Positions 1 to 64,000 of a stretch of DNA of 64,000 nt are shown here, in pieces (position 1 is the stretch's first letter; each line of letters starts with the position of its first letter). Below the pieces are notes generated by a model. That model searched no databases. It was not told where the DNA came from and saw only the letters and a program-made list of their open reading frames with translations. The stretch spans positions 34,538 to 98,537 of the forward strand of contig DATKSK010000068.1 in assembly GCA_035531755.1 (NCBI GenBank), given 5' to 3'. Source of the DNA: Acidimicrobiales bacterium (GTDB taxonomy: Bacteria > Actinomycetota > Acidimicrobiia > Acidimicrobiales > UBA8190). Position numbers and translations under genes: made by a program.

Positions 1-371
1 CCGGGCAGCACCTGCTTGATCACCTCGGTCATGCGCAGGAGCGTCCCGCTCTCGAGGCCCTTGGACAGGCTGACGACGGGGATCCACGGCCGGACGTGGG
101 CGGCGGCGTCCTCGAGCACCGCCCGGAACCCCGACGTCGGGACGCCCACGACGAGCATGTCCGCCGACGCCACGGCCTTCTCGAGGTCGGCGGTGGCCGA
201 CAGCTCGTTCGGGAGGCTGAAGCCGGGGAGGTAGGCGGGGTTGGTGTGCCCGGTGTCGACGGCCGCCGCCACCTCGGGGCTCCTGGCCCACAGCACGGTC
301 GGATGGCGCGGTGCGACGAGGGCCGCCACCGTCGTGCCCCACGAGCCGGCCCCCAGCACCGTGACCCTCAT
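1..371 (-). CDS. gpsA: NAD(P)-dependent glycerol-3-phosphate dehydrogenase, N-terminal part
   Basis: Partial gene that runs off the left edge of the window; about 123 codons are present. GpsA reduces dihydroxyacetone phosphate to sn-glycerol 3-phosphate for phospholipid synthesis in the cytoplasm. The N-terminus reads MRVTVLGAGSWGTT, the GxGxxG/A Rossmann motif typical of the family. It continues with a VLWARSPE strand, the DMLVVGVPTSGF stretch and the VSLSKGLE motif that follows the dinucleotide fold. The ATG (371-369) overlaps the TGA of the upstream permease (ATGA, 4 bp), so it is translationally coupled as the last visible gene of the minus-strand operon that begins at 3704. Identification is firm; the length and C-terminus cannot be judged. 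Confidence 0.93.
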   Translation of the reverse strand, partial: MRVTVLGAGSWGTTVAALVAPRHPTVLWARSPEVAAAVDTGHTNPAYLPGFSLPNELSATADLEKAVASADMLVVGVPTSGFRAVLEDAAAHVRPWIPVVSLSKGLESGTLLRMTEVIKQVLP

Positions 372-1876
372 GACCGGTCACCTCGCTCCGGCGGCATCGC
401 CGCTATCCGGCCGGCCACGTCCGGTGACGGGCGGGCCGACGTGGCCGACACGGACACGCCCGCGGCGTCGGGCGCGGGTCGGGCCGGGCGGCGGCGGGGA
501 CGGGCGGCGGCGGCCCGCGCCGCGGCGGCGGCGCGCAGTCGGGGCACGACGAAGAGCACGTAGCCCGTGGACAGCAGCGACAGCACCGCGATCACGCTCA
601 TGGGGGCCACCGACAAGTGGTGGGCGTCTTTGGGGTCGGAGAACCCGGTGGCCACGAACAGCACGCTGAACAGGACGATCCCCACCACGGCCAGGGGTTT
701 CCCCGCCACGAGCCGGAAGGGCCGCTCCCGGGTCTCGCGGCGCCGCAGCACCAGGACGCACAGCGAGCCGATGGCGTAGACGGCGGCCTCGATGGTGGCG
801 CCCACGGCCACCAGCAGGAGCCACTGGCCGGTGGCGAAGACGATGGCGGCGACGACCGCCGACACCGCCGCCAGGGTGGTCACGGCCAGCCAGGGGACCG
901 CCTGCAGGTTCAGCCGGGCGAAGGGGCGCGGCAGGTTCCCCTCGCGCGCCGCGGCGTAGATGAACCGCGAGGCGACCAGGAAGCCCCCGTTGAAGGTGTT
1001 GAGGGCGGTGAGCACGGTCAGCGCCAGCATCCACAGCTCGCCCACCGTCCCCAGGGCCGCCTGGCCGAGCAGCAGCTGGGGGACGGCGCTGCCGTGCAGC
1101 CGGCCGTACGGCACGAGGTGGGCCAGGCCCAGGGCGAACAGGCTGGACGCCAGCCAGATGAGCACGGGCGCGATGAACAGGGCCCGGGTGATGACCGGTG
1201 GTGTCCGGGCCTCCTCGGCGGTGGTGGTGACCCACTCGAACGCCGCGTAGAGAAACAGTGCGAAGGCGATCGCCTGGACGCCCGAGAAGCCGCCCTTGCC
1301 GAACAGGTCGAAGGGGTGCCGGAATGCGCCCCCCACGTGGAAGACGGCCACCACCGACAGCACGGCGGTCCCCGTCAGCACCGTGTAGGTGACGACCGTC
1401 TGCACCCAGCCGGCCAGGCGCACGCCCATGAGGTTGGCCGCCGTGGCCAGGCTCAGGAGCACGGCGATCCACACATAGGCCAGGACGGCGGGCTCGTGCA
1501 ACACGTGGCGCACGGCCGCCCCGATGAGGAAGGCGTCGGCCGCGATGACCAGCACCACCGTCGTCATGTAGGTGAACGTGACCGCCAGTGCCGTGCGGTT
1601 GCCGACGGTGCGGCCGAGGTAGAGGCGGATGCCGGCGGCCGACGGGTAGAGCCCGTTGAGCTCCGAGAAGATCCCCGAGACCAGCAGCACCAGCACCCCG
1701 CCGACCAGGATGGCGGCCACGGCGGTGGCGCCCGGGGCGTAGGCGAGGACCGACACCACCCCGAGGTAGTCGATGGCGGCGAAGGCGAGGCCCGCCGAGG
1801 TGGCCGTGGCCGTGGCGGTGCCGATCGACCGCCGCAACGCCATCCCCGCGGGAGGCGCCGTGGGGGTGTCGGTCAT
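368..1876 (-). CDS. APC-superfamily amino-acid permease
   Basis: A 502-aa integral membrane protein with about 12-14 hydrophobic segments. It has the layout of APC-superfamily amino-acid/polyamine transporters, including the early segment with ELNGLYPSAAG and a mid-protein FALFLYAAFEWVTTTAEEA helix, a region that carries substrate and ion ligands in this superfamily. The substrate is not readable. Its place after a class III aminotransferase suggests uptake of an amine or amino acid. The C-terminal 45 residues are Arg/Pro/Ala-rich and cytoplasmic by prediction, with an ARPRRRPARPAP stretch that also ends the aminotransferase of this operon. The start ATG at 1876 sits in an ATGA overlap with the last mini-ORF of the upstream repeat array, so translation probably depends on reinitiation. 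I see no good Shine-Dalgarno sequence of its own. Confidence 0.87.
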   Translation of the reverse strand: MTDTPTAPPAGMALRRSIGTATATATSAGLAFAAIDYLGVVSVLAYAPGATAVAAILVGGVLVLLVSGIFSELNGLYPSAAGIRLYLGRTVGNRTALAVTFTYMTTVVLVIAADAFLIGAAVRHVLHEPAVLAYVWIAVLLSLATAANLMGVRLAGWVQTVVTYTVLTGTAVLSVVAVFHVGGAFRHPFDLFGKGGFSGVQAIAFALFLYAAFEWVTTTAEEARTPPVITRALFIAPVLIWLASSLFALGLAHLVPYGRLHGSAVPQLLLGQAALGTVGELWMLALTVLTALNTFNGGFLVASRFIYAAAREGNLPRPFARLNLQAVPWLAVTTLAAVSAVVAAIVFATGQWLLLVAVGATIEAAVYAIGSLCVLVLRRRETRERPFRLVAGKPLAVVGIVLFSVLFVATGFSDPKDAHHLSVAPMSVIAVLSLLSTGYVLFVVPRLRAAAAARAAAARPRRRPARPAPDAAGVSVSATSARPSPDVAGRIAAMPPERGDRS

Positions 1877-1976
1877 CGGTCGCAGGCCATCAGGAGCAGG
1901 CCATCAGGAGCAGGCCATCAGGAGCAGGCCATCAGGAGCAGGCCATCAGGAGCAGGCCATCAGGAGCAGGCCATCA
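1873..1976 (-). promoter_or_regulatory. Chain of MACS-stop mini-ORFs linking SCP2-like gene and permease
   Basis: Read on the minus strand, each 14-bp unit contains ATG GCC TGC TCC TGA, and the last A of TGA is the A of the next ATG (TGATG). The stop of the SCP2-like gene (1976-1974) overlaps the first ATG. Six identical MACS-stop frames start at 1974, 1960, 1946, 1932, 1918 and 1904. A seventh frame at 1890 reads MACDR-stop, and its TGA overlaps the permease ATG at 1876 as ATGA. A ribosome could thus terminate and restart eight times from one gene to the next. The architecture is read directly from the sequence; a role in coupling or damping permease translation is inference. Confidence 0.6.
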
Positions 1977-1978
1977 GG
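1887..1978 (-). repeat. 14-bp tandem repeat, six perfect copies plus 8 bp
   Basis: The plus-strand unit is CCATCAGGAGCAGG, repeated without error at 1887, 1901, 1915, 1929, 1943 and 1957, with a partial copy at 1971-1978 that overlaps the stop codon of the SCP2-like gene. It fills nearly the whole space between two genes of one operon. Perfect identity of all copies points to recent slippage expansion, so the copy number may vary between strains. Confidence 0.97.
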
Positions 1979-2333
1979 CGTCGGGCCAGATCACGAAGCT
2001 GATGGCGTCCAGACGCATGACGTCCTCCTGCGAGCCCTTCACCGTGATGTCGCCGCGCAGGTACTTCTGGACGGGGTTCAGGTCCCCCCAGAACATGTCG
2101 CAGAAGGTCTCCGAGTCCGTCGTCACCACGATGTCGGGCGTGCCCACGTGCCCCTCGGGGGTCGAGAGGATCTCACCACGCTCGACCGTCATCGAGAACG
2201 TCGTCCCGGTGTCGGAGCAGATGAAGTGCAGCGTCCTCGACCAGTCCCGCTGCATCTTGCGCAGCCGCTCGTTGTCGTTGCAGCTGACCGTGTAGTCGGC
2301 CAGCGCCTCGGCCAGCTCCCCCCATTCCGCCAT
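1974..2333 (-). CDS. SCP2 sterol-transfer-like protein, stand-alone
   Basis: A 119-aa soluble protein of the SCP2 fold, usually a small hydrophobic-ligand-binding domain. Supporting features are the central TFSMTVERGEI strand pair, the GTPDIVVTTDSETF strand-turn-helix and the LNPVQKYLRGDITVKGS segment, which matches the family's typical kyl.Gkikv.Gd pattern. It starts 9 bp after the aminotransferase stop with GAGAGG as ribosome-binding site, and its stop enters the mini-ORF chain. A second locus (58547-60280) has a class III aminotransferase with an SCP2-like domain fused at its C-terminus, so the two activities probably work together. Ligand unknown. Confidence 0.8.
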   Translation of the reverse strand: MAEWGELAEALADYTVSCNDNERLRKMQRDWSRTLHFICSDTGTTFSMTVERGEILSTPEGHVGTPDIVVTTDSETFCDMFWGDLNPVQKYLRGDITVKGSQEDVMRLDAISFVIWPDA

Positions 2334-2342
2334 GGTCGCCTC

Positions 2343-3704
2343 TCAGCCCGCCGGCGCCGGGGCCGGGCGCGCCGGTCGACGGCGGGGCCGGGCCGGGGTC
2401 GCCTCCTCGGGGCCCGCCCCCGACAGCAGGTCGCCGATGGCCCGCTCGAGCGCCTGCAGCAGGAAGTCCACCTCGGAGGCCTCGATCACGAGCGAGGGCA
2501 TGAGGCGCATGACCGCCGGCTGGTTCCCGCTGTAGACGGCCAGGACCCCGTGGCGCGCCAGGTGGTACGACATGCGCGGTCCCATCGAGTCCTCGCCGTA
2601 CTCGATACCGGCCATGAGCCCGAGCCCGCGCACCTCCTTCACGACGTCAGGATGGGCCGCGGCGAGGGACCGCAGCCCGGCGAGGAGCCGCTCGCCCATG
2701 GCCGCGGCCTGGTCCACCAGGCCCGTCTCCTCGATGACGGCGATCACCTCGAGCGCCACCGCGCAGGCGAGGTCGGACCCGCCGAAGGTCGACAGGTGGA
2801 TGAACGGGTTCGGGATCAGGAACTCGCGCAGCTCCTCGGTGAACACGGTGGCCGAGATGGGCACCACCGAGCCCCCGAGGGACTTGGCGGTGGCCATGAT
2901 GTCGGGCACCACGCCGAAGTGCTCGCTCGCCCACCAGCGCCCCGTCCGGCCGAGGCCGGTCTGGATCTCGTCGAGGATCAGCAGCGCCCCGGCCCGGTCG
3001 CAGGCGGCGCGCGCCGCGGCCAGGTAGCCGGGCGGCGACACCACGATCCCGCCTTCGCCCTGCACGGGCTCGAGCAGCACCGCCGCGGTGCGGTCGTCGA
3101 CGGCGGCAGCCAGGACGTCGGCGTCCCCGAAGGGCACCTGCACGAACTCGGGCATGAGTGGCTCGAAGGGCTGCCGGAAGGCGGCGCGTCCGTTGGCCGA
3201 CAGCGCGAAGCCGGTGTGTCCGTGGTAGCCGTTGACCGTCGACACGATCCGGGGCCGCCCGGTCGCCCCCCGGGCCAGCTTGAGGGCGAAGTCGACGGCC
3301 TCGCCGCCGCCGGTGCCGAACATCGTGCACGACAGGTCGCCCGGCGTGATCTCGGCGAGCTTGGCCGCCAGCTCGGCCTTCTCCCGCGAGCACAGCAGGA
3401 AGTTGCCGTGGTCGAGTCGGTCGAGCGCGGCGTGCGCGGCGGCCACCACCCGGGGGTTGCGCCGTCCCACGTTGAACGACCCGGCCGAGGTGAAGCAGTC
3501 GAGGAACCGCCGGCCGTCGAGGTCCCAGACCCACGGGCCCGACCGCTGCGCCTCGATCACGTCGAGGCCCGCGGCCTTCAGGACCCGCACCTTCTGGGGG
3601 TTCAGGTAGGTGGCGAACTGCTCGAGGGCGTGCTGCTTGGCCTCGGGGTCAGGGGCGAACCGGAGCCCGTCGGCCCGGTCCCCCGTCGGGCGGTCGGTGT
3701 CCAT
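2343..3704 (-). CDS. Class III PLP-dependent aminotransferase
   Basis: A 453-aa fold-type I aminotransferase of the ornithine/4-aminobutyrate/putrescine group. Visible landmarks are the phosphate-binding FGTGGGEAVD loop, the NGYHGHTGFALS motif, LLEPVQGEGG, the PLP-ring Asp in LLILDEIQTGLGRTG and the Schiff-base Lys in TAKSLGG. After RGLGLMAGIEY the protein ends in a 25-residue Pro/Arg-rich tail (ARPRRRPARPAPAPAG) that is not part of the catalytic domain. First gene of the minus-strand operon with the SCP2-like protein, permease and gpsA. The amine donor cannot be read; a diamine or omega-amino acid is plausible from the family and the permease neighbour. Confidence 0.88.
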   Translation of the reverse strand: MDTDRPTGDRADGLRFAPDPEAKQHALEQFATYLNPQKVRVLKAAGLDVIEAQRSGPWVWDLDGRRFLDCFTSAGSFNVGRRNPRVVAAAHAALDRLDHGNFLLCSREKAELAAKLAEITPGDLSCTMFGTGGGEAVDFALKLARGATGRPRIVSTVNGYHGHTGFALSANGRAAFRQPFEPLMPEFVQVPFGDADVLAAAVDDRTAAVLLEPVQGEGGIVVSPPGYLAAARAACDRAGALLILDEIQTGLGRTGRWWASEHFGVVPDIMATAKSLGGSVVPISATVFTEELREFLIPNPFIHLSTFGGSDLACAVALEVIAVIEETGLVDQAAAMGERLLAGLRSLAAAHPDVVKEVRGLGLMAGIEYGEDSMGPRMSYHLARHGVLAVYSGNQPAVMRLMPSLVIEASEVDFLLQALERAIGDLLSGAGPEEATPARPRRRPARPAPAPAG

Positions 3705-3775
3705 CGGCCGACGATACCTCCGGCTCTCCCCTCCCGTTCATCGAGGGGGCTCGGGCTGTCGACGTCGCGGGCCCG

Positions 3776-4294
3776 CTACCAGTGGGTCTCCGGCGCGGAC
3801 GGCTCGGCGAGGAGCACGAGCGGCGACTGCGTGGTCGCGGCCGCCACCGAGTCGAGGAGCGAATGTTGCGTGGCGGGCATTCTCACCCCGCCCCACCGTC
3901 CCTCGAACACCGGTGACCACTGCGCCAGCGCCTCCTCGGTGGTCCGGATCACCATCGGCGTCTCGGGATGATGGTGTCGAAACGCGGCCACGACCCGGCG
4001 CGAGCAGTCGTGGCGCAGATCGAGCGACGACACCACCACGTCGGCCCGTTCGGCGACCTCGCACTGGCCGAACTCCAGGAGCGGGCACCGCCGCTCCGGT
4101 GGGCCGGCGGGACCCGGGCACCACGACACCTCGTAGCCGCTGTCCGCCAAGACCCGCGCGCAGGCGAAGACCGCGGCCACGTCGTGCTCCTCGATGAGCA
4201 CTCTCGGCCGACGGGACGCGCCTGCGCCCCTCCGACCGGGGAGGGTCCAACGGCGGGCGAAATCCGTGCCGAGAGGTTTGCGACGTTCCCACAT
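3776..4294 (-). CDS. Cys-rich pseudo-receiver (CheY-like fold, phospho-Asp replaced)
   Basis: A 172-aa protein with a receiver-like alpha/beta pattern: PRVLIEEHDVAAVF, ADSGYEVSWCPGP, ADVVVSSLDL, HHPETPMVIRT. In true receivers the third strand ends in the phosphorylated Asp; here that position is Ser (VVVSS). Between strands 2 and 3 lies an insertion with three cysteines, C-x10-C-x7-C, also conserved in the paralogue at 38908-39414. Start chosen at ATG 4294 because AGGAGG precedes it closely. It follows the membrane protein 4329-5012 by 34 bp and probably shares its DosR-box-like promoter. A redox or metal site is a guess from the conserved cysteines. Confidence 0.72.
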   Translation of the reverse strand: MWERRKPLGTDFARRWTLPGRRGAGASRRPRVLIEEHDVAAVFACARVLADSGYEVSWCPGPAGPPERRCPLLEFGQCEVAERADVVVSSLDLRHDCSRRVVAAFRHHHPETPMVIRTTEEALAQWSPVFEGRWGGVRMPATQHSLLDSVAAATTQSPLVLLAEPSAPETHW

Positions 4295-4328
4295 GACACC
4301 CTCCTCGTGGCGACCCGGACCGAGCCGC

Positions 4329-5012
4329 TCAGCGTGCCGCGTCGACGCTGCGCCGGTCGGGACGGTGGGGACTTGCGGCCCCGATCGGCGCACTGCGGAC
4401 ATCTTCTGACCTCGGCGGGGAGACGCGCGTGGGCAACAGCCCCGCCACCATGCGTTGGCCCTGGGCGATCGTCTCGGTGAGAGTTTCGGACGCCAGGTCG
4501 GATCGGCCTCGTTCGATCATCCACTTGGCCGCGACGATCTGCTGGATGATCGAGTCGTTGATCTCGAGTGCCTCTGCGTACCGGCGGTTGGCGTCCTCCA
4601 GTCGGCACCGCCGTCGCTGCTCCTCGAGGGTGGCACGCTCACTGGCCGTCGTCTGATCCGTGGCTCGACCCAGCAACCAGCCGAGCACGAACATCCCGAC
4701 CGCCCGGACGACCCAGCCCGAGGCGTCGATGTCGCCGCTGCTGTGCACGATCTCGAACACGGCGAACAGGGCGAAGCCGATGGTCGCTCCCGTCAGCCCA
4801 CCGCGCGCCCCGAGGGTGACCGCCAGGAGCGCGATCGGCAGGACGTAGAGCACGGCGATGGCCTGGCCCGACCCGTCGTTGAACCACTGCAGGACGGAGA
4901 CGGCCAGGAACAGCCCGACGGCGACGGCGACGGCCGTGCCGGGGCGCACGCGGTACCAGGGTGTGGGCTTCTCCCCGATCCTGCGCTCGCCGGCCGGCAC
5001 GGTCGCATCCAT
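4329..5012 (-). CDS. Membrane sensor-like protein with DHp-like helix, no ATPase domain
   Basis: 227 aa from ATG 5012. Residues about 20-125 form four or five transmembrane helices (GTAVAVAVGLFLAVSVLQ, VLYVLPIALLAVTLGA, TGATIGFALFAVFEI, VVRAVGMFVLGWLLG), like the membrane part of some sensor kinases. A coiled linker (residues 130-155) leads to EINDSIIQQIVAAKWMIE, resembling the dimerisation helix of HisKA_3 kinases. There is no phospho-acceptor His at the usual place and no HATPase domain, so this is not a complete kinase. In-frame TTG 5063 and GTG 5045 are less likely starts: ATG 5012 lies six nt after a -10-like GACGCT, the spacing seen at other promoters here. Co-transcribed with the pseudo-receiver 3776-4294. 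Confidence 0.7.
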   Translation of the reverse strand: MDATVPAGERRIGEKPTPWYRVRPGTAVAVAVGLFLAVSVLQWFNDGSGQAIAVLYVLPIALLAVTLGARGGLTGATIGFALFAVFEIVHSSGDIDASGWVVRAVGMFVLGWLLGRATDQTTASERATLEEQRRRCRLEDANRRYAEALEINDSIIQQIVAAKWMIERGRSDLASETLTETIAQGQRMVAGLLPTRVSPPRSEDVRSAPIGAASPHRPDRRSVDAAR

Positions 5013-5018
5013 CGGAAC

Positions 5019-5061
5019 AGCGTCGTCCTCGAACCGTGCGGGCACTAGGGACCAACGTCCC
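5019..5061 (-). promoter_or_regulatory. DosR-box-like promoter of the sensor/pseudo-receiver pair
   Basis: On the minus strand, GGGACGTTGGTCCCTAG (5061-5045) is followed after 20 bp by GACGCT (5024-5019), and ATG 5012 begins 6 nt later. GGGAC...GTCCC is an inverted repeat and the closest match in the window to the mycobacterial DosR consensus. Box, spacer and -10-like hexamer align position by position with four other promoters (13572, 18999, 19149, 22358). Confidence 0.65.
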
Positions 5062-5095
5062 AAACCCGCCGGGGAAGGACCGAGCTAGCCGGGAG

Positions 5096-5923
5096 CTAGC
5101 CGAGGATCGGGAAGGTGCGCTCGGCCGCCAGCCGGTCGAGCGTGGCCTGCATCGTGGTCGTGAGCTCCTGGTAGCAGTCACGGACGACGACGTCGTCCTC
5201 GGCCGCCTCGGGACCGTACCGCGACGGCCAGTCGATCGGCTCGCCCAGCTCGACCGTGATCTTCGCGGGAAGGGGCCACGTCGGGATCCCCCCGGGGACG
5301 ATCCCGAAGGGCGGCCCGAGCACGAGCGGCATCACCTTGATCCGGAACATCCGGTCGATCCCCAGGAGCTTCGCCACCCGCTCGCCGCGCGCCAGGACGA
5401 TGACGGTCTCGTGAGCGCCGACGGAGACCGCCGGAACGACGGGCACCCCCATCCGCAACGCCAGGCGGACGACACCGGTGCGGTCGCCGAAGTCGATGCG
5501 GTTGCGCCGCCACCAGGGGCGGAACACCTCGTGGTCACCGCCCGGATAGTCGATGAGGATCCCCCCAGCGCGCAGGATCGCCTCCGCCTCGTCCCGGCCG
5601 GCCTCCACGGCGCCGGCCCACTTCATCACCGGGCCCACACCGGGCAGCCCCAGGAAGAACGAGTGGAACAGCGCGAACACCGGCTCCGCTTCACCCCGCT
5701 CGCGCCACCACGCCGTCAGCAGGACGGGCAGATCGGGCGGGATCTGGCCCCCGGAATGGTTGCCCACCACCAGGAAGGGCCCTTTCTCCGGGAGGCGCTC
5801 GAACCCCCTGACCTCCGACCTGAAGTACGACGCGAAGACCTCGAGGACCGGGCGCGCGGCGCGCAGGAACGCCGGGTCGCGGGCGGATCCCACCTCCGGC
5901 GGCACGCTGTGGCGATCGCTCAC
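5096..5923 (-). CDS. DGAT2/PlsC-like acyltransferase
   Basis: 275-aa lysophospholipid/diacylglycerol acyltransferase-like protein. It shows the NHSGGQIPPD signature (the NHSGG variant of the H-x4-D motif), followed by VGPVMKWAGAV, IDYPGGDHEVFRPWW and RLALRMGVPVVPAVSVGAHE, which together resemble the DGAT2/monoacylglycerol acyltransferase branch. The GTG start (5923) overlaps the TGA of the WS/DGAT gene as GTGA, so the two are translationally coupled. It probably supplies or completes an acylation step in storage-lipid synthesis at the membrane. Exact acceptor unknown. Confidence 0.83.
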   Translation of the reverse strand: MSDRHSVPPEVGSARDPAFLRAARPVLEVFASYFRSEVRGFERLPEKGPFLVVGNHSGGQIPPDLPVLLTAWWRERGEAEPVFALFHSFFLGLPGVGPVMKWAGAVEAGRDEAEAILRAGGILIDYPGGDHEVFRPWWRRNRIDFGDRTGVVRLALRMGVPVVPAVSVGAHETVIVLARGERVAKLLGIDRMFRIKVMPLVLGPPFGIVPGGIPTWPLPAKITVELGEPIDWPSRYGPEAAEDDVVVRDCYQELTTTMQATLDRLAAERTFPILG

Positions 5924-7308
5924 GACACCCCGACCGCCGTCTGCTTCAGGTCCGCCAGCGAGCCGTGGAGCGCATCGGCGATCGACCAGGGATCCGGCAC
6001 GCTCGCCGGACACCCGAGCACCGAGACGTGCAGCGCGTCGGCGTAGCTCCAGGCCGTGATGTTGAGGCCGATGCCCTCGAGGATGGGCCCCACGGAGTAG
6101 ATGGCATCGAGCTCGGCCTTTCCCACCCGCAACCGCTCCCGCGGTCCCGGCACGTTCGACAGCACGAGGTTGACCGGAGGGCGCATGTGGTCGGCCAGAT
6201 GGGTTCGGGCCCACGTCCGCACCGTGAGCGCATAGAGCTGCGGGGGGACGATGTCGGCGCGCCGCTCCAGGAGGTCGTTGCCGAGCACGGAGCGCACGTC
6301 CTTGGACGCGGCCGCCACGGCCTGGATGTGCCGCAGTCGTTCGAGGGGGTCGGCCAGGTCGGTCCCGATCGACACGTACAGGTTGTCGACGCGGTTCCCG
6401 CCCATACGGGTGGCGCTGGAATCGGTGGAGACCGGGACGCTCGCCACGAGCGGGCGGTCGGGCAGCGCCCCCTGCGCGATCAGGTAGGAGCGCAGCGCCC
6501 CGGCGCACACGGCCAGATAGACGTCGTTGAGGGTGGCGCCGCTCGACCGGCGCACGGCCTTCAGGTCGTCGAGCGGAAGCGTCGTCATGGCATAGGTCCG
6601 TTCCGGGGTGAGCGACACGTTGAACATCGTCCTGGGCGTGTCGAACGGCAACGGTGGCTTGACCGCCGAGGACCGCCTCCGGGCCTCCGAGGCGCGCAGC
6701 CCCCGGATGGAGCGCGTCGCCAGTCGCGGCAGCTGGTCCAGGCGGGCGACGTGGTCGCGCGCCGCCATGCGCAGGAGCTGGGACCTCGTGGGGACGGGGT
6801 CCGGGCGCCACCGGTCGACAGGAGCGCCGGCGCCGTGCCCCCCGAGAGCGTTCCGCAACAGGGCGACCGTGGCCGCGCCGTCGGCCACCGCATGGTGCAC
6901 CTTCGCCACGACGGCGAGCCGGTCGTCGGCCATGCCCTCCACCACGACGAGCTCCCACAGCGGCCGGTCGCGGTGCAGGGGCCGGCCGGCGACGTCGGCC
7001 ACGACCGCGGCCAGCTCCCGGTCGCCGCCCGGCTCGGCGACGCGGCGAGCGGTGACGTGCCGGCGCACGTCGAAGTCGGGATCCTCGATCCACACCGGGT
7101 GCCCGAGGCCCCAGGGGACCGGGACGGCCCGTCGGCGGAAGGGCGGGAGCCGGTCGAGGCGACGGCCGAACATCTCCAGCACCTGCTCGTACGAGTACCC
7201 GCCGCCGAGCGCGGCCATGTCGAACACCGCCACCTTCAAGGTGTGCATGTGGGTCGACGGGGTCTCCGAGTACAGGAACTTGGCGTCGAGCCCGACCATC
7301 GGCTCCAC
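5920..7308 (-). CDS. Wax ester synthase / diacylglycerol acyltransferase (WS/DGAT)
   Basis: A 462-aa bifunctional WS/DGAT that esterifies acyl-CoA to fatty alcohols or diacylglycerol. The catalytic HHxxxDG motif is intact (KVHHAVADG, about residue 140). Other family blocks are the N-terminal MEPMVGLDAKFLYSETPSTHMH, here within the first 25 residues, the LWELVVVEGM strand, and the C-terminal NLVLSNVPGPRERL and GIGLNITAWSYAD blocks. Length is normal. It starts 3 bp after the upstream hydrolase stop and overlaps the acyltransferase downstream, making a three-gene lipid operon. In Mycobacterium, tgs1 of this family is DosR-regulated; I looked for the box described here upstream of 8649 and did not find it. 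Confidence 0.93.
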   Translation of the reverse strand: MEPMVGLDAKFLYSETPSTHMHTLKVAVFDMAALGGGYSYEQVLEMFGRRLDRLPPFRRRAVPVPWGLGHPVWIEDPDFDVRRHVTARRVAEPGGDRELAAVVADVAGRPLHRDRPLWELVVVEGMADDRLAVVAKVHHAVADGAATVALLRNALGGHGAGAPVDRWRPDPVPTRSQLLRMAARDHVARLDQLPRLATRSIRGLRASEARRRSSAVKPPLPFDTPRTMFNVSLTPERTYAMTTLPLDDLKAVRRSSGATLNDVYLAVCAGALRSYLIAQGALPDRPLVASVPVSTDSSATRMGGNRVDNLYVSIGTDLADPLERLRHIQAVAAASKDVRSVLGNDLLERRADIVPPQLYALTVRTWARTHLADHMRPPVNLVLSNVPGPRERLRVGKAELDAIYSVGPILEGIGLNITAWSYADALHVSVLGCPASVPDPWSIADALHGSLADLKQTAVGVS

Positions 7309-7311
7309 GGC

Positions 7312-8649
7312 TCAGCCCACGTCGACGGCGGGCCCGCAGCTGAGCCCGGATGCCGTCAGGGACTCCGCCAGGAACGCCTCCACCTGCCGTGACCACAGGT
7401 AGCCGACGTGGTTCCCCGGGTACCAGCTGATGCGGGGCTTGTCCCAGTGCTCCCACAGGGCGCGGGCCTGCTCGGGGACGGCCACGCGGTCGCCGTAGCC
7501 GGCGAACACGAAGCGACGGTCGTGCGGCACCTTGGGCTCGAATCTCATCGGCGACACCACCCGGCACACGTCCTCGGCCACACCACCCAGGATGTGGTGC
7601 TCGATGGCACGCGCCCGGATGTGCACGGGGCTGTGGGCGTGGAAGAGGGCGGGGAAGTCCACCACCGGGATGCCGGCCACCACGGCGTCGAGCCCGTCCT
7701 CGATCCCGCAGAGCAGCGACACGACGTAGGCCCCGAGCGAGACCCCGTAGACGCCGATGGAGGTCGCTCCCTGGTCCCTGATCCACGACAGGAGGCGCCG
7801 GACGTCCCACACCGCCTGGGTCAACCCGTGGACGGTGTTCATCATGTCGAACGACAGGAACGGCTCGCCGCTCACCAGGGTCACCTTGCGCGACCCGTGC
7901 AGCGGGAGCACCGGTAGGGCCACGTTGAGCCCGAGCCCCCGGTGCAGCTTGGCGGTGTGGAGGCCGGCGAAGTCCATGAAGGGGTAGCCCATGCCGAACC
8001 CGTGCACGCACACGACCCATGGGCGCGGCTCGCCTCGGTGACGGAGGACGGCGGCCGTGGCCCGACGGTTGGGCCCGTAGGCCATCCACCGCTCGCCGCC
8101 GGGCTCGGCCGGGCGGGTGGCGAACCCGCTGTCGTACGTGATCCGCTCGTAGCCCAGGCCGAGCGCCCACGCCCGCTTCGTCTCGACGTCGTGAGCGCCG
8201 AGCGGGGGTGGGGTGCGGTGGTACGAGGCGGGGCGAGCGATCCAACCCCGCCGGGAGAACAGCTGCCGGGCGGAGGCCAGCTCGGTGCTCACGCGGGCGA
8301 AGTCGGCCCGACGGGGGAACCGACTGGGCGTCATGGCCATGGCCAGCAGGGCCTCGTCCATGGCGACCCCGGCCGCCAGCCCCAGCGACAGGCCCGGCGT
8401 CGGCAGACCGGCGGACACCTCGCCGCTCTTGGCCGTCGTCACCATGAAGCGCACGGTGCGGGGCACGGCCAGCGTGGCCCGGGCGATCGCTCGTCGCCCG
8501 AGGAATCGCACCACCGAGCGGTACGGCCCCACGACGCGGTCGACGAGCGACGGTGACTGCGGACGGTCACCGGCCGCGTGCGACGGCGGTCCGTCCTCCG
8601 GCGCGACCGCGGCCGCGGATCCGTCCACCACCCCCTGGGCGCAGACCAT
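7312..8649 (-). CDS. Alpha/beta hydrolase (lipase/esterase type)
   Basis: 445 aa. The N-terminal 150 residues contain an amphipathic/helical region. The alpha/beta-hydrolase core starts near WVVCVHGFGMGYPFMDF (oxyanion HGFG). The nucleophile elbow is GVSLG (GVYGVSLGAYV), the likely acid is in FAGYGDRVAVPE and the likely His in WYPGNHVGYLW, so the triad seems complete. It is the first gene of the operon with WS/DGAT and the acyltransferase, which suggests a lipid ester substrate. Start ATG 8649 is preceded by GAAGGGGG. It is divergent from the acyl-CoA synthetase at 8758. Confidence 0.8.
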   Translation of the reverse strand: MVCAQGVVDGSAAAVAPEDGPPSHAAGDRPQSPSLVDRVVGPYRSVVRFLGRRAIARATLAVPRTVRFMVTTAKSGEVSAGLPTPGLSLGLAAGVAMDEALLAMAMTPSRFPRRADFARVSTELASARQLFSRRGWIARPASYHRTPPPLGAHDVETKRAWALGLGYERITYDSGFATRPAEPGGERWMAYGPNRRATAAVLRHRGEPRPWVVCVHGFGMGYPFMDFAGLHTAKLHRGLGLNVALPVLPLHGSRKVTLVSGEPFLSFDMMNTVHGLTQAVWDVRRLLSWIRDQGATSIGVYGVSLGAYVVSLLCGIEDGLDAVVAGIPVVDFPALFHAHSPVHIRARAIEHHILGGVAEDVCRVVSPMRFEPKVPHDRRFVFAGYGDRVAVPEQARALWEHWDKPRISWYPGNHVGYLWSRQVEAFLAESLTASGLSCGPAVDVG

Positions 8650-8757
8650 GGGCCCCCTTCACACGCTCCGTCATCCCAGCCGCCCAGCGGATCACGCCTT
8701 CTGGGACATACTACGCCGAGGGACGTGGACGAGCCGCCGATCGAGAGGGGAGCGGCG
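8650..8757. promoter_or_regulatory. Divergent intergenic promoter region
   Basis: 108 bp between the start codons of the hydrolase operon (-) and the acyl-CoA synthetase (+). A -10-like CATACT lies near 8705 on the plus strand, and GAGAGGGGAG just before 8758 is the synthetase ribosome-binding site. No box of the 17-bp type found elsewhere in the window is present at the expected positions in either direction. Confidence 0.4.
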
Positions 8758-10377
8758 ATGGAGTTCAACCTGGCAGACCTGTTCGAATGCGTGGTCGACC
8801 TCGTCCCCGAGCAGCCGGCGGTCGTGGCCGGTGACCGTCGACTCAGCTACGGCGGGCTCGAGGGTCGCGCCAACCGCCTGGCCCACCACCTCGCCGGCGC
8901 CGGGGTCGGGACCGGTGACCGCGTCGGCCTGCAGCTGGCGAACGGGAGCGAGTACCTCGAGGGGATGCTCGCCTGTTTCAAGATCCGGGCCGTCCCCGTC
9001 AACGTCAACTACCGGTACGTCGCCGCCGAGCTCCGCTACCTCTACCAGGATGCGGCACTCGACGCCTTGATCTTCCACAGTCGCTTCGCCCCGGCCGTCA
9101 CCGACGCCTTGGCCGCCATGCCCGCGCGCCGGACGCTGCTCGAGGTGCCCGACGCCGACGTCGGACCGTCGGGACTCGGGGACGACTACGAGCGCGCCCT
9201 GGCGGCCGCCGACGCCTCCCGTGACTTCGGGCCGCGCTCGGCAGACGACCTCTACTGCGTCTACACCGGAGGGACCACCGGCATGCCCAAGGGCGTGCTG
9301 TGGCGTCACGAGGACATCTTCTTCGCCGCCATGGGTGGGGGCGACCCCCTCGCGCTCGGCAATGTCATCGGCTCGCCCGAGGAGCTGGCGACGAGGGTGT
9401 TGCGCCCGGGCATGACGGCGCTCCCGTGCCCACCGTTCATGCACGCGAGCGCCCACTGGTTGGCGTTCACCATGCTGTTCGGAGGCGGGAAGATCGTGAC
9501 GCTCCCCGGTGGGCACTTCGACCCGGCCGCGGCGTGGCGCCTGGTAGCCGCGGAAGCGGTGAACATCCTCGTCGTCGTGGGCGACGCCATGGCCCGGCCC
9601 CTGCTCGACGAGCTCGACGCCCACCCCGGCGGATACGACACCTCCTTCTTGGTGGCGGTGGGCTCGGGCGGCGCAGTGTTGTCCCCGGCGACCAAGCAGC
9701 GCCTGGCCGACATGCTCCCGGGTCGGATCGTCGCCGACGCCTTCGGATCGTCGGAGACCGGGCAACTGGGTGGGGCCCCGCCCGACGACGATCCCTACGG
9801 GGCACCGCACCTGCACGTCGACAGCCGCACCGACGTCCTCGACGACGGGCTGCGCCCGGTGGTCCCGGGCTCGGGCGTGGTGGGGCACCTGGCACGCTGC
9901 GGCCACATCCCCATCGGGTATCTCGGAGACACCGACAAGACCGCGGCCACGTTCGTGGAGTCCGACGGCAGACGCTGGGCCCTTCCCGGCGACATGGCCA
10001 CCGTCGGAGCCGACGGTGCCATCACCATCCTGGGTCGCGGTTCGCTGTGCATCAACACCGGAGGGGAGAAGGTCTTCCCGAACGAGGTCGAGGCCGTCCT
10101 GATCAGTTGCCGCGACGTCGAGGACGCCCTCGTCGTGGGGGTCCCCGACGAGCGCCTCGGCGAACAGGTCGTGGCCGTGGTGCAGCCGCGCCCGGGCGGC
10201 ACGGTCGACGGTGAGGCCCTGCAGGCCCTGTGCCGGGGGGAGCTGGCGGGGTACAAGGTCCCGCGCCGCATCGTGGTGGCCCACGCCATCGTGCGCTCAC
10301 CGGCCGGCAAGGCCGACTACCGGTGGGCCAAGGCGTTCGCTTCGACCGTCGTCGCCCGAGACCGCAGACGAGGTTGA
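8758..10377 (+). CDS. Acyl-CoA synthetase (AMP-forming, FadD type)
   Basis: 539-aa member of the ANL superfamily that activates a carboxylic acid via acyl-AMP to its CoA thioester. The P-loop-like A3 motif is VYTGGTTGMPKGV. Later motifs are DAFGSSETGQ (A5), GDMATVGADGAITILGRGSLCINTGGEKVFPNEVE (A7/A8, split here over several blocks) and PAGKADYRWAKA with the catalytic A10 Lys. The start is ATG 8758 after GAGAGGGGAG; longer frames upstream overlap the divergent promoter. Together with the opposite lipid operon it could supply acyl-CoA. Chain-length specificity cannot be told. Confidence 0.9.
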   Translation: MEFNLADLFECVVDLVPEQPAVVAGDRRLSYGGLEGRANRLAHHLAGAGVGTGDRVGLQLANGSEYLEGMLACFKIRAVPVNVNYRYVAAELRYLYQDAALDALIFHSRFAPAVTDALAAMPARRTLLEVPDADVGPSGLGDDYERALAAADASRDFGPRSADDLYCVYTGGTTGMPKGVLWRHEDIFFAAMGGGDPLALGNVIGSPEELATRVLRPGMTALPCPPFMHASAHWLAFTMLFGGGKIVTLPGGHFDPAAAWRLVAAEAVNILVVVGDAMARPLLDELDAHPGGYDTSFLVAVGSGGAVLSPATKQRLADMLPGRIVADAFGSSETGQLGGAPPDDDPYGAPHLHVDSRTDVLDDGLRPVVPGSGVVGHLARCGHIPIGYLGDTDKTAATFVESDGRRWALPGDMATVGADGAITILGRGSLCINTGGEKVFPNEVEAVLISCRDVEDALVVGVPDERLGEQVVAVVQPRPGGTVDGEALQALCRGELAGYKVPRRIVVAHAIVRSPAGKADYRWAKAFASTVVARDRRRG

Positions 10378-10384
10378 CCGATCC

Positions 10385-10840
10385 ATGGTGGCCGTGACCG
10401 TGTCGATCGAGGTCGATGCCCCGCGCCCGGCGGTGTGGGCCGAGTTGGAGCGGCTCGAGGATCACGTGGCGTGGATGCGCGATGCCACCGCCATCCGGTT
10501 CGTCGGGGACCGGCGGCGCGGCGTGGGCACCACCTTCGAGTGCGACACCGCGGTGGGGCCGATCCGGCTGACCGACGTCATGGAGGTCACCTCGTGGGAG
10601 ACGGGGTCGACGATGGCGGTCGTGCACCGGGGGATCGTCACCGGCTCCGGCCGCTTCACCCTGGAGGACGGGCCCGGAACGGCCACGACGCTGCGGTGGT
10701 CGGAGCAGCTCCACTTCCCGTGGTGGTTGGGCGGCCCCATCGGCGCGCGGGTGGCGAAGCCGGTCCTGGGTGCACTGTGGCGGGGCAACCTCCGCCGACT
10801 ACGGGCTCGCATCGACGGGTCGGGTGACCCCGCGCGGTAG
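10385..10840 (+). CDS. SRPBCC / polyketide-cyclase-like protein
   Basis: 151-aa START/Bet v1-like fold. It begins with the typical VTVSIEVDAPRPAVWAELERLEDHVAWM strand-helix, has the GVGTTFECDTAVGPIRLTDVMEVTSWE beta sheet, and ends in a long helix, RVAKPVLGALWRGNLRRLRARI. Such proteins bind hydrophobic ligands. It begins 7 bp after the acyl-CoA synthetase stop, so they are probably co-transcribed. Ligand unknown. Confidence 0.75.
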   Translation: MVAVTVSIEVDAPRPAVWAELERLEDHVAWMRDATAIRFVGDRRRGVGTTFECDTAVGPIRLTDVMEVTSWETGSTMAVVHRGIVTGSGRFTLEDGPGTATTLRWSEQLHFPWWLGGPIGARVAKPVLGALWRGNLRRLRARIDGSGDPAR

Positions 10841-10900
10841 AGCACCCGTCGGACCACGCGCCGGGAACGGGGGCCACGCCGTCATGATCTGCCCCGTGAC

Positions 10901-10933
10901 GCGAAACCGCCCCCACGAGGGGGGCCGTTTCGC
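10901..10933 (+). terminator. Strong hairpin, terminator-like
   Basis: A 14-bp stem (13 paired) with the 5-nt loop ACGAG: left arm GCGAAACCGCCCCC, right arm GGGGGGCCGTTTCGC. It lies 60 bp after the SRPBCC stop. There is no U-tract, as is common for actinobacterial terminators, so termination is inferred from position and stability only. Confidence 0.5.
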
Positions 10934-11082
10934 GGGTACATGCGTCGCTCGAAGCTCTCGAGCGGGGGGCCGATCAAGGGCTCCGAGCCAGAGTCTCCCC
11001 GCCGGAGAGCGCCATGTCAACACAGGTGGACGCCCGTCGCCCGCGCGTCCGTGCCACCAGACCTGACACACCGGATTGCCGC

Positions 11083-11104
11083 TTTGTCAGAGCATGCTGA
11101 CAAA
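11083..11104. promoter_or_regulatory. 22-bp palindrome, candidate operator
   Basis: TTTGTCAG-AGCATG-CTGACAAA has perfect 8-bp arms. It sits alone in the 506-bp gap between 10840 and 11347, where the only other structure I see is the hairpin at 10901 and a weaker inverted repeat near 11169-11200. A dyad of this kind is typical of TetR/GntR sites. The nearest regulator gene is TetR 11714-12403. Binding is inferred. Confidence 0.45.
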
Positions 11105-11346
11105 CTCCTGGTCACTCGGGACGTGCCCGGTGTAACGTCACGCCGGGTGCATGTAGGGGGCGCGGGGACCGTCAGGCCTGCGGGGGAGGGCCTGGCGGTT
11201 CCCGGCTGCTCCGCCCTCCCGCCCGGTCGTCGGTGAGACCGGTGACGGTGCTGCGGGGGCGCGGGTCGTCGCGACGCGATGCGCGGTACCCTCGGGTCGC
11301 AGGTCACGAGAGGCTCGACCCGGACGGTCTCGCCCCGGAGGCACCC

Positions 11347-11643
11347 ATGGCTGTCGGCGCGCAGTTCGACTTCGAGGGTGCGACGCTGGCGGACTACGAC
11401 CGTTCCATCGCGCGACTGGGCTTTCTCCTCGGCGGCCCTGCACCCCGGGGGCAGATCTTCCATTGGGTCACGCAGACCGATACGGGCATTCGTGTCACCG
11501 ACGTCTGGGAGTCCCGCGAGGTCCTCGAGCGGTTCGTGCAGGAGCGCCTGGCACCCGTCCTGGAGGAGGGCGGCGTCGCCACGCCCGTGATCCAGTTCTT
11601 CGAGGTGCACAACTACTTCGCGGCGGGGAAGCGGCGGGGCTGA
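11347..11643 (+). CDS. Small ABM-like (dimeric alpha/beta-barrel) protein
   Basis: 98-aa protein with the layout of a small ferredoxin-like alpha/beta-barrel domain: ADYDRSIARLGF, IFHWVTQTDTGIRVTDVWESREVLERF, APVLEEGGVATPVIQFFEVHNYF. This type is common and uncharacterised in actinobacteria, and I infer relation to antibiotic-biosynthesis-monooxygenase-like domains. Start ATG 11347 has GGAGG 5 bp upstream, while the in-frame upstream ATG 11233 has none. It is convergent with the TetR gene. No function is assigned. Confidence 0.7.
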   Translation: MAVGAQFDFEGATLADYDRSIARLGFLLGGPAPRGQIFHWVTQTDTGIRVTDVWESREVLERFVQERLAPVLEEGGVATPVIQFFEVHNYFAAGKRRG

Positions 11644-11713
11644 CCTGTCATCGAGCAGGTCGCTGAGCAGGCGCCCGGCGGTCGCGGGGAGGAGGCCGGT
11701 CAGCCCCACGGTT

Positions 11714-12403
11714 TCAGCCCGTGGTCTCCTCGTCACCGGTCGAGCCTGCGGTCGAGCTTGCGGTCGAGCGCTGCTCGTCGACGGCGCTCCGCAGCAGCCG
11801 CTGCAAGATGTCGGAGGTGAGTGCCCCGACCTGCGCCGGTGTCTGGTCGAAGTCCACCATGAGCGCGTGGGTGGCGAACGCCGACAGGTGCAGGGCGAAC
11901 GCAGAGACCAGCGCCTCGGGTGGCTCACCGGTGCCGCCGGCCGATCGCCAGGCCAGGCCGGCGACGTGACGCACCCCCCGCACCCGGTAGTCACGCCGGA
12001 GCGCGGCCACCTCGCACAGCACCTCGGAGGCGTTGACGTTGGGGGCGTGGATGTCCCAGAAGGCCTCCCCGAGGATCTCGGCGTTACGCCTGTGGACCGT
12101 CGACGCCAGGCCCTCGAGCCACCCCTGGAGATCGTCGGTCGGCGGGGGGAAACCCTCCATGGGGCGACGGCCGAAGGCCTCGAACATGTCCTTCACGGTG
12201 GCGAGGATCAATCGGTCGTGGCTGGCGTAGTGCCGGAAGATGGTCCGGGGGCTCACGCCGGCCACCTGCGCGATCTCGTCGACGGTGGCGTCGAAGCCGC
12301 GTCGGGCGACGACCTCCATGGCCGCCCGCCGGATACGGGACCGGGTGACGTCCCGTCGCTCCTGCGTCAGTGACGGCGGTGGTCGGCGGTCAGGCTCGTC
12401 CAT
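11714..12403 (-). CDS. TetR-family transcriptional regulator
   Basis: 229 aa. The N-terminal HTH is canonical: IRRAAMEVVARRGFDATVDEIAQVAGVSPRTIFRHYASHDRLIL (shown in the family's usual spacing; helix-turn-helix about residues 35-60). The C-terminal ligand and dimer domain is variable and not recognisable. Start ATG 12403 follows GAGGAGG, and an in-frame extension up to 12820 lacks such a site. The palindrome at 11083-11104 is a possible target but lies 600 bp downstream of the gene. Confidence 0.87.
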   Translation of the reverse strand: MDEPDRRPPPSLTQERRDVTRSRIRRAAMEVVARRGFDATVDEIAQVAGVSPRTIFRHYASHDRLILATVKDMFEAFGRRPMEGFPPPTDDLQGWLEGLASTVHRRNAEILGEAFWDIHAPNVNASEVLCEVAALRRDYRVRGVRHVAGLAWRSAGGTGEPPEALVSAFALHLSAFATHALMVDFDQTPAQVGALTSDILQRLLRSAVDEQRSTASSTAGSTGDEETTG

Positions 12404-12812
12404 GGCCGTCCTCCTCTGGCGGGCCTCTGCTCGGCAGGGCGACACGATCCGTGCGGCGCGCGCGGACGCCGACTCGGCGGTGCCGGGGACGGCGGGCGGG
12501 CCGGTCCGCCCGGGCCGCAGAGTCGTCGCCTCCGTCACCGTCGGTCTGCTCGTCGGCAGCCCGCACGACGCGGGCGGCGAGCGTGACGGTGGCCGGCGGA
12601 AGGTTCTCGGTCGTGGGGTCGCCGTCGCCGTCCCATGCGATGGCCAGGAGCAGCCCCGCCACGAGGAAGACCGTCCACGGCACGCTGAGGCACCGTGGCC
12701 CGCTCCTGCGTCCGCTGCCTTCGACCACGTCACCCACCCCCGTCGCCCCGCACACAGCATGCGACCCCGGGTCGCCGCCGGGCAGGGTCCTCCGGCCCTG
12801 TCGACCGGCCAT
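12390..12812 (-). CDS. Possible small membrane protein upstream of TetR
   Basis: An open frame of 140 aa whose middle carries one convincing hydrophobic helix (PWTVFLVAGLLLAIAW) followed by an acidic, Ala/Arg-rich tail. It ends 14 bp inside the TetR gene, which would couple them. No good ribosome-binding site is visible and codon use is not decisive in such GC-rich DNA, so it may be spurious. Confidence 0.25.
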   Translation of the reverse strand: MAGRQGRRTLPGGDPGSHAVCGATGVGDVVEGSGRRSGPRCLSVPWTVFLVAGLLLAIAWDGDGDPTTENLPPATVTLAARVVRAADEQTDGDGGDDSAARADRPARRPRHRRVGVRARRTDRVALPSRGPPEEDGHGRA

Positions 12813-12905
12813 CTTCGCATCCCATCCCGGGGGCGGGGTCAACCGACGGGCCGCCGGGCGCCGATCGCATTCCCCGTCGGCGGGGGTTGGAACCGGCGGC
12901 CCCAT

Positions 12906-13024
12906 CGACGCCGGGCGAGGCGCGGGCACTCCGGTTCGTGGTGCAGCCAGCCACGCTCCCCGACGCCGGCGCCCCCGTCGAGGAGGGCCCGGTGGGCGTG
13001 CCGCAAGACCGCCGCGGCCAGATG
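12906..13024 (-). pseudogene. Remnant of an alkylsulfatase-like MBL gene (C-terminus only)
   Basis: Minus-strand translation gives HLAAAVLR, then HAHRALLDGGAGV, then RGWLHHE and LARR. The intact gene at 27054-28367 ends HLAEAVLR...DAHQALLDGGGDV...SGWLHHE...LARQG in the same order. The DNA is also close: GTTCGTGGTGCAGCCAGCC occurs in both. About 14 residues between HLAAAVLR and the AH motif are missing. No start or upstream part survives, so this is a decayed fragment of a paralogue or of a duplicated end. Confidence 0.75.
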
Positions 13025-13062
13025 CCGTCCCGGCTCATGACAGCCGATCCCCCCTGGGGGAA

Positions 13063-13260
13063 TCAGACGGTCGCGTGTTCGTTGATCTCGAAGTCCACGG
13101 GGTCGAGATCAGGTCGGGCGAGCCACGCCTGGTATCCGACGAAGTCCATCCGCACCCAACGCTGCGCCCGGTCCGACCAGGCTCGGCTCTCACGCGGCGC
13201 CGAGGAGGGATCCCAGCGATCCGTCGCGGTGTCCGGTCCGGCGAACTCCTCCACCCGCAT
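13063..13260 (-). CDS. Small uncharacterised protein
   Basis: 65 aa from ATG 13260, which has GAGGGAG about 8 bp upstream; an in-frame ATG at 13347 would give 94 aa but has no such site. It is soluble and acidic at the end (LARPDLDPVDFEINEHATV), with a Trp/Arg-rich centre. I do not recognise a family. The 290 bp to the next gene on the plus strand contain promoter E. Confidence 0.4.
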   Translation of the reverse strand: MRVEEFAGPDTATDRWDPSSAPRESRAWSDRAQRWVRMDFVGYQAWLARPDLDPVDFEINEHATV

Positions 13261-13571
13261 CACCCGTTCTCCCTCGAACCGGCTCGTCGAAAGACGCCCC
13301 GAGACCCGCGAGAACGGGCCCACGGGATGGTCTCCCTTCGCCGGCATTGCCCGGATCAGGTCCTTGGGGTCGCTGAGTCGCCTCAGCCTCTCAGCCTTGC
13401 GGCTCCCTCTTCCATCTCGCGGGCCTACATCCCATTGGAGCGCAGCCCGGCATGCGTCCAGTAGGGCCGAAGGTCCCAGGGCGCCGGCGCCCGGGCACCC
13501 GCCGTCGGACCGGCGGAGATCCCGACGGGCTCGCCGCCGCGTGCCGGTCGGCACCAGCCCACGCCGCCAGC

Positions 13572-13614
13572 AGGACCTTGGCCCCTTGCACGAGGGATCA
13601 TCGAGGGCGACGGT
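13572..13614 (+). promoter_or_regulatory. DosR-box-like promoter of the PRPP-synthetase-fragment/TY-Chap pair
   Basis: AGGACCTTGGCCCCTTG (13572-13588), 20 bp, then GACGGT (13609-13614), then 6 nt to ATG 13621. I found it by testing the fixed spacing seen at three other promoters. It is the weakest of the five boxes but keeps GAC, the central GG and CCCT. The -10-like hexamer keeps A at position 2 and T at position 6. Confidence 0.5.
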
Positions 13615-13620
13615 GGCACC

Positions 13621-13830
13621 ATGGACGTGACACTGTTGGCGGGGAGCGGCGATCCCGCGCTCGCCGCGGCCGTGGCCTGCCACCTCGGTATCGACACGAC
13701 GCCGTGCACCACAGCGCGGTTCCCCGACGGTGAGGCGCACGTCGTCGTCGGCGAGGTTCGAGGTTGCGACGTCTACGTGGTGCAGCCCACCGGCCTGCTC
13801 GCCGAACGCACCGTGGAACCGCGGGAGTGA
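13621..13830 (+). CDS. Truncated ribose-phosphate pyrophosphokinase-like N-terminal domain
   Basis: 69 aa. LLAGSGDPALAAAVACHLG, ARFPDGEAHVVVGEVRGCDVYVVQPT is the first 60 residues of PRPP synthetase (normally about 310 aa), ending where the first strand-turn of the N-domain ends. The ATP and ribose-phosphate sites are all missing, so it cannot be an active enzyme. Yet it has a promoter of the shared type, begins at the leaderless position and its TGA overlaps the next GTG (GTGA), so it is probably expressed. It may be a decayed prs copy now serving as leader cistron, or a small domain with its own role. Confidence 0.6.
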   Translation: MDVTLLAGSGDPALAAAVACHLGIDTTPCTTARFPDGEAHVVVGEVRGCDVYVVQPTGLLAERTVEPRE

Positions 13831-15185
13831 CGGAGCGCATGGCGAAGTACCGGTTCGACTGGTCCGCCCTCCCCGCGGGTCTCCTGCGCCAGCTCCGGCG
13901 TGAGCTGCACCTCGGCGGGGGCGACCCCGCCGAGGCACTGAAGCGTCTGTTCGGCGCCCGCCCCGACGAGGAGTTCGTGCGTTCGGCATGGCCGGCGTTA
14001 CGGGAACGGTGGGTGGCCCACGACCCGGTGGTCCGGCGATCGGTCGTGACGGCGCTGCGCGCCCGCCACCTGGGTGATCCCATCAAGCTGTCAGGAGCGC
14101 GCTCGGAGGTCGAGTACCTCCGGTCGTGCCGGAACAGCCCCGCGCTCCGGGCAGTCGTGCTGCGCCATCTCGTCGCGCTGGGAGAGGAGCCTCCTCGCCC
14201 GAGGATCCCGGCAACCACCGACCTCCGGGCCAAGAGACCTTCGACCGCGTCGACGCGAAGCGAGGCGTGGGACCTTTTCGGTGACCAGCTCGCGGGCGCG
14301 CTCGCCGAGATGGAAGCCGGTCAATACCTCGTCGTCAACGTCCGGGGCCGGCCCGAGTACTACGTGCAGTTCGCACAGGGCGGGACCCGGGGGCTGCGCG
14401 CCGAGACAGCCTCGAATGCCAACCTCGAGGATTGGGAGCTGCTCGACGAGGAGGCGAAGGGAGTGCTGGATCGTCTGGGGTGGCGGGCCCCCGCCGACGT
14501 GTCGTCCTCGGGAACGACCGGCGGAGCGCCGAACTATTCGAAGACGTGGTCCGTTCCCGTTCCCTATGCGGCGGTGGCGGCCCTGGCGGTCCGCACCTTC
14601 GACGAGGTGCTCGAGGTCCGACGGCCCGAGGAGCTCGCCTACCGGGCGTTCACCGAGGCAGGCGCGGAGCTGTCCTTGCCGAGGCTCGCGATCGCGCCTG
14701 AGCGATCGACGTGGCCCCGGCCGCCGACTCGCATTCCCAGCCATGGCCAGCTGCTCCAAGAGGTGAAGGCGGTGATGAGGACGATCATCGGCGCGGACGA
14801 GGTCGTCGTCGACGAAGACGGCGACATCCCCGTTCGTGTCGACGGTGCCATGGTCTTCGTCCGGGTCCACCAGGTGGTCCCGGTCGTGAGCGTCTTCTCA
14901 CCGGTCATCTGGGACATGGGGATACCTGTCGACATCGCCGAAACCCTCAACGACATGAACGCGACTATCCGGTTCGCCCGGGCGACGTGGGACGGGTCCG
15001 GCGTCACGCTGGCCGCCGAGGTGGTCGGCGCGCCACTGGAGGCGGAGCAGCTCGAGGCCTGCTTCCAGGCGGTGGCCACCCTTGCCGCCGAGTACGCCCC
15101 GAAGCTCCAGGAACGTTACGGCGGTCGGGTCGCCTTCGGGCCGGCACTGCCACCCAAGCACGTGGCCGTCGGCGGTTACCTGTGA
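13827..15185 (+). CDS. TY-Chap / YbjN-like chaperone-domain protein
   Basis: 452 aa from GTG 13827, which overlaps the upstream TGA; ATG 13839 is an alternative. The N-terminal 150 residues are helical. Residues about 150-300 (WDLFGDQLAGALAEME, QYLVVNVRGRPEYYVQFAQ, SNANLEDWELLDEEA) resemble actinobacterial TY-Chap domains. Residues about 320-450 (LLQEVKAVMRTIIGAD, VFVRVHQVVPVVSVFSPV, LNDMNATIRFARATWDGSGV) look like the YbjN/type-III-secretion-chaperone fold. These domains are predicted peptide-binding chaperones. Coupling to the PRPP-synthetase fragment and the shared promoter type suggests a stress role. Confidence 0.7.
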   Translation: MTERMAKYRFDWSALPAGLLRQLRRELHLGGGDPAEALKRLFGARPDEEFVRSAWPALRERWVAHDPVVRRSVVTALRARHLGDPIKLSGARSEVEYLRSCRNSPALRAVVLRHLVALGEEPPRPRIPATTDLRAKRPSTASTRSEAWDLFGDQLAGALAEMEAGQYLVVNVRGRPEYYVQFAQGGTRGLRAETASNANLEDWELLDEEAKGVLDRLGWRAPADVSSSGTTGGAPNYSKTWSVPVPYAAVAALAVRTFDEVLEVRRPEELAYRAFTEAGAELSLPRLAIAPERSTWPRPPTRIPSHGQLLQEVKAVMRTIIGADEVVVDEDGDIPVRVDGAMVFVRVHQVVPVVSVFSPVIWDMGIPVDIAETLNDMNATIRFARATWDGSGVTLAAEVVGAPLEAEQLEACFQAVATLAAEYAPKLQERYGGRVAFGPALPPKHVAVGGYL

Positions 15186-15211
15186 GCGTGACGGCGGTTA
15201 CCTGTGAGCGT
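15170..15211 (+). repeat. 22-bp period direct repeat across a stop codon
   Basis: CGGCGGTTACCTGTGAGCGT occurs at 15170-15189 and 15192-15211. The first copy contains the TGA of the TY-Chap gene, so the last codons and the stop are duplicated into the intergenic space. Confidence 0.9.
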
Positions 15212-15283
15212 CACAGTCAGCCGACGGCGGGGGCCGGTTCGTCACCGTCCGGCTGCACCACGACCACGGGACCAGCGATGAGG

Positions 15284-16294
15284 TCAGGACCAGTCGATGA
15301 CGAGGCGCCCCGCCTCTTCGGTCACCGCCGTGCCCAACTCCTCACACGCGCGGCGGAACCGGCTCCTCACCCATGTGGCCTCGTCCCCGGAGGCGAGCCG
15401 AGTCCGGCAGTCGTCGAGTGCAAGAGGTACCGCTTCGAGCCGTCGGGGTCCGCCGGCGTCCAGGGTGACCAGGAACAACAGGCCGAGGTCGTTGCGCAGC
15501 ACGGGATCGGTGGCGTAATCGTCGAGGAAGTCCCCGAGGTCGAAGAGGACCGGACGCGCCACCCCGTGGAACACGTGTGCCGAATGGCCCGCCACCAGCG
15601 TGGCTCCGGCCTCGACCAGGGCATCGGCGGCGCGTCGGACATGGGCGACCGGGCGGAGCACCATGTTCGGCCCCCAGTGGGGCGTCACGATCACCGCGTC
15701 CGGTGTGTCCTGGGTGCTGGCGAGCGCTGATGCCGCTGCCAGCGTCAACCATGAGGGGATGTCGGTTCGCAGGTCGGCGTACGCCACACCGGGCCGATGC
15801 GGTCCGGCGGCGAAGGCCGACGGATGGTCCGTGACCCCCACCACGGCCACGTGTCGGCCGCGGACATCGAGGACTGCGGGCGCCCGGGCACGCGCCACAT
15901 CGGCGCCGGCGCCGACCCAGGCGATGCCCGCGGCCTCCAGGAAGTGGAACGTGTCGAGCAGCGCCTCCGTCCCATAGTCGAGCGCGTGGTTGTTGGCGAG
16001 CGTGACGCAGGTGGTCCCCAGTTGGACGAGGGTGTCGAGCGCCGCGGGTGGGGCGCGGAAGAAGAACGGCTTGCCGGGGTCGCGCCACGGGCGGCCGCGT
16101 GTCGACACGCAGCACTCCAGGTTGAGAAGGACCATATCGGCCTCGCGGGCGATCTCGACCACCTCGGGAGCCACCAGGCGCGCCGACGGATCGGCGGCGA
16201 GACGCTGGGCGACGCCTCGCCCGAGCATCGTGTCACCGGCGAGTGCGACGCGAAGGGCCGGGCTTCTCGGCCGGCGTGCGCCCTGTTGGCCCAT
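15284..16294 (-). CDS. CapA-family metallophosphatase-like protein
   Basis: 336 aa. The CapA/poly-gamma-glutamate synthesis signature is clear: LAGDTMLGRGV with the metal-binding Asp, LLNLECCVSTRG, CVTLANNHALDYG (NNH), VVGVTDHPS, VIVTPHWGPNM (HWG) and LVAGHSAHVFHG (GHxxH). No signal peptide is visible, so a cytoplasmic role is likely despite the family's link to capsules. It follows the ribosome-hibernation gene by 48 bp and closes the three-gene operon that starts at 18950. Substrate unknown. Confidence 0.85.
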   Translation of the reverse strand: MGQQGARRPRSPALRVALAGDTMLGRGVAQRLAADPSARLVAPEVVEIAREADMVLLNLECCVSTRGRPWRDPGKPFFFRAPPAALDTLVQLGTTCVTLANNHALDYGTEALLDTFHFLEAAGIAWVGAGADVARARAPAVLDVRGRHVAVVGVTDHPSAFAAGPHRPGVAYADLRTDIPSWLTLAAASALASTQDTPDAVIVTPHWGPNMVLRPVAHVRRAADALVEAGATLVAGHSAHVFHGVARPVLFDLGDFLDDYATDPVLRNDLGLLFLVTLDAGGPRRLEAVPLALDDCRTRLASGDEATWVRSRFRRACEELGTAVTEEAGRLVIDWS

Positions 16295-16342
16295 TCCTTC
16301 CTCTCTGCGTCTGCGATCGCCGGCCGACGGCGAGCGGGATCG

Positions 16343-17776
16343 TCACTCGGGGACGATCAACCCGTAGTGCCCGTCGTAGCGGCGATACAGCACGTTGCCC
16401 CGACCCGTTGCGGCATTGGCGAAGAACACGTGCGGCTCTCCGCCGGCGTTGAGCCGCTCGATCGCCTCGTCGACCGTGAGCACGGGAGCCGCCGTGCCCG
16501 GCACCTTCAGGAGTACGGCGGTGGGCCCGGGGTCGACGTCGACGGCCACCAGGCGCTCGAGCACGTACGAACCGTCGACCGACCGCTCGATCATGGCGTC
16601 GGCGCCGCTGGCCAGGTCGACGAAGAGGTAGAAGTGGAAGTCCAGCTGTTCCATGTCGAACAGGGCCTCGTCCGGGGTGAGCTCGTCGACGGCGAAGGTC
16701 TTGTGTCGGACCAGCTGCCGCTCCTCCAGCGGGCGCTCGAAGTACGCGGGCCGAGCCGCGGGAGGGTCGCCGTGGCGCCATTCCCCGGGCTCGGCCACCG
16801 ACCGCGACCGCGCCAGCCGCTCACGATGCTGGGCCCGGTGGTCGAGGAGGTCCCGCAGGCGCCCCTGCAGGCGGTCGACGGCCTCGGGCATCGTGTGGGC
16901 GGCCACGTGCGCCCGCACGAGGTCGCCGTTCACGTCCAGGGTCGCCTGTGCCACGGCGGGGCGGTCCCTGGCCGGGTCGGCCTCCTTGGCGAGCTTCACG
17001 CGGGCGAACAGCACCGGCTCCCGGAGCATCTCGAGCAGACGCGCCACCCGATCCTGGGCGTAGGCCTTGGCGTCCTCGCCGACGTCGCCCACCGCTGACA
17101 TCACGATGGTGAGCGCGCCGGCTGCGGTCTCGATGACGGCGGGGGCCTCGGGCGGACGGCCTTCCTCGACCCACTGTTCGGTCAGCTCGCCATGCGCAAA
17201 CCGGCAGCGCACGCTGACGGCCCGCTCGTCGGGACCGGACGGCGCCCAGGTGACGATGGCTTCGCCGTCGGCTCCCCGAACCGCGGCGCGGCGCCCGGCG
17301 CCGAGCAGCGGGCTCGCCTCGAGCCAGGCCTGAAGGGCCGATCGCCCCGTCACGGGCTCCTCGCCGACGTGGAGGACCGCGTCGGGGGCGTAGAGAGCCG
17401 ACGCCCCGGCCGCGTCGCCGCCGCTCAGGCTGGTGGCCCAGGCCCGGACCACTTCGAGGGGATGCATGACTCCCGAGCGCGCCAACTCGGGGTTGACGTG
17501 GGCGTAGGGCAGGGGTCCCTTGGTGTCAGGACCGCGGGCACCGGTCAGGGCCCCGAAGCGGTGATGGCGGTGCGACGCACGCGCGCCTGGTCGCAACTGC
17601 ACCTCGACGGCCGTCTCCACTCCCTGCTCGCGCCGGACGTCGAAGTGGACGTGCGCCCCGGCTCGGCGGGCCACTGCCTCGAGATCGGCCACCCGGGCCC
17701 GAAACACCCGGCCGGCCCGCACGATCGTCGCCTCGCCGGACGACGGATCGAACCACTGCACCACCCCGTCAGGCAT
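16343..17776 (-). CDS. Ribosome hibernation factor (HPF/RaiA type) with extra N-terminal domains
   Basis: 477 aa, twice the usual long HPF. Residues 1-78 resemble a cold-shock-like fold (VVQWFDPSSGEATIV, VHFDVRREQGV, RHHRFGALTG). Residues 103-215 are an NTF2/SnoaL-like domain (VVRAWATSLSGGDAAGASALYAPDAVLHV). Residues about 220-325 match the HPF ribosome-binding domain. Two S30AE/sigma-54-modulation C-terminal domains follow (RHKTFAVDELTPDEALFDME, 356-412; PVLTVDEAIERLNAG, 430-477), the part that dimerises to form 100S ribosomes. It sits 61 bp after the eRF1-like gene in one operon with a DosR-like promoter. RafS of Mycobacterium is a DosR-controlled factor of the same family. Confidence 0.82.
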   Translation of the reverse strand: MPDGVVQWFDPSSGEATIVRAGRVFRARVADLEAVARRAGAHVHFDVRREQGVETAVEVQLRPGARASHRHHRFGALTGARGPDTKGPLPYAHVNPELARSGVMHPLEVVRAWATSLSGGDAAGASALYAPDAVLHVGEEPVTGRSALQAWLEASPLLGAGRRAAVRGADGEAIVTWAPSGPDERAVSVRCRFAHGELTEQWVEEGRPPEAPAVIETAAGALTIVMSAVGDVGEDAKAYAQDRVARLLEMLREPVLFARVKLAKEADPARDRPAVAQATLDVNGDLVRAHVAAHTMPEAVDRLQGRLRDLLDHRAQHRERLARSRSVAEPGEWRHGDPPAARPAYFERPLEERQLVRHKTFAVDELTPDEALFDMEQLDFHFYLFVDLASGADAMIERSVDGSYVLERLVAVDVDPGPTAVLLKVPGTAAPVLTVDEAIERLNAGGEPHVFFANAATGRGNVLYRRYDGHYGLIVPE

Positions 17777-17837
17777 CCTCGACCACCCTCTCGCTCGTCC
17801 GGGTCCGGCCCCACCCCGTCATCCCCGTCGCATGTCC

Positions 17838-18950
17838 TCAGTACCGTTCGATGGCTCCGATACCACCCATGGCATCGAGCGCAGCCGGTTCGCAGAACTC
17901 CACCTCGGCGCGTTGCGCGCACGCCTGTGCGATCGCCGGCGCGACGACGTCGTCGACGACGATCGGACGTTCCCCGCACACCGGGCACCGGAGCCCATCG
18001 GCCACCAACTGCATGCACCCGGGGCAACGACCGCCGGACGCCTCGAGGTCCCGCGACACCAAGAGGACGCCCACCCGCCCCGCCCGCAGGACGCCGAGCG
18101 TGGCAGTGAGCCCGCTCACCGCCCCCGCCCCCTGTTGGGCCCGTCCCCGCACCTCCTCCACGAGGGCGGCCTGGCGCCGGTGCCGCTCGTGGCGAACCAC
18201 GTCGATTGCCGCCCCCGCCACCTGGGACACCGGGGCGTTCACAGCGACCTTGATCGTCCCGGTGACGTGTTCCCTCACGCCTCGTGGCAGCTCCCCCCGG
18301 AGCTGTCCGACGATGTCGGCGGGGCCGCCGAGCACGATCCGCTCCACCGGCCGCTCCTTCAATTCGTCGAGCACCGCCCGGGCGACGTTGCTCAGGTGCC
18401 GCCGAGCCGCCTCCTCGTGGTGCCGTTCGAAGCTGCCGAGCTCGACGTCGGTGTCGACCTGGCGGGCCGGCTTGTCGACCGGCCCCTCGAGCTCGTGCGT
18501 CTCACCAGGGTCGAGCCGCAGCAGCCTGGACCGATGACGGTCGGTCACCACGACCAGCGCGTGCTCGTCGGATGCCAGAACCTTGCAGAGCCCGGCCACG
18601 TCGGGCGCCGGACTCACTCCCACGTGGTCGTGCACGGACACGGGCAATTCGAAGGTCCGGAAGAAATTCTGCGCGTTGCACGAGAAGGCTGCGAGGCCCC
18701 GCGTCACCCTGCGATCGATCCCGGCCGCCAACCACTCGCGGATCCGGAGGAGGTCGGCCTCGACCGCGTTGGCGACTTCCTTGCCGAGCGGCTCCGCCTG
18801 GGTGCGGGCCAGGCGGACGAGGTGGTCGATCCGAGGGTCGACATCCGAGGGGCGAGGGTACCTGCGCCCGTCCACATCGACGTAGAGGCTGGTCACGATC
18901 GGATCGCCGCGAAATACGGCCAACTCGCGAACCTCGGAAACCTCGATCAC
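17838..18950 (-). CDS. Vms1/eRF1-like protein (Rv2629 type) with zinc ribbon
   Basis: 370 aa from GTG 18950. Sequence blocks follow actinobacterial eRF1-domain proteins: PIVTSLYVDVDGRRYPRP at the N-terminus, ALVVVTDRHRSRLLRLD, a charged linker with GSFERHHEEAARRHLSNVA, then ERIVLGGPADIVGQL and TIKVAVNAPV. Near residue 310 there is a C-x2-C...C-x2-C pair (GRCPGC, LRCPVCG), a probable zinc ribbon. Vms1/eRF1 relatives act on peptidyl-tRNA in stalled ribosomes. Rv2629 is in the M. tuberculosis dormancy regulon. First gene of the operon with the hibernation factor and CapA. Confidence 0.77.
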   Translation of the reverse strand: MIEVSEVRELAVFRGDPIVTSLYVDVDGRRYPRPSDVDPRIDHLVRLARTQAEPLGKEVANAVEADLLRIREWLAAGIDRRVTRGLAAFSCNAQNFFRTFELPVSVHDHVGVSPAPDVAGLCKVLASDEHALVVVTDRHRSRLLRLDPGETHELEGPVDKPARQVDTDVELGSFERHHEEAARRHLSNVARAVLDELKERPVERIVLGGPADIVGQLRGELPRGVREHVTGTIKVAVNAPVSQVAGAAIDVVRHERHRRQAALVEEVRGRAQQGAGAVSGLTATLGVLRAGRVGVLLVSRDLEASGGRCPGCMQLVADGLRCPVCGERPIVVDDVVAPAIAQACAQRAEVEFCEPAALDAMGGIGAIERY

Positions 18951-18956
18951 CTTTCG

Positions 18957-18999
18957 ATGGTGGAGCAGGCGGGCCCAACCGACCAGGGCCTTCAGTCAC
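18957..18999 (-). promoter_or_regulatory. DosR-box-like promoter of the eRF1-like/HPF/CapA operon
   Basis: Minus strand: GTGACTGAAGGCCCTGG (18999-18983), 20 bp, CACCAT (18962-18957), 6 nt, GTG start at 18950. Same geometry as the promoters at 5061, 13572 and 22358. It lies back to back with the promoter at 19149 in the 264-bp divergent region. Confidence 0.65.
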
Positions 19000-19148
19000 T
19001 GCTCGGGGAATCGGACCCGAGATCGCCCCGGGTCTTCCTGCCCCATGCCACGGCGGGCACGGCGGGCACGGCGGTGATCGACGAGCTGCGACACGCGCCC
19101 ACGTCCACCGTCGCCTGAATCGCGGTCCGGCGCCTCCGGCCAAGTCGA

Positions 19149-19191
19149 GTGACCATTGACCCTGGTCCAGCGTCGTCCACAGGGGGACCCT
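19149..19191 (+). promoter_or_regulatory. DosR-box-like promoter of the PRTase-hydrolase gene
   Basis: GTGACCATTGACCCTGG (19149-19165), 20 bp, GACCCT (19186-19191). The predicted transcription start is 19198, giving a 17-nt leader that holds AGGAGG before ATG 19215. The box differs from that of the erythromycin-esterase gene at only two of 17 positions. Confidence 0.65.
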
Positions 19192-19214
19192 GGATGATGG
19201 GCCAGGAGGTTGCC

Positions 19215-20561
19215 ATGCCCTTCATCGATCGTGCCGATGCCGGACGACGCCTGGCGGCGCTCCTCGACCATCTTCGGGGCTCCGACGTCGTGGTGGTCGG
19301 CCTCCCCCGGGGTGGGGTGCCTGTGGCCTTCGAGGTGGCCCGTGCGTTGGGTGCACCGCTGGACGTGATCGCGGTGCGCAAGGTGGGTGTGCCCTTCCAG
19401 CCCGAGCTGGCCATGGGCGCCATCGGCGAAGCGGGGGCACGGGTGGTCGACGAGCGAGTCGTCGCGGCGGCTGGCATCAGCAGCGAGGAGTTCGCCGCCG
19501 TGGAGGCCCGCGAGCGTGTCGAGCTCGAGCGCCGCGTGCGGCGGTTCCGGGGGGAGCGGCCTCCGGTCTCCCTTGCCGGCCGCACGGTGGTCGTCGTCGA
19601 CGACGGCATCGCCACCGGGTCGACAGCCCGGGCCGCCTGCCAGGTAGCGCGAGCCCGGGGCGCCGCCCGGGTGGTCCTTGCCATCCCGGTCGCACCCCCC
19701 GAGTCGGTCGCCACGCTGAGCCGCGACGCCGACGAGGTCGTGTGTGTCGAGACGCCGGTGAGGTTCTTCGCCATCGGGGAGTTCTACGAGGACTTCACCC
19801 AGACGAGCGACGCCGAGGTGATCGCCCTGCTCGAGCGGGCGGTGCCGCTTGCCGCGGTCACCGCTCACCCGACCGCGATCGGTGGCCGGGGCCCGTCTGC
19901 GACACCCGACCCCCCGCTCCGGGACGAGGACGTCGAGGTGCGCGCCGGGACGCTGCGGCTCTCGGGCCACCTGACGGTTCCCGAAGGGGTGACGGGCATC
20001 GTCGTCTTCGCCCACGGGAGCGGCAGCAGCCGGCACAGCCCCCGCAACCGTTTCGTGGCGTCGGTCCTCAACCGCGACGGCCTCGGCACCCTGCTCTTCG
20101 ACCTCCTCACGCCGGAGGAGGAGGTCGACCGGGCCAACGTGTTCGACATCTCCCTGCTCGGGCACCGACTCGTCGAGGTGACGCGCTGGCTGCGAGCCGA
20201 TCCCACGGCTGCCACGTTGCGTGTCGGGTACTTCGGCGCGAGCACCGGCGCAGCAGCCGCCCTGTGGGCTGCGGGAGCGCCGGACGCGGAGATCGCCGCC
20301 GTCGTCTCCCGGGGGGGACGCCCTGACCTGGCAGCCGACAGACTGGCGTTCGTCGCCGCCCCGACCCTGCTCATCGTGGGTGGTCATGACGACGTCGTGC
20401 TGGATCTCAATCGCCGAGCGGCGGCGCAGCTGCGATGCGAGCACCGGCTCGAGGTCGTCCCGGGCGCGACCCATCTCTTCGAGGAGCCCGGCACCCTCGA
20501 GACCGCCGCCGCGTTGGCGAGCGGCTGGTTCGTCGGCCACATGGCCACGTCCCGGACATGA
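19215..20561 (+). CDS. Phosphoribosyltransferase - dienelactone-hydrolase-like fusion
   Basis: 448 aa from ATG 19215 (AGGAGG 5 bp upstream; in-frame ATGs at 19194 and 19197 are possible). Residues 1-215 are a type I PRTase domain with GLPRGGVPVAFEVA, VRKVGVP and the PRPP-binding VVVVDDGIATGSTARA. Residues about 235-448 are an alpha/beta hydrolase with GIVVFAHGSGSSRHSPRN, nucleophile region YFGASTGAAAA, LLIVGGHDDVV and the last His in GATHLFEEPG. Rv0571c of M. tuberculosis has this fusion and belongs to the DosR regulon, and Rv2030c joins a PRTase to an erythromycin esterase, whose homologue here is the gene at 22407. Substrate unknown. Confidence 0.85.
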   Translation: MPFIDRADAGRRLAALLDHLRGSDVVVVGLPRGGVPVAFEVARALGAPLDVIAVRKVGVPFQPELAMGAIGEAGARVVDERVVAAAGISSEEFAAVEARERVELERRVRRFRGERPPVSLAGRTVVVVDDGIATGSTARAACQVARARGAARVVLAIPVAPPESVATLSRDADEVVCVETPVRFFAIGEFYEDFTQTSDAEVIALLERAVPLAAVTAHPTAIGGRGPSATPDPPLRDEDVEVRAGTLRLSGHLTVPEGVTGIVVFAHGSGSSRHSPRNRFVASVLNRDGLGTLLFDLLTPEEEVDRANVFDISLLGHRLVEVTRWLRADPTAATLRVGYFGASTGAAAALWAAGAPDAEIAAVVSRGGRPDLAADRLAFVAAPTLLIVGGHDDVVLDLNRRAAAQLRCEHRLEVVPGATHLFEEPGTLETAAALASGWFVGHMATSRT

Positions 20562-20720
20562 GCGACGTCGACGTCTGACGCCGCCCCCACGAGGAGGAGC
20601 GCGCCGACATCGCCCGGGGGAGCGACCTGGCGGCCCCCCTCGTCCATCCGGCGGCCGTCCTCATCTCGCCGGGATGGAGGACGCCCAGATCACGCTGCTC
20701 GCACGACGCGGCGGCTCGGA

Positions 20721-20846
20721 TCAACTCTCGGCGATCGGGTTCTTGTCGGCCGGCTTCGGTTCGGATGTCGGAATTCGGATCTCGAGGATGCCGTCTTTGT
20801 GGCGCTCGTCCGCCGGGCGGTCGCGCAGCCGGGCTTCGCGGTCGGC
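20721..20846 (-). pseudogene. Hsp20/alpha-crystallin C-terminal remnant
   Basis: In frame directly after the TAA of the serine hydrolase, 41 codons read RHKDGILEIRIPTSEPKPAD and end at TGA 20723-20721. The DGxLxIxIP strand followed by a short Pro/Lys tail is the usual end of a small heat-shock protein. The alpha-crystallin core is absent. HspX (Rv2031c) is the hallmark DosR-regulon protein and lies beside Rv2030c in Mycobacterium, so a lost hspX-like gene would fit. The short length keeps this tentative. The neighbouring 20562-20720 shows nothing I recognise. Confidence 0.5.
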
Positions 20847-22121
20847 TTATCTCGTCCGGCGTCCGCCGTGCAGTGCTCTGGCCGATCGGAGCACCAGTCC
20901 AGCCAAGCGGAAGATCCGCTGATCGCCGCCGACAGGGGCCTGGATCAACCTCAGCTCGTTGGTGACGAAGCCAAATGACAACCCCGTGGCAGGATCGGCC
21001 CACCCCCCCGAGCCACCGAAACCGTAATGCCCGAAGGCCGAGTCACCCCGGTATCCTCGCGCCCCGGCCCGGTGGTACCCCATGCGCCAATTCATCCGCA
21101 TGCCGATGACCGCGTCGTGGGCCCTGGTCTGGACCTCGCTCAGCGCGCGCACCGTCTCCGGGGACAGGAGCCGGATGCCTTCGACCTCACCATCGTTGGC
21201 GATGACCGCGTAGAGCTTGGCGAGCGCATGCGCCGAGAAGAGGCCGTTGACCGACGGCATCTCGGTGTTCAGCACCGACGGCGACGGACCGGTGAGCAGG
21301 CGGTCGAGGTACGGGACGTACAGTGCCTCGAGGAAACGGCGGGTCAACTCGACCTTGCGAAGCGTCGGCATGGACCTGGCGCTCATGCTGGCAAAGAGCG
21401 GTGGCGTGGGACGCACGGGCGGGGTCCGGCCGAGGGACGGCGCGAAGCGGCCGACGCCGTCGGGCGGCATCCCGATGCACAAGCCGTCCGTGCCCAGGGG
21501 CTCGGCGAGCTCCGCACGCACGAGGTCTGCCATGCCGAGCCCGGTGACCCTCCGGGCCAACCCGGCCAGCAGCCACCCGAAGGTGATCGCGTGGTACCCG
21601 GGGTGCCCCGGCCACGGGTCCGAGGGCCGGGCCGCGAGTCGTTCCTCCAGGGCGATGTGGTCGAGCAGGGCCTCCGGGCCGTCGACGAGATCGGTCATCG
21701 AGTGCAGGCCGGCCTGGTGGCTGAGAAGCTGTCGCACGGTGATGGCTTGCTTCCCGGCAGCACCGAAGTCCGGCCAGTAGGAGGCGACCGGCGCGTCGTA
21801 GTCGACCAGGCCACGGTCGGCCAGGCGATGGATGACGGTGGCAGCCACACCCTTGGTGGTCGAGAAGCATATGGTGACCGTGTCGCGCTCCCACGGCCGC
21901 GACCGGCGGCGGTCGGCGAACCCGGCCCACACGTCGACGACCGGCCGGCCGTGCAAACGGACCGCCAGGCCTGCGCCACCTCGGCTGCCCGAATTGAACA
22001 GCTGGCCGAAGTACGACACCGCGGGCGCGAACATCGGATGCGCGTGGCCCTCGAGGGACCCGGGTGGAAGCTGTCGATCCGCGGCCCGGTGGGCTTGCCC
22101 GGCGGAGGTCAATGCCGCCAC
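20847..22121 (-). CDS. Serine hydrolase, beta-lactamase/esterase (class C-like) family
   Basis: 424 aa from GTG 22121; start uncertain. The S-x-x-K motif is CFSTTKGVAA. The family's other landmarks are GRPVVDVWAGFADR, VRQLLSHQAGLHSM, HPGYHAITFGWLLAGLARRVTG (Tyr motif region) and FGHYGFGGSGGWADP. This pattern matches actinobacterial LipE/EstB-type esterases rather than true beta-lactamases. No signal peptide is evident, which suggests a cytoplasmic or membrane-associated esterase. It is convergent with the PRTase-hydrolase gene and ends in frame into the Hsp20 remnant. Confidence 0.83.
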   Translation of the reverse strand: MAALTSAGQAHRAADRQLPPGSLEGHAHPMFAPAVSYFGQLFNSGSRGGAGLAVRLHGRPVVDVWAGFADRRRSRPWERDTVTICFSTTKGVAATVIHRLADRGLVDYDAPVASYWPDFGAAGKQAITVRQLLSHQAGLHSMTDLVDGPEALLDHIALEERLAARPSDPWPGHPGYHAITFGWLLAGLARRVTGLGMADLVRAELAEPLGTDGLCIGMPPDGVGRFAPSLGRTPPVRPTPPLFASMSARSMPTLRKVELTRRFLEALYVPYLDRLLTGPSPSVLNTEMPSVNGLFSAHALAKLYAVIANDGEVEGIRLLSPETVRALSEVQTRAHDAVIGMRMNWRMGYHRAGARGYRGDSAFGHYGFGGSGGWADPATGLSFGFVTNELRLIQAPVGGDQRIFRLAGLVLRSARALHGGRRTR

Positions 22122-22357
22122 CCGACCGCTGAGGGGTCGCCCGGACAGTCCGCGGCGGTCATGAGGGGGTCGGCGCTGCGGCTCGCATGTCCCACGCCTC
22201 CTGGTACCGACGGCCTACCTGCGTCCTGGCCCCACGGTATGCCCCTGCCTGGCGACCCGACAGAGTCCTTGGCCCTATCTCACCGTGGAGCGCACACGCC
22301 GACGCCCTGGTCATCCGACCACCGACACCGGCACCTCCGACCGGGGACCGGGACGTT
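22122..22357. other. Intergenic stretch without a recognisable gene
   Basis: 236 bp between the serine hydrolase start and the promoter of the erythromycin esterase. Short frames cross it on both strands, but none has a ribosome-binding site or a recognisable protein. It should hold the promoter of the serine hydrolase. Confidence 0.4.
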
Positions 22358-22400
22358 GTGACCATGGTCCCTGGCGGCACCGGCGCCGGCGGGCGACGCT
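22358..22400 (+). promoter_or_regulatory. DosR-box-like promoter of the erythromycin-esterase gene
   Basis: GTGACCATGGTCCCTGG (22358-22374) with the perfect palindrome GACCATGGTC, 20 bp, GACGCT (22395-22400), 6 nt, GTG start at 22407. The absence of a Shine-Dalgarno sequence agrees with leaderless translation. The stretch GACGCTGT is identical to that before ATG 5012. Confidence 0.68.
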
Positions 22401-22406
22401 GTCCGC

Positions 22407-23738
22407 GTGCGGTCGAAAGCGACCTCCGCGGTGGTGGCTGACAACTGCCGCGCCATCCGGGGGGACGTCGGGGACTACGACGCACTGCTCGATCTCGTCG
22501 GCGACCGGCGTTTCGTTCTGATGGGCGAGTCCTCGCACGGCACACACGAGTTCTACCGGGAGCGGGCCCGCATAACCCGCCGCCTGATCGACGAATGCGG
22601 CTTCACCGCTGTGGCCGTCGAGGCGGATTGGCCCGACGCCTACCGAGTCAACCGCTACGTCATGGGCCTCTCCCGTGACAAGGATGCCGATGCGGCGCTG
22701 TCGGACTTCCGGCGCTTCCCGGCGTGGATGTGGCGGAACCGCGATGTCGTGGCCTTCGTGGAGTGGCTCCGCGCTCGCAACGACGCCCACGCTCACGCCA
22801 CGAAGGCCCGGTTCTACGGGCTCGACCTCTACAGCCTCCGTGCGTCGATGGACGCCGTCGTGGCGTATCTGGACCGCGTCGATCCGATCGAAGCGCGCCG
22901 GGCCCGCGATCGGTACTCGTGCTTCGACGAGGTCGGTGGTGAGGGCCAGGCGTACGGTTACGGGTTGGCGTTCTCGGGAGCGATCCCCTGCGAGAACGAG
23001 GTCGTCGCCCAGCTGATCGAGTTGCGGCGGAGGGCCGATGCCTACCTGCGCAGAGACGGCTGGATCGCAGACGACGAATTCTTCTTCGCGGAGCAGAATG
23101 CACGTCTCGTGCGAAACGCCGAGGAGTACTACCAGCAGATGTACCGGGCCGAGGCCTCGTCGTGGAACCTCCGTGACCGGCACATGGCGGGAACGCTCGA
23201 TGCGCTCGTCGAGCATCTCGACCGGCACCTTCCCCGAGCGAAGGTCGTCGTGTGGGAGCACAACTCGCACGTGGGTGACGCGCGCGCCACCGAGATGAGC
23301 GCACGGGGCGAGCTCAACGTCGGGCAGCTCGCCCGGCAGCGCTATGGAAAGCAATGCTTGCTCGTGGGCTTGACGACATTCGACGGAACGGTCACGGCAG
23401 CCACGGATTGGGGCGGACCCGCGGAACGCAAGCGAGTGCGCCCCGCGTCGGCTGATTCTCACGAGGCACTCCTCCATCAGAGCGGAGTGCCGCGCTTCAT
23501 GCTCGATGCAATGACGCCCCCCGTACATGAGATCTTGGCGGTCCCGCGCCTAGAGCGGGCCATCGGGGTCATCTATCGGCCCCAGACCGAGCGCAGAAGT
23601 CACTACTTCGAGGCTCGCCTTGCCGATCAGTTCGATGCGGTGATCCACTTCGATCGTACCCAGGCACTCGAGCCGCTCGAACGCAGCCCACTGTGGGACG
23701 AGGGTGAGCCCCCGGAGACCTTTCCGAGCGGCCTCTGA
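22407..23738 (+). CDS. Erythromycin-esterase-family protein
   Basis: 443 aa. Family motifs are VLMGESSHGTHEFY (catalytic Glu/His region), VAVEADWPDAYRVNRYV, FYGLDLYSL, AEEYYQQMYRAEASSWNLRD and VWEHNSHVGDARATEM. Members hydrolyse macrolide lactones in a few cases, but most are uncharacterised. The closest context is the C-terminal half of Rv2030c, a dormancy-regulon protein in which the domain follows a PRTase. I therefore infer a stress-related hydrolase rather than a resistance enzyme. GTG 22407 is chosen because it lies at the leaderless position of the promoter. Confidence 0.85.
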   Translation: MRSKATSAVVADNCRAIRGDVGDYDALLDLVGDRRFVLMGESSHGTHEFYRERARITRRLIDECGFTAVAVEADWPDAYRVNRYVMGLSRDKDADAALSDFRRFPAWMWRNRDVVAFVEWLRARNDAHAHATKARFYGLDLYSLRASMDAVVAYLDRVDPIEARRARDRYSCFDEVGGEGQAYGYGLAFSGAIPCENEVVAQLIELRRRADAYLRRDGWIADDEFFFAEQNARLVRNAEEYYQQMYRAEASSWNLRDRHMAGTLDALVEHLDRHLPRAKVVVWEHNSHVGDARATEMSARGELNVGQLARQRYGKQCLLVGLTTFDGTVTAATDWGGPAERKRVRPASADSHEALLHQSGVPRFMLDAMTPPVHEILAVPRLERAIGVIYRPQTERRSHYFEARLADQFDAVIHFDRTQALEPLERSPLWDEGEPPETFPSGL

Positions 23739-23809
23739 ACCTGAAGCACGACATGTGTCGGGCCATTCGACTCTTGGCGGGCCGGTCACCGTGGGCGCAG
23801 GCTGACTTC

Positions 23810-24853
23810 ATGAACGCCGACCTGGCCGCGGTGGCAGCAGGGGTGCCCGCGCCCGGGATGCGGGAGGGTGCGGCGGACAGACCGGAGCCCGCAGTCGAGG
23901 CGTCCGGCCTCTCGAAGCGGTACGGCGAGGTCGAGGCCGTCAAGGACGTGTCGTTCTCGGTGTCCCGGGGCGAGGTCTTCGCCTTCCTCGGCCCCAACGG
24001 GGCGGGCAAGACCACCACGATCAAGATGCTGTGCACCCTGGCCCGGCCGACGGGCGGAACGGCGACCGTGGGCGGCTTCGACGTGCAGCGCCAGCCCAAG
24101 GCCGTGCGGCGCCACATCGGGCTCGTCTTCCAGGAGCAGACCCTGGACGACCAGCTGACGGCCGAGGAGAACCTCCGCTTCCATGCCGTGCTCTACCACG
24201 TCCCTCGCGCCGAGGTCGACGGGCGGATCGACCGAGTGCTGCGGCTGGTGGCGCTCGAGAGTCGGCGAAAGGACCTGATCTCGACCTTTTCGGGCGGCAT
24301 GGCCAGGCGCCTCGAGATCGCCCGGGGCATGGTGCACACCCCGGCAGTGCTCTTCCTCGACGAACCCACGATCGGCCTCGACCCGCAGACCCGGGCACTC
24401 ATGTGGGAGGACGTCCTCCGGCTCCGCCGGGAGGCAGGGGTCACGATCTTCCTGACGACCCACTACATGGACGAGGCCGAGTACGCCGATCGGATCGCCA
24501 TCATCGACCAGGGCTCGATCGTCGCCCTCGACACACCCGACGAGCTCAAACACCTGGTCGGGGCAGACACGGTCGAGCTCACCACCGGCGACGACGCCGT
24601 GGCATCGGCCCGCCTTTCCCGGGCCGGCTTCCGGGTGGGCGGGGGCGGTGAGACCCTGGTGGTCTTCGCCGAGAACGGTGAGGCCCAGGTCGCCCGGCTG
24701 ATCGAGGTCGCCGGAGTGCCGGTGAGCAACGTCCACGTCCACCGCCCGACGCTCGACGATGTCTTCCTGCACTTCACCGGGCGTCAGATCCGCGAGGACC
24801 ATGTCGAACACGCCATGCCCATGCGCATGCGGGCAATGGCTCGGCGCCGCTAG
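23810..24853 (+). CDS. ABC transporter ATP-binding protein (DrrA type)
   Basis: 347 aa from ATG 23810 (ATG 23753 and 23858 also in frame). Walker A is GPNGAGKTTT, the Q-loop is in GLVFQEQTLDD, the signature is FSGGMARRLEIARG, Walker B is AVLFLDEPTIGLD and the switch His is in LTTHYMDEAEYADR. The roughly 90-residue C-terminal extension ending in PTLDDVFLHFTGRQIRED matches the DrrA/daunorubicin-resistance subfamily of exporters. A -10-like CAGGCT six nt before ATG 23810 suggests a leaderless start here too, but I see no 17-bp box. It precedes its permease by 8 bp. Confidence 0.91.
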   Translation: MNADLAAVAAGVPAPGMREGAADRPEPAVEASGLSKRYGEVEAVKDVSFSVSRGEVFAFLGPNGAGKTTTIKMLCTLARPTGGTATVGGFDVQRQPKAVRRHIGLVFQEQTLDDQLTAEENLRFHAVLYHVPRAEVDGRIDRVLRLVALESRRKDLISTFSGGMARRLEIARGMVHTPAVLFLDEPTIGLDPQTRALMWEDVLRLRREAGVTIFLTTHYMDEAEYADRIAIIDQGSIVALDTPDELKHLVGADTVELTTGDDAVASARLSRAGFRVGGGGETLVVFAENGEAQVARLIEVAGVPVSNVHVHRPTLDDVFLHFTGRQIREDHVEHAMPMRMRAMARRR

Positions 24854-24861
24854 GAGAGCAG

Positions 24862-25728
24862 GTGGCCACCGTGGACCAGTCCAACCACAGCGCTGTCCTT
24901 GTCGATGAGGGGGAGGACCTCGCTTCGGAGCTGCGGACCATCGGCATGGTGTGGGAGCGGGAGCTCATCCGCTTCGCCCGCACCCGCACGCGGATCCTGT
25001 CGAGCTTCATGCAGCCCGTCTTGTTCCTGTTCGTCCTGGGCTACGGGATGTCGACCCTGATCGGGACGACGGAAGGCTTCGACTTCAAGAAGTTCGTGTT
25101 CCCCGGCATCGTGGCGATGTCGGTGGTCATGACGGCGATGTTCTCCGCCATCTCGATCGTCTGGGACCGCGAGTTCGGCTTCCTGCGCGAGATGGTCGTC
25201 GCCCCGGTCAGCCGGGCGGCGCTCGTGATCGGCAAGACCCTCGGGGGGGCGAGCATCGCCACGATCCAGGGCACGATCATGCTGGTGCTCGCCCCGCTCA
25301 TCGGCGTGCATCTCACCGTGCTCCTCGTGGTGGAGGTGATCGGGCTCGAGCTGCTCATGGCAGTGGCGATGACGACGTTCGGGGTCTTCATCGCCAGCCG
25401 CATCCAGAAGATGGAGGGGTTCCAGGTCGTCATGCAGCTGCTGCTGTTCCCGATGCTCTTTCTCTCCGGGGCACTCTTCCCCCTGAAGGGCCTGCCGACC
25501 TGGCTGGCGGTCATCACCCGCGTCAACCCCCTCACGTATGCGGTGGACCCCCTTCGGCACGTCGTCTTCGCCGTGCAGCACATGCCGCCGGCCGCTGCGG
25601 CTCGGTTCTCGACCGGTGTGACCCTGTTCGGTTACAGGCTGCCGCTGGCGGTGGAGGTCGGCTTCGTGTGCGTCTTCGCCCTCCTGTTCCTGGTGGTGGC
25701 GGTCGCCGGCTTCGGACGACCCGAATGA
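24862..25728 (+). CDS. ABC-2 type permease (DrrB type)
   Basis: 288 aa from GTG 24862 with AGGAGAG upstream. Six hydrophobic segments follow a cytoplasmic N-terminus with the RELIRFARTRTRIL amphipathic stretch. The FPGIVAMSVVMTAMFSAISIVWDREFGFLREMVVAPVSR block (read across two segments) is the typical ABC-2 family region, and LFLSGALFPLKGLPTWL precedes the last helices. It forms the exporter with the ATPase just upstream. Substrate may be a lipid, glycoside or drug. Confidence 0.9.
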   Translation: MATVDQSNHSAVLVDEGEDLASELRTIGMVWERELIRFARTRTRILSSFMQPVLFLFVLGYGMSTLIGTTEGFDFKKFVFPGIVAMSVVMTAMFSAISIVWDREFGFLREMVVAPVSRAALVIGKTLGGASIATIQGTIMLVLAPLIGVHLTVLLVVEVIGLELLMAVAMTTFGVFIASRIQKMEGFQVVMQLLLFPMLFLSGALFPLKGLPTWLAVITRVNPLTYAVDPLRHVVFAVQHMPPAAAARFSTGVTLFGYRLPLAVEVGFVCVFALLFLVVAVAGFGRPE

Positions 25729-25876
25729 CCGGGGCCCGCCCTCGAGGTCGCACACGGATCGACCGGGCGCCCGAGTGTCGGGATGGGGACGCGGGCGCCG
25801 TCGGAGGGATCCGTGCGGATGTTCGGTCCCCGACGATCGGGCGTCCCGGCGCCCGGGCATTGGGGCTGGGCGGGGC

Positions 25877-26701
25877 TCAGAGACCCACGACCATCCGGGT
25901 GATGCGGTCCCTGATCCCGGTGGGGATGAGGGGTTGGGCGAGGGCAATGGCCCGGGCATCGGGGCCGACGAGGTAGCGGGCCCTGGGCGAACGCGCCGTG
26001 AGCGCCTTGCCGATCGTCCTTGCCACGCCCGCGGGCTGACCCATGACGCCCGAGAACATGGTGAGCAAGGTGCGAGCCCGCTCATAGCCGACCTCGTAGT
26101 CCGACCGACCGTGCCGGGCGACATCCCGGTCGAGCTCCTCCCAGATCCCGGTCTTCACCCCCCCGGGCTCGATCAGCACGACTCTGACCCTGTCGCGGAC
26201 GACTTCGAGACGCAGGGCGTCGGAGGCCGCCTCGAGGGCGTGCTTGCAGGCTTGGTACCACCCGCTCAGCGGTGTCGTCGTCAACCCGTAGATCGACGAG
26301 ACGTTCACGACCCTGCCCCCGCCCGATTCGCGCATGTGGGGCAGGGCCAGCCTGGCCAGCCGCATCGGCGCGACCACCATCGTCTCGAGCTGTCGACGCG
26401 CCTCCTCGTCGGTCGTGTCCTCGATGGCGCCGATGCCCGAGTACCCGGCGTTGTTGACGACCGCCCAAGGCCGCAGCTCCTCGATGACAGCGGCGCAGCG
26501 CTCGGCATCGGTCACGTCGAGCAGGATCGTGTCCACCGAGGTGCCGGAGCTCGCGGCCGCCTTGGCGACGTCTGCTCCCTTCGACTCCGACCGGACCGAA
26601 CCGACCGAGTGGAACCCGAGGCCGGCCAGGTGCACCACGGTGGCCAGGCCGATGCCCGAATTGGCCCCCGTGGTCAGAACCGTCCGCTTGTCACCACTCA
26701 A
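25877..26701 (-). CDS. Short-chain dehydrogenase/reductase
   Basis: 274 aa classical SDR. The cofactor motif TTGANSGIG is near the N-terminus, then LLDVTD, VVNNAGYSGIG, NVSSIYG with the catalytic Ser and W-YQACK with the Tyr-x3-Lys. The C-terminus after IEPGGVKTGI is typical. The start appears to be TTG 26701, inside the end of the small ORF 26691-26861, so translation may be coupled. It is convergent with the ABC exporter. Substrate unknown. Confidence 0.87.
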   Translation of the reverse strand: MSGDKRTVLTTGANSGIGLATVVHLAGLGFHSVGSVRSESKGADVAKAAASSGTSVDTILLDVTDAERCAAVIEELRPWAVVNNAGYSGIGAIEDTTDEEARRQLETMVVAPMRLARLALPHMRESGGGRVVNVSSIYGLTTTPLSGWYQACKHALEAASDALRLEVVRDRVRVVLIEPGGVKTGIWEELDRDVARHGRSDYEVGYERARTLLTMFSGVMGQPAGVARTIGKALTARSPRARYLVGPDARAIALAQPLIPTGIRDRITRMVVGL

Positions 26702-26861
26702 CGCAACGCGCCGCGTCGTCGGCTACTTCGGCGAGTGGGAGGGCCCTTCGGTCGAGCCACACCTCGTCGGTCGCCTTCACGGTCTTCTCCGCCGCCTGGG
26801 TCCGTGCACCGAGCGGTTGCCCGACGATCCGGTCCACGGTGCCGTGGTCTGTGCTGGTCAT
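26691..26861 (-). CDS. Possible small protein coupled to the SDR
   Basis: 56 aa from ATG 26861 (MTSTDHGTVDRIVG...AEVADDAARCVEW) with GAGGA upstream. It overlaps the SDR start by 11 bp, an arrangement that supports translation. I do not recognise a family. It has no membrane segment and is mildly acidic. Confidence 0.4.
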   Translation of the reverse strand: MTSTDHGTVDRIVGQPLGARTQAAEKTVKATDEVWLDRRALPLAEVADDAARCVEW

Positions 26862-26953
26862 GATGCCGTCCTCGTCGATCGCGCGCCTCCCGGCGGAGGC
26901 CCCCGACCTGCAGATCACGTTGACAGCGTCGACCCAGGCGGAATAGAGCCTTT

Positions 26954-26993
26954 GTCCCCTGCTGCTCGTCCCCTGCTGCTCGTCCCCTGCTGC
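26954..26993. repeat. 14-bp tandem repeat, 2.9 copies
   Basis: GTCCCCTGCTGCTC at 26954 and 26968 is perfect, with 12 bp of a third copy at 26982. It lies in the gap after the alkylsulfatase-like gene. Confidence 0.9.
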
Positions 26994-27053
26994 GACCCGG
27001 CTGTCGACGACCTGCAGGGGGCGGGGGCCTGGGACGCCCGGCGTGCGGCCGCG

Positions 27054-28367
27054 TCACCCCTGCCGTGCGAGGCGCCAGCGCGCCAGTTCGTGGTGCAGCC
27101 AGCCGCTCTCCCAGAAGCTGACGTCGCCGCCCCCGTCGAGGAGGGCCTGGTGGGCGTCGATCATGACGTCGACGGCGGCGCCGTGCGACGGCTCGCGCCG
27201 GAGGACGGCCTCGGCCAGATGGATGGCCACGACGGCCTCGCCCGCCCCGAGCCTGGTGCGCGCCCGTGCGGCCACGGCGTCGGGCCCGGCCAGGTCGACG
27301 AGCTCGGCGAGCGCTTCTCCGGGCTCCACCGGGTACAGCTCGGTAGTCGAGCGCAGGCGGAACCATCCCACGTACGTCTCCCAGATGGTGCGCACGCCCC
27401 ACGCCACCGTGCCGTAGCCCTCCCCCACGCGCAGCTCGGGTGGCAGGCGGATCTCGCGCATCAGCGTGAACACGTCCGTGCCCTCGTTCATGCCGACCAG
27501 CGTCGCGCGGTGCACGTGGTCGACGGCGTCGTGGAGCCGGGCCAGCGATCCGTCGATGAGCGCCTGCCCGACGATGGGCTGGTGGCGCCCGGTCACCAGC
27601 ATCGAGGGCCGCAGCGCCCGGACGGTGCGGATCGACGCCAGGTACGGCTCCACCAGGCGGTAGCGGTCGCCCCGCAGGGTGTTGAGGTTCGGGAAGTGCG
27701 GGAAGAGCGGACCCACCAGGTTGCTGATCATGCAGATGCCGTGCTGCGGCAGCCACACCACGCAGCTGTCGACGGTCTCGCCGCCCGGCGTGGCGATGAG
27801 CTCCAGTTCGAGGCCGCCCACCCGGAGCTCGAGGCGTCGCACGAAGGTGTCGTCGGGGACCGGCTTGTCCTGGCGCATGGGGATGCCCGGGTTCTGCGCG
27901 GCGATCTCCTTCGCCCGGCGGCCGCTGACGTCGAACCACACGGCGGCCGTGCGCAGCCGCAGGGCGGCGATGCGCTCGTCGTCGTGCTGGCATGCCTGGT
28001 TGTCGGCCTGGGCCACGTAGCGCGTGCCGGGCTCCCGGAACAACCCGACGCCGCCGACGTGGTCGACGTGCGCCTGGGTGGTCACGACGTACGGCGTCGG
28101 GCCCGGGCACACGGCGTCGAAGACGCGCTTGTGGTGCGGCGCCTCGTAGCCCATGCCCGTGTTCACGATCACCCGGCCGGCATCGGTCACGAGCATGTAG
28201 GCCGCCGTCGTCCCCCCCGAGCGGTACAGGAAGTCGGTCAGGCGGTGCGCCGGGTCGTCGTAGACGGGGGTCAACAGCTCCTTGCCGGGTCGCTCGTCGA
28301 CCAGACGGTCCACGGCCCCCGGGTCGACGGGGGTGGTGTCGTCATGCGTCGGACTGCTGGCACTCAT
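27054..28367 (-). CDS. Alkylsulfatase-like metallo-beta-lactamase-fold hydrolase
   Basis: 437 aa. The N-terminal half is an MBL fold with VVTTQAHVDHVGG; the usual HxHxDH has Gln at the first His position. Further ligands may be in ATPGGETVDS and VTGRHQP. The C-terminal half is the alkylsulfatase dimerisation domain (LPPELRVGEGYGTVAWGVRTIW, then YVGWFRLRST, then HLAEAVLRREPSHGAA and ESGWLHHE). SdsA-type enzymes cleave alkyl sulfate esters, and the changed ligand makes activity uncertain. ATG 28367 overlaps the sulfotransferase stop (ATGA). A remnant of a second copy lies at 12906-13024. Confidence 0.8.
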   Translation of the reverse strand: MSASSPTHDDTTPVDPGAVDRLVDERPGKELLTPVYDDPAHRLTDFLYRSGGTTAAYMLVTDAGRVIVNTGMGYEAPHHKRVFDAVCPGPTPYVVTTQAHVDHVGGVGLFREPGTRYVAQADNQACQHDDERIAALRLRTAAVWFDVSGRRAKEIAAQNPGIPMRQDKPVPDDTFVRRLELRVGGLELELIATPGGETVDSCVVWLPQHGICMISNLVGPLFPHFPNLNTLRGDRYRLVEPYLASIRTVRALRPSMLVTGRHQPIVGQALIDGSLARLHDAVDHVHRATLVGMNEGTDVFTLMREIRLPPELRVGEGYGTVAWGVRTIWETYVGWFRLRSTTELYPVEPGEALAELVDLAGPDAVAARARTRLGAGEAVVAIHLAEAVLRREPSHGAAVDVMIDAHQALLDGGGDVSFWESGWLHHELARWRLARQG

Positions 28368-29626
28368 CGGACCTCCACCTCCACCGGGACGGCGTCGTGG
28401 TAGAAGCTGAAGTGGGCGCGCACCTCGTCGGGCCGGACGCCGAAGTCGACACGCAGGTCGTAGGCGACCTGGCCGTCCTTGTCCCGCGGGTGACCGGCGA
28501 CGTAGGCCCTGATCTGCGCCCGCGCCCCGTCGGTCACGGCCAGCCCGGCTGTCTCGTAGATGCGCTCGACGGTGGCCTCGTCGTCGGCCATGAATTCGTG
28601 GAACAGCACGTCCGCCCGCCGGTCGGCCGGCACGAGGTGCCCGTCGCGGAGGGACGCCTCGAGCAGGCGGCGGATGCGGTCGGTCCAGTAGGTGAGGTAC
28701 CAGTCGGGCTCCGGGGTGCGGTAGCTCATGCGGGCCGCGTAGGCCATCATCGTCGCCGCCGACTGCACCACCGACACCGGGTCGCGGTGCGTGACCACCA
28801 CGGTGGCGTCCGGGAAGGTGGCGAGCAGCGGGCCCAGCTGCTCCAGGTGCTGCGGGGACTTGAGCACCCAGCGCTCGCCGGGACGACGCCACTGCAGGAT
28901 CTGCAGCACCGTCTTCAGGTAGCCGTAGTGCGGGGTCTGGTCGTGCGCCAGGTAGTGGTCACGCCAGCGCGGGGCGCGGGCGACCCATTCGAGCTGGTAG
29001 CTCGAGAAGTCGGGCAGCTGCAGCTCCAGCTCCTCGTGGACGTGGTCGGGGCGCATGGGGTGCATGGCGGCCATGACGGGGAGCATGGCCTCCATGCCCT
29101 TCCAGTCCTGTTCCGCCCGGCGGTAGCGGGGGTCGGCGGCGGGTGACGCAGCCGGCGCATCGTCGGGGCCCGGTACCGGCTCGTAGCTCTCCCACAGCGG
29201 CAGCGAGCGCAGGCGCCGGTCGGCGGCGATGAGGTTGACCAGGTGGGTGGTGCCCGACCGGGGCAGCCCGACCACGACGATGGGCGAGGCGATCTCGACG
29301 TCGAGGATCTCCGGGTGCCGGGTGAGCAGGTCCCGGATGCGGAGGCGGTTGCCGGCGTAGCGCACGCAGTCCCGGAACAGCATCATCCGCCCGAGCCCGG
29401 TGCGCTCGGGGTCGGCGTCGACCTCGTCGAGCCACAGGCCGAGGCGGGCCCGGAAGTCGTCGGCCCCGAAGTCGGCGAGGTCGGTGCGCTCGACGGCGGC
29501 CGCCAGAACGGCGTCCACCGTCAGCTCGACGGGGTGGCGCTCGCCGTGGTCGAGGGCGGCGCGCTGCACGTCGGTGAGCTCGGGCTCACGCAGGTCGGTG
29601 ATGCGGATGCGCGCCCCGGAGGTCAT
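28364..29626 (-). CDS. Sulfotransferase family protein
   Basis: 420 aa from ATG 29626, which overlaps the SDR stop (ATGA). The PAPS 5'-phosphosulfate loop is VVVGLPRSGTTHLVNLI. The 3'-phosphate binding region is VVVTHRDPVSVVQSAATMM, and WVLKSPQHLEQLGPLLATFPDA is a conserved block of the actinobacterial Sulfotransfer_3 group. It transfers sulfate from PAPS to a hydroxyl, probably of a lipid or sterol. Being coupled to an alkylsulfatase-like gene is notable. The product is likely cytoplasmic. Confidence 0.86.
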   Translation of the reverse strand: MTSGARIRITDLREPELTDVQRAALDHGERHPVELTVDAVLAAAVERTDLADFGADDFRARLGLWLDEVDADPERTGLGRMMLFRDCVRYAGNRLRIRDLLTRHPEILDVEIASPIVVVGLPRSGTTHLVNLIAADRRLRSLPLWESYEPVPGPDDAPAASPAADPRYRRAEQDWKGMEAMLPVMAAMHPMRPDHVHEELELQLPDFSSYQLEWVARAPRWRDHYLAHDQTPHYGYLKTVLQILQWRRPGERWVLKSPQHLEQLGPLLATFPDATVVVTHRDPVSVVQSAATMMAYAARMSYRTPEPDWYLTYWTDRIRRLLEASLRDGHLVPADRRADVLFHEFMADDEATVERIYETAGLAVTDGARAQIRAYVAGHPRDKDGQVAYDLRVDFGVRPDEVRAHFSFYHDAVPVEVEVR

Positions 29627-30372
29627 CCCTGGACCGAGAAGCCGCCGTCGACCGGGAGGGTCTGTCCGGTGACGTAGCGCGCCGCCGGGCTGGCGAGGAA
29701 CAGGACGACGGGCGCGATGTCGGCGGGCGTGCCGAAGCGACGCATCGGGGTGCGCTCCAGGATCGGCTTGGTGATGGCGTCGTGCGGCATCATGATCGCG
29801 GTCATGTTGGTCTCGATGACGCCGGGCGCCACCGCGTTCACGCGGATGCCGTGGCGGGCCCAGGCGACGGCCAGGGTCTTGGTCATCTGCACCACGCCCG
29901 CCTTGGCGGCGCCGTAGCCGGGGACGAACTCGATGCCGAAGTAGCTCGCCATCGAGCCCAGGTTGACGAGGCTGGCGCCCCCGTCGACGGTGCTCGCCTC
30001 CAGGAGCGGCCGGCAGGCGCTCGCCATGCGGAAGGCGGAGAAGAGGTTGACGGCCACCACCTCCTCGAACACCGCCGGGTCGTACTCGCTGCGGCCGCCG
30101 GGCAGGTTCTGGCCGGCGTTGTTGACGAGCACGTCGAGGCCGGGCAGGGCGGCGGCCACGGCGTCGACGGCCCCGGGGTCGGGCAACCGGCAGGGGTGGT
30201 AGGCGAAACCGCTGAGGTCGTGGTCGTACTCGCCGGCCGATCCCCGGGTGCCGGTGATGGCCACCTCGGCGCCGGCGTCGCGAAAGGCGGTGGCGATGCC
30301 GAGGCCGATGCCGTTCGAGCCGCCGGTGACGAGCACGCGTGCCCCGGAGTAGTCGAAGGTGGTCGCTACCAC
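29623..30372 (-). CDS. Short-chain dehydrogenase/reductase
   Basis: 249 aa from GTG 30372, overlapping the end of the Gfo/Idh gene by 7 bp. Classical SDR motifs are VTGGSNGIGLGIA, VLVNNAGQNLPGG, NLGSMASYFG, GYGAAKAGV with the YxxxK motif (Y-GAAK) and VNAVAPGVIETNM. The C-terminus TGQTLPVDGGFSVQG is the standard FabG-like ending. It overlaps the sulfotransferase downstream (ATGA). Substrate unknown, probably a hydroxy- or ketoacyl or a steroid group. Confidence 0.88.
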   Translation of the reverse strand: MVATTFDYSGARVLVTGGSNGIGLGIATAFRDAGAEVAITGTRGSAGEYDHDLSGFAYHPCRLPDPGAVDAVAAALPGLDVLVNNAGQNLPGGRSEYDPAVFEEVVAVNLFSAFRMASACRPLLEASTVDGGASLVNLGSMASYFGIEFVPGYGAAKAGVVQMTKTLAVAWARHGIRVNAVAPGVIETNMTAIMMPHDAITKPILERTPMRRFGTPADIAPVVLFLASPAARYVTGQTLPVDGGFSVQG

Positions 30373-31388
30373 ACCGGCTCCCACCGGCCCGAGGCCGCCG
30401 AGCGCACCATCGCCAGCGCGGCGCGCACCTCGCCCAGCGAGTGCTCCGCACCCGCGGGCGCGGGGACGCCGTCGAGCACGGCCGCCTCGAAGGCGGCCAT
30501 CTGGCGCTCGTAGCTCTGCAGATAGCCACCCTGGCCGACGACCGTGCCGCCGGGGTCGGACCCGTCGTAGTGCTTCACCCGCCCGAGGACGTCGATCACG
30601 AGCTCGCCGCGGCTGCCGGTGACCTGGAACAGCGGGAGTGGCGCCGTGGGCCCCGGCGACAGCACGACGTCGAAGCTGGCCACCACGCCGGACTCGAAGC
30701 GGCACAGCGCCCGGCACATGGACTCCCCCTCCATGGCCTCGAACGGGCGGGCGGTGGCCGCCACCACCTCGGACAGCTCCCCCAGCCACATGCGCAGCGG
30801 GCGCATCCAGTGCGAGCCCACGTCGAGGGCCACGCCGCCTCCGGCGTCGGCCACCGAGAAGCGCCAGTTGCCGGGGCCGGCGAACTCGGCCATGGGCGGG
30901 GCGCAGTGCCAGGCCCGCGCCGTGATCACCTCACCCACCGCACCCTCGTCGACGAGACCCTTGGTCAAGACCACCTCCGGCCAATACTGGGCGTTCTCGG
31001 CCACGAGGAAGACCGCCGGCGAGCGCCGGGCGGCGGCGAGGATGCGATCGCACGCCTCCACCGTGGGTGCCATGGGCTTCTCCAAGAGCACGTGCCGGCC
31101 GGCGTCGAGGGCGGCGACGGCCAGCCCCTCGTGGAGCCGGTGCGGGACCATGATCAGCGCGGCGTCGAAGGCGTCGGCGTCGAGGGCGTCCTCGAGGGAG
31201 CCGAACGCCTCGGCGCCGGTCTGCTTCGCCATGACCCGGGCGCGCTCGACGTCGACGTCGACGGCGGCGGTGACGTCGGTGCGCGGCGCGCCGGCGCGCA
31301 GGGCGGTCAGGTGCCACGGCGCGATGGCCCCGCACCCCACGAAGGCCAACCGCAGGCGACGCCCGGCGTCGGGGACTGGCGCGACCAT
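30366..31388 (-). CDS. Gfo/Idh/MocA-family oxidoreductase
   Basis: 340 aa. The Rossmann fold is LRLAFVGCGAIAPWHLTAL, with AAVDVDVERA, then VPHRLHEGLAVAALDAGRHVLLEKPMA, the family's EKP motif with the catalytic Lys. The C-terminal domain has WRFSVADAGGGVALDVGSHWMRPLRMW with the conserved D-x3-H. It heads the tightly overlapping minus operon Gfo/Idh-SDR-sulfotransferase-alkylsulfatase-like. It is divergent from the VOC gene with only 24 bp between start codons, so the promoters must overlap the genes. Confidence 0.9.
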   Translation of the reverse strand: MVAPVPDAGRRLRLAFVGCGAIAPWHLTALRAGAPRTDVTAAVDVDVERARVMAKQTGAEAFGSLEDALDADAFDAALIMVPHRLHEGLAVAALDAGRHVLLEKPMAPTVEACDRILAAARRSPAVFLVAENAQYWPEVVLTKGLVDEGAVGEVITARAWHCAPPMAEFAGPGNWRFSVADAGGGVALDVGSHWMRPLRMWLGELSEVVAATARPFEAMEGESMCRALCRFESGVVASFDVVLSPGPTAPLPLFQVTGSRGELVIDVLGRVKHYDGSDPGGTVVGQGGYLQSYERQMAAFEAAVLDGVPAPAGAEHSLGEVRAALAMVRSAASGRWEPVW

Positions 31389-31412
31389 GGGGGGCTACCC
31401 TACGTGCGCGCT

Positions 31413-31988
31413 ATGGGACCTGCACAGGAGCCGGGACGGCCGACGGCACGGCGGGCGGCGCGGCCCGGGGCCGTCCTCCCCGGGCCCGTCCGGCAGAACG
31501 GCTATGTCGTGCGCCACCTGCAGCGCGCCGTCGACGCCTGGCTCGAGGCCGGTGTCGGTCCCTGGCTCGTGATGCCGCACATGAAGCAGACGGGCTCGCT
31601 CTACCGGGGACGGCCGACCGAGCCGGTGGTGTCCATCGCCTTCGCCAACTCGGGCGAGCTCCAGCTCGAGCTCATCGAGCAGGAGGACGACGCCCCCAGC
31701 ATCTACCGGGAGTTCCTCGACGCCGGCCGGGAGGGGTTCCACCACCTGGCCTGGTGGGCCGAGGACTTCGGGGCCGTGGCCCGGGCCGCCGGGGAGGCGG
31801 GCTGGCCGCTGGTGCACGCCGGCGACGGCGGAGGCATGGCGCAGTTCGCGTACTACGACACCGGCGGCGTCACGAGCACCGTGGTGGAGGTCATGGAGCT
31901 GACCGACGCCACCCGTTGGCTGGTCAGCACGGTGCGCGACGCCTCGGTCGGCTGGGACGGCTCCGACCCGGTCCGGAGCCTCTTCTGA
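31413..31988 (+). CDS. VOC-superfamily (glyoxalase-like) protein
   Basis: 191 aa. VRQNGYVVRHLQRAVDAWLEAGVGPWL is the start of a VOC domain, with ELQLELIEQEDDAPS, GREGFHHLAWWAEDF and VVEVMELTDATRW supplying likely metal ligands (His, Glu). The module resembles methylmalonyl-CoA epimerase or ketosteroid-processing VOC proteins of actinobacteria. The GC-rich N-terminal 25 residues before VRQNGYV are Arg/Pro-rich. ATG 31413 is taken because the divergent gene starts at 31388; a later start is possible. Confidence 0.78.
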   Translation: MGPAQEPGRPTARRAARPGAVLPGPVRQNGYVVRHLQRAVDAWLEAGVGPWLVMPHMKQTGSLYRGRPTEPVVSIAFANSGELQLELIEQEDDAPSIYREFLDAGREGFHHLAWWAEDFGAVARAAGEAGWPLVHAGDGGGMAQFAYYDTGGVTSTVVEVMELTDATRWLVSTVRDASVGWDGSDPVRSLF

Positions 31989-32080
31989 CTCCCGGCCGTC
32001 TCCACCCCGTGCCGGGGGTCGGAGTTATGGCAGGATCACGCCGGTCCTCGCCAGGCCGGCGGGGTCGGAGGGGGTGTGCG

Positions 32081-32701
32081 ATGGAGATCGCGGTCGTGGG
32101 AGCGGGCGTCGGCCGGACGGGGACGCATTCGCTGAAGCTGGCGCTCGAGCAGCTGCTGGGGGGCCCGTGCCACCACATGATCGAGATGATGGGCGATCCC
32201 AGCCAGATCCCCGCCTGGACCGACGCCATCGACGGCAAGCCCGTCGACTGGTCGGAGATGCTGGCGCGCTACCGGGCCATCGTGGACTGGCCGGGTGGCT
32301 CGTTCTGGCCGGAGCTGTCCGGCGCCTTCCCCGACGCCCTCGTGCTGCTGTCGGTGCGCGACCCCGATGTCTGGTACCGCAGCGCCGCCAACACCATCTT
32401 CCTGGCATTCGACCAGGTGCCCCCGGAGCTCGCGCCGTGGATGGAGGCGGTGCGCCGCCTGCTGCGCGACCGGTTCAGTGACAAGTTCGACGACCCGACG
32501 GCCATGATGGACGCCTTCGCGCGCCACAACGACGCCGTGCGCGCCGCCGTCCCCGCCGGCCGCCTGCTGGAGTGGTCCCCCGAGGACGGCTGGGGCCCGA
32601 TCTGCGAGCGGTTGGGGTTGGCGGTCCCCGCCGAGCCGTTCCCCCTCACCAACTCGACGGCCGAATTCCGCGAGATGCTGGGCCTGGCCCCGCTCAGCTA
32701 G
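32081..32701 (+). CDS. Sulfotransferase_4-family protein
   Basis: 206 aa. The N-terminus IAVVGAGVGRTGTHSLKLALEQLLGGPCHHM is the PAPS-binding loop of the Sulfotransfer_4 group (GxGRTGTxSL). ALVLLSVRDPDVWYRSAANTI is the 3'-phosphate region, and the C-terminus GWGPICERLGLAVPAEPFPLTN matches the usual family ending. This group is short and has few studied members. It starts at ATG 32081 after a GGAGGGGG stretch. Second sulfotransferase in 4 kb. Confidence 0.82.
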   Translation: MEIAVVGAGVGRTGTHSLKLALEQLLGGPCHHMIEMMGDPSQIPAWTDAIDGKPVDWSEMLARYRAIVDWPGGSFWPELSGAFPDALVLLSVRDPDVWYRSAANTIFLAFDQVPPELAPWMEAVRRLLRDRFSDKFDDPTAMMDAFARHNDAVRAAVPAGRLLEWSPEDGWGPICERLGLAVPAEPFPLTNSTAEFREMLGLAPLS

Positions 32702-32713
32702 ACAGCAGAGCGA

Positions 32714-32751
32714 CACCGGCGAGTCGGCACCGGCGAGTCGGCACCGGCGAG
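32714..32751. repeat. 14-bp tandem repeat, 2.8 copies
   Basis: CACCGGCGAGTCGG at 32714 and 32728, with most of a third copy at 32742. It begins 12 bp after a stop codon. Confidence 0.9.
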
Positions 32752-32797
32752 CTTTGATCGGGCCCGGCGTCGGCCGCCGGGCACGGAAGGGGGATGC

Positions 32798-33574
32798 ATG
32801 GCCGTTCGGTACGCGGCGAGGAGCCCGGAGCAGCTGCGCAGCCGGGAGGTCGAGAAGACCTCGGTCGGCGCCTGGTCCACCGTACTGGTCGCCACCTTCG
32901 AGACGGATCCCGACGTCCTGGCCTCGGTGCTCCCCCAGCCCCTGGAGCCATCGTCCCGGCCGCTCGCCAAGGCCACCTTCGCCAGCGTCGACATCCCGGG
33001 CCTGCCGACCTTCGGGGCCGGGAGCGTCTCCGTGCAGTGCATGCACGAGGGCACCGTCGGCTACTACTGCCTGGTGATGCCCATGAGCACCGAGCAGTCG
33101 GTCATCGGCGGCCGCGAGACGTTCGGGGAGCCCAAGAAGATCGGCCAGGTCACCGTGACCGTCGACGGCGACGACGTGCGGGGCACCATGGGTCGGATGG
33201 GCGTCACCTTCGCCGAGTTCACCGGCCGCGTCACGAGGGAGCTCGACGTGCCCCCGGTCGAGACACGCACCGACTTCTACTTCAAGGCCCTCCCCGCCCC
33301 CGACGGCAAGGGACTCGACGCCGACCCCAGCCTCGTCTACTGCACCCGCGAGGAGACCGTGCGGTGGGTGAAGGCGTGCGAGGGCGAGCTCGTGCTGCGC
33401 GAGTCGCGCGTCGACCCGGTTGCCGACCTCCCGGTCCGGGCACTCACCGACGTGACCGTCGGGGAGCGCAATTCCATCCAGCGGGGGCGGATCCACTCGA
33501 CGGTCCCGGCGGCGTGGATCGTGCCGTTCATGCACCAGCGCTACGACGACCTGTCCCCGCTGGGCGAGGGCTGA
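32798..33574 (+). CDS. Acetoacetate-decarboxylase-family protein
   Basis: 258 aa. The Schiff-base Lys motif is GEPKKIGQV, preceded by GYYCLVMPMSTEQSVIGGRETFG; PLAKATFASVDIPGLPTFG contains the Asp/Tyr region of the family, and the C-terminus has TVGERNSIQRGRI. The family decarboxylates beta-keto acids or acts as an aldolase-dehydratase. Length is typical. It stands at the head of a plus-strand run with an SDR and an amidohydrolase, which suggests catabolism of a ketoacid or ring-cleavage product. Confidence 0.85.
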   Translation: MAVRYAARSPEQLRSREVEKTSVGAWSTVLVATFETDPDVLASVLPQPLEPSSRPLAKATFASVDIPGLPTFGAGSVSVQCMHEGTVGYYCLVMPMSTEQSVIGGRETFGEPKKIGQVTVTVDGDDVRGTMGRMGVTFAEFTGRVTRELDVPPVETRTDFYFKALPAPDGKGLDADPSLVYCTREETVRWVKACEGELVLRESRVDPVADLPVRALTDVTVGERNSIQRGRIHSTVPAAWIVPFMHQRYDDLSPLGEG

Positions 33575-33603
33575 CGGGCCGATGCGGGTCCACGGAGCGG
33601 GCC

Positions 33604-33645
33604 CGACGACGGCACGGTCGACGACGGCACGGCCGACGACGCAGG
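33604..33645. repeat. 15-bp tandem repeat, 2.6 copies
   Basis: CGACGACGGCACGGT at 33604 and CGACGACGGCACGGC at 33619, then a partial copy at 33634. It fills the gap before the SDR gene. Confidence 0.85.
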
Positions 33646-33658
33646 CGGGCTGACGGCG

Positions 33659-34528
33659 ATGGACTACGAGGACAAGGTGGCCGTGGTCACGGGCGGCGCC
33701 GGCGGCATCGGCCGGGGGCTCGTGCACGCGCTGCTCGACCGGGGGGCGCGTGTGGTCGTCGCCGACGTGGAAGAGGGCGCGCTCGACATCGCCGTGCGCG
33801 AGTGCACGGCGCGCGGCGCGGTGCGCGGGGTGCGCACCGACGTGGCCGACACCGCCTCGGTCGAGGCCCTCGCCGACGACGTCTACACCACCGAGGGCCG
33901 CTGCGATCTGCTGTTCGCCAACGCCGGGGTCACCTCGGGGGGAGGCGGCCTGCCGTGGGAGCAGGAGATCAACGACTGGCGGTGGTGCTTCTCGGTGAAC
34001 GTCTTCGGGGTGGCCGCCACCGTGCTCACCTTCCTGCCCCGCATGCTCGACGCCGGCGCGCCGGCCGACGTCGTGGCCACCTCGTCGGGCGACGGGGGCG
34101 TGGCCCCGGTGCCCCACGCCAGCGTGTACGCCGCGTCCAAGGCCGCCGTGAGCTGCTTCATCGAGGCCGTGGCCCACCAGCTCCGTACAGTCGGCGCTCC
34201 GGTCGACGCCCACGTCTTCTACCCCGGTGGCGGGCTCCTCGACACCGGCCTGTGGACCGCGGCGCGCAACCGGCCGCCCGAGTTCGAGCGCGTGCGGCCC
34301 CGCAAGCCGGCACCCGGCACGACCTTCGCCGAGTTCAAGTCCCAGCTCGAAGCGGCCGGGCTCCCGGCCACGGTCGTCGACCTCGACCGGCTCGGGACCA
34401 AGGTCCTGGAGGACCTCGACGAGGGGCGCTACGTCCTGGGACCGGACGCGGCGCGCTTCGGGCCCCTGCTGCACCGCCGGGCCGACGCCATCGCCGGCGG
34501 GGAGCTGCCCCCGACGCTGCTGCACTGA
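33659..34528 (+). CDS. Short-chain dehydrogenase/reductase
   Basis: 289 aa SDR with VVTGGAGGIGRGL, VVVADVEEGALD (Asp after beta-2, which favours NAD), RTDVAD, LLFANAGVTSGGG (ANAG variant of NNAG), TSSGDGGVAP and SVYAASKAAV (Tyr-x3-Lys). It ends with a 60-residue C-terminal extension beyond the usual Rossmann fold. Probably part of the same catabolic run as the acetoacetate-decarboxylase-like gene and the amidohydrolase. Confidence 0.86.
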   Translation: MDYEDKVAVVTGGAGGIGRGLVHALLDRGARVVVADVEEGALDIAVRECTARGAVRGVRTDVADTASVEALADDVYTTEGRCDLLFANAGVTSGGGGLPWEQEINDWRWCFSVNVFGVAATVLTFLPRMLDAGAPADVVATSSGDGGVAPVPHASVYAASKAAVSCFIEAVAHQLRTVGAPVDAHVFYPGGGLLDTGLWTAARNRPPEFERVRPRKPAPGTTFAEFKSQLEAAGLPATVVDLDRLGTKVLEDLDEGRYVLGPDAARFGPLLHRRADAIAGGELPPTLLH

Positions 34529-34530
34529 AC

Positions 34531-34634
34531 GCCCGTTGCACCGAGACACTGCGCACGCAACGCCTGTGCGCCGAGACACTGCGCACCGAGCATCTGTGCG
34601 CCGAGACACTGCGCACCGAACGCCTGTGCGCCGA
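34531..34634. repeat. 30-bp tandem repeat, 3.5 copies
   Basis: Copies begin at 34531, 34561, 34591 and 34621. They share GCGCCGAGACACTGCGCACC with few changes. The array spans the whole gap between the SDR stop and the amidohydrolase ribosome-binding site (GGAG at 34637). Confidence 0.92.
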
Positions 34635-34646
34635 CTGGAGCCCGGT

Positions 34647-35870
34647 ATGGAGAACCGCTACACGGTCATCTCGTCCGACACCCACTGCGGGGCCGACGTC
34701 ACGGACTACCGGCCGTACCTGGCGTCTCGGTTCCACGACGAGTTCGACGCCTGGGCCGCCACCTACGAGGTACCCTTCGCCGACCTGCGCGCCCCCACCG
34801 CCTACCGCAGCTGGGACTCCGACCGGCGCATGGCCGAGCACGAGTCCGACGGCATCGTGGCCGAGGTCCTCTTCCCCAACACGGTCCCGCCGTTCTTCGA
34901 GGAGGGCAACCTGGTGGCGCTGCCCCCGGGCGAAGCCGACTACGAGCGGCGCTGGGCGGGCGTGCAGGCCCACAACCGCTGGCTCGCCGACTTCTGCGCG
35001 GCGGTACCGGGCCGGCGGGCCGGCGTCGTCCAGGTCTTCGTCAACCGGCTCGAGGACGCCCTGGCGGAGGTGTCGTGGGCGGCGGAGCACGTCGACGTCT
35101 TCGGGGGCGTCCTCCTGCCGTCGATCCCGCCGGGTTCCGACCTCCCCCCCCTGTACGACCCGCACTACGACCCGCTGTGGCGCCGCTGCGAGGAGCTCGG
35201 CGCCGTGGTCAACGTGCACGCCGGCGCGGGACTGCCGGCCTACGGGGAGCTCGAGATCGCCCGGGCCATCATGCTGGTGGAGCTGCCCTGGTTCAGCCAC
35301 CGGGCGCTGTGGCACCTCATCTTCGGCGGTGTGCTGGAGCGCTTCCCCGCCCTGAAGGTGGCCCTCACCGAGCAGGGCGTGGCGTGGCTGCCGCGCGGGC
35401 TCGAGACCCTCGACTGGTTCTACGGCCGCATGGTCCACGGCGGGGCGGCCGAGGCCCTGTACTTCGGCGCCGCCGCCAAGGGCATGTCGATGAAGCCGTC
35501 GGAGTACTTCGCCCGCAACGTGTGGGTGGGCGCCTCGTTCCTGCGGTCGTCGGAGTCCGCCCTGCGGCCCGGGTTCGGCCCCGACCGCATCATGTGGGGC
35601 GACGACTACCCCCACTCCGAGGGGACGTGGCCCTTCAGCCGCGAGGCCCTGCGCGTCGCCTTCGCCGGCGAGGACCCCGAGGTCGTGCAGCGCTGCGTCG
35701 GGGCCAACGCCGCCGCCCTGTACGGCTTCGACCTCGACGCCCTCGCCCCCCTGGCGGCGCGGTTCGGGCCGCTCGTCGACGAGATCGCCGTGCCCATCGA
35801 CGCCGGTGACTACCCGGTGGCGTCCACCTCCAACGCCTTCGACACCACCCAGGTGCTCCGGGCCTGGTAG
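34647..35870 (+). CDS. Amidohydrolase_2-family protein
   Basis: 407 aa from ATG 34647 (GGAG 6 bp upstream). The N-terminal metal motif is ISSDTHCGAD (D-x-H instead of H-x-H), then VVNVHAGAG, the LTEQGVAWLPRGLETLDWFY block and MWGDDYPHSEGTWP with the Asp ligand. This is the 2-amino-3-carboxymuconate-semialdehyde decarboxylase-like branch found in aromatic and steroid degradation. The C-terminus folds back with CVGANAAALYGFDLDAL. A homologue is encoded tail to tail 6 bp away at 35877-37133. Confidence 0.87.
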   Translation: MENRYTVISSDTHCGADVTDYRPYLASRFHDEFDAWAATYEVPFADLRAPTAYRSWDSDRRMAEHESDGIVAEVLFPNTVPPFFEEGNLVALPPGEADYERRWAGVQAHNRWLADFCAAVPGRRAGVVQVFVNRLEDALAEVSWAAEHVDVFGGVLLPSIPPGSDLPPLYDPHYDPLWRRCEELGAVVNVHAGAGLPAYGELEIARAIMLVELPWFSHRALWHLIFGGVLERFPALKVALTEQGVAWLPRGLETLDWFYGRMVHGGAAEALYFGAAAKGMSMKPSEYFARNVWVGASFLRSSESALRPGFGPDRIMWGDDYPHSEGTWPFSREALRVAFAGEDPEVVQRCVGANAAALYGFDLDALAPLAARFGPLVDEIAVPIDAGDYPVASTSNAFDTTQVLRAW

Positions 35871-35876
35871 CTCCGG

Positions 35877-37133
35877 TCAGCGGGTGGGCGTGATGCCATA
35901 CTCCGCCAGCCACCACTTCGCCGACGCCGCCGCGCCCGGGTCCGCCGCCAGCGCCGGGTCCTGGCCGAGGTCGTGCGGCGTCGGGCCGATGCGGTCGGCC
36001 ACCGGCTGCAGGGCCTCGAGGTCGAAACCGTAGACCCGGGCGGCGGTGGCCCCGAGCAGCTGCTTGGTCTCGTCGACGGGCACGTCGCAGAAGTCGGCCT
36101 TCAGCTTGGCGGCGGTGTTCGGCCACGAGCCCTCGGGGTGCGGGTAGTCGGTCCCCCACATCACGGCGTCGAGGCCCAGGACGTGGCGCCGGCGGATCTC
36201 CTCCTTCGACATGGTCGACGCCCCCGCGAAGAGGTTGGTGCCGAAGTACTCCGACGGCAGCTTGGAGATCTTGCCCTCCAGCATCGCCGCCATCTTCTTG
36301 GTGGTGTGCCCCCCGCCCATGTACTGGTCCCACTTCCACTTGGAGTCGGCGACCCAGTAGGCGGCGGCTTCGGTGACCACGAACATGAGCCCGGGGTGCC
36401 GCTCGAAGGCCCCGGAGAACAGCAGGTGCCACGACGGGCGCGCCGCCCACCACACCACCTCGGCCAGGTAGATGCCGAGGTGCCCGTTGTACTCCTCCTG
36501 CGGTGCCTCCCCCGAGTGGGTGTGCACGGGAAGGTGCCCGGCCGCGCACGCCGCCCAGAAGGGCTCGTACACCTCGCTGCTGTAGGGCGGGCGGTCCCGC
36601 CACATCGTGGGGATCATGACCCCGCGGATGCCGGGCTGCTCGGCGGCCCACTCCGCCTCCTGCACGGCCCGCGCCGGGTCGTGGCACAGCGGCACCAGCG
36701 CGATGCCGGCCCGGCGCTCGGGGCTGGTGGCGCACAGCTCGGCCAGGAACCGGTTGTGCGCCCGGGCCCCGGCGAAGGCGAGGTCGGGGTCGTCGATCTC
36801 CCCCGCCGACAGCCCGGCGCCGAACGGCGGCGAGCCCATCCCGGTGATGGCGTCGGCGTCGGCGAAGAGCACGTCGGCCGCCACGCCGTCCTCGTCGAGC
36901 TCCCGGTCGCGCACCGCCGGGTCGTACGCCCCCCGGAGGCCGTCCGCGTTGGAGGTCTCCCATCCCATGATGAACTCGAAGTTCGTCTCGAGCTTCACGG
37001 CGCGCTCCGCCTCCTTGCGGGCCACCCACTCGTCGAAGGCGGGGTGCAGGCGCGACTCCAGGTACGGCCGGTAGTCGGCCAGGGGGAGGCCGCAGTGGCC
37101 GTCGGCGGAGATGATCACGTAGTGCTCGGACAC
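35877..37133 (-). CDS. Amidohydrolase_2-family protein
   Basis: 418 aa from GTG 37133 (GAGGAGG upstream). It shares its architecture with the converging gene: IISADGHCGLPLADYRPYLESRLH, PVHTHSGEAPQEEYNG, FVVTEAAAYWVADSKWKWD, MWGTDYPHPEGSWPN and LLGATAARVYGFDLEAL. The metal motif is again D-x-H. The pair probably arose by inverted duplication and then diverged. Substrate unknown; ring-cleavage acids or xenobiotics fit the context. Confidence 0.87.
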   Translation of the reverse strand: MSEHYVIISADGHCGLPLADYRPYLESRLHPAFDEWVARKEAERAVKLETNFEFIMGWETSNADGLRGAYDPAVRDRELDEDGVAADVLFADADAITGMGSPPFGAGLSAGEIDDPDLAFAGARAHNRFLAELCATSPERRAGIALVPLCHDPARAVQEAEWAAEQPGIRGVMIPTMWRDRPPYSSEVYEPFWAACAAGHLPVHTHSGEAPQEEYNGHLGIYLAEVVWWAARPSWHLLFSGAFERHPGLMFVVTEAAAYWVADSKWKWDQYMGGGHTTKKMAAMLEGKISKLPSEYFGTNLFAGASTMSKEEIRRRHVLGLDAVMWGTDYPHPEGSWPNTAAKLKADFCDVPVDETKQLLGATAARVYGFDLEALQPVADRIGPTPHDLGQDPALAADPGAAASAKWWLAEYGITPTR

Positions 37134-37214
37134 GGCAACCCTCCTCGTGGACACACGACCGTCACCCGACACAGTGTCGCCGACGGGCCCCACCTCGGCA
37201 GCCGGTGCGGGGCA

Positions 37215-38144
37215 TCAGCCGAAACGGAACCCGACACCGGTGAGCTCCTCGGACACGTCCCACAGGCGCCGGGCGGTGTCGGTGTCCCGGGCGGCCCGGA
37301 CGAACGGGACCTGCTTCGGGTGCCCCCGCATGCCGAAGAGGGCGTCGGGGCCGAAGTACCGGCCGCCCTCGACGCCGGCCGCGGTGGCGCCGTAGAGGCT
37401 CGGCAGGGCCCCGGCCGCCGCGCTCTGGGCGAACACGGTGTTGGCGAGGTCGTTGCCGCGCTCCATGAGCCGCGACCCGGTCATGCGCGGTCCGACGCGC
37501 TGGAGGTTGGTGGCGGCGTAGCCGGGGTGCGACGCCACGCTGACCAGGTCCGCGCCGGCGTCGGTCGCCCGCCGGTGCAGCTCCAGCGTGAACAGCTGGT
37601 TGGCCAGCTTCGCCTGGGCGTAGGCGCTCCACTTGCCGTAGTGGCGCACACCCTGCAGGTCGTCGAACCGGATGCGGCCGATGCGCGCCACCTCGCTGCT
37701 GAGCGTCACGACCCGGGCCCCCGGACGGGCGAGGAGGGTGTCGAGCACCAGGCCGGTGAGGGCGAAGTGGCCGAGGTGATTGGTGCCGAACTGCATCTCG
37801 AACCCGTCCGCGGTCTCCCGCCGGGGGATGGCCATGACCCCGGCGTTGTTGACCAGGACGTCCAGACCGTCGAGCTCGGCGTGCAGCGCATCGGCGCACG
37901 CCCGGACCGACGACAGGTCGGCGAGGTCGAGCAGCTGGAGCCGCACGTCGGCGGCTGGCACCGCCGCCCGGATGCGGTCCACGGCGGTGCCACCCCTGGC
38001 CTCGTCCCGGCAGGCGAGGACGACCCGGGCGCCCGCCCGGGCCAGGGCCATCGCCGTCTCGAAGCCCAGGCCGCTGTTGGCCCCGGTGACCACGGCGGTA
38101 CGGCCGGCGAGCGGCGGGATGTCGTCGGTGGTCCACCGGGCCAT
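37215..38144 (-). CDS. Short-chain dehydrogenase (retinol-dehydrogenase/oxidoreductase type)
   Basis: 309 aa from ATG 38144. Motifs are VVTGANSGLGFETA, VVLACRDEARG (Arg for NADP), LDLADLSSVRA, VLVNNAGVMAIP, FGTNHLGHFALTG, VTLSSEVARIG and YAQAKLANQLF (Tyr-x3-Lys). This NHLGHF form is typical of the protochlorophyllide-reductase-like SDR group. The substrate is likely a lipophilic alcohol or ketone. It is the only gene of its transcript; the 70-bp gap to the amidohydrolase shows nothing special. Confidence 0.88.
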   Translation of the reverse strand: MARWTTDDIPPLAGRTAVVTGANSGLGFETAMALARAGARVVLACRDEARGGTAVDRIRAAVPAADVRLQLLDLADLSSVRACADALHAELDGLDVLVNNAGVMAIPRRETADGFEMQFGTNHLGHFALTGLVLDTLLARPGARVVTLSSEVARIGRIRFDDLQGVRHYGKWSAYAQAKLANQLFTLELHRRATDAGADLVSVASHPGYAATNLQRVGPRMTGSRLMERGNDLANTVFAQSAAAGALPSLYGATAAGVEGGRYFGPDALFGMRGHPKQVPFVRAARDTDTARRLWDVSEELTGVGFRFG

Positions 38145-38201
38145 GGACAGCGACCCTACGGGGACGGGGCCGGATCTTCCAGGCCGCCGGGCCGCCGGCG
38201 T

Positions 38202-38243
38202 CAGCCGGGCCCTGTCAGCCGGGCCCTGTGAGCCGGGCCCTGT
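38202..38243. repeat. 14-bp tandem repeat, three copies
   Basis: CAGCCGGGCCCTGT at 38202 and 38216, then GAGCCGGGCCCTGT at 38230. It lies 58 bp upstream of the SDR start, in the divergent gap to the CBS gene; I looked for the DosR-like box in that gap and did not find a convincing one. Confidence 0.9.
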
Positions 38244-38470
38244 CAGGGAGGGCCCTTCGGCACGCTCCGTAGTGTCCTGACGTCTATCCGCGCGTGAGTC
38301 CTTCGGCCCTGCCGTCGCCGCCGGCGGCGGCCCACGATGAGACCACGGCGGGGAGGAGGTCCCGCCGGGAGGAGCCGGCGCCAACCGGGGACCGGTCGGT
38401 GCCGGGGAGGCACCAGGCGCGTCGTGGGCACGCCACCAACGGCCCCGGGGGCGCCCGAGGAGGAGGACGC

Positions 38471-38911
38471 ATGTTGGTACGTGAGTTCATGCACAGCCCC
38501 GCCGTCACCACCGGCCCCGACGCGACGCTCGCCCACGCCGCCCGTGAGATGGACCGGTTCAACGTGGGATGCCTCGTCGTGGTCGCCGACGACGGCCACA
38601 TGATCGGCATCGTGACCGACCGCGACATCGCGGTGAAGGGGGTGGGCGGGGGCCATGACGCCGGGACCTCCGTGTCCACGGTGATGACCAAGAGTGTCGC
38701 CACGATCCAGGGCAACGCGCACATCTCCGAGGCCGCCAGCAAGATGGCGGTGTGGGGTGTCCGCCGGATGCCGGTCGTCGGCGTGTCCGGTGCGCTCGAA
38801 GGCGTGATCGCTCTCGACGACGTGACGACCGCCATGAGCGACGAGATCGGGTTCCTCCGCAGGACCGTCTCGGCGCAGACGAGCGGGGGGCGCGGCTGGG
38901 ACGAGCCGTGA
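38471..38911 (+). CDS. Tandem CBS-domain protein
   Basis: 146 aa from ATG 38471 with GGAGGAGGACGC just upstream. Two CBS motifs are visible: MHSPAVTTGPDATLAHAAREMDRFNVGCLVVVADDGHMIGIVTDRDIAVK (split here into its usual strand and helix blocks) and VMTKSVATIQGNAHISEAASKMAVWGVRRMPVV, with EGVIALDD at the end. Such pairs sense adenine nucleotides. Hrp1 (Rv2626c), a DosR-regulon protein, has the same layout. It is translationally coupled to the pseudo-receiver at 38908 (GTGA). Confidence 0.85.
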   Translation: MLVREFMHSPAVTTGPDATLAHAAREMDRFNVGCLVVVADDGHMIGIVTDRDIAVKGVGGGHDAGTSVSTVMTKSVATIQGNAHISEAASKMAVWGVRRMPVVGVSGALEGVIALDDVTTAMSDEIGFLRRTVSAQTSGGRGWDEP

Positions 38912-39414
38912 GGGACCACCCCAAGCTGCTCGGCAACGACTTCGCCCGCCGCTGGGACCGACGGGGGCCTGCCGACGGCCCGGACCGACCCCGGGTGCTC
39001 ATCGAGGAACCCGACATCGCCGAGGCCTTCGGCTGTTGGTGCCTCTTGGCCGACAACGGGTACGAGGTGTCGTGGTGCCCGGGGCCGGTGGGCCCGCCGA
39101 CCCGCGTGTGCCCGCTCGTGGCCACCGGGCACTGTGGGCTGGTTCAGCACGCCGACGTGGTGGTGTCGTCACTCGGGCTTCATCGGGAGGCGTCTCGGAT
39201 GGTGGTCGCGGCCCTCAGGCGCCGGCACCCGGAGACGCCGCTCGTCGTGCAATCCCCCCAGCAGTCCCTGGTGGTGCAACAGGCGCCCCGGTTCGAGGAG
39301 TCCTGGGGAGCCGTGCCGATGCCCGTGTCGTGTCGAACCCTGCTCGACTCGGTCGCGCTCGCCCTCGCCGGCCCCGTCGGAGCGCCACACGGCGATCGCA
39401 CCGTCGGCTGTTGA
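38908..39414 (+). CDS. Cys-rich pseudo-receiver paralogue
   Basis: 168 aa from GTG 38908, overlapping the CBS stop. It is a clear homologue of 3776-4294: NDFARRW, PRVLIEEPDIAEAF, NGYEVSWCPGPVGPP, ADVVVSSLGL, RRHPETPLVV, RTLLDSVAL. The phospho-Asp is again replaced by Ser, and C-x10-C-x7-C is kept (WCPGP..VCPLVATGHC). In this operon the partner is a CBS protein instead of a membrane protein. A common signalling role is inferred from the shared cysteines. Confidence 0.73.
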   Translation: MRDHPKLLGNDFARRWDRRGPADGPDRPRVLIEEPDIAEAFGCWCLLADNGYEVSWCPGPVGPPTRVCPLVATGHCGLVQHADVVVSSLGLHREASRMVVAALRRRHPETPLVVQSPQQSLVVQQAPRFEESWGAVPMPVSCRTLLDSVALALAGPVGAPHGDRTVGC

Positions 39415-39609
39415 AGGGCGCCGACGCGGCCCCGGACCGGACACTCCACGAGGTCCCCGCTGCCCGGTGCCGCCGCCCCTCGCCACCGGACCCCGGCGCG
39501 ACCCACGGGGAAAGCCCGAGCCGCCGACGCGCCACGCTCGGTGGCGATATGATCGCGGCCGACTTCAACGCCGACCAGGTCCTGGCGGCGTCCGTGGCGG
39601 GAGGGTGTC

Positions 39610-40530
39610 ATGTTCGGAGACCGGTCGGCTCGGGCCCGGTGGGCGGTGGTGGTGCCGCGGTTGGCGCTCGTCGCAGGTATCGGGGGCGTCACCCTGATCG
39701 GCGCCGGGGTGGCCACCGCGCCGGCGGCGACCCCGGCCCTCCAGATGGTGCCCAACCACTTCCTCGGCACCGCCCGCACGATCGCCCGCACGTCGTCGCC
39801 GTCGGCCTCGACCCCTGCGCCGTGCTGGGCGTCGTCGAACTGGTCCGGCTACGCGGTCAGCCAGACGGCGATCTCGGGCCTGCCGTGCGTGCCCGCCTCG
39901 GGTCAGACCTACACCGGCGTCACGGGGACGTGGACCGTCCCCACGGTCACGGGGTCGAGTCGAACGTCCACGTACTCGGCGGCCTGGGCCGGCATCGACG
40001 GCTTCGCCAACTCGAACCTCATCCAGGCCGGCACCGAGCAGGACTACACCGGCGGCAAGGCCCGGTACTCGGCCTGGTGGGAGATCCTCCCCGCGCCCGA
40101 GACGGTCATCCCGTCGATCACGGTCCTCCCCGGTGACGCCATGACGGTGTCGATCACCAAGGGCTCCTCGTCGCAGTGGTCGATCACGGTGACCGACAAC
40201 GGCAAGACCGGCCACGCCGCGCAGGCGCCGTTCACCACCACCCAGACCTATGCCGGCCCGGGGACCTCGGCCGAGTGGATCCTCGAGGCGCCCCAGGTGA
40301 ACGGGCGGATCGCCACCTTGGCGCAGTACGGCTCGGCGCCGTTCGACCACGGTACGGCGAACAGCGTGTCGCCGGGCCTGAAGGTCGGCACCGGCGGCGA
40401 GATGGTCCAGGGGAACTTCCGCCGTGCGCAGGTGGTCTCCATCCCGTCGAGCCCCGACACCGGCGCGCCCGCGGGTGACGGCTTCGTGACCGCCTACGGG
40501 TCGACCGCACCTCCGGCACCGACGTCGTAA
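39610..40530 (+). CDS. Secreted G1-family glutamic endopeptidase (eqolisin)
   Basis: 306 aa. An N-terminal signal peptide (residues about 11-45, WAVVVPRLALVAGIGGVTLI, then Ala-rich) leads to a beta-sandwich with SNWSGYAVS, TGTWTVP, AAWAGIDGF and the catalytic Gln in LIQAGTEQ and Glu in YSAWWEILPAP. Both catalytic residues of eqolisins are therefore present. The family works at acid pH outside the cell. GGGAGG before ATG 39610 gives the start. Bacterial members are few compared with fungal ones. Confidence 0.88.
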   Translation: MFGDRSARARWAVVVPRLALVAGIGGVTLIGAGVATAPAATPALQMVPNHFLGTARTIARTSSPSASTPAPCWASSNWSGYAVSQTAISGLPCVPASGQTYTGVTGTWTVPTVTGSSRTSTYSAAWAGIDGFANSNLIQAGTEQDYTGGKARYSAWWEILPAPETVIPSITVLPGDAMTVSITKGSSSQWSITVTDNGKTGHAAQAPFTTTQTYAGPGTSAEWILEAPQVNGRIATLAQYGSAPFDHGTANSVSPGLKVGTGGEMVQGNFRRAQVVSIPSSPDTGAPAGDGFVTAYGSTAPPAPTS

Positions 40531-40546
40531 CCCGGCCCCGGCGCTC

Positions 40547-40606
40547 GGCCGGAGCGCATCCGGCCGGAGCGAACCAGGCCGGAGCGCACCAGGCCGGAGC
40601 GCCCAT
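40547..40606. repeat. 15-bp tandem repeat, four copies
   Basis: Units begin at 40547, 40562, 40577 and 40592 with the constant core GGCCGGAGCG. It lies between the peptidase stop and the beta-CASP gene. Confidence 0.9.
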
Positions 40607-40624
40607 GGCCCGTAGCATCACGAC

Positions 40625-42031
40625 GTGACCTCCGCCGTGGCGTCCACCCTGTCGTTCCTGGGCGCGACCGGGACCGTGACCGGGAGCCGGTTCCTCCTCG
40701 ACACTCCCGGGAGCCGGGTGCTGGTCGACTGCGGGATGTACCAGGGCCTGAAGCACCTGCGAGAGCGCAACTGGGCGCCGTTCCCGGTCGACCCCCGGTC
40801 GATCGACGCCGTGGTGCTCACACACGCCCACCTCGACCACTCGGGCTACCTTCCCGCCCTCGTGCGCGACGGGTTCACGGGGCCGATCCTCGCCACCGCC
40901 CAGACCGCCGCGCTGGCGGCCATCGTCATGGTGGACTCCGGCCATCTCCAGGAGGAGGACGCCGCCTACGCCAACGCCAAGGGGTTCTCCAAGCACCACC
41001 CGGCCCGCCCGCTCTACACCGAGGAGGACGCCCACCGGGCGGCGACGCGGTTCCACCACGTGCCCTTCGCCACGTCCACCGCCGCCACCGCCGACGTCAC
41101 CGTGACCCTCCGGCCGGCCGGGCACATCCTGGGCTCGTCGACCGCCGAGCTGCGCATCGGCGGTGGCGTGGACCGGACGCTGTTCGCCAGCGGGGACCTC
41201 GGCCGGTCGAACCACCCCATCCTGCGGCCGCCGGCGCCACCACCGGAGGCGGACGTCATGCTCGTCGAGTCGACCTACGGGAACCGTGTGCACACGCCGG
41301 TCGAGGAGGCCGAGGAGCGGTTGGCGGCGGTGATCTCGCGCACCGCCGCCCGAGGCGGCACCGTCGTGATCCCCAGCTTCGCCGTCGACCGGACCGAGGT
41401 GATCCTCCTGGCGTTGCGGCGCATGGTGGCGTCGGGACGCATCCCGCAGCTCCCGGTGTACGCCGACAGCCCCATGGCCCTGGCGGTGCTGCACGTCTAC
41501 CGCAAGGCGATGGCGTCGGGCGATCCCGAGATCCGCCCCGAGAGCGTCACCGGCGGTGATCCGTTCGACCCCGGCTCGCTGCACGAGCTGCGCACCCCGG
41601 AGCAGTCGCGCCAGCTCAACGACGTCGACTTCCCGTCGATCATCATCTCGGCCTCGGGGATGGCGACGGGGGGACGCGTCCTGCACCACCTCGCCCGATG
41701 CCTCCCGGACCGGCGGTGCGCCGTCGTGCTCCCCGGCTTCCAGGCCGAGGGGACCCGGGGGCGGCTGCTGGCCGACGGCGCCACGACGGTCAAGATGCTC
41801 GGTCGCTACGTCCCGGTGCGCGCCGAGGTCGTGGTCGTCGACGCCTTTTCGGCCCATGCCGACGGCGACGAGATCGTCGACTGGCTCCGCCGTGCGCCGC
41901 GAGCCCCGGACACCTCGTTCGTGGTCCACGGCGAGCCCCGCGCCGCGTCCGTGCTCGCCGAGCGTCTGGCCAACGACCTCGGCTGGCACGCCGTCGTCCC
42001 CGTGCCCGGTGAGCGCGTGCGCGTGGACTGA
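40625..42031 (+). CDS. Beta-CASP metallo-beta-lactamase-fold RNase-like protein
   Basis: 468 aa from GTG 40625. The MBL motif is VLTHAHLDHSG, with AGHILGS, SGDLGR, FAVDRTEVIL and the beta-CASP insertion ending in FPSIIISASGMATGGRVLHHL. Motif C-like VVDAFSAHADGDEIVDWL and FVVHGEPRAASVLAERL close the protein. It matches the YSH1/CPSF-like exonuclease family of bacteria, usually of RNA processing or decay. Start codon context is weak; there is no strong ribosome-binding site. Confidence 0.86.
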   Translation: MTSAVASTLSFLGATGTVTGSRFLLDTPGSRVLVDCGMYQGLKHLRERNWAPFPVDPRSIDAVVLTHAHLDHSGYLPALVRDGFTGPILATAQTAALAAIVMVDSGHLQEEDAAYANAKGFSKHHPARPLYTEEDAHRAATRFHHVPFATSTAATADVTVTLRPAGHILGSSTAELRIGGGVDRTLFASGDLGRSNHPILRPPAPPPEADVMLVESTYGNRVHTPVEEAEERLAAVISRTAARGGTVVIPSFAVDRTEVILLALRRMVASGRIPQLPVYADSPMALAVLHVYRKAMASGDPEIRPESVTGGDPFDPGSLHELRTPEQSRQLNDVDFPSIIISASGMATGGRVLHHLARCLPDRRCAVVLPGFQAEGTRGRLLADGATTVKMLGRYVPVRAEVVVVDAFSAHADGDEIVDWLRRAPRAPDTSFVVHGEPRAASVLAERLANDLGWHAVVPVPGERVRVD

Positions 42032-42098
42032 GGCCGACCCCCGCGCCACGCACGCAGGCGTCAGGGGACGCCCGGGGTCAGTGACCTCACCGGCCTCA

Positions 42099-42130
42099 TG
42101 GTGGGAAGCCCGGCTGGTGGGAAGCCCGGC
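42099..42130. repeat. 16-bp direct repeat, two copies
   Basis: TGGTGGGAAGCCCGGC twice in succession. It sits in the 139-bp gap between the convergent beta-CASP and MFS genes. Confidence 0.9.
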
Positions 42131-42170
42131 CACGACGTGCTCCCTCGACGATCGCGGTCCTGGTGATCCG

Positions 42171-43829
42171 CTAGCCGCAGGTCGGCGGCGCGGGCGGTTC
42201 GGGCACCGGGCCGGACGGGCCTGGTGGATCGGACGGGCCTGGTGGATCGGACGGGCCCGCGGCTGCGCCGCGGTTGGGCAGGACGGCCAGCACGACGAAG
42301 GCGGCCGCGCCCACGACGCCGGCGCCGACCACCAGCCCGATGTCCATGCCGCTCACGAACGACCGCCTGGCCGCCGCGGTCAGTTGCGCCCCGAGGGGCC
42401 CGCCCACGCGCTGGGCCACGGCGAGGGCCCCTCCCAGCGAGCCCAGGATCAGGTGGCGGATGTCGGCGGGGATGGGCTGGTGCGCCAGGAGCGGCGCCAT
42501 GCGGTCCTGGTAGCGGATGTTGAGGGCGGTTCCCAGGATGGCGACCCCGAGCGCGCCGCCGAGCTGGATGGCGGTGTCGCTCGTCGCCGATCCCACGCCG
42601 GCCTCGGCGCGGGGGATCGATCCGAGGACCGACTCGATCGACGGCGCCAGGGCCAGGCCGGTGCCCAGACCCATGAGGACGAACAGCGGAAGGGCATCGG
42701 TGTAGGTGCCGTGGACCGTCGTCCTCGACAGCAGGCCGAGCCCGACGGCGATGAGGACCATGCCCGAGAAGACGACCGGCTTGGTGCCGACGATCCGGGC
42801 GAACACGCTCGAGAGCGGGGCGGCGACCAGCAGCACCAACGCGATCGGCCCCACCCGCAGGCCGGTCTGCAGCGGGCTGTAGCCGAGGGAGAACTGGAGC
42901 CACTGGGTCAGGAGGAAGAACATCCCGAGGAGACCGAACAGCACGAGCCCCATGGCGGCGATGGCGGCGCTGAACCGGCGCGAGCGGAAGAACGCCGTCG
43001 GCAGCATGGGGTGGCGCGACCGCTGCTCCCAGCGGACGAAGACGGCGAGCACGACGGCAGCGCCACCGAGGGCGCCCAGCACCAGGGGGGATGTCCATGT
43101 GCGGCTGGGGGCCTCGATGATCCCCCACAGCAGCGCGCCCATCCCCACCACCGACAGCAGCGCGCCCACGGGATCGGGGCGCGTGGCCGCGGCGTTGCGC
43201 GAATTGGGGACGAGGAAGATGGCGGCCACCAGGCCCGCCGCCGCGATGGGGACATTGACCAGGAACACCGAGCCCCACCAGAAGTGCGACAGCAGCCACC
43301 CGCCGACGATGGGGCCGGCCGCCACTCCCAGGCCGGTCGCTCCCGACCAGATGCCGATGGCCCGTGCCCGCTCCCGCTCCTCGGTGAAGACGTTGGAGAG
43401 GATCGAGAGTGTCGACGGCATGATCGCCGCCGCCCCGATGCCCATGCAGGCCCGGGCGGCGACGAGGTGGTCCGCCGTCCCCGAGAACGCCGAGAACGCC
43501 GACCCCGCCGCGAACACGACCAGCCCGGCCAGGAACACCCACTTCCGGCCGATCCGGTCGCCGAGGCTGCCCAGGACGAGCAGGAGGCCGGCGAACGCCA
43601 CGGCGTAGGCGTCGACGGTCCACTGCAGCTGGGTGGACGAGGCCTGCAGGCGCCGCACGATGGTGGGCATGGCGACGTTGAGGATGGTGGTGTCCAGGCT
43701 GATCAACAGCAGGGACACGCACAGCACCGACAGCACGATCCAACGCCTGACCCCCGCGATCACCCCCGGCGAGGCGGCCCGCGGGTCGGGCCCGGGCCCC
43801 TCCCCGCGCCGCGGCTCGACGTCCGTCAT
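42171..43829 (-). CDS. DHA2-family MFS drug exporter (14 TMS)
   Basis: 552 aa. The N-terminal SLLLISLDTTILNVAMPTIVRRL is the DHA2 motif, followed by WTVDAYAVAFAGLLLVLGSLGDRIGRK (motif A) and the IGIWSGATGLGVAAGPIVGGWLL block (motif C), which are characteristic of EmrB/QacA exporters. About 14 helices. The C-terminus (GPSDPPGPSDPPG) is a Pro-rich tail made by an 18-bp direct repeat. It follows the two small membrane genes 43899-44536 on the same strand by 69 bp. Confidence 0.9.
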   Translation of the reverse strand: MTDVEPRRGEGPGPDPRAASPGVIAGVRRWIVLSVLCVSLLLISLDTTILNVAMPTIVRRLQASSTQLQWTVDAYAVAFAGLLLVLGSLGDRIGRKWVFLAGLVVFAAGSAFSAFSGTADHLVAARACMGIGAAAIMPSTLSILSNVFTEERERARAIGIWSGATGLGVAAGPIVGGWLLSHFWWGSVFLVNVPIAAAGLVAAIFLVPNSRNAAATRPDPVGALLSVVGMGALLWGIIEAPSRTWTSPLVLGALGGAAVVLAVFVRWEQRSRHPMLPTAFFRSRRFSAAIAAMGLVLFGLLGMFFLLTQWLQFSLGYSPLQTGLRVGPIALVLLVAAPLSSVFARIVGTKPVVFSGMVLIAVGLGLLSRTTVHGTYTDALPLFVLMGLGTGLALAPSIESVLGSIPRAEAGVGSATSDTAIQLGGALGVAILGTALNIRYQDRMAPLLAHQPIPADIRHLILGSLGGALAVAQRVGGPLGAQLTAAARRSFVSGMDIGLVVGAGVVGAAAFVVLAVLPNRGAAAGPSDPPGPSDPPGPSGPVPEPPAPPTCG

Positions 43830-43898
43830 GGGCCCAAGTCTCCGACAGGGACCCCCGCCCGCCCTAGGGCCGTTCGACCTTCCCGTCCGTGCCGGAGC

Positions 43899-44099
43899 TC
43901 ACCGGGCGAAGGCATGCCACCCGAGCCACATCCAGGCCAGCACGGCCACGCACCGCCCGACGCGGCCGGCGGTGAGCCACCGCACCATCGTGCCGAGGCC
44001 CGGTCGGCGGCCGCCCGACATCACGGCGGCGAGCTGGAACACCAGCACGACGGCGGCGAGCACCGCCCACACCAGGAGGGTCGCCTGCCGGCCGGTCAC
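43899..44099 (-). CDS. Small DUF6186-like membrane protein
   Basis: 66 aa from GTG 44099, overlapping the TGA of the upstream gene (GTGA). One long hydrophobic helix (LLVWAVLAAVVLVFQLAAVMSG) and the tail RPGLGTMVRWLTAGRVGRCVAVLAWMWLGWHAFAR, split here at the conserved G-R and W-L-G-W. It resembles a small uncharacterised actinobacterial membrane family. The same tail pattern occurs in the neighbouring protein 44096-44536. Confidence 0.62.
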   Translation of the reverse strand: MTGRQATLLVWAVLAAVVLVFQLAAVMSGGRRPGLGTMVRWLTAGRVGRCVAVLAWMWLGWHAFAR

Positions 44100-44536
44100 C
44101 GGGCCACCAGGTACGCGCCGAACCCCAGCCACGCGGCGACCGCCACGATCTTGCCCGCACGGCTGGCGTCGAGCAGGTCGACGAGGGTGCTGAGCGTGGG
44201 GTGGGCGGCGCGGGGCGCGCTCGCGTAGCAGTAGAGCTCCCAGCCACCGACGGCGGCGGCCAGCGCCGGCCAGACGGCCCCGCGACGGCCCCGCGGGCAC
44301 GCGTGGGCCGGGTCGGTGGCCGTCACGCCGGCCGGCCCGGCCGCGTCGCCAAGTCGGGGGGCCCGCACCCGCAGCACCGTGGCCACGACCACCACGGCCA
44401 ACGGGACGGCGGTCACGACGTCGGCCGCCCACGTGAACGGGTGGGTGAACGACACCAGCACCCCCCAGGCGACGGCCACGGTGGCACCGGCGGCGATCCG
44501 GCGCCGGCCACGGGCACCCTGGTGACGTCGCCACAT
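44096..44536 (-). CDS. Small membrane protein with DUF6186-like tail
   Basis: 146 aa with three to four hydrophobic segments (AAGATVAVAWGVLVSF, VVTAVPLAVVVVATVL, AALAAAVGGWELYCYA). The last 35 residues (HPTLSTLVDLLDASRAGK, then AVAAWLGFGAYLVAR) align with the tail of the next protein. Function unknown. It starts 102 bp from the divergent P450 gene. Confidence 0.6.
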   Translation of the reverse strand: MWRRHQGARGRRRIAAGATVAVAWGVLVSFTHPFTWAADVVTAVPLAVVVVATVLRVRAPRLGDAAGPAGVTATDPAHACPRGRRGAVWPALAAAVGGWELYCYASAPRAAHPTLSTLVDLLDASRAGKIVAVAAWLGFGAYLVAR

Positions 44537-44638
44537 CCCGCAGGTCTAGCTGCTCCGGCCGCCGGGGGGCGGCGGAGACGCTCTTGTGCCCGACCGGTGC
44601 CGATGCGACGATGAGCGACGCTCGAAAGGGGGGCTGCC

Positions 44639-45838
44639 ATGACGCGCACCGAGGCACCGGACATCGATCTCATGGGCGGGGCGTTCTACGCCCACGACCC
44701 CTTCCCGGCGTTCGCCTGGATGCGGCGCAACGCCCCCGCCTACCACGACGAGGCCAACGACATCTGGGGCCTCACCCGCTACGAGGACGTCCGGGCGGCC
44801 GGGCAGGACCCCCAGACCTTCTCGAGCGCGGGCGGGTCGCGGCCGAACACTCCGCTGCCGTACATGATCGACATGGACGCCCCCGAGCACCGCAAGCGCC
44901 GGCGCCTGGTGAGCGCAGGCTTCACGCCCCAGGCCGTGCGCGACCGCGAAGGACGCATCCGCACCGCGTGCGACGACATCATCGACGCCGTGTGCGAGCG
45001 CGGCTCGTGCGACCTCGTCGCCGACATCGCCGCCCCGCTCCCCGTCGTCATGATCGCCGACATGCTCGGCTTCGGCACGGGTGACTGGGCGAAGCTCCTG
45101 GAGTGGTCCGACACCATGCTCATGTCGCAGGGGTCGGCCGACCCCGACGCTCTCGACAAGGCCACGGCGGCCTTCATCGAGTGGGACGGCTATATCCGCG
45201 AGCTCATCGACGAGCGCCGCCGCAGCTACTCGGCCGACGACCTCCTCGGGGTGCTGGTGCAGGGGGAGGTCGACGGGGAGCGCCTCGACGACACCACGCT
45301 CGTCTACGAGTCGCTGCTGCTGCTGATCGGCGGCGACGAGACCAGCCGCCACGTCATCTCGGGTGGGATGGAGGCGTTGCTGCGCAGCCCCGACCAGCTC
45401 GAGGACGTGCGGGCCGACCGCACGCTGCTGCCGGGCGCCGTCGAGGAGATGCTGCGCTGGGTGACGCCCATCAGGGACATGAACCGCCGGACCACCCGGG
45501 ACGTCGAGCTGCACGGCGAGACCATCCCCGCCGGCAAGAACGTGCTCCTGATCTACCCGTCGGCCAACCGCGACGAGACCGTCTTCGACGACCCGGAGAC
45601 CTTCGACATCCGCCGGTCGCCCAACGACCACGTGGCCTTCGGGTTCGGCGCCCACCTCTGCCTGGGGCACCGCCTGGCGCGCGCCGAGATCCTGACGATG
45701 GTGGACCGCGTCCTCGACCGGCTCCCCGACATCCGCCTCGCCGACGACGGGGCCCACCCGCTGCGGGAGTCGAACTTCATCGTGGGCTTCGAGTCGCTGC
45801 CCGTCACCTTCACGCCGACGGCCCGGCACGCGAGCTGA
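44639..45838 (+). CDS. Cytochrome P450, CYP142-like
   Basis: 399 aa. The heme-binding loop is VAFGFGAHLCLGHRLAR, the I-helix is LLLIGGDETSRH, and the ExxR motif is in VEEMLRWVTPIRDM region preceded by GAVEEML. Sequence around MIDMDAPEHRKRRRLVSAGFT and CDLVADIAAPLPVVMIADMLG is strikingly like mycobacterial CYP142, which oxidises the cholesterol side chain at C26/27. A steroid or fatty-acid substrate is likely, but redox partners are not near. Start ATG 44639 after GAAAGGGGGGC. Confidence 0.9.
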   Translation: MTRTEAPDIDLMGGAFYAHDPFPAFAWMRRNAPAYHDEANDIWGLTRYEDVRAAGQDPQTFSSAGGSRPNTPLPYMIDMDAPEHRKRRRLVSAGFTPQAVRDREGRIRTACDDIIDAVCERGSCDLVADIAAPLPVVMIADMLGFGTGDWAKLLEWSDTMLMSQGSADPDALDKATAAFIEWDGYIRELIDERRRSYSADDLLGVLVQGEVDGERLDDTTLVYESLLLLIGGDETSRHVISGGMEALLRSPDQLEDVRADRTLLPGAVEEMLRWVTPIRDMNRRTTRDVELHGETIPAGKNVLLIYPSANRDETVFDDPETFDIRRSPNDHVAFGFGAHLCLGHRLARAEILTMVDRVLDRLPDIRLADDGAHPLRESNFIVGFESLPVTFTPTARHAS

Positions 45839-45840
45839 CC

Positions 45841-45939
45841 CACCACCGGCCCACCGGCTGATCGGCCCACCGGCCCGCCGGCCCGCCGGCCCACCGGCCC
45901 ACCGGCCCACCGGCCCACCGGCCCACCGGCCGATCAGCC
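45841..45939. terminator. Inverted repeat enclosing an 8-bp repeat array between convergent genes
   Basis: GGCTGATCGGCC (45856-45867) and GGCCGATCAGCC (45928-45939) are perfect inverted repeats. The 60 bp between them consist of CCCACCGG-like octamers, with GCC variants. It separates the convergent P450 and ugpB-like genes and overlaps the latter's stop codon. It probably works as a two-way terminator; the octamer array may vary in length. Confidence 0.55.
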
Positions 45940-47409
45940 ACCCCCGATCCGGGTGTTGTAGTCCTGGATCTTGGCGTTCGCCTCCCGCTCGGCCAACGCC
46001 GCGGCGGCCTGCGGGGACTGGTGGTTGCTCAGCATCTGCACCATGCCGTCCTGCACGGCGTTACGCACGCCCTGGTAGTCGCCGATGAGCGAGCCGATGT
46101 TGGCGTTGCTGAGCGCCCCCGTGGTGAGCTGGGTGTACCCGACCCGGTAGTTGGGGTCCTGGGCCCAGCGGTTCGCCAGTACCGGCATGGTGGTGGCCGA
46201 CATCCGCACCGGCACGTAGCCCCCCTCGGCCGCCATCGACGCCTGCACGGCCGGTGAGTCGAGGTACTGGATCAGCTTCCAGGCCGCGGCGCGCTTGGCC
46301 GGTGCGGAATGCGACGACAGCCACAACGACCCGTCCCCCACCGGCACCCCCCCGCCCGTGGTGAGCGCCGGCAGCGGGGCCGTGGCGATCTGCACCCCGG
46401 GGTACTGCCCGCTCGCCAGGACGGCCTCGATGGGCCCGATGGCGCTCGACGCCTCGAAGGTCATCGCCGCGTTCCCCACGGCCAGCGCGATCAGGTGGTC
46501 GAAGTTGTTGGGGTCCGAACCGGTGTCGAGGGCCAGGCCCGACTTCACCATTCCGTCCCACCACTGCCAGATCTTCATGGCGGTAGGGCTCGTCAGGTTG
46601 GCCTTCGTGGCCCGGGCAGCCCGCCCGTTCTCGTTGTTCACGTACTGGCCGCCGCTCTTGGCCAGCAGGAACTCGAAGAGATACGGCTGCTCGTGCAGCG
46701 AGATGCCGTGCGTCGCCGCGCCGGAGGACACGATCTTCTGCGAGTCCGCCTGCACCTCGGCGAGGGTCTGGGGCGGCTTGTTCGGGTCGAGCCCCGCCTT
46801 GCGGAACTTGTTGGGGTCGTAGAACAGGACGATGTTCGACACACCGAACGGCATGGCGCGCTGCACCCCTGCGTACGAGTAGAACTTCAGCGCCCGAGGC
46901 AGGTAGTCGCCGAGCGCGTAGTGGCTGGCGTCGATGCAGTCCTGCACGGGAACCGTCGACCGGCTGTCGATGAGCTGGGCGACGGTGGTGTCCTCGAACT
47001 GGGCGACGTCGGGCAGGTCGCCGCTCGACAGGCCCGCCTTGTACTTGTTGAAGAGGTCCGCGTAGCTGGGCTGCTGGTTGAGCGTGACGTGCACGTCGGA
47101 TTGCGACGAGTTGAATTGGTTGATCTGTCCGACCAGCCAGTCGTTGTTGCTGCGCGCCATGGTGTGCCACAGCACGATCTGGACGGGCTTCGGGGCGGCC
47201 GCGAAGGCCTGCAGGCCGCACGCGGCGGGGTCCACCACGCCGGTCGCCTTCTTCTGGGTGGTGCTCGTCGACCCCCCGCCGCCTCCGCACGACGCCGCTA
47301 CGAGGGCCGCGGCCAGAGAGAGGAGCACCACGCCGGCGCGGCGGTGACGGCGCGCCGGCGGCCGGCCCCTGGTGTCGGTGTCGGTGTCGGTGTCGGTGTG
47401 GCTGTGCAT
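45934..47409 (-). CDS. Sugar/glycerol-phosphate ABC substrate-binding lipoprotein (UgpB-like)
   Basis: 491 aa from ATG 47409 (GAGGAGG upstream). The N-terminus is MHSHTDTDTDTDTRGR, with repeated TD from a 6-bp repeat, then a signal peptide ending in LVAASCGGGGG with a lipobox Cys. The mature part has VLWHTMARSNNDWLVGQINQF and the DVAQFEDTTVAQLIDS hinge typical of extracellular solute-binding family 1. It is the last gene of the operon ATPase-permease-permease-binding protein. The sugar is not readable; a divergent alpha-galactosidase favours galactosides. Confidence 0.88.
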   Translation of the reverse strand: MHSHTDTDTDTDTRGRPPARRHRRAGVVLLSLAAALVAASCGGGGGSTSTTQKKATGVVDPAACGLQAFAAAPKPVQIVLWHTMARSNNDWLVGQINQFNSSQSDVHVTLNQQPSYADLFNKYKAGLSSGDLPDVAQFEDTTVAQLIDSRSTVPVQDCIDASHYALGDYLPRALKFYSYAGVQRAMPFGVSNIVLFYDPNKFRKAGLDPNKPPQTLAEVQADSQKIVSSGAATHGISLHEQPYLFEFLLAKSGGQYVNNENGRAARATKANLTSPTAMKIWQWWDGMVKSGLALDTGSDPNNFDHLIALAVGNAAMTFEASSAIGPIEAVLASGQYPGVQIATAPLPALTTGGGVPVGDGSLWLSSHSAPAKRAAAWKLIQYLDSPAVQASMAAEGGYVPVRMSATTMPVLANRWAQDPNYRVGYTQLTTGALSNANIGSLIGDYQGVRNAVQDGMVQMLSNHQSPQAAAALAEREANAKIQDYNTRIGGG

Positions 47410-47429
47410 GACGCGCCTCCTCGGTGTGC

Positions 47430-48425
47430 TCATCCCTTCACGGCCCCGGCCGTCAGCCCCCGCACCAGTTGCTTCTGGAACACCAGCAACAGGACGAACA
47501 GGGGCAGGGCGGCCAGCACGGTGCCGGCGAAGGTGACGTTGATGTCGTTGATCTGGGTGCCGCTCAGGTACTTGAGCCCGATCTGCACCGTGCGCAGCCG
47601 GTCGTCCTTGGTCACGATGAGGGGCCACAGGTACTGGCCGAAGGCGCCGAAGAAGCTGAACAGGCCGAGTGCGGCGATCGACGGGCGCGCCAACGGCACC
47701 GCCACCCTGGTCATGAAGCGCCAGTGCCCCAGACCGTCGAGCGCCGCGGCGTCGCGCAGGTCGCGCGGCAGGCCGAGGAAGGCCTGGCGCAGCAGGAAGG
47801 CGCCGAACCCGGTGGCGAGGAAGGGCACCGTGAGCGCCAGGTACGTGTTGTACCAACCGAAGGTCACCACCGTCTGGACGTTGGTGAGGAACGTGACCTC
47901 CAGCGGCACCATCATCGTGGCCAGGAAGGTCACGAACAACGTCTTCTTGAAGGGGAACTCCAAGAAGGCGAAGGCGTAGGCCGCCGCGATGGAGGTGGCC
48001 AGCTGGCCGGCGACGATCACGATGGTGACGATGAAGCTGTTCGCCAGGTACCGGCCCAGGTGCCCCTGGGTCCACGCCGTGGCGTAGGTGGACCACACCG
48101 GGTGCGTGGGGAACAGGGTGGGTGGCCGATTGGCGATCTGGTCGGGCCGCAGCAGCGAGTTGACCACCGTGATGTAGATCGGGAAGAGCACGACCACCGC
48201 CAGGACGACCAGCAGCAGGTAGCGCCCGGCCCGCGCCGCCCGCCGGCGCGCTGCGGGGCTCCCGACCCGGGCCAGCAGCTGCAGGGCGATGCCGGCGCCG
48301 ACCACCCCGGCCACGACCCACAGGAAGGTGCGGAACCCAGGCGCGATGGCGCCCGACAGGCCCGGCACGACCGCGCCCGACAGCGCGGCCCCGATGGCCC
48401 CGGGACCGGGGGCGCTACCGCTCAT
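47430..48425 (-). CDS. Carbohydrate ABC transporter permease (UgpE/MalG-like)
   Basis: 331 aa, about seven helices including an N-terminal one not always present. The EAA loop is LRDAAALDGLGHWRFMTRVAVPLARPSI. The end TAGAVKG is typical. It overlaps the upstream permease stop by 11 bp and is followed by the binding-protein gene after a 20-bp gap. Forms the membrane channel with 48415-49404. Confidence 0.9.
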   Translation of the reverse strand: MSGSAPGPGAIGAALSGAVVPGLSGAIAPGFRTFLWVVAGVVGAGIALQLLARVGSPAARRRAARAGRYLLLVVLAVVVLFPIYITVVNSLLRPDQIANRPPTLFPTHPVWSTYATAWTQGHLGRYLANSFIVTIVIVAGQLATSIAAAYAFAFLEFPFKKTLFVTFLATMMVPLEVTFLTNVQTVVTFGWYNTYLALTVPFLATGFGAFLLRQAFLGLPRDLRDAAALDGLGHWRFMTRVAVPLARPSIAALGLFSFFGAFGQYLWPLIVTKDDRLRTVQIGLKYLSGTQINDINVTFAGTVLAALPLFVLLLVFQKQLVRGLTAGAVKG

Positions 48426-49404
48426 AGTTCACCCGCCGCTCGAGCAACTTGAGCTGCACCAGGGTCAGCACGAGCGTGATGGCGAACAGGGCGATGGCCA
48501 TGATCGCCCCGCGTCCCTCGTCGCTCTGCTTGAACACCTGGTCGTAGATGGCGTACACGAGGACGTTGGTGCGGTGGATGGGTCCGCCCGCGGTGAGCAG
48601 GTCGATCTGGCCGAAGGCCTGCAGCGACAGGATCGAGCCCACGACGACGGCGAAGAAGATCGTGGGCGACAGCATGGGCAGCACGACGTGGCGGAATCGG
48701 GTCCACGTCCCCGCGCCGTCGATGCGGGCCGCCTCGAGCAGGTCGTCGGGCACGGTCTGCAGCCCGGCCGACATGAGGATGAACGACAGCCCGAGGTTCT
48801 GCCATACCGTCACCACCGACACCGCCACCAGGGCCCAGGCCGGGTCGTTCAGCAGCGACGGCTGGTTCTGGCGGCCGAGCCAGTAGGTGAACAGCCCCAC
48901 CTGCGGGTTGAGCAGCGTGAAGAAGATCACCGACGCCACGGCCACCGAGGTGGCCACCGTCGACGAGAACACCGTGCGGAAGATACGGATGCCCCGCAAC
49001 CGCTGGTGCGCCAGCACGGCCAGCACCAGTCCCAGGATGAGCCCGGCAGGCACCGTGTACAGCATGAAGAGCAGGGTCACCCACAGGCTGTTGAGGAAGT
49101 CGTGCGAGGCCAGCACGTGCTGGTACTGCGACAGTCCGACGTAGTGCTTGGGCAGTCCGGGGAACGGCGGCGTCTCGTACAGGCCCAGGTAGAAGTTGCG
49201 CAGGAACGGATAGAAGACGAACACCCCGAAGACCGCCATCGACGGCGCGATGAGCCCGGCGGCGAGCAGCGCCTCGCGCCGACGGCGCCGACGGCGTGTC
49301 GCACCCGGCGCCGTCGACCGCGCCCCGACCGTCTCGGCGGTATCGGCGGTCGCGGCGATATCGGCGGTCGCGGCGGTCGCGGCGGCGCCGGGGTCGGTGG
49401 TCAT
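48415..49404 (-). CDS. Carbohydrate ABC transporter permease (UgpA/MalF-like)
   Basis: 329 aa, six helices. The EAA loop is LLEAARIDGAGTWTRFRHVVLPMLSPTI. A 45-residue Ala/Thr-rich N-terminal tail contains a repeated TADIAATADTAET stretch. It overlaps the ATPase stop (ATGA at 49404) and the next permease start. The order ATPase-UgpA-UgpE-UgpB differs from E. coli but is common in actinobacteria. Confidence 0.9.
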   Translation of the reverse strand: MTTDPGAAATAATADIAATADTAETVGARSTAPGATRRRRRRREALLAAGLIAPSMAVFGVFVFYPFLRNFYLGLYETPPFPGLPKHYVGLSQYQHVLASHDFLNSLWVTLLFMLYTVPAGLILGLVLAVLAHQRLRGIRIFRTVFSSTVATSVAVASVIFFTLLNPQVGLFTYWLGRQNQPSLLNDPAWALVAVSVVTVWQNLGLSFILMSAGLQTVPDDLLEAARIDGAGTWTRFRHVVLPMLSPTIFFAVVVGSILSLQAFGQIDLLTAGGPIHRTNVLVYAIYDQVFKQSDEGRGAIMAIALFAITLVLTLVQLKLLERRVNYER

Positions 49405-50489
49405 GCCCCGATCCGGGCGCCGGTGACGGCCTCGAAGAGGTGCAGGTGGTCCTCGGCCGTGCTCAGGTGGACGGCCTCACCTTCGGCCGGCGCCGGCACG
49501 TCGCCCGGGAGCCGCACCACGACCTGCTGGCCGTCCGCCAGGCGGCAGATCACGTGGCGCTCGTAGCCGAGCGACTCGACCACCGCCACGACAGCGGGCA
49601 ACGGGCCCTCACCGTCGATGACGACGCGCTCGGGCCGCACGCCCACCACCACCTGCTGCGCCCCGCTGCGCCGTACGGCGTCCTGGTGGGCAGCGGGCAA
49701 CGGGATGCGGCCGCTCCCCGTCTCGATCACGAGCTCGTCGCCCACGGCCAGGGGCGTGCCCGTGATGGTGTTCATGGGCGGGCTGCCCACGAAGCCGGCC
49801 ACGAAGAGGTTGGCGGGGTGCTCGTACACCTCGACCGGAGGGGCGAGCTGCTGGAGCACGCCGTTGTCCATGATGGCCACGCGGTGGCCCATGGTCATGC
49901 CCTCCACCTGGTCGTGGGTGACGTAGAGCACGGTGATGGCGAGCCGGCGCTGCATCTCGATCAGCTCGGTGCGCGTCTGCAGGCGGAGCTTGGCGTCGAG
50001 GTTGGAGAGCGGCTCGTCCATGAGGAACGCCTGCGGGCGGCGCACGATGGCGCGGGCGAGCGCCACGCGCTGGCGCTGGCCCCCCGACATCTGGGCGGGC
50101 TTTCGGTCCAGCAGGTCGCCGAGGCCGAGGGACTCCGCCGCCTCCTTCACGAGGGCGTCGCGCTCGGGCTTGGGCACGCCCCGGCTCTTCAGGGGGAACT
50201 CGATGTTCCGCCACACGTTCATGTGGGGGTAGAGCGCGTAGCTCTGGAACACCATGGCCACGTCGCGCTCTTTGGGCTCGACGTCGTTCACCACCCGCGG
50301 CCCGATCTCGACGGTGCCCGCCGTGGGCTCCTCGAGCCCGGCCACCATGCGCAGGGCCGTGGACTTGCCGCAGCCCGACGGGCCCAGCAGCACCAGGAAC
50401 TCGCGGTCGGCGACCTCGAGGGTGAGGTCGCGCACCGCCTCGACGTCGCCGAAGCGCTTCGTCACCCCGGTGAACGCCACCCGCCCCAT
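49401..50489 (-). CDS. ABC transporter ATPase (UgpC/MsmX type)
   Basis: 362 aa. Walker A GPSGCGKST, Q-loop VFQSYALYPHM, signature MSGGQRQRVALARA, Walker B AFLMDEPLSNLDAKLR and switch His THDQVEGMTMG. The C-terminal TOBE region (residues 240-362, NTITGTPL and VVVGVRPERVVI) is of the sugar-ABC kind. First gene of the sugar importer operon, divergent from the GH36 gene 50644 over 154 bp, which should hold both promoters. Confidence 0.92.
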   Translation of the reverse strand: MGRVAFTGVTKRFGDVEAVRDLTLEVADREFLVLLGPSGCGKSTALRMVAGLEEPTAGTVEIGPRVVNDVEPKERDVAMVFQSYALYPHMNVWRNIEFPLKSRGVPKPERDALVKEAAESLGLGDLLDRKPAQMSGGQRQRVALARAIVRRPQAFLMDEPLSNLDAKLRLQTRTELIEMQRRLAITVLYVTHDQVEGMTMGHRVAIMDNGVLQQLAPPVEVYEHPANLFVAGFVGSPPMNTITGTPLAVGDELVIETGSGRIPLPAAHQDAVRRSGAQQVVVGVRPERVVIDGEGPLPAVVAVVESLGYERHVICRLADGQQVVVRLPGDVPAPAEGEAVHLSTAEDHLHLFEAVTGARIGA

Positions 50490-50643
50490 GACCCTCCTCG
50501 CCGGGATACCCCGGTGCCGGGGTGTGGGCCGGCTCCGGCCCTCGCCGTCACCTTGGCAATCCGCAGGCCCTGGCCGACAGGGCAGAACGTCCCGGCGCGG
50601 GGGGCCCGAGGAAGGTTTCGCCCGGCGGCTCTACGATCCGTCG

Positions 50644-52446
50644 GTGCGGCTCGTGCCCCTGCGGATCGACGTCCGGGGCGGCGGCGCGACCTGGAGCGCG
50701 CCGGCCGCCGCCGGTCCGGTGGGGGTGGGCCCCCTCGAGGTCACACTGGCTGATGGCGGCTCGTGGCCCACGTTCACGTGGTCGCTGGCCAACCGGGGGG
50801 AGCGCCCCGTGGCCGTGCGGGCGGTGGCCGTGGTACTCGCCGTGGTGGGCGTTGCCGAGCCGCTGCGCATGTTCCGCCACGGCTACCAGTCGTGGTCGCC
50901 GTCGGGGGTGGCGACCTTCGGGGTGGACGCCGATCCCTCGACCCGGGCGCACTTCGAGTTCCTCCAAGCCGTGCACCACGCCGACCAGTGCGACGTCACC
51001 GCGCCCGGCGAGCTGCGCGCCGAATGGGTCACGGTGCTGGCCGACGCCGGCGGCTCGACGGTGCTCGCCGGGTTCGACGCCGGGACCGAGCACGACGGAA
51101 CGCTGCGCCTGCGGCGCGCCCAGGACGGCCCGGGCGTGGAGCTGTGGGCGGAGGCGTTTCTTGGCGATGCCGTGATCGCCCCGGGCGAGCAGCGCCCACT
51201 GCACGGCATCGTCGTCGACGACGATGCCGCCGGCGGCGCGGCCGCGCTCCTGGCGCGCTGGGCGGCGGCCGTGGGGGGCGGCGGCGGCGCCCGCACCGGC
51301 GCGCCGTACCAGGTGGGGTGGTGCTCCTGGTACCACTACTTCGACGCCGTCACCGAGGACGACCTCCGCGCCAACCTCGTGCTGGCGGCGGACTGGCCCT
51401 TCGAGGTGTTCCAGCTCGACGACGGGTTCCAGTCGTCCATCGGGGACTGGCTCGCCACGAACGACACCTTCCCGTCGGGCCTGCCCGCCCTGGCCGGCGC
51501 CATCGGGGCGGCGGGACGACGTCCCGGCCTGTGGTTGGCACCGTTCCTCGCCGCGCCGGACTCGCGCCTCGCCGTCGAGCACCCCGACTGGCTGGCGCGC
51601 CGGCGGGCGTCCCCCGGCCACGAGGCCCGAGACAGCGGCGGCGGGCCGGGCGACGGCGCCGACCCGCTGTTCGTGTGGTGGAACCCGGCATGGGGCGGCG
51701 GGCGCGACGGGTTCATGTACGGGCTCGACACGACCAATCCCGCCGTGCTCGCCCACCTGGAAGGCCTCGCCCGCGCCCTGGTCGACATGGGCTTCACCTA
51801 CCTGAAGCTCGACTTCACCTTCGCCCCGAGCGTCGACGGCTCTTGGGCCGACCCGGCCCGCACCCCGGCGCAGCGGGTACGCGCCGGCTTCGACGCCGTT
51901 CGTCGGGGCGCCGGTGAGGGTGCCTTCCTCCTGGGCTGCGGCGCCCCGCTGTCGCACGTGGTGGGTGTCGTCGACGGCAACCGCATCGGCCCCGACGTGG
52001 CGCCGCTGTGGTCGCTCGATGCGTCGGCGGAGATCGTCCCCGGCTATCTCGACGTGCAACCCGCCACCCGCGGCGCCTACGCCGCCACCGTCACCCGGAG
52101 CTTCATGCACCGCCGGCTGTGGCTGAACGACCCGGACTGCCTCATGCTGCGCGCCACGCAGACCGCACTGAGCGCCGAGGCCGCCCGGACGTGGGCGCAC
52201 ACCGTCGGGCTGGCGGGCGGCATGGCCATCGTGTCCGACGACCTCTCCTTGCTCGACGACGCGTCCCGCTCCCTGCTCGACGACACGCTCACCCTCGGCC
52301 GGGCCAGTGACGCCGGGGCGATCGCCGGATTCCCCGCCGCGGCTGGCGACCTCATGGAACACAATCCGCCGACGGTGCTGCACGGCGCGCGCACCACGCT
52401 CTCCACCGACCCCCACACCGGCTCGTCGCGCCTGTCGGCGCCTTGA
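50644..52446 (+). CDS. Alpha-galactosidase (GH36-like)
   Basis: 600 aa from GTG 50644. The N-terminal third is the beta-sandwich domain (FRHGYQSWSPSGVATF). The catalytic barrel has GWCSWYHYFDAVTEDDL, FEVFQLDDGFQSSIGDW, GFTYLKLDFTFAPSV with the nucleophile Asp near residue 389, and RIGPDVAPLW as acid/base region. It lacks a signal peptide, so it acts on sugars taken up by the divergent ABC importer. Length is somewhat short for GH36. No ribosome-binding site is apparent. Confidence 0.87.
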   Translation: MRLVPLRIDVRGGGATWSAPAAAGPVGVGPLEVTLADGGSWPTFTWSLANRGERPVAVRAVAVVLAVVGVAEPLRMFRHGYQSWSPSGVATFGVDADPSTRAHFEFLQAVHHADQCDVTAPGELRAEWVTVLADAGGSTVLAGFDAGTEHDGTLRLRRAQDGPGVELWAEAFLGDAVIAPGEQRPLHGIVVDDDAAGGAAALLARWAAAVGGGGGARTGAPYQVGWCSWYHYFDAVTEDDLRANLVLAADWPFEVFQLDDGFQSSIGDWLATNDTFPSGLPALAGAIGAAGRRPGLWLAPFLAAPDSRLAVEHPDWLARRRASPGHEARDSGGGPGDGADPLFVWWNPAWGGGRDGFMYGLDTTNPAVLAHLEGLARALVDMGFTYLKLDFTFAPSVDGSWADPARTPAQRVRAGFDAVRRGAGEGAFLLGCGAPLSHVVGVVDGNRIGPDVAPLWSLDASAEIVPGYLDVQPATRGAYAATVTRSFMHRRLWLNDPDCLMLRATQTALSAEAARTWAHTVGLAGGMAIVSDDLSLLDDASRSLLDDTLTLGRASDAGAIAGFPAAAGDLMEHNPPTVLHGARTTLSTDPHTGSSRLSAP

Positions 52447-52458
52447 CGCCGCGGCCGA

Positions 52459-53286
52459 CTAGGTCGATTCGCCCGACGACGCAGCCTCGCCCTCGGACGG
52501 GTCCTCGGGTCGTGCACCCTCGTCCTCGGACGCGGCGTCGACATCCGCAACGGCGTCGACATCCGCAACCACGGTGACATCCGACACGACGACGACCTCC
52601 ACCACCGCGCCGGCCGCCGGCTCGTGGCCGGTCTCCGGCGAGGTGGCGGCCACCTGGGCCAGGCGCTCCTCCTCGGCGGCGTCTTCGGCGGCGGCGAACT
52701 CCCAGATGACCTGGGCGCGGAGATACAGGGCGGCCACGAAGGCGGCCCCCCCGACGACCCATGTGGCCGCGGCCATCCCGAGGTTCTCGGTGTGGTTCGA
52801 CCAGATGGTGCCGCCGCCGATCCCCTGACCCCGGTAGAGCAGGAAGCTCGCCACGGCACTGTCGGCGGCGGCCGCCAGCACCACGATGAGCACGGGCACC
52901 GCCCATGAAGCCAGGCTCTTGGCCCGCAGGAGGTGGTCGAAGGCGGCCAGCAGCGTGGAGTCGTCCTCGTCGGCCCCGTCACCCGCGCCGGCCTCGTGCT
53001 GGGCGATCTCCGTGCTCCACATGCGCACCTGCCACCACACGAGGACGACGACGGCGACGAGCAACGCCGCGAAGGCGGGATTGGCCCAGGTGGTGGCGTC
53101 CTGCATGGCCAGGCCGACGACCTGCGCCGAGGTGAGGTTCGGGTCCTCCTGGCCGAACGCCGCCACGATGCCGGTCACGACGGCGGTGGTGGCGATGACG
53201 GTGAAGGCGAGCAGGATCACCGCCGCCAGGACCTCGGGGAGCTCCCACTCCGCGTGCCTGACGGCCCGGTCGGAGGGCTCGCTCAT
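52459..53286 (-). CDS. Four-helix membrane protein, unknown
   Basis: 275 aa. Helices at about 18-45, 65-90, 118-145 and 155-185 (VLAAVILLAFTVIATTAVV, FAALLVAVVVLVWWQV, VPVLIVVLAAAADSAVA, ATWVVGGAAFVAALYLR). The C-terminal 80 residues are acidic with a repeated VADVDA stretch. No family recognised. It converges on the alpha-galactosidase; only 12 bp separate the stops. Confidence 0.65.
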   Translation of the reverse strand: MSEPSDRAVRHAEWELPEVLAAVILLAFTVIATTAVVTGIVAAFGQEDPNLTSAQVVGLAMQDATTWANPAFAALLVAVVVLVWWQVRMWSTEIAQHEAGAGDGADEDDSTLLAAFDHLLRAKSLASWAVPVLIVVLAAAADSAVASFLLYRGQGIGGGTIWSNHTENLGMAAATWVVGGAAFVAALYLRAQVIWEFAAAEDAAEEERLAQVAATSPETGHEPAAGAVVEVVVVSDVTVVADVDAVADVDAASEDEGARPEDPSEGEAASSGEST

Positions 53287-53360
53287 GGCCAGAGCCTACG
53301 AGGCGACGTCATCGGGTGGTGAAGACTGAGCGAGCCCGACGACACGGCACCGACCCCGCG

Positions 53361-54299
53361 TCAGCCGGCGGGGGGTGAGTGCGGAGGGGGCGGCTGTGTC
53401 GGCGGCGGCTGTGTCGGCGGCGGCTGTGTCGGCGGCGGCATGGGGGACGGCGCGGCCGGCGGCGGGCCCGTGATCCCGGGACTACCGATGCCGGCACCGC
53501 CGATGCCGGGCCCACCGAGCCCCGGGTCGCGCTCGGGGTCCTGCACCATCCGCAGCGTCGACCACGACACATGGCGAACCTCGGCCGGCACGAGCCGCAG
53601 GTGCATCACGAGGACGACGAGGGCGGCCAGCGCCAGGTACGAGGCGGCGAGCATGGGGCGCAGGGTCTGGACGCGCGCCTCGGAGACCTCGAAGACACCC
53701 GGCGCGATGATCCGGACCAATTCGTACAGGGCGACCACCACCGAGACCACCATGACGAAGACGGTGGTGAAGGACACGGCCGCCACGTAGCTCTGCGCCA
53801 CCCGGCCCACGGGCCCGAGGCGCGGGTCGGCCCGGCCCGAGACGGCGAGGCCGCGCCGGAGGTGGACGGCCAGGACGCCGGCCCCCACCATGGTGACGAT
53901 GGCGCTCGTGATGGCGACGCGCGCCACGGCGTCCCCCACGGGATGGATGGCGCTGCCGACGCTGCCGAACCCACCCGACCCGCCGAACCCTCCCGACCCG
54001 CCGAACCCTCCCGACCCGCCGGGCCCCGCGGATGCGCCGTGGCTGCCGATGAGCTGCACGAGGCCGAGCACGATGCCGAAGGTCCCGAAGAGCACGGCGA
54101 ACAGCGTGAAGAACGACACCGCGAAGTAGTAGACGGCGAGCGGGCGGCGGCCGGTGGGGTCGGGCTCGGCCCGGTTGGCCACCACGATGACCACGAAGAT
54201 CCCGACGATGGCCGCAACGGCGAAGAACACGCCCACCACGGAGAGCAGCGCCGTAGGCACGATCGAGTTGCTCACCGGGCCGAAGGTGGCGGAGGACAT
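53361..54299 (-). CDS. Membrane protein with Gly-rich loop and Pro/Gln tail
   Basis: 312 aa with about five helices. After helix 2 there is a loop of GGSGGFGGSGGFG repeats, and the C-terminus is a run of PPPTQ units (18-bp period in the DNA). Helices read LLSVVGVFFAVAAIVGIFVV, AVSFFTLFAVLFGTFGI, ITSAIVTMVGAGVLAVHL. No family assigned. Both low-complexity parts are made by in-frame tandem repeats and may differ between strains. Confidence 0.62.
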   Translation of the reverse strand: MSSATFGPVSNSIVPTALLSVVGVFFAVAAIVGIFVVIVVANRAEPDPTGRRPLAVYYFAVSFFTLFAVLFGTFGIVLGLVQLIGSHGASAGPGGSGGFGGSGGFGGSGGFGSVGSAIHPVGDAVARVAITSAIVTMVGAGVLAVHLRRGLAVSGRADPRLGPVGRVAQSYVAAVSFTTVFVMVVSVVVALYELVRIIAPGVFEVSEARVQTLRPMLAASYLALAALVVLVMHLRLVPAEVRHVSWSTLRMVQDPERDPGLGGPGIGGAGIGSPGITGPPPAAPSPMPPPTQPPPTQPPPTQPPPPHSPPAG

Positions 54300-54439
54300 G
54301 CGCCATTTTCGGGGCGGGGGGAGCCGGAGTCAACGAATGCCCCGCCGGCCCCTCGACCCGGCCCGCCCGCCGCGGGTAGGTTCCTCGCACCCCAGAAACC
54401 CGATGAGGTTCTGCGGGCCCGGCCCCCAGGGAGGGAACG

Positions 54440-55351
54440 ATGCGGAGCATCCGGATTCTGCTCACCGGCGCCGTGATCGCCGTCGCCGTCGCCGCCTGCA
54501 GCTCGACCACGTCGTCGTCGACGACGGCGGCCGGCTCCGGCCCGAGCATCACGATCGGCTCGACCAACTTCTCGGAGCAGGTGATCGTGGCCAACCTCTA
54601 CGCCGACGTGCTGAAGCACGCCGGGGCGAAGGTCACGCTGCGCGCCAACCTGGGGACGCGTGAGGCGGTGGAACCGGCCCTGGCCGCCGGCCAGCTCGAC
54701 CTGTACCCCGACTACGCGGGCACCCTGCTCATCTTCCTGAAGAGCTCGGACGCCGGCGTCGCCACCCAGACGTCCACCGCCGTCCCCGCGCTGAAGACGA
54801 TCCTGGGCACCCACGGTGCCACCGTGCTCGACCCGGCGCCGGCCATCGACAGCAACGTGTTCGCCGTGACCCGGGCGACCGCCGCCAGGTACCACCTGAC
54901 CACGCTGTCGAGCCTGTCATCGGTGGCGAGCCAACTGGTGCTGGGCGGCCCGCCCGAGTGCCCGCAGCGCCCCCTGTGCCAGATCGGGCTGGAGAACACC
55001 TACGGGCTGCACTTCAAGTCCTTTACGTCGCTCGACGAGGCGGGGCCGATCACCGTCTCCGCGCTGAAGTCGGGCGAGGTGCAGGTGGCCGAGCTGTTCT
55101 CGAGCGACGGCAGCATCGTCCAGAACAACTTCGTGCAGCTGACCGACGACAAGCACCTGCAGCCGGCCGACTACCTCATCCCCGTGATCCGCAAGTCGGT
55201 CGCCACGCCGACGGTGGCGGCCGCCCTCGACGGCTTGTCGGCCAAGCTCACCACCGCCGAGCTGTCACAGCTCAATATCAAGGTCAACGTGGACCACGAC
55301 GACCCGAGCACGGTGGCGCAGCAGTGGCTGCAGCAGAAGCACCTCGTCTGA
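54440..55351 (+). CDS. Osmoprotectant ABC substrate-binding lipoprotein (OpuC/ProX-like)
   Basis: 303 aa. A signal peptide ends in VAVAACSS with lipobox Cys. The mature protein starts with SITIGSTNFSEQVIVANLYADVLKHAG, the typical beginning of OpuAC-type glycine betaine/carnitine/choline binding proteins, and has LDLYPDYAGTLL and LFSSDGSIV near the end. The permeases and ATPase of the system are at 60287-62893, five genes away, with an amidohydrolase, SDR, TetR and aminotransferase in between. Start ATG 54440 with GGGAGGG upstream. Confidence 0.88.
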   Translation: MRSIRILLTGAVIAVAVAACSSTTSSSTTAAGSGPSITIGSTNFSEQVIVANLYADVLKHAGAKVTLRANLGTREAVEPALAAGQLDLYPDYAGTLLIFLKSSDAGVATQTSTAVPALKTILGTHGATVLDPAPAIDSNVFAVTRATAARYHLTTLSSLSSVASQLVLGGPPECPQRPLCQIGLENTYGLHFKSFTSLDEAGPITVSALKSGEVQVAELFSSDGSIVQNNFVQLTDDKHLQPADYLIPVIRKSVATPTVAAALDGLSAKLTTAELSQLNIKVNVDHDDPSTVAQQWLQQKHLV

Positions 55352-55395
55352 GCGCGCCTCACCTGGGCGCGCCTCACCTGACGCCGCCTCACCGC
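55352..55395. repeat. 15-bp tandem repeat, 2.9 copies
   Basis: GCGCGCCTCACCTGG at 55352, GCGCGCCTCACCTGA at 55367, then a degenerate copy. It begins at the first base after a stop codon and runs into the stop of the converging amidohydrolase. Confidence 0.88.
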
Positions 55396-56945
55396 ACGGC
55401 GGCGTCGTAGGCGAGCTCCCCGGCGACCCAGGTCTGGGCCACCGTCGGGGGGCGCGTCGCGTCGAGGTCGCCGTCGAGCACGACCATGTCGGCGACGAGC
55501 CCCGGGGCGAGCATGCCGCGCTCGGTCTCCTGGCCCCCGGCGTAGGCGGCGCCGGCCGTGTACGCGCAGAGCCAGTCCTCGTAGGAGACGGACTGCCCGG
55601 CGTCGAGGACCGCTCCCGAGCCCGTCCGGCGGCTGGCGCCGTGGGCCCCGGTGCGCAACGGCGCGTGGAAGGTGCACGGCGAGTCCGACGACGCCGCCAG
55701 CACCGCGCCGGACCGGAGGACGTCACCGAAGGGGAGCCAGGTGGCGTCGTCGAACCGCACCCCCTCCACGGACCGGCCCAGATGGTGGAGGAATCCCGGC
55801 TGCACGACCGCCACCCCGCCCAGCTCGGCCAGGCGCGTCAGCTGCAGGGGGGAGGCCAGGCAGGCGTGCTCCACGCGGAACCGGTGGTCGACCCCCGGGT
55901 GCCGACGCGCCGCGGCGGCGAAGGCGGCGAGCGCCGCCGAGAGCCCGGCGTTGCCGATGGCGTGCACCGCCACCCGGAAGCCGCGGCCCACCGCCAGCGC
56001 GACCTGCGCGTCGAGCCCGCCGAAGAGCTCGCCCACGCGCATCGGCACGCCCCCCATGTGCACGTCGATGGCGGGGAGGATCCCGCCGTCGGCGAAGAGC
56101 TTCACCGCCCCCACGCGGACGCGGCTGTCGCCCTCGCCCGTCGGCGGGCCGTCGAGGCGCGCCGCGTCCGGCTCGGCCAGCAGTGCCAGCGGGTGCGGCA
56201 TGACGAGCACCGACACGGGGAGCCGGCCGGCCGCCGCCAGCGTCCGGTAGGCGGTCTCGGCCGGCGGCGGGCAGGCGGCGTCGTGGACGGCGGTGATCCC
56301 GTCGGCGAGCAGGTCCCGGGCGAGCGCCTCGATGTGGTCGGGCCACCGGTCGGGGTCGGCGAACGGCGCCAGCGACCGGGCGTGGGCCTCGCTCCAGGCA
56401 CGTTCGACGAGCAGGCCGTTGGGCGTCCCGTCGGCGTCGCGCCCGATGGTCCCGGCGGGAGGGTCGGGCGTGGTGCGCCCGATGCCGAGCTCGTCGAGGG
56501 CCCGGGAGCAGACCACGGCCTGGTGCAGGCTGTAATGGGCCACCACCACGGGCCGGTCCAGCCCCAGGGCGTCGAGCTGGCGGCGGTGGGGGACGAGTCC
56601 GGTGGGAAGGTCGCTCCAGCCGGCACCCCGCACCCAGGGGGTGCCCGGCTCGCGCCGCGCCTGCGCCACCAGGGCGGCGAGCAGGTCGTCCACCGTGGTG
56701 GCGGCGGACAGATCGGCCCAGTGGGGGTGGAGCGCGGCGATCGACAGGTGGTGGTGGGCGTCGATGAACCCGGGGCACAGCACCCGGCCGGCGAGGTCCT
56801 GCACCGTGGCGTCCGGGAAGGACTGCAGGATGCCGGCGTCGCCGGCCGCCACCACCCGGCTCCCGTCGACGACCACGACCTCGGGCGTCCCCACCGTCGG
56901 CGACATGGACAGGATCCGCCCGTTCGTGAAGGCATGCGCCGGCAT
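55389..56945 (-). CDS. Amidohydrolase_3-family metal-dependent hydrolase
   Basis: 518 aa from ATG 56945. Metal-binding motifs are GFIDAHHHLSIAAL, GAVKLFADGG (Lys), VAVHAIGN, HRFRVEHA and LAASSDSPC (Asp). The set matches the exoenzyme-regulatory-protein/N-substituted formamide deformylase branch (YtcJ-like). Length typical. The end of the protein VADMVVLDGDLDA is also family-like. It is divergent from the SDR/TetR/aminotransferase genes. Substrate unknown. Confidence 0.87.
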   Translation of the reverse strand: MPAHAFTNGRILSMSPTVGTPEVVVVDGSRVVAAGDAGILQSFPDATVQDLAGRVLCPGFIDAHHHLSIAALHPHWADLSAATTVDDLLAALVAQARREPGTPWVRGAGWSDLPTGLVPHRRQLDALGLDRPVVVAHYSLHQAVVCSRALDELGIGRTTPDPPAGTIGRDADGTPNGLLVERAWSEAHARSLAPFADPDRWPDHIEALARDLLADGITAVHDAACPPPAETAYRTLAAAGRLPVSVLVMPHPLALLAEPDAARLDGPPTGEGDSRVRVGAVKLFADGGILPAIDVHMGGVPMRVGELFGGLDAQVALAVGRGFRVAVHAIGNAGLSAALAAFAAAARRHPGVDHRFRVEHACLASPLQLTRLAELGGVAVVQPGFLHHLGRSVEGVRFDDATWLPFGDVLRSGAVLAASSDSPCTFHAPLRTGAHGASRRTGSGAVLDAGQSVSYEDWLCAYTAGAAYAGGQETERGMLAPGLVADMVVLDGDLDATRPPTVAQTWVAGELAYDAAVR

Positions 56946-57000
56946 CGGGACCTCAGCGTGCCGGGGCCGAGCGCACCCGGATGCCTTCTCCACGTCTGGC

Positions 57001-57019
57001 TATCATACGGCCCGTACGG
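57001..57019 (+). promoter_or_regulatory. Promoter region with -10 and CCGTACGG dyad
   Basis: TATCAT (57001-57006) is a good -10 hexamer, and CCGTACGG (57012-57019) is an 8-bp palindrome just after it, a possible TetR operator for the SDR-TetR-aminotransferase transcript. No clear -35 is seen. Confidence 0.4.
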
Positions 57020-57068
57020 AAGATCGGGTCAGCACGGAAGATCGGGTCAGCACGGAAGATCGGGTCGG
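57015..57068 (+). repeat. 18-bp tandem repeat, three copies
   Basis: TACGGAAGATCGGGTCAG at 57015, then CACGGAAGATCGGGTCAG at 57033 and CACGGAAGATCGGGTCGG at 57051. The period is a multiple of 3 and the frame stays open, reading RKIGSA repeats; but the first good ribosome-binding site lies after the array, so it is most likely 5'-leader. Confidence 0.9.
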
Positions 57069-57094
57069 GCGGTCGAGACGGTGGAGGTGGGGCG

Positions 57095-57889
57095 GTGGGA
57101 TACGACGTGGCCGGCAAGAAGGTCCTGGTGACGGGGGCCTCGTCGGGTATCGGCGCCGGGCTGGCGGAGGCCTTCGCCCGGGCGGGCGCCACGGTGGGCC
57201 TGTGCGCGCGGCGCCAGGATCGACTCGCCCAGGTCCTCGAGCGGTGCCGGGCCCACTCGCCCGCGTCGCAGATGTGGGTGGCCGACCTCGCCGACCCTGC
57301 GGCCGTCGACGCCTTGGCGGTGTCCGCCCTCGACGGGCTGGGCAGGGTGGACGTGCTCGTGAACAACGCCGGCATCCCCAAGCGCCGCCACGTCAGCCGC
57401 CTCGACGCCGCCACCGTCGACGCCGTGATGCGGATCAACTACTCGAGCCCGGTGCGCCTCACCCTGGCGCTGCTCCCCCAGATGCTCGAGCGCGGCGGGG
57501 GCCGGATCGTCAACGTGTCATCGGTGGCCGCCACGCTCAGCTCGCCGGGCGAGGCCGCCTACAGCGCGTCGAAGGCCGCCCTGGCGGTGTTCTCGGAGAC
57601 GATGGCCGTCGACCTGTGGGAGACCGGGGTCAGGTCCATGGTCGTGTACCCGGGCGTCGTCGACACCGAGCTCTTCACGCTGCCGGACAACGACCCCTTC
57701 ACCGCGGATGTGGAGGCCATCACCGTCGACGAGGCCGTGGCCGCCATCATGGCGGCCCTGGCAGACGATGCCCTGCAGGTCTACGTCCCGGCGTGGTTCG
57801 GCGGGCTGACATCGGGCAAGGCCGCCAACCTGGAGGGCTTCTTGGAAGGGGCCGCCCAGTACGTGCGCGAGCACCGGCCGAGCGCGTAG
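57095..57889 (+). CDS. Short-chain dehydrogenase/reductase
   Basis: 264 aa from GTG 57095, which has GGAGG 8 bp upstream; an in-frame ATG at 56981 would add the RKIGSA repeat, so I prefer the GTG. SDR motifs are VLVTGASSGIGAGLAEAF, GLCARRQDRL (Arg for NADP), VDVLVNNAGIP, NVSSVAATLS and YSASKAAL. The C-terminus FGGLTSGKAANLEG is unusual. TAG of this gene is followed directly by ATG of the TetR gene. Confidence 0.88.
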   Translation: MGYDVAGKKVLVTGASSGIGAGLAEAFARAGATVGLCARRQDRLAQVLERCRAHSPASQMWVADLADPAAVDALAVSALDGLGRVDVLVNNAGIPKRRHVSRLDAATVDAVMRINYSSPVRLTLALLPQMLERGGGRIVNVSSVAATLSSPGEAAYSASKAALAVFSETMAVDLWETGVRSMVVYPGVVDTELFTLPDNDPFTADVEAITVDEAVAAIMAALADDALQVYVPAWFGGLTSGKAANLEGFLEGAAQYVREHRPSA

Positions 57890-58543
57890 ATGGGCCGTCG
57901 CCAACCGCGGGGCATGGAGACGCGGGACCGCATCCTCGCGGCCGCCCTCGCCCGGTTCGCCGGGAGGGGCTACGCGGCGGTGTCCATCGAGGACATCGCC
58001 GAGGCGGCCGGGGTCACCAAGGGCGCGGTCTACTACTGGTTCGCCGACAAGGACGACCTCGGGCGCGACCTGCAGCACGAGCTCTACGAACGGCTGGCCA
58101 CCCAGGCCCTGGCGGCGCTCGACCCCGCCGGTGACGCCGTGAGCAACATGCGGCGCGCCTTCGAGGTGTACCTCGACGCGCTCGGCTCGCTGGGCGAGGC
58201 GCGCTTCTTCCTGCGCGACGCGTGGACGATCCCTGCGCTCGACGCCGGCGGGCGACGCGACCACGAGGACGCCGTGGCCATGGTGCGCGGCGTGCTCAGC
58301 GCGGCCATCGAGAACGACGAGATCGTCGCCCTCGATCCCGACGCGCTGGCCCGCGTGCTCCTCGGGGCATGGGCCGAGGGGACGCTGCACGTACTGACGA
58401 CGGGCGAGCGGGCACCGGTGTTCGCCGTCGTGGAGCACCTCGTGGAATCGCTGCGCAACCCGGAGACCACCCCCGCGGCCGCCTCCGCCGCCGCTTCCGC
58501 CGCCGTCGGCGCCACGGGACGCGGCGGGCGACGGGAGGGCTGA
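57890..58543 (+). CDS. TetR-family transcriptional regulator
   Basis: 217 aa. HTH: TRDRILAAALARFAGRGYAAVSIEDIAEAAGVTKGAVYYWFADKDDL, in the canonical layout (residues 12-58). The C-terminal domain resembles TetR_C groups with EARFFLRDAWTIPALDAGG. The Ala-rich C-terminal tail (PAAASAAASAAVG) is low complexity. It stands between an SDR and an aminotransferase and probably regulates both, perhaps at CCGTACGG near 57012. Confidence 0.9.
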   Translation: MGRRQPRGMETRDRILAAALARFAGRGYAAVSIEDIAEAAGVTKGAVYYWFADKDDLGRDLQHELYERLATQALAALDPAGDAVSNMRRAFEVYLDALGSLGEARFFLRDAWTIPALDAGGRRDHEDAVAMVRGVLSAAIENDEIVALDPDALARVLLGAWAEGTLHVLTTGERAPVFAVVEHLVESLRNPETTPAAASAAASAAVGATGRGGRREG

Positions 58544-58546
58544 CCC

Positions 58547-60280
58547 GTGCCGACCGAGTCCCTGAGCCAGCGCGACGAGGCGCATCTCATCCACCCCGTC
58601 ACCGCGCCCCGCGAGCTGGCGGCGGCGGGTCCCCGGATCGTCGTGTCGGGCGACGGCTGGTGGATCACCGACGAGCGCGGGCGCCGGCTCATCGACGGGT
58701 TCGCCGGGCTGTGGTGCGTGGCGGTCGGCCACGGCCGTCCCGAGATCATCGAGGCCGTCCGGTCCCAGATGGAGGTGCTCGAGTACGCCACCACCTTCCA
58801 CGGCCAGTCCCATCCGCGCGCCATCGAGCTCGCCGAGAAGCTGGCGTCGCTGTTCCCGCCCGCCTACGGGCTCAACCACGTGATGTTCTCCTCGGGCGGA
58901 TCGGAGGCCAACGAGACGAACTTCAAGCTGGCCCGCATGTACTGGGCCCTGCGGGGCGAGGACCGCCGCAAGACGATCGTCGCCCGCAACCACGGCTACC
59001 ACGGGCTCACCATCGCCACCATGACCGCCACCGGCATCATGCCGATGCACTGGAACTTCGGGCCCGAAGCGCCGGGCTTCGCCCATGTCGCCGCCCCCTA
59101 CTGCTACCGCTGCGAGCTGGGCAAGACGTACCCCGAGTGCGAGATCGCCTGTGCCGACACCCTGACGGCCCTCGTCGAGGAGCAGGGGCCCGAGACGATC
59201 GCCGCCTTCATCGCCGAGCCGGTGATCGGTGCCGGCGGCATCATCCCGCCGCCGCCGGAGTACTTCCCCAAGATCCGCGAGATCTGCGACCGCTACGGCA
59301 TCCTCCTCATCGTCGACGAGGTGGTGTGCGGCTTCGGGCGCACCGGCACGCTCTTCGGCGCGCAGCAGTGGGGGGTGCGCCCCGACATCGTCACGCTGGC
59401 CAAGGGGCTCACGAGCGGCTACCTCCCGCTCGGCGCGTCCATGGTCTGCGACGAGGTGTGGACCACGATCGCCGAGCGCCTCCCCGACCGGATGCCGCTC
59501 AGCCACGGGTTCACCTACTCGGGGCACCCCGCGTGCTGCGCGGCGGCGCTGGCCAACATCGAGATCATCGAGCGCGAGGGCCTCGTCGACAACGCCGAAC
59601 GGGTGGGCGCGCACCTGCTCGAGCAGATGCGCGAGCTCGAGCACTTCGAGTCCGTGGGTGAGGTGCGCGGCCTCGGCCTCATGGCCGGCATCGAGTTCGT
59701 GGCCGACCGCGGGACGCGGCGCGGCTTCTCCGACCCCCACCGCGCCTGCGAGCGCGTGGAGCACGAGGCGTGGGAGCGCGGCCTGTACTGCCGGGCCATG
59801 GGCATCGAGGTCGTCGGCCTGGCCCCCCCGCTCACCATCGACACCGACACCGCCGACCGCATGGTCGAGATCCTGGCCGACTCCATCGACGCCATGGAGC
59901 GCGACGTGCTCGCCCGGGAGCGGGCCCGGCCCGCCCGGGCGCAGCTGGCGGTGCGGTCGCCGGCCGAGTTCTTCGACGACGTGGTGCCCGGGCGCGTCGA
60001 CCCCGACGCCGCCGCGGTCATCGAGGTCACGGTGCAGTTCGTCCTCGACGGTCCGGATGGGGGAACCTGGCGGCTCACGGTGCACGACGGCACGGCCGCC
60101 GTCACCACCCTCGACGCCCCCGATCCTGCCGCCACCGCCACCATCCGGGCCAGCGCCGCCGACTTCGTGCGCCTCGTGAACGGCGAGCTCTCGGGCGCCG
60201 ATGCCTTCGTCTCGCAGCAGCTCGTGGTCGACGGGGACCTCGGGGCCGCCGCGCAGCTCATGAGCCTGGGCCTGCTGTGA
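58547..60280 (+). CDS. Class III aminotransferase fused to an SCP2-like domain
   Basis: 577 aa. Residues 1-455 are a class III omega-aminotransferase of the beta-alanine:pyruvate/putrescine type: SSGGSEANET, NHGYHGLTIATMTAT, FIAEPVIGAGG, LLIVDEVVCGFGRTG and PLP Lys in TLAKGLTSGYLP. Residues about 460-577 form a separate SCP2-like domain (VTVQFVLDGPDGGTWRLTVHDGTAAV, ATIRASAADFVRLVNGELSG, QQLVVDGDLGAAAQLMSL). The family normally ends near 450 aa, so the added domain is a true fusion. The gene follows TetR by 3 bp. At 1974-3704 the two parts are separate adjacent genes. Confidence 0.88.
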   Translation: MPTESLSQRDEAHLIHPVTAPRELAAAGPRIVVSGDGWWITDERGRRLIDGFAGLWCVAVGHGRPEIIEAVRSQMEVLEYATTFHGQSHPRAIELAEKLASLFPPAYGLNHVMFSSGGSEANETNFKLARMYWALRGEDRRKTIVARNHGYHGLTIATMTATGIMPMHWNFGPEAPGFAHVAAPYCYRCELGKTYPECEIACADTLTALVEEQGPETIAAFIAEPVIGAGGIIPPPPEYFPKIREICDRYGILLIVDEVVCGFGRTGTLFGAQQWGVRPDIVTLAKGLTSGYLPLGASMVCDEVWTTIAERLPDRMPLSHGFTYSGHPACCAAALANIEIIEREGLVDNAERVGAHLLEQMRELEHFESVGEVRGLGLMAGIEFVADRGTRRGFSDPHRACERVEHEAWERGLYCRAMGIEVVGLAPPLTIDTDTADRMVEILADSIDAMERDVLARERARPARAQLAVRSPAEFFDDVVPGRVDPDAAAVIEVTVQFVLDGPDGGTWRLTVHDGTAAVTTLDAPDPAATATIRASAADFVRLVNGELSGADAFVSQQLVVDGDLGAAAQLMSLGLL

Positions 60281-60286
60281 CCGGTC

Positions 60287-61024
60287 TCAGGCGGCGCGCG
60301 CCCGCACCGTGGTGGCGTCGGCGCCGACGCCACGCGTCCTCGCCACCTTGCCGCTGCGGCGGAGGCCGGCCGGCGTGAGCGCCCGCTGGGCGGCGGCCAG
60401 CACGAGGTCGGTGGCGAGGGCGAGCACCGCCACCAGCAACCCGCCCGCGAACGTCTGCACGTGGTTCTGGGTGTTGAGCCCGGCGAAGATGATCGACCCG
60501 AGGTCGTTGAAGCTCACGTAGGCGGCCAGGGTGGAGGTCGCCACCACCTCCACCGCCGCGGTGCGCACGCCCGCCATGACGAGCGGCAGGGCCAGGGGGG
60601 CCTCCACCCGCCGCAGCACCTGCGACGCCGTCATGCCCACGGCCCGGGCCGCCGAGCGCACGTCGGCGTCGACATCGCGCACCCCGACGTAGGCGTTGGT
60701 GAGGATGGGCGGCACCGCCAGCGCGAACAGCGCCAGGAAGGACGCCAGGAAGCCGTGGCCCTTCAGGGCGATGGCGGGCTGGATGGCGAGCAGGGTCAGC
60801 AGCGCCAACGAGGGCACGGCGCGCGCCGCGTTGGCGGCGTTGACGGCCACGAAGCCACCGCGGCCGCTGTGCCCGAGGACGAGGCCCAGGCCCACCCCCA
60901 CCACCACGGCGGCCACGATGACCACGGCGGACAGCTCGAGCTGGTTGACGCTGCGCACCCAGATGCCGTCGGGCCCTCCCCAGTTGGCCGACAGCCAGTG
61001 CCCCACCTGTGACAGGAAGTGCAT
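60287..61024 (-). CDS. Osmoprotectant ABC permease (OpuCB/ProW-like)
   Basis: 245 aa, about six helices. The EAA-like loop is DVRSAARAVGMTASQVLRRVEAPLALPLVMAGVRTAAVE, in the ProW form. It is the second of two permeases on this strand, 1 bp after the other. With the ATPase 61760 and the lipoprotein 54440 it forms a compatible-solute importer. The first start ATG 61024 is accepted. Confidence 0.9.
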   Translation of the reverse strand: MHFLSQVGHWLSANWGGPDGIWVRSVNQLELSAVVIVAAVVVGVGLGLVLGHSGRGGFVAVNAANAARAVPSLALLTLLAIQPAIALKGHGFLASFLALFALAVPPILTNAYVGVRDVDADVRSAARAVGMTASQVLRRVEAPLALPLVMAGVRTAAVEVVATSTLAAYVSFNDLGSIIFAGLNTQNHVQTFAGGLLVAVLALATDLVLAAAQRALTPAGLRRSGKVARTRGVGADATTVRARAA

Positions 61025-61025
61025 C

Positions 61026-61703
61026 TCAGGTCGCCCGCCGCAACCGGGCCCAGGGCAGGGCCACGCGCTCGGTCAGCACGATGAGCCCGTCGGCCACACC
61101 GGCCAGCAGCACCGACAGGACGAGGCCCACGACGATGGGCGAGTGGAAGTTCTCGTTGAACCCCTGGATGATCAGCTGGCCCAGGCCGCCCTGGCCGATG
61201 AACGCGGTCACGTTCACCAGGCCGACGGTGGTGACCGTGGCCACGCGCAGCCCGGCGAAGATCGACGGCAGCGCCAGCGGGAGGTCGACGCGCACGAACT
61301 CTGCCACCGGCCCGTAGCCCATGCCCCGCGCCGCCTCGCGCACCTCGTCGGGCACGGCGTCGAGCCCGGCGAGGATGTTGCGCACCAGGATGAGCAGCGT
61401 GTAGCTCGTCAGGGCGATCTCGGCGGTCGTGATGGAGAAGAACCCCGTGATCGGCTGGACGAGCACGAACAGCGCCACCGACGGGATGACGTACAGCAGG
61501 CCGCTGATGGTGACGAGCGGTGGGCGCAACGCCCGGATCTTCCAGGCCGCCACCGCCAGCGGCAGGGCGATGACGAACCCGGCGGCCACGGCGATGAGCG
61601 TCAGCTCGACGTGCTGGGCGAGGGCGGACACGATCGAACCGGCGTGGCTCGACACCCAGTCCCACCGCAGGAGCGGATCGGTCGGGGCGGTCACGGCGGC
61701 CAC
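61026..61703 (-). CDS. Osmoprotectant ABC permease (OpuCD/ProW-like)
   Basis: 225 aa, about six helices. EAA loop: EVREAARGMGYGPVAEFVRVDLPLALPSIFAGLRVATV, with TAFIGQGGLGQLI behind it, as in OpuC-type permeases. It is divergent from the ATPase with a 56-bp gap that must contain both promoters. Confidence 0.9.
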   Translation of the reverse strand: MAAVTAPTDPLLRWDWVSSHAGSIVSALAQHVELTLIAVAAGFVIALPLAVAAWKIRALRPPLVTISGLLYVIPSVALFVLVQPITGFFSITTAEIALTSYTLLILVRNILAGLDAVPDEVREAARGMGYGPVAEFVRVDLPLALPSIFAGLRVATVTTVGLVNVTAFIGQGGLGQLIIQGFNENFHSPIVVGLVLSVLLAGVADGLIVLTERVALPWARLRRAT

Positions 61704-61759
61704 GCCGCGACGCTACCGGGGACCTCGGCCCGCGACCCGGGTCGGTAGCGTGGGCGGGG

Positions 61760-62893
61760 ATGCTTCGCTTCGAGCAGGTGACCAAGCGCTACGGCGACGG
61801 CGGCGTGGCCGTCGACCACCTCGACCTCGAAGTCGGAGACGGTGAGCTGTGCGTGCTGGTGGGCCCGTCGGGGTGCGGCAAGACCACCACCCTGAGGATG
61901 GTCAACCGCCTGGTGGAGCCGACCTCGGGCCGCGTCCTGTTCGACGGGGAGGACGTCGCCACCGTCGACCCCGTGGCCCTGCGGCGGCGCATCGGCTACG
62001 TCATCCAGCAGGCGGGGCTGTTCCCCCACCTGCGCGTGGCCGAGAACGTCGCCGCGGTCCCCCGTCTCCTCGGGTGGGACAAGGCCCGCACCCGCGCCCG
62101 GGTGCACGACCTGCTCGAGCTCGTCGGGCTCGACCCCGACCAGTACGCCCGGCGCTACCCCCACGAGCTGTCCGGCGGCCAGCAGCAGCGGGTGGGCGTG
62201 GCCCGGGCCTTGGGCGGCGACCCGCCGGTGCTCCTCATGGACGAGCCCTTCGGCGCCGTGGACCCCATCGCCCGGGAACGGCTCCAGTCCGAGTTCCTCC
62301 GCCTGCAGGCGCACCTCGACAAGACGGTGATCTTCGTGACGCACGACATCGAGGAGGCGGTGACGCTCGGCGACCGCATCGCCGTGCTGCGCCAGGGCGG
62401 TGTGCTCGAGCAGGTCGACACCCCGGCCGAGGTCCTGGGCCGCCCCGCCACCGCCTTCGTCGCCGACTTCGTGGGGGCGGACCGGGGCCTGCGCCGCTTG
62501 GCGGTCACCCCCATCGAGAGCACCGACCTGCAGCAGCCACCCGTGCTGCACCCCGACGCGTCCATGGCCGACGCCCGCGCCGCCGTGGCGGCCGGCGACG
62601 ACCGCTGGGCCGTGGTGGTCGACGGGGGCGGCCGGCTGATGGGCTGGGTCGACCCCGACGAGCCGGCCAGCGCGTCGGCGGACGGGGCGGACGCCGTCGC
62701 CCGCCACGTCCACACCTTCGACGCCCGCGTCACCGTCGACGAGTCGCTCAAGGCGGCCTTCGCCGAGATGCTCCAGCACGACGCCGGGTGGGTGGCCGTG
62801 CTCGACCGCGACCGCTACGTCGGCGTGCTCACACCCGACGCGCTGCACGCCGCGCTGCGCCGGTCGGTGGGCGGCGAGCCGGCCCTCCGCTGA
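61760..62893 (+). CDS. Osmoprotectant ABC ATPase with CBS domains (OpuCA/ProV-like)
   Basis: 377 aa. Walker A GPSGCGKTTT, Q-loop YVIQQAGLFPHL, signature LSGGQQQRVGVARAL, Walker B VLLMDEPFGAVD, switch His THDIEEAV. After residue 250 two degenerate CBS units follow (VLHPDASMADARAAVAAGDDRWAVVVDGGGRLMGWVD and VHTFDARVTVDESLKAAFAEML, then WVAVLDRDRYVGVLTPDAL), which in OpuA respond to ionic strength. Divergent from its two permeases. Confidence 0.92.
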   Translation: MLRFEQVTKRYGDGGVAVDHLDLEVGDGELCVLVGPSGCGKTTTLRMVNRLVEPTSGRVLFDGEDVATVDPVALRRRIGYVIQQAGLFPHLRVAENVAAVPRLLGWDKARTRARVHDLLELVGLDPDQYARRYPHELSGGQQQRVGVARALGGDPPVLLMDEPFGAVDPIARERLQSEFLRLQAHLDKTVIFVTHDIEEAVTLGDRIAVLRQGGVLEQVDTPAEVLGRPATAFVADFVGADRGLRRLAVTPIESTDLQQPPVLHPDASMADARAAVAAGDDRWAVVVDGGGRLMGWVDPDEPASASADGADAVARHVHTFDARVTVDESLKAAFAEMLQHDAGWVAVLDRDRYVGVLTPDALHAALRRSVGGEPALR

Positions 62894-62926
62894 GGGGTAC
62901 GGCGGCGCCCGACTGTGCCCGCGGGA

Positions 62927-64000
62927 TCAGCGGATGTTGAAGATGGCCGCGATGACCAGGCCCAGGACGAGGAACGACCCGGCCCGGCGCGTGTGCACGA
63001 AGGCGATGGCCGCGAACCACAGGGGCCACACCGGGAAGTTCTCCGGAGGCTCGTCCGGCTTGGGCTGGCCGAAGTACTTCCCCGCCTGGACGAGCTTGGG
63101 GACGGCGCCGAGGCTCACGAGGGCCGGCCACGGCAGGGCCCGCACGGCCACGCACACCACGACGGCCACGTAGAAGGCCACCATCATGCCGACGGTGGCA
63201 GCCCGGGCCCGGCGCTCGCCCAGGAGCACCGGCAGCGTGCGGATGCCGAGGGGCTCGTCGAAGGGCGCCTTGTCGATGTGCTTGCCCATGAGCACAGCCG
63301 TGCACAGCAGGCCGTAGGGGACCGACGCCGCCCAGATCTCCCACGGCAGGTGCCCCACCGCCGCGTAGTAGGTGCCGCACACCATGAGCGGGCCCCACAC
63401 CACAAAGACGTCGGGCTCGCCCAGGCCGCGCTTCTTCAGGCGCAGCGGCGGCGCCGTGTACGCCACCGACAGCAGGAACCCGCCGAGGGCGAAGGCCACC
63501 ACCGGCCAGCCACGGTAGGAGGCCAGCACGACCAGGATGGCGAGGTCGAGGACGTTCACCACCAGCGAGGCGCGCGCCAGGCGGCCCCGGCTGATCATCC
63601 CCGACAGCACCGGGTGCGGGGCGTACAGCGCCCGCGGGTAGGAGTCGGTGTCCGAGCCCACCTCGGCGTCGAACAGGTCGTTCATGAGGTTGTTGGCCAT
63701 GTGCGCCAGGACGAGGCCGGCGAAGGCGAGGACCAGCAGGCCCGGCCGCAGCCCGTGGCGGTGCACGGCCAGCAGCGTCGCCACCGCGCCGGACACGAGG
63801 GTCATGGGCAGCACGGCCGCCCGGGTCAGCACGAGCCAGCGCGCCACGGGGTCGAGGGGACGACCCGTCGGCGGGTTGGTGGTGCGCAGCACCTCGACCC
63901 AGGCGGACAGCCGGCCCTGCACGTTGGGTGCCGTGCCCTTGGGTGCCGTGCCGTTGGGCGCCGTGCCGTTGGGCGCCGTGCCCTTGGGCGCCGGAACGGC
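62927..64000 (-). CDS. UbiA-family prenyltransferase, N-terminus off window
   Basis: At least 331 aa from GTG 63922, with the frame open to the window edge. Polyprenyl-diphosphate binding motifs are NNLMNDLFDAEVGSD (N-x3-D-x3-D) and the second Asp-rich IDKAPFDEPLGIRT. Nine helices. It resembles MenA-like and other UbiA proteins that attach prenyl groups to aromatic or lipid acceptors. Before VQGRLSAWVE the frame reads five TAP[KN]G-type pentapeptides coded by 15-bp repeats (63925-63990), so the real start is probably beyond 64000. Convergent with the ATPase at 62893. Confidence 0.86.
   Translation of the reverse strand, partial: AVPAPKGTAPNGTAPNGTAPKGTAPNVQGRLSAWVEVLRTTNPPTGRPLDPVARWLVLTRAAVLPMTLVSGAVATLLAVHRHGLRPGLLVLAFAGLVLAHMANNLMNDLFDAEVGSDTDSYPRALYAPHPVLSGMISRGRLARASLVVNVLDLAILVVLASYRGWPVVAFALGGFLLSVAYTAPPLRLKKRGLGEPDVFVVWGPLMVCGTYYAAVGHLPWEIWAASVPYGLLCTAVLMGKHIDKAPFDEPLGIRTLPVLLGERRARAATVGMMVAFYVAVVVCVAVRALPWPALVSLGAVPKLVQAGKYFGQPKPDEPPENFPVWPLWFAAIAFVHTRRAGSFLVLGLVIAAIFNIR

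Follow-up and report, generated by a model that had tools for sequence, protein, structure and literature searches.

Predicted DosR-type boxes upstream of putative dormancy genes in an Acidimicrobiales-like genome

Five boxes in the window, the whole stretch of 64,000 nucleotides analyzed here, from a bacterium likely akin to Acidimicrobium, are very probably binding sites of the genome's own DosR-type response regulator, which is encoded on another contig and through them probably activates a regulon for dormancy at low oxygen. The window genes behind the boxes, including relatives of two ribosome-hibernation proteins, are likely switched on together at low oxygen. The best-known bacterial dormancy switch would in that case extend to an environmental order distant from mycobacteria, and the target genes suggest that the link between DosR and ribosome hibernation is kept in Acidimicrobiales. 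A limited literature search found no published report of DosR dormancy in this order.

Boxes and promoter layout in the window

The original prediction had placed five 17-mer boxes, each with a -10-like hexamer, in the window. All coordinates and strands were confirmed, and the pattern RKGACNNNNGNCCCTNG has exactly these five sites there: GGGACGTTGGTCCCTAG (5045-5061, minus strand; GACGCT at 5019-5024), AGGACCTTGGCCCCTTG (13572-13588, plus strand; GACGGT at 13609-13614), the weaker GTGACTGAAGGCCCTGG (18983-18999, minus strand; CACCAT at 18957-18962), GTGACCATTGACCCTGG (19149-19165, plus strand; GACCCT at 19186-19191) and GTGACCATGGTCCCTGG (22358-22374, plus strand; GACGCT at 22395-22400). The box is a 14-bp imperfect inverted repeat with the core GGGAC-N4-GTCCC. 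The proposed similarity to the M. tuberculosis DosR consensus was found in this core; the outer TTS...SAA is not conserved, and most boxes in this genome end in CCCTGG.

A gap of exactly 20 bp between box and hexamer had been claimed, and it is present at all five window promoters; across the whole genome, spacings of both 20 and 21 bp occur. At four of the five genes, the start codon follows the box at a distance of exactly 32 nt (GTG for boxes 18983 and 22358), a feature absent from the original prediction, and the mRNAs of these four genes are therefore predicted to be leaderless. For box 19149, the start codon is 28 nt on, or 49 nt on behind a Shine-Dalgarno-like AGGAGG. The box centre is at -42.5, that is, 42.5 bp upstream of the inferred transcription start, and the box overlaps the -35 region. 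Most promoters carry a single box; same-strand tandem second boxes were found in 3 of 25 and were weak (5.9-8.1 bits, 22-28 bp upstream). With its regular order of box, 20-21 bp gap, -10 and start codon, this promoter architecture provides a simple rule by which DosR targets can be listed for uncultured genomes.

Promoters of alternative sigma factors typically have rigid spacing, and the fixed 20-21 bp between two conserved elements could mean that the box is one half of such a promoter and the -10 the other. We regard this as extremely unlikely, given that the upstream element is an imperfect inverted repeat, as for a dimeric activator, and that the A-N3-T -10 is of the ordinary kind, comparable to the M. 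marinum -10 element YANNNT described in PMC8022548.

Shuffled sequence, in which the original prediction expected fewer sites, was indeed poorer in the motif: 100 dinucleotide shuffles of the window gave a mean of 0.47 and a maximum of 2 matches to RKGACNNNNGNCCCTNG, and none reached the five of the real sequence. The combination of box and A-N3-T of the -10 at the fixed distance occurs five times in the window vs. 0.02 expected. Using a matrix built from 15 outside-window sites only, four of the five boxes took places 1-4 in the window at 20.2-22.5 bits, with the next site at 15.0 bits; a first-order Markov null at the cut-off of those four boxes gave 0.01 per window. The remaining box, 18983-18999, fell below the 4-bit listing floor of that matrix and scored 5.5 bits with stronger pseudocounts and 11.6 bits in a joint matrix that includes the box itself. 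It is weak by matrix, and is backed by its position and by one relative (G010, below).

Recurrence of the motif in the genome

Outside the window, the 3.28-Mb genome contains 26 further matches to RKGACNNNNGNCCCTNG. An A-N3-T -10 at 20-21 bp was present at 16 of the 25 examined, vs. 0.93 expected (p about 2e-17). This spacing test involved no picking of sites, whereas the 15 training sites of the matrix were chosen partly by eye. The lax pattern alone was rejected as a genome-wide test (the own genome has 31 matches and the reversed control 19, and in relatives the pattern contrasts little with the control). It is no clean test in high-G+C DNA, and an A/T-A/T centre or a -10 is needed; the strict pattern with the A/T-A/T centre gave 20 vs. 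2 in the genome.

That the lax pattern is frequent by chance genome-wide speaks for the window boxes being chance matches in a sequence of 72% G+C, as does the lack of a -10 at nine of the 25 outside matches, eight of which also lack the A/T-A/T centre. The probability of chance is nevertheless negligible in our judgment: the shuffles, the joint count of box and -10, the outside-site matrix, the -10 spacing and conservation before orthologues all argue against it. Four of the boxes are thereby shown not to be chance matches, but box 18983, taken by itself, may be one.

Genes preceded by the motif outside the window, mostly with a -10, encode Usp, two Pyridox_ox_2 proteins, an E1-E2 ATPase, archease and others. 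A genome scan for universal-stress genes, hspX-like genes and a DosR/DosS pair had been proposed. The motif and Usp were recovered, as was a DosR/DosS-like pair, and no hspX-like gene was present among the annotated targets.

Target genes in the window

The window genes had been said to resemble members of the mycobacterial DosR regulon, and this was borne out by the finding of RafH-like, Balon-type, phosphoribosyltransferase and erythromycin esterase genes. Box 5045 precedes a gene for a sensor-like membrane protein with a DUF4118 domain scoring at the Pfam cut-off (4329-5012, minus strand, predicted leaderless). Box 13572 precedes a 69-aa N-terminal fragment of PRPP synthetase (Pribosyltran_N; 13621-13830, plus strand, predicted leaderless), whose stop is overlapped by the start of a TY-Chap/YbjN-type gene (13827-15185, plus strand). 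Downstream of box 19149 is a phosphoribosyltransferase fused to an alpha/beta hydrolase (19194-20561, plus strand; start at 19194 or 19215), and box 22358 precedes an erythromycin-esterase-family gene (22407-23738, plus strand, predicted leaderless).

Box 18983 precedes a likely operon of three genes on the minus strand. The first encodes a release-factor-like protein of baeRF_family10 (17838-18950), of the Balon/Rv2629 kind and a predicted ribosome hibernation factor. It is nearest to the MSMEG_1130 and Rv2629 hibernation-factor models (54.9 bits vs. a cut-off of 480, and 40 vs. 320); these scores, unlike those of known Balon, are far below the NCBIfam cut-offs, and the protein is therefore called Balon-type by fold family only. 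No PDB relative of it was detected at E 0.001. The next gene encodes a predicted RafH-like ribosome hibernation factor (16343-17776), which scored 196.7 bits to RafH and 29.6 bits to the next match. It has both S30AE domains of a two-domain long HPF, the N-terminal one below the Pfam cut-off. Its RafH part spans residues 235-476, and it differs from known RafH by an N-terminal extension of ~230 residues that contains a SnoaL-like stretch. Judged by these matches, the predicted protein is nearer to RafH than to housekeeping HPF. The third gene encodes a PGA_cap (CapA-like) protein (15284-16228).

Regulator and sensor kinase

The original prediction called for a DosR-like activator elsewhere in the genome, and contig 21 carries an orthologue of DevR/DosR, with a gene for a DosS-like kinase next to it. 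The best PDB match of the regulator is DevR 3c3w (256.6 bits), followed by VraR (156.6 bits). Alignment to DevR showed that the phospho-acceptor Asp54 (position counted by hand), Lys179, Lys182 and Asn183 are kept. We take Lys179 and Asn183 of DevR to touch DNA; Lys182 is given as a DNA contact of DevR/DosR in PMC5999986.

The GAF domain of the kinase matched DevS GAF-A best (146.8 bits). Alignment, with positions counted by hand, indicated that the haem-ligand proximal His149 and the distal Tyr171 are kept and that Gly occupies the Glu87 place, like DosT; the roles of these residues are from PMC4082495. The kinase is thus a predicted haem-binding GAF sensor of the DosS type. In its 391 aa it has one GAF plus a HisKA_3 and HATPase_c core. 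DosS and DosT have two tandem GAF domains, and this layout was not found in the contig 21 kinase; because of the one GAF, we call it DosS-like, not DosS or DosT. Upstream of devS/devR, the own genome has no box of at least 9 bits, and autoregulation was therefore not seen. The regulator and sensor of contig 21 are non-mycobacterial candidates for structure and haem work.

At its haem, the kinase would detect that oxygen is lost (or detect NO/CO), and it would phosphorylate the regulator; a regulator dimer on the palindrome centred at -42.5 may then recruit RNA polymerase by class II activation. Transcription would start on the start codon or directly beside it and produce the leaderless mRNAs. 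Balon-type and RafH-like factors from one operon may hibernate ribosomes, while PGA_cap could adjust the envelope and the phosphoribosyltransferase could alter nucleotide metabolism.

Conservation in related genomes

The best DosR matches in 59 relatives showed, among the matches listed, a clear gap between 210 and 165 bits, and genomes were split at 200 bits within this gap. The 38 genomes with DosR contained 280 boxes vs. 101 in the control, and the 21 without it 29 vs. 38 (Mann-Whitney p 0.00025; p 0.018 with the own family left out). Outside the own family the excess in genomes with DosR was weaker (100 vs. 53 in 22 genomes), and it was absent in 11 of the 38. At 80 named DosR loci, 28 of them without a kinase, 36 sites of at least 16 bits were found, whereas 20 column-shuffled matrices gave 2.9 on average and no more than 13, and the reversed matrix gave 4. 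One relative, G024, had 8 boxes vs. 2, two of them before phosphoribosyltransferase genes; its best DosR match has E 3.6e-36, a value like those of other NarL-type proteins.

Seven GerE-domain matches in the own genome show that other NarL-type regulators are present, and one of these NarL/LuxR-family proteins (on contigs 28, 71 or 31; 12 or 69; or the HD-LuxR on contig 42) might bind the boxes instead. The two-component pair of contig 71 is within 10 kb of two boxes; its regulator is nearer to VraR (117 bits) than to DevR (72.7 bits), and the pair was rejected. The pair of contig 28 was set aside as its kinase has no GAF domain. We consider binding by another regulator very unlikely, since the box excess tracks the DosR orthologue in the 59 genomes (the co-occurrence was run for this orthologue), the boxes crowd around DosR genes, and the motif register is that of the mycobacterial DosR motif given below.

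Conservation before the same genes, which the original prediction also anticipated, was found in part. For four window genes, RafH-like ones among them, some of the orthologues keep a box upstream. A similar box is at the same place as box 18983 in G010, the box before the phosphoribosyltransferase-hydrolase orthologue of G011 is identical to box 19149, and the erythromycin esterase has a start at the same box spacing in G005, G011 and G002. Many orthologues lack a box. This holds for 14 of the 21 loci with a phosphoribosyltransferase, for 14 of the 16 with a baeRF protein and for 4 of 7 esterases, including those of G019 and G020, both genomes with DosR. Ordinary HPFs of relatives had no boxes upstream in a scan that began 200 bp ahead of the first start codon in frame; at some HPF loci the alignment start, which had served as the reference point before, was within the gene. 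Left out of the scan of the phosphoribosyltransferase, baeRF and esterase orthologues were phosphoribosyltransferase loci L102, L103, L105, L107 and L108 (without the N-terminus) and L114-L116 (no tblastn match), esterase loci L082 (a scrap with no match) and L084 (a C-terminal piece), matches without an assigned locus, and repeat loci of the G002 C68 fragment.

Comparison with known DosR systems

The M. smegmatis DosR motif is GGGACTTNNGNCCCT in PMC6448022, and its register is equal to that of the boxes here. The OsdR/OsdK system of Streptomyces coelicolor resembles the present one in that OsdR, according to PMC5069765, is orthologous to DevR, can bind the mycobacterial element and is associated with nearby Usp genes. 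The published OsdR consensus AGGGCCGATCGGCCCT carries C at a position that is A in the window boxes, its predicted sites are at varied gene distances, and its regulon reaches development genes, unlike here.

The DosR/DevR-DosS/DosT regulon of M. tuberculosis shares with the present system an orthologous regulator, the haem-GAF sensor type, the palindromic core and a box overlapping -35. It differs in that here the host is an Acidimicrobiales-like genome, the sensor has one GAF, promoters usually have a single box rather than closely packed boxes, starts are predicted leaderless, autoregulation is not visible and the annotated targets include no hspX-like gene. A more speculative and rather doubtful reading is that Acidimicrobiales have a streamlined DosR form (one-GAF haem sensor, single box at -42.5, leaderless mRNAs), in which messages for hibernation factors and other targets could be started by intact 70S ribosomes while other translation is shut. 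Oxygen-controlled ribosome hibernation might then be an ancestral role of DosR that predates mycobacteria and their pathogenic lifestyle.

The DosR genes of M. tuberculosis given in PMC5309233 include RafH (Rv0079), Rv2629, Rv0574c (poly-glutamine-related), Rv0571c (phosphoribosyltransferase), Rv2030c, Rv1997 (transport-class) and Rv0080. Target kinds common to that regulon and this genome are RafH, a Balon-type factor, phosphoribosyltransferase, erythromycin esterase and Usp. We take Rv0574c to be CapA-like, Rv1997 to be a P-type ATPase and Rv0080 to be pyridoxamine-oxidase-like. Rv2030c presumably joins a phosphoribosyltransferase and an erythromycin esterase, whereas here these are two genes, each with its own box.

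Boxes in the window and their genes

The five 17-mer boxes of the window and their -10-like hexamers were re-read where the original prediction had placed them, at 5045-5061 (-), 13572-13588 (+), 18983-18999 (-), 19149-19165 (+) and 22358-22374 (+). The box pattern matched exactly these five sites in the 64 kb, against a mean of 0.47 in shuffled sequence, and the box with the hexamer core A-N3-T at a fixed distance occurred 5 times vs. 0.02 in shuffles. The motif is commoner in the window than in shuffled sequence. A matrix built from 15 sites elsewhere in the same genome placed four of the five boxes at ranks 1-4 in the window. The box at 18983-18999 scored low with every matrix used; its distances to the -10-like hexamer and to the start codon are both as expected, and in the relative G010 GGGACGGAAGTCCCTGG lies exactly 32 nt upstream of the copy of its gene (baeRF; partial match).

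The boxes precede genes for a DUF4118 membrane protein (5045-5061), a PRPP-synthetase N-terminal fragment followed by a TY-Chap protein (13572), consecutive baeRF_family10, RafH-like and PGA_cap proteins (18983-18999), a phosphoribosyltransferase-hydrolase (19149), and an erythromycin esterase (22358). The PRPP-synthetase fragment (13621-13830, 69 aa, first gene after the box), whose stop overlaps the TY-Chap start, could represent either a relic or a distinct small protein. The RafH-like factor (16343-17776) has an N-terminal extension of ∼230 residues with a SnoaL-like stretch (24.8 bits, below cut-off). Two other box-like sequences were seen: GGGCCATTCGACTCTTG at 23760-23776 (+), weak, with a correctly spaced CAGGCT and an ABC transporter ATPase start 33 nt on, and GGGACCTTCGGCCCTAC at 13461-13477 (-), which scores 13.8 bits, lacks a good -10 and lies on the strand opposite to the 13572 box, ∼110 bp away from it.

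Genome-wide recurrence and promoter geometry

A lax box pattern gave 31 matches across the 3.28-Mb genome, 26 of them outside the window. Twenty-five of these were taken without selection as readable loci, and A-N3-T was found at 20 or 21 bp in 16 (10 and 6 cases, respectively; expected 0.93), compared with at most two matches at any other distance from 5 to 44 bp. The 26th, read in a longer stretch, has A-N3-T at 20 bp as well. The motif recurs outside the window, and the rigid 20-bp gap of the original prediction, exact at the five window boxes, widens to 20 or 21 bp genome-wide.

In 403 kb of this genome scanned by matrix, 25 sites reached at least 15 bits; among them are the four high-scoring boxes of the window and a further window match that lies inside a gene. 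A-N3-T stands at 19-21 bp in 22 of them; ATG/GTG follows exactly 32 nt past the box in eight, and 24 nt past it, within the -10, in five. Taking -12 as the first position of the -10 hexamer would place the box from -49 to -33, with its centre at -42.5, and would put +1 on the start codon wherever the start is 32 nt on. Such a layout would point to class II activation and, at the 32-nt starts, to leaderless mRNAs. Leaderless mRNA is not expected for all targets, since some starts lie further downstream (Usp 81 nt, WhiB at least 54 nt). Dev boxes of M. tuberculosis likewise overlap the -35 element (excerpts of PMC3029386).

Predicted targets outside the window encode Usp, two Pyridox_ox_2 proteins, archease, glutamate dehydrogenase, AMP-ligase, saccharopine dehydrogenase, a CoA-binding protein, a carboxymuconolactone decarboxylase family protein, an alpha/beta hydrolase, an E1-E2 ATPase (box 15.2 bits by joint matrix) and WhiB (promoter without a -10). 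Twenty outside proteins (19 first genes, one second gene) were scanned against Pfam at E 0.001; six had no match and one a sub-threshold match only. Between the Usp and archease genes (locus L032, 6817-6873), two strong boxes lie 40 bp apart on opposite strands.

Candidate regulator and sensor

Profile searches of the genome gave five HisKA_3 and seven GerE matches. The DosR-like activator postulated elsewhere in the genome was located on contig 21 as a DevR-like regulator beside a DosS-like kinase. The best PDB match of the regulator is DevR (3c3w, 256.6 bits; next VraR, 156.6), with which it is identical in the DNA-recognition stretch LAEKTVKNYVS. The kinase (391 aa; GAF, HisKA_3 and HATPase domains) has a GAF best matching DevS GAF-A (146.8 bits). 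By positions counted by hand on the alignment, it retains His149 and Tyr171 (DosS numbering) and has Gly at the place of DosS Glu87, like DosT (Gly85); the roles of these residues are described in PMC4082495.

A related kinase flanks 52 of the 80 named DosR-relative loci and none the other 28. Nine of the 52 carry a GAF-matching kinase of 375-410 aa (open-frame lengths, so upper limits), seven in hosts labelled Acidimicrobiaceae, Acidimicrobiales or Acidimicrobiia and two in hosts labelled only Actinomycetota. At other Acidimicrobiales-labelled loci the GAF-matching kinase measures 443-587 aa (again upper limits). The short sensor is thus frequent in this order without being universal. Some kinases at DosR loci show no match to GAF and could belong to a different kind. 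At one locus, L057, positions 7635-7672 hold a tandem pair of weak boxes (10.1 and 12.3 bits) spaced by 21 bp, 100 nt upstream of a 195-aa membrane-like protein without a Pfam family, whose gene adjoins devR.

We concluded that this Acidimicrobiales-like genome holds a predicted DosR-type regulon, whose stimulus and role in dormancy are inferred from homology. It differs from known DosR systems by its one-GAF sensor, one box per promoter and, at several targets, starts that are predicted to be leaderless. RafH, Rv2629, Rv0571c, Rv0574c, Rv2030c, Rv1997 and Rv0080 are among the genes listed for DosR of M. tuberculosis (excerpts of PMC5309233); DosR control of RafH and ribosome binding by Rv2629 and Msmeg1130 are reported in parts of PMC10799931 and PMC10901736, respectively. 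In the present genome an archease gene adjoins a box. RtcB is the partner of archease. The same M. tuberculosis list has the RtcB gene Rv2631 (PMC5309233, in part).

Boxes and DosR in relatives

Among 59 relatives, 38 have a DosR match of at least 210 bits and 21 only matches of at most 165 bits. The strict pattern KGACNWWNGNCCCTNG matched 20 times in the own genome vs. 2 in the reversed control, 280 vs. 101 in the 38 relatives with DosR, and 29 vs. 38 in the 21 without. Within ∼8 kb of DosR, the 80 named loci hold 36 sites of at least 16 bits, compared with a mean of 2.9 (maximum 13) for shuffled-column matrices. Against a link between box and DosR, 11 of the 38 genomes show no box excess, and G024 (8 vs. 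2 by the strict pattern) lacks a DosR-grade match; an absent contig or a different regulator could explain the latter. Strong boxes lie upstream of two phosphoribosyltransferase genes in G024 (contigs C154 and C193).

Conservation upstream of the same genes proved partial (background: 14 bits reached by 1.2% of ∼210-bp stretches). For baeRF, 2 of 16 loci have a box (G015; G010, partial match), and for the phosphoribosyltransferase-hydrolase 7 of 21 loci having the N-terminus carry one of at least 13 bits near the start, in G011 a 17-mer identical to that of the window. The extended RafH-like form is full-length in G009, G013 and G015, not downstream of baeRF but divergent from another neighbour, with its own box (13.3-17.8 bits, A-N3-T at 20 or 21 bp) 45-46 nt upstream of the aligned first residue. 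A RafH-like fragment in G003 also has a box (19.4 bits). RafH-like relatives at 42-44% (G021, G027) have no box, and ordinary HPF genes none above 8.5 bits in the 11 of 12 loci with readable upstream DNA.

Of seven near-full-length erythromycin esterases in relatives, those of G005, G011 and G002 (73-85% identity) are preceded by a box scoring 16.6-26.3 bits, and in all three a potential start codon follows at 32 nt. No box was found upstream of those in G019, G020 and G034, and for that of G035 the sole match, of 13.0 bits, is 123 nt away and lacks a -10. A second, fragmented esterase gene in G002 (C68:11259-12396) still has a box upstream (17.1 bits).
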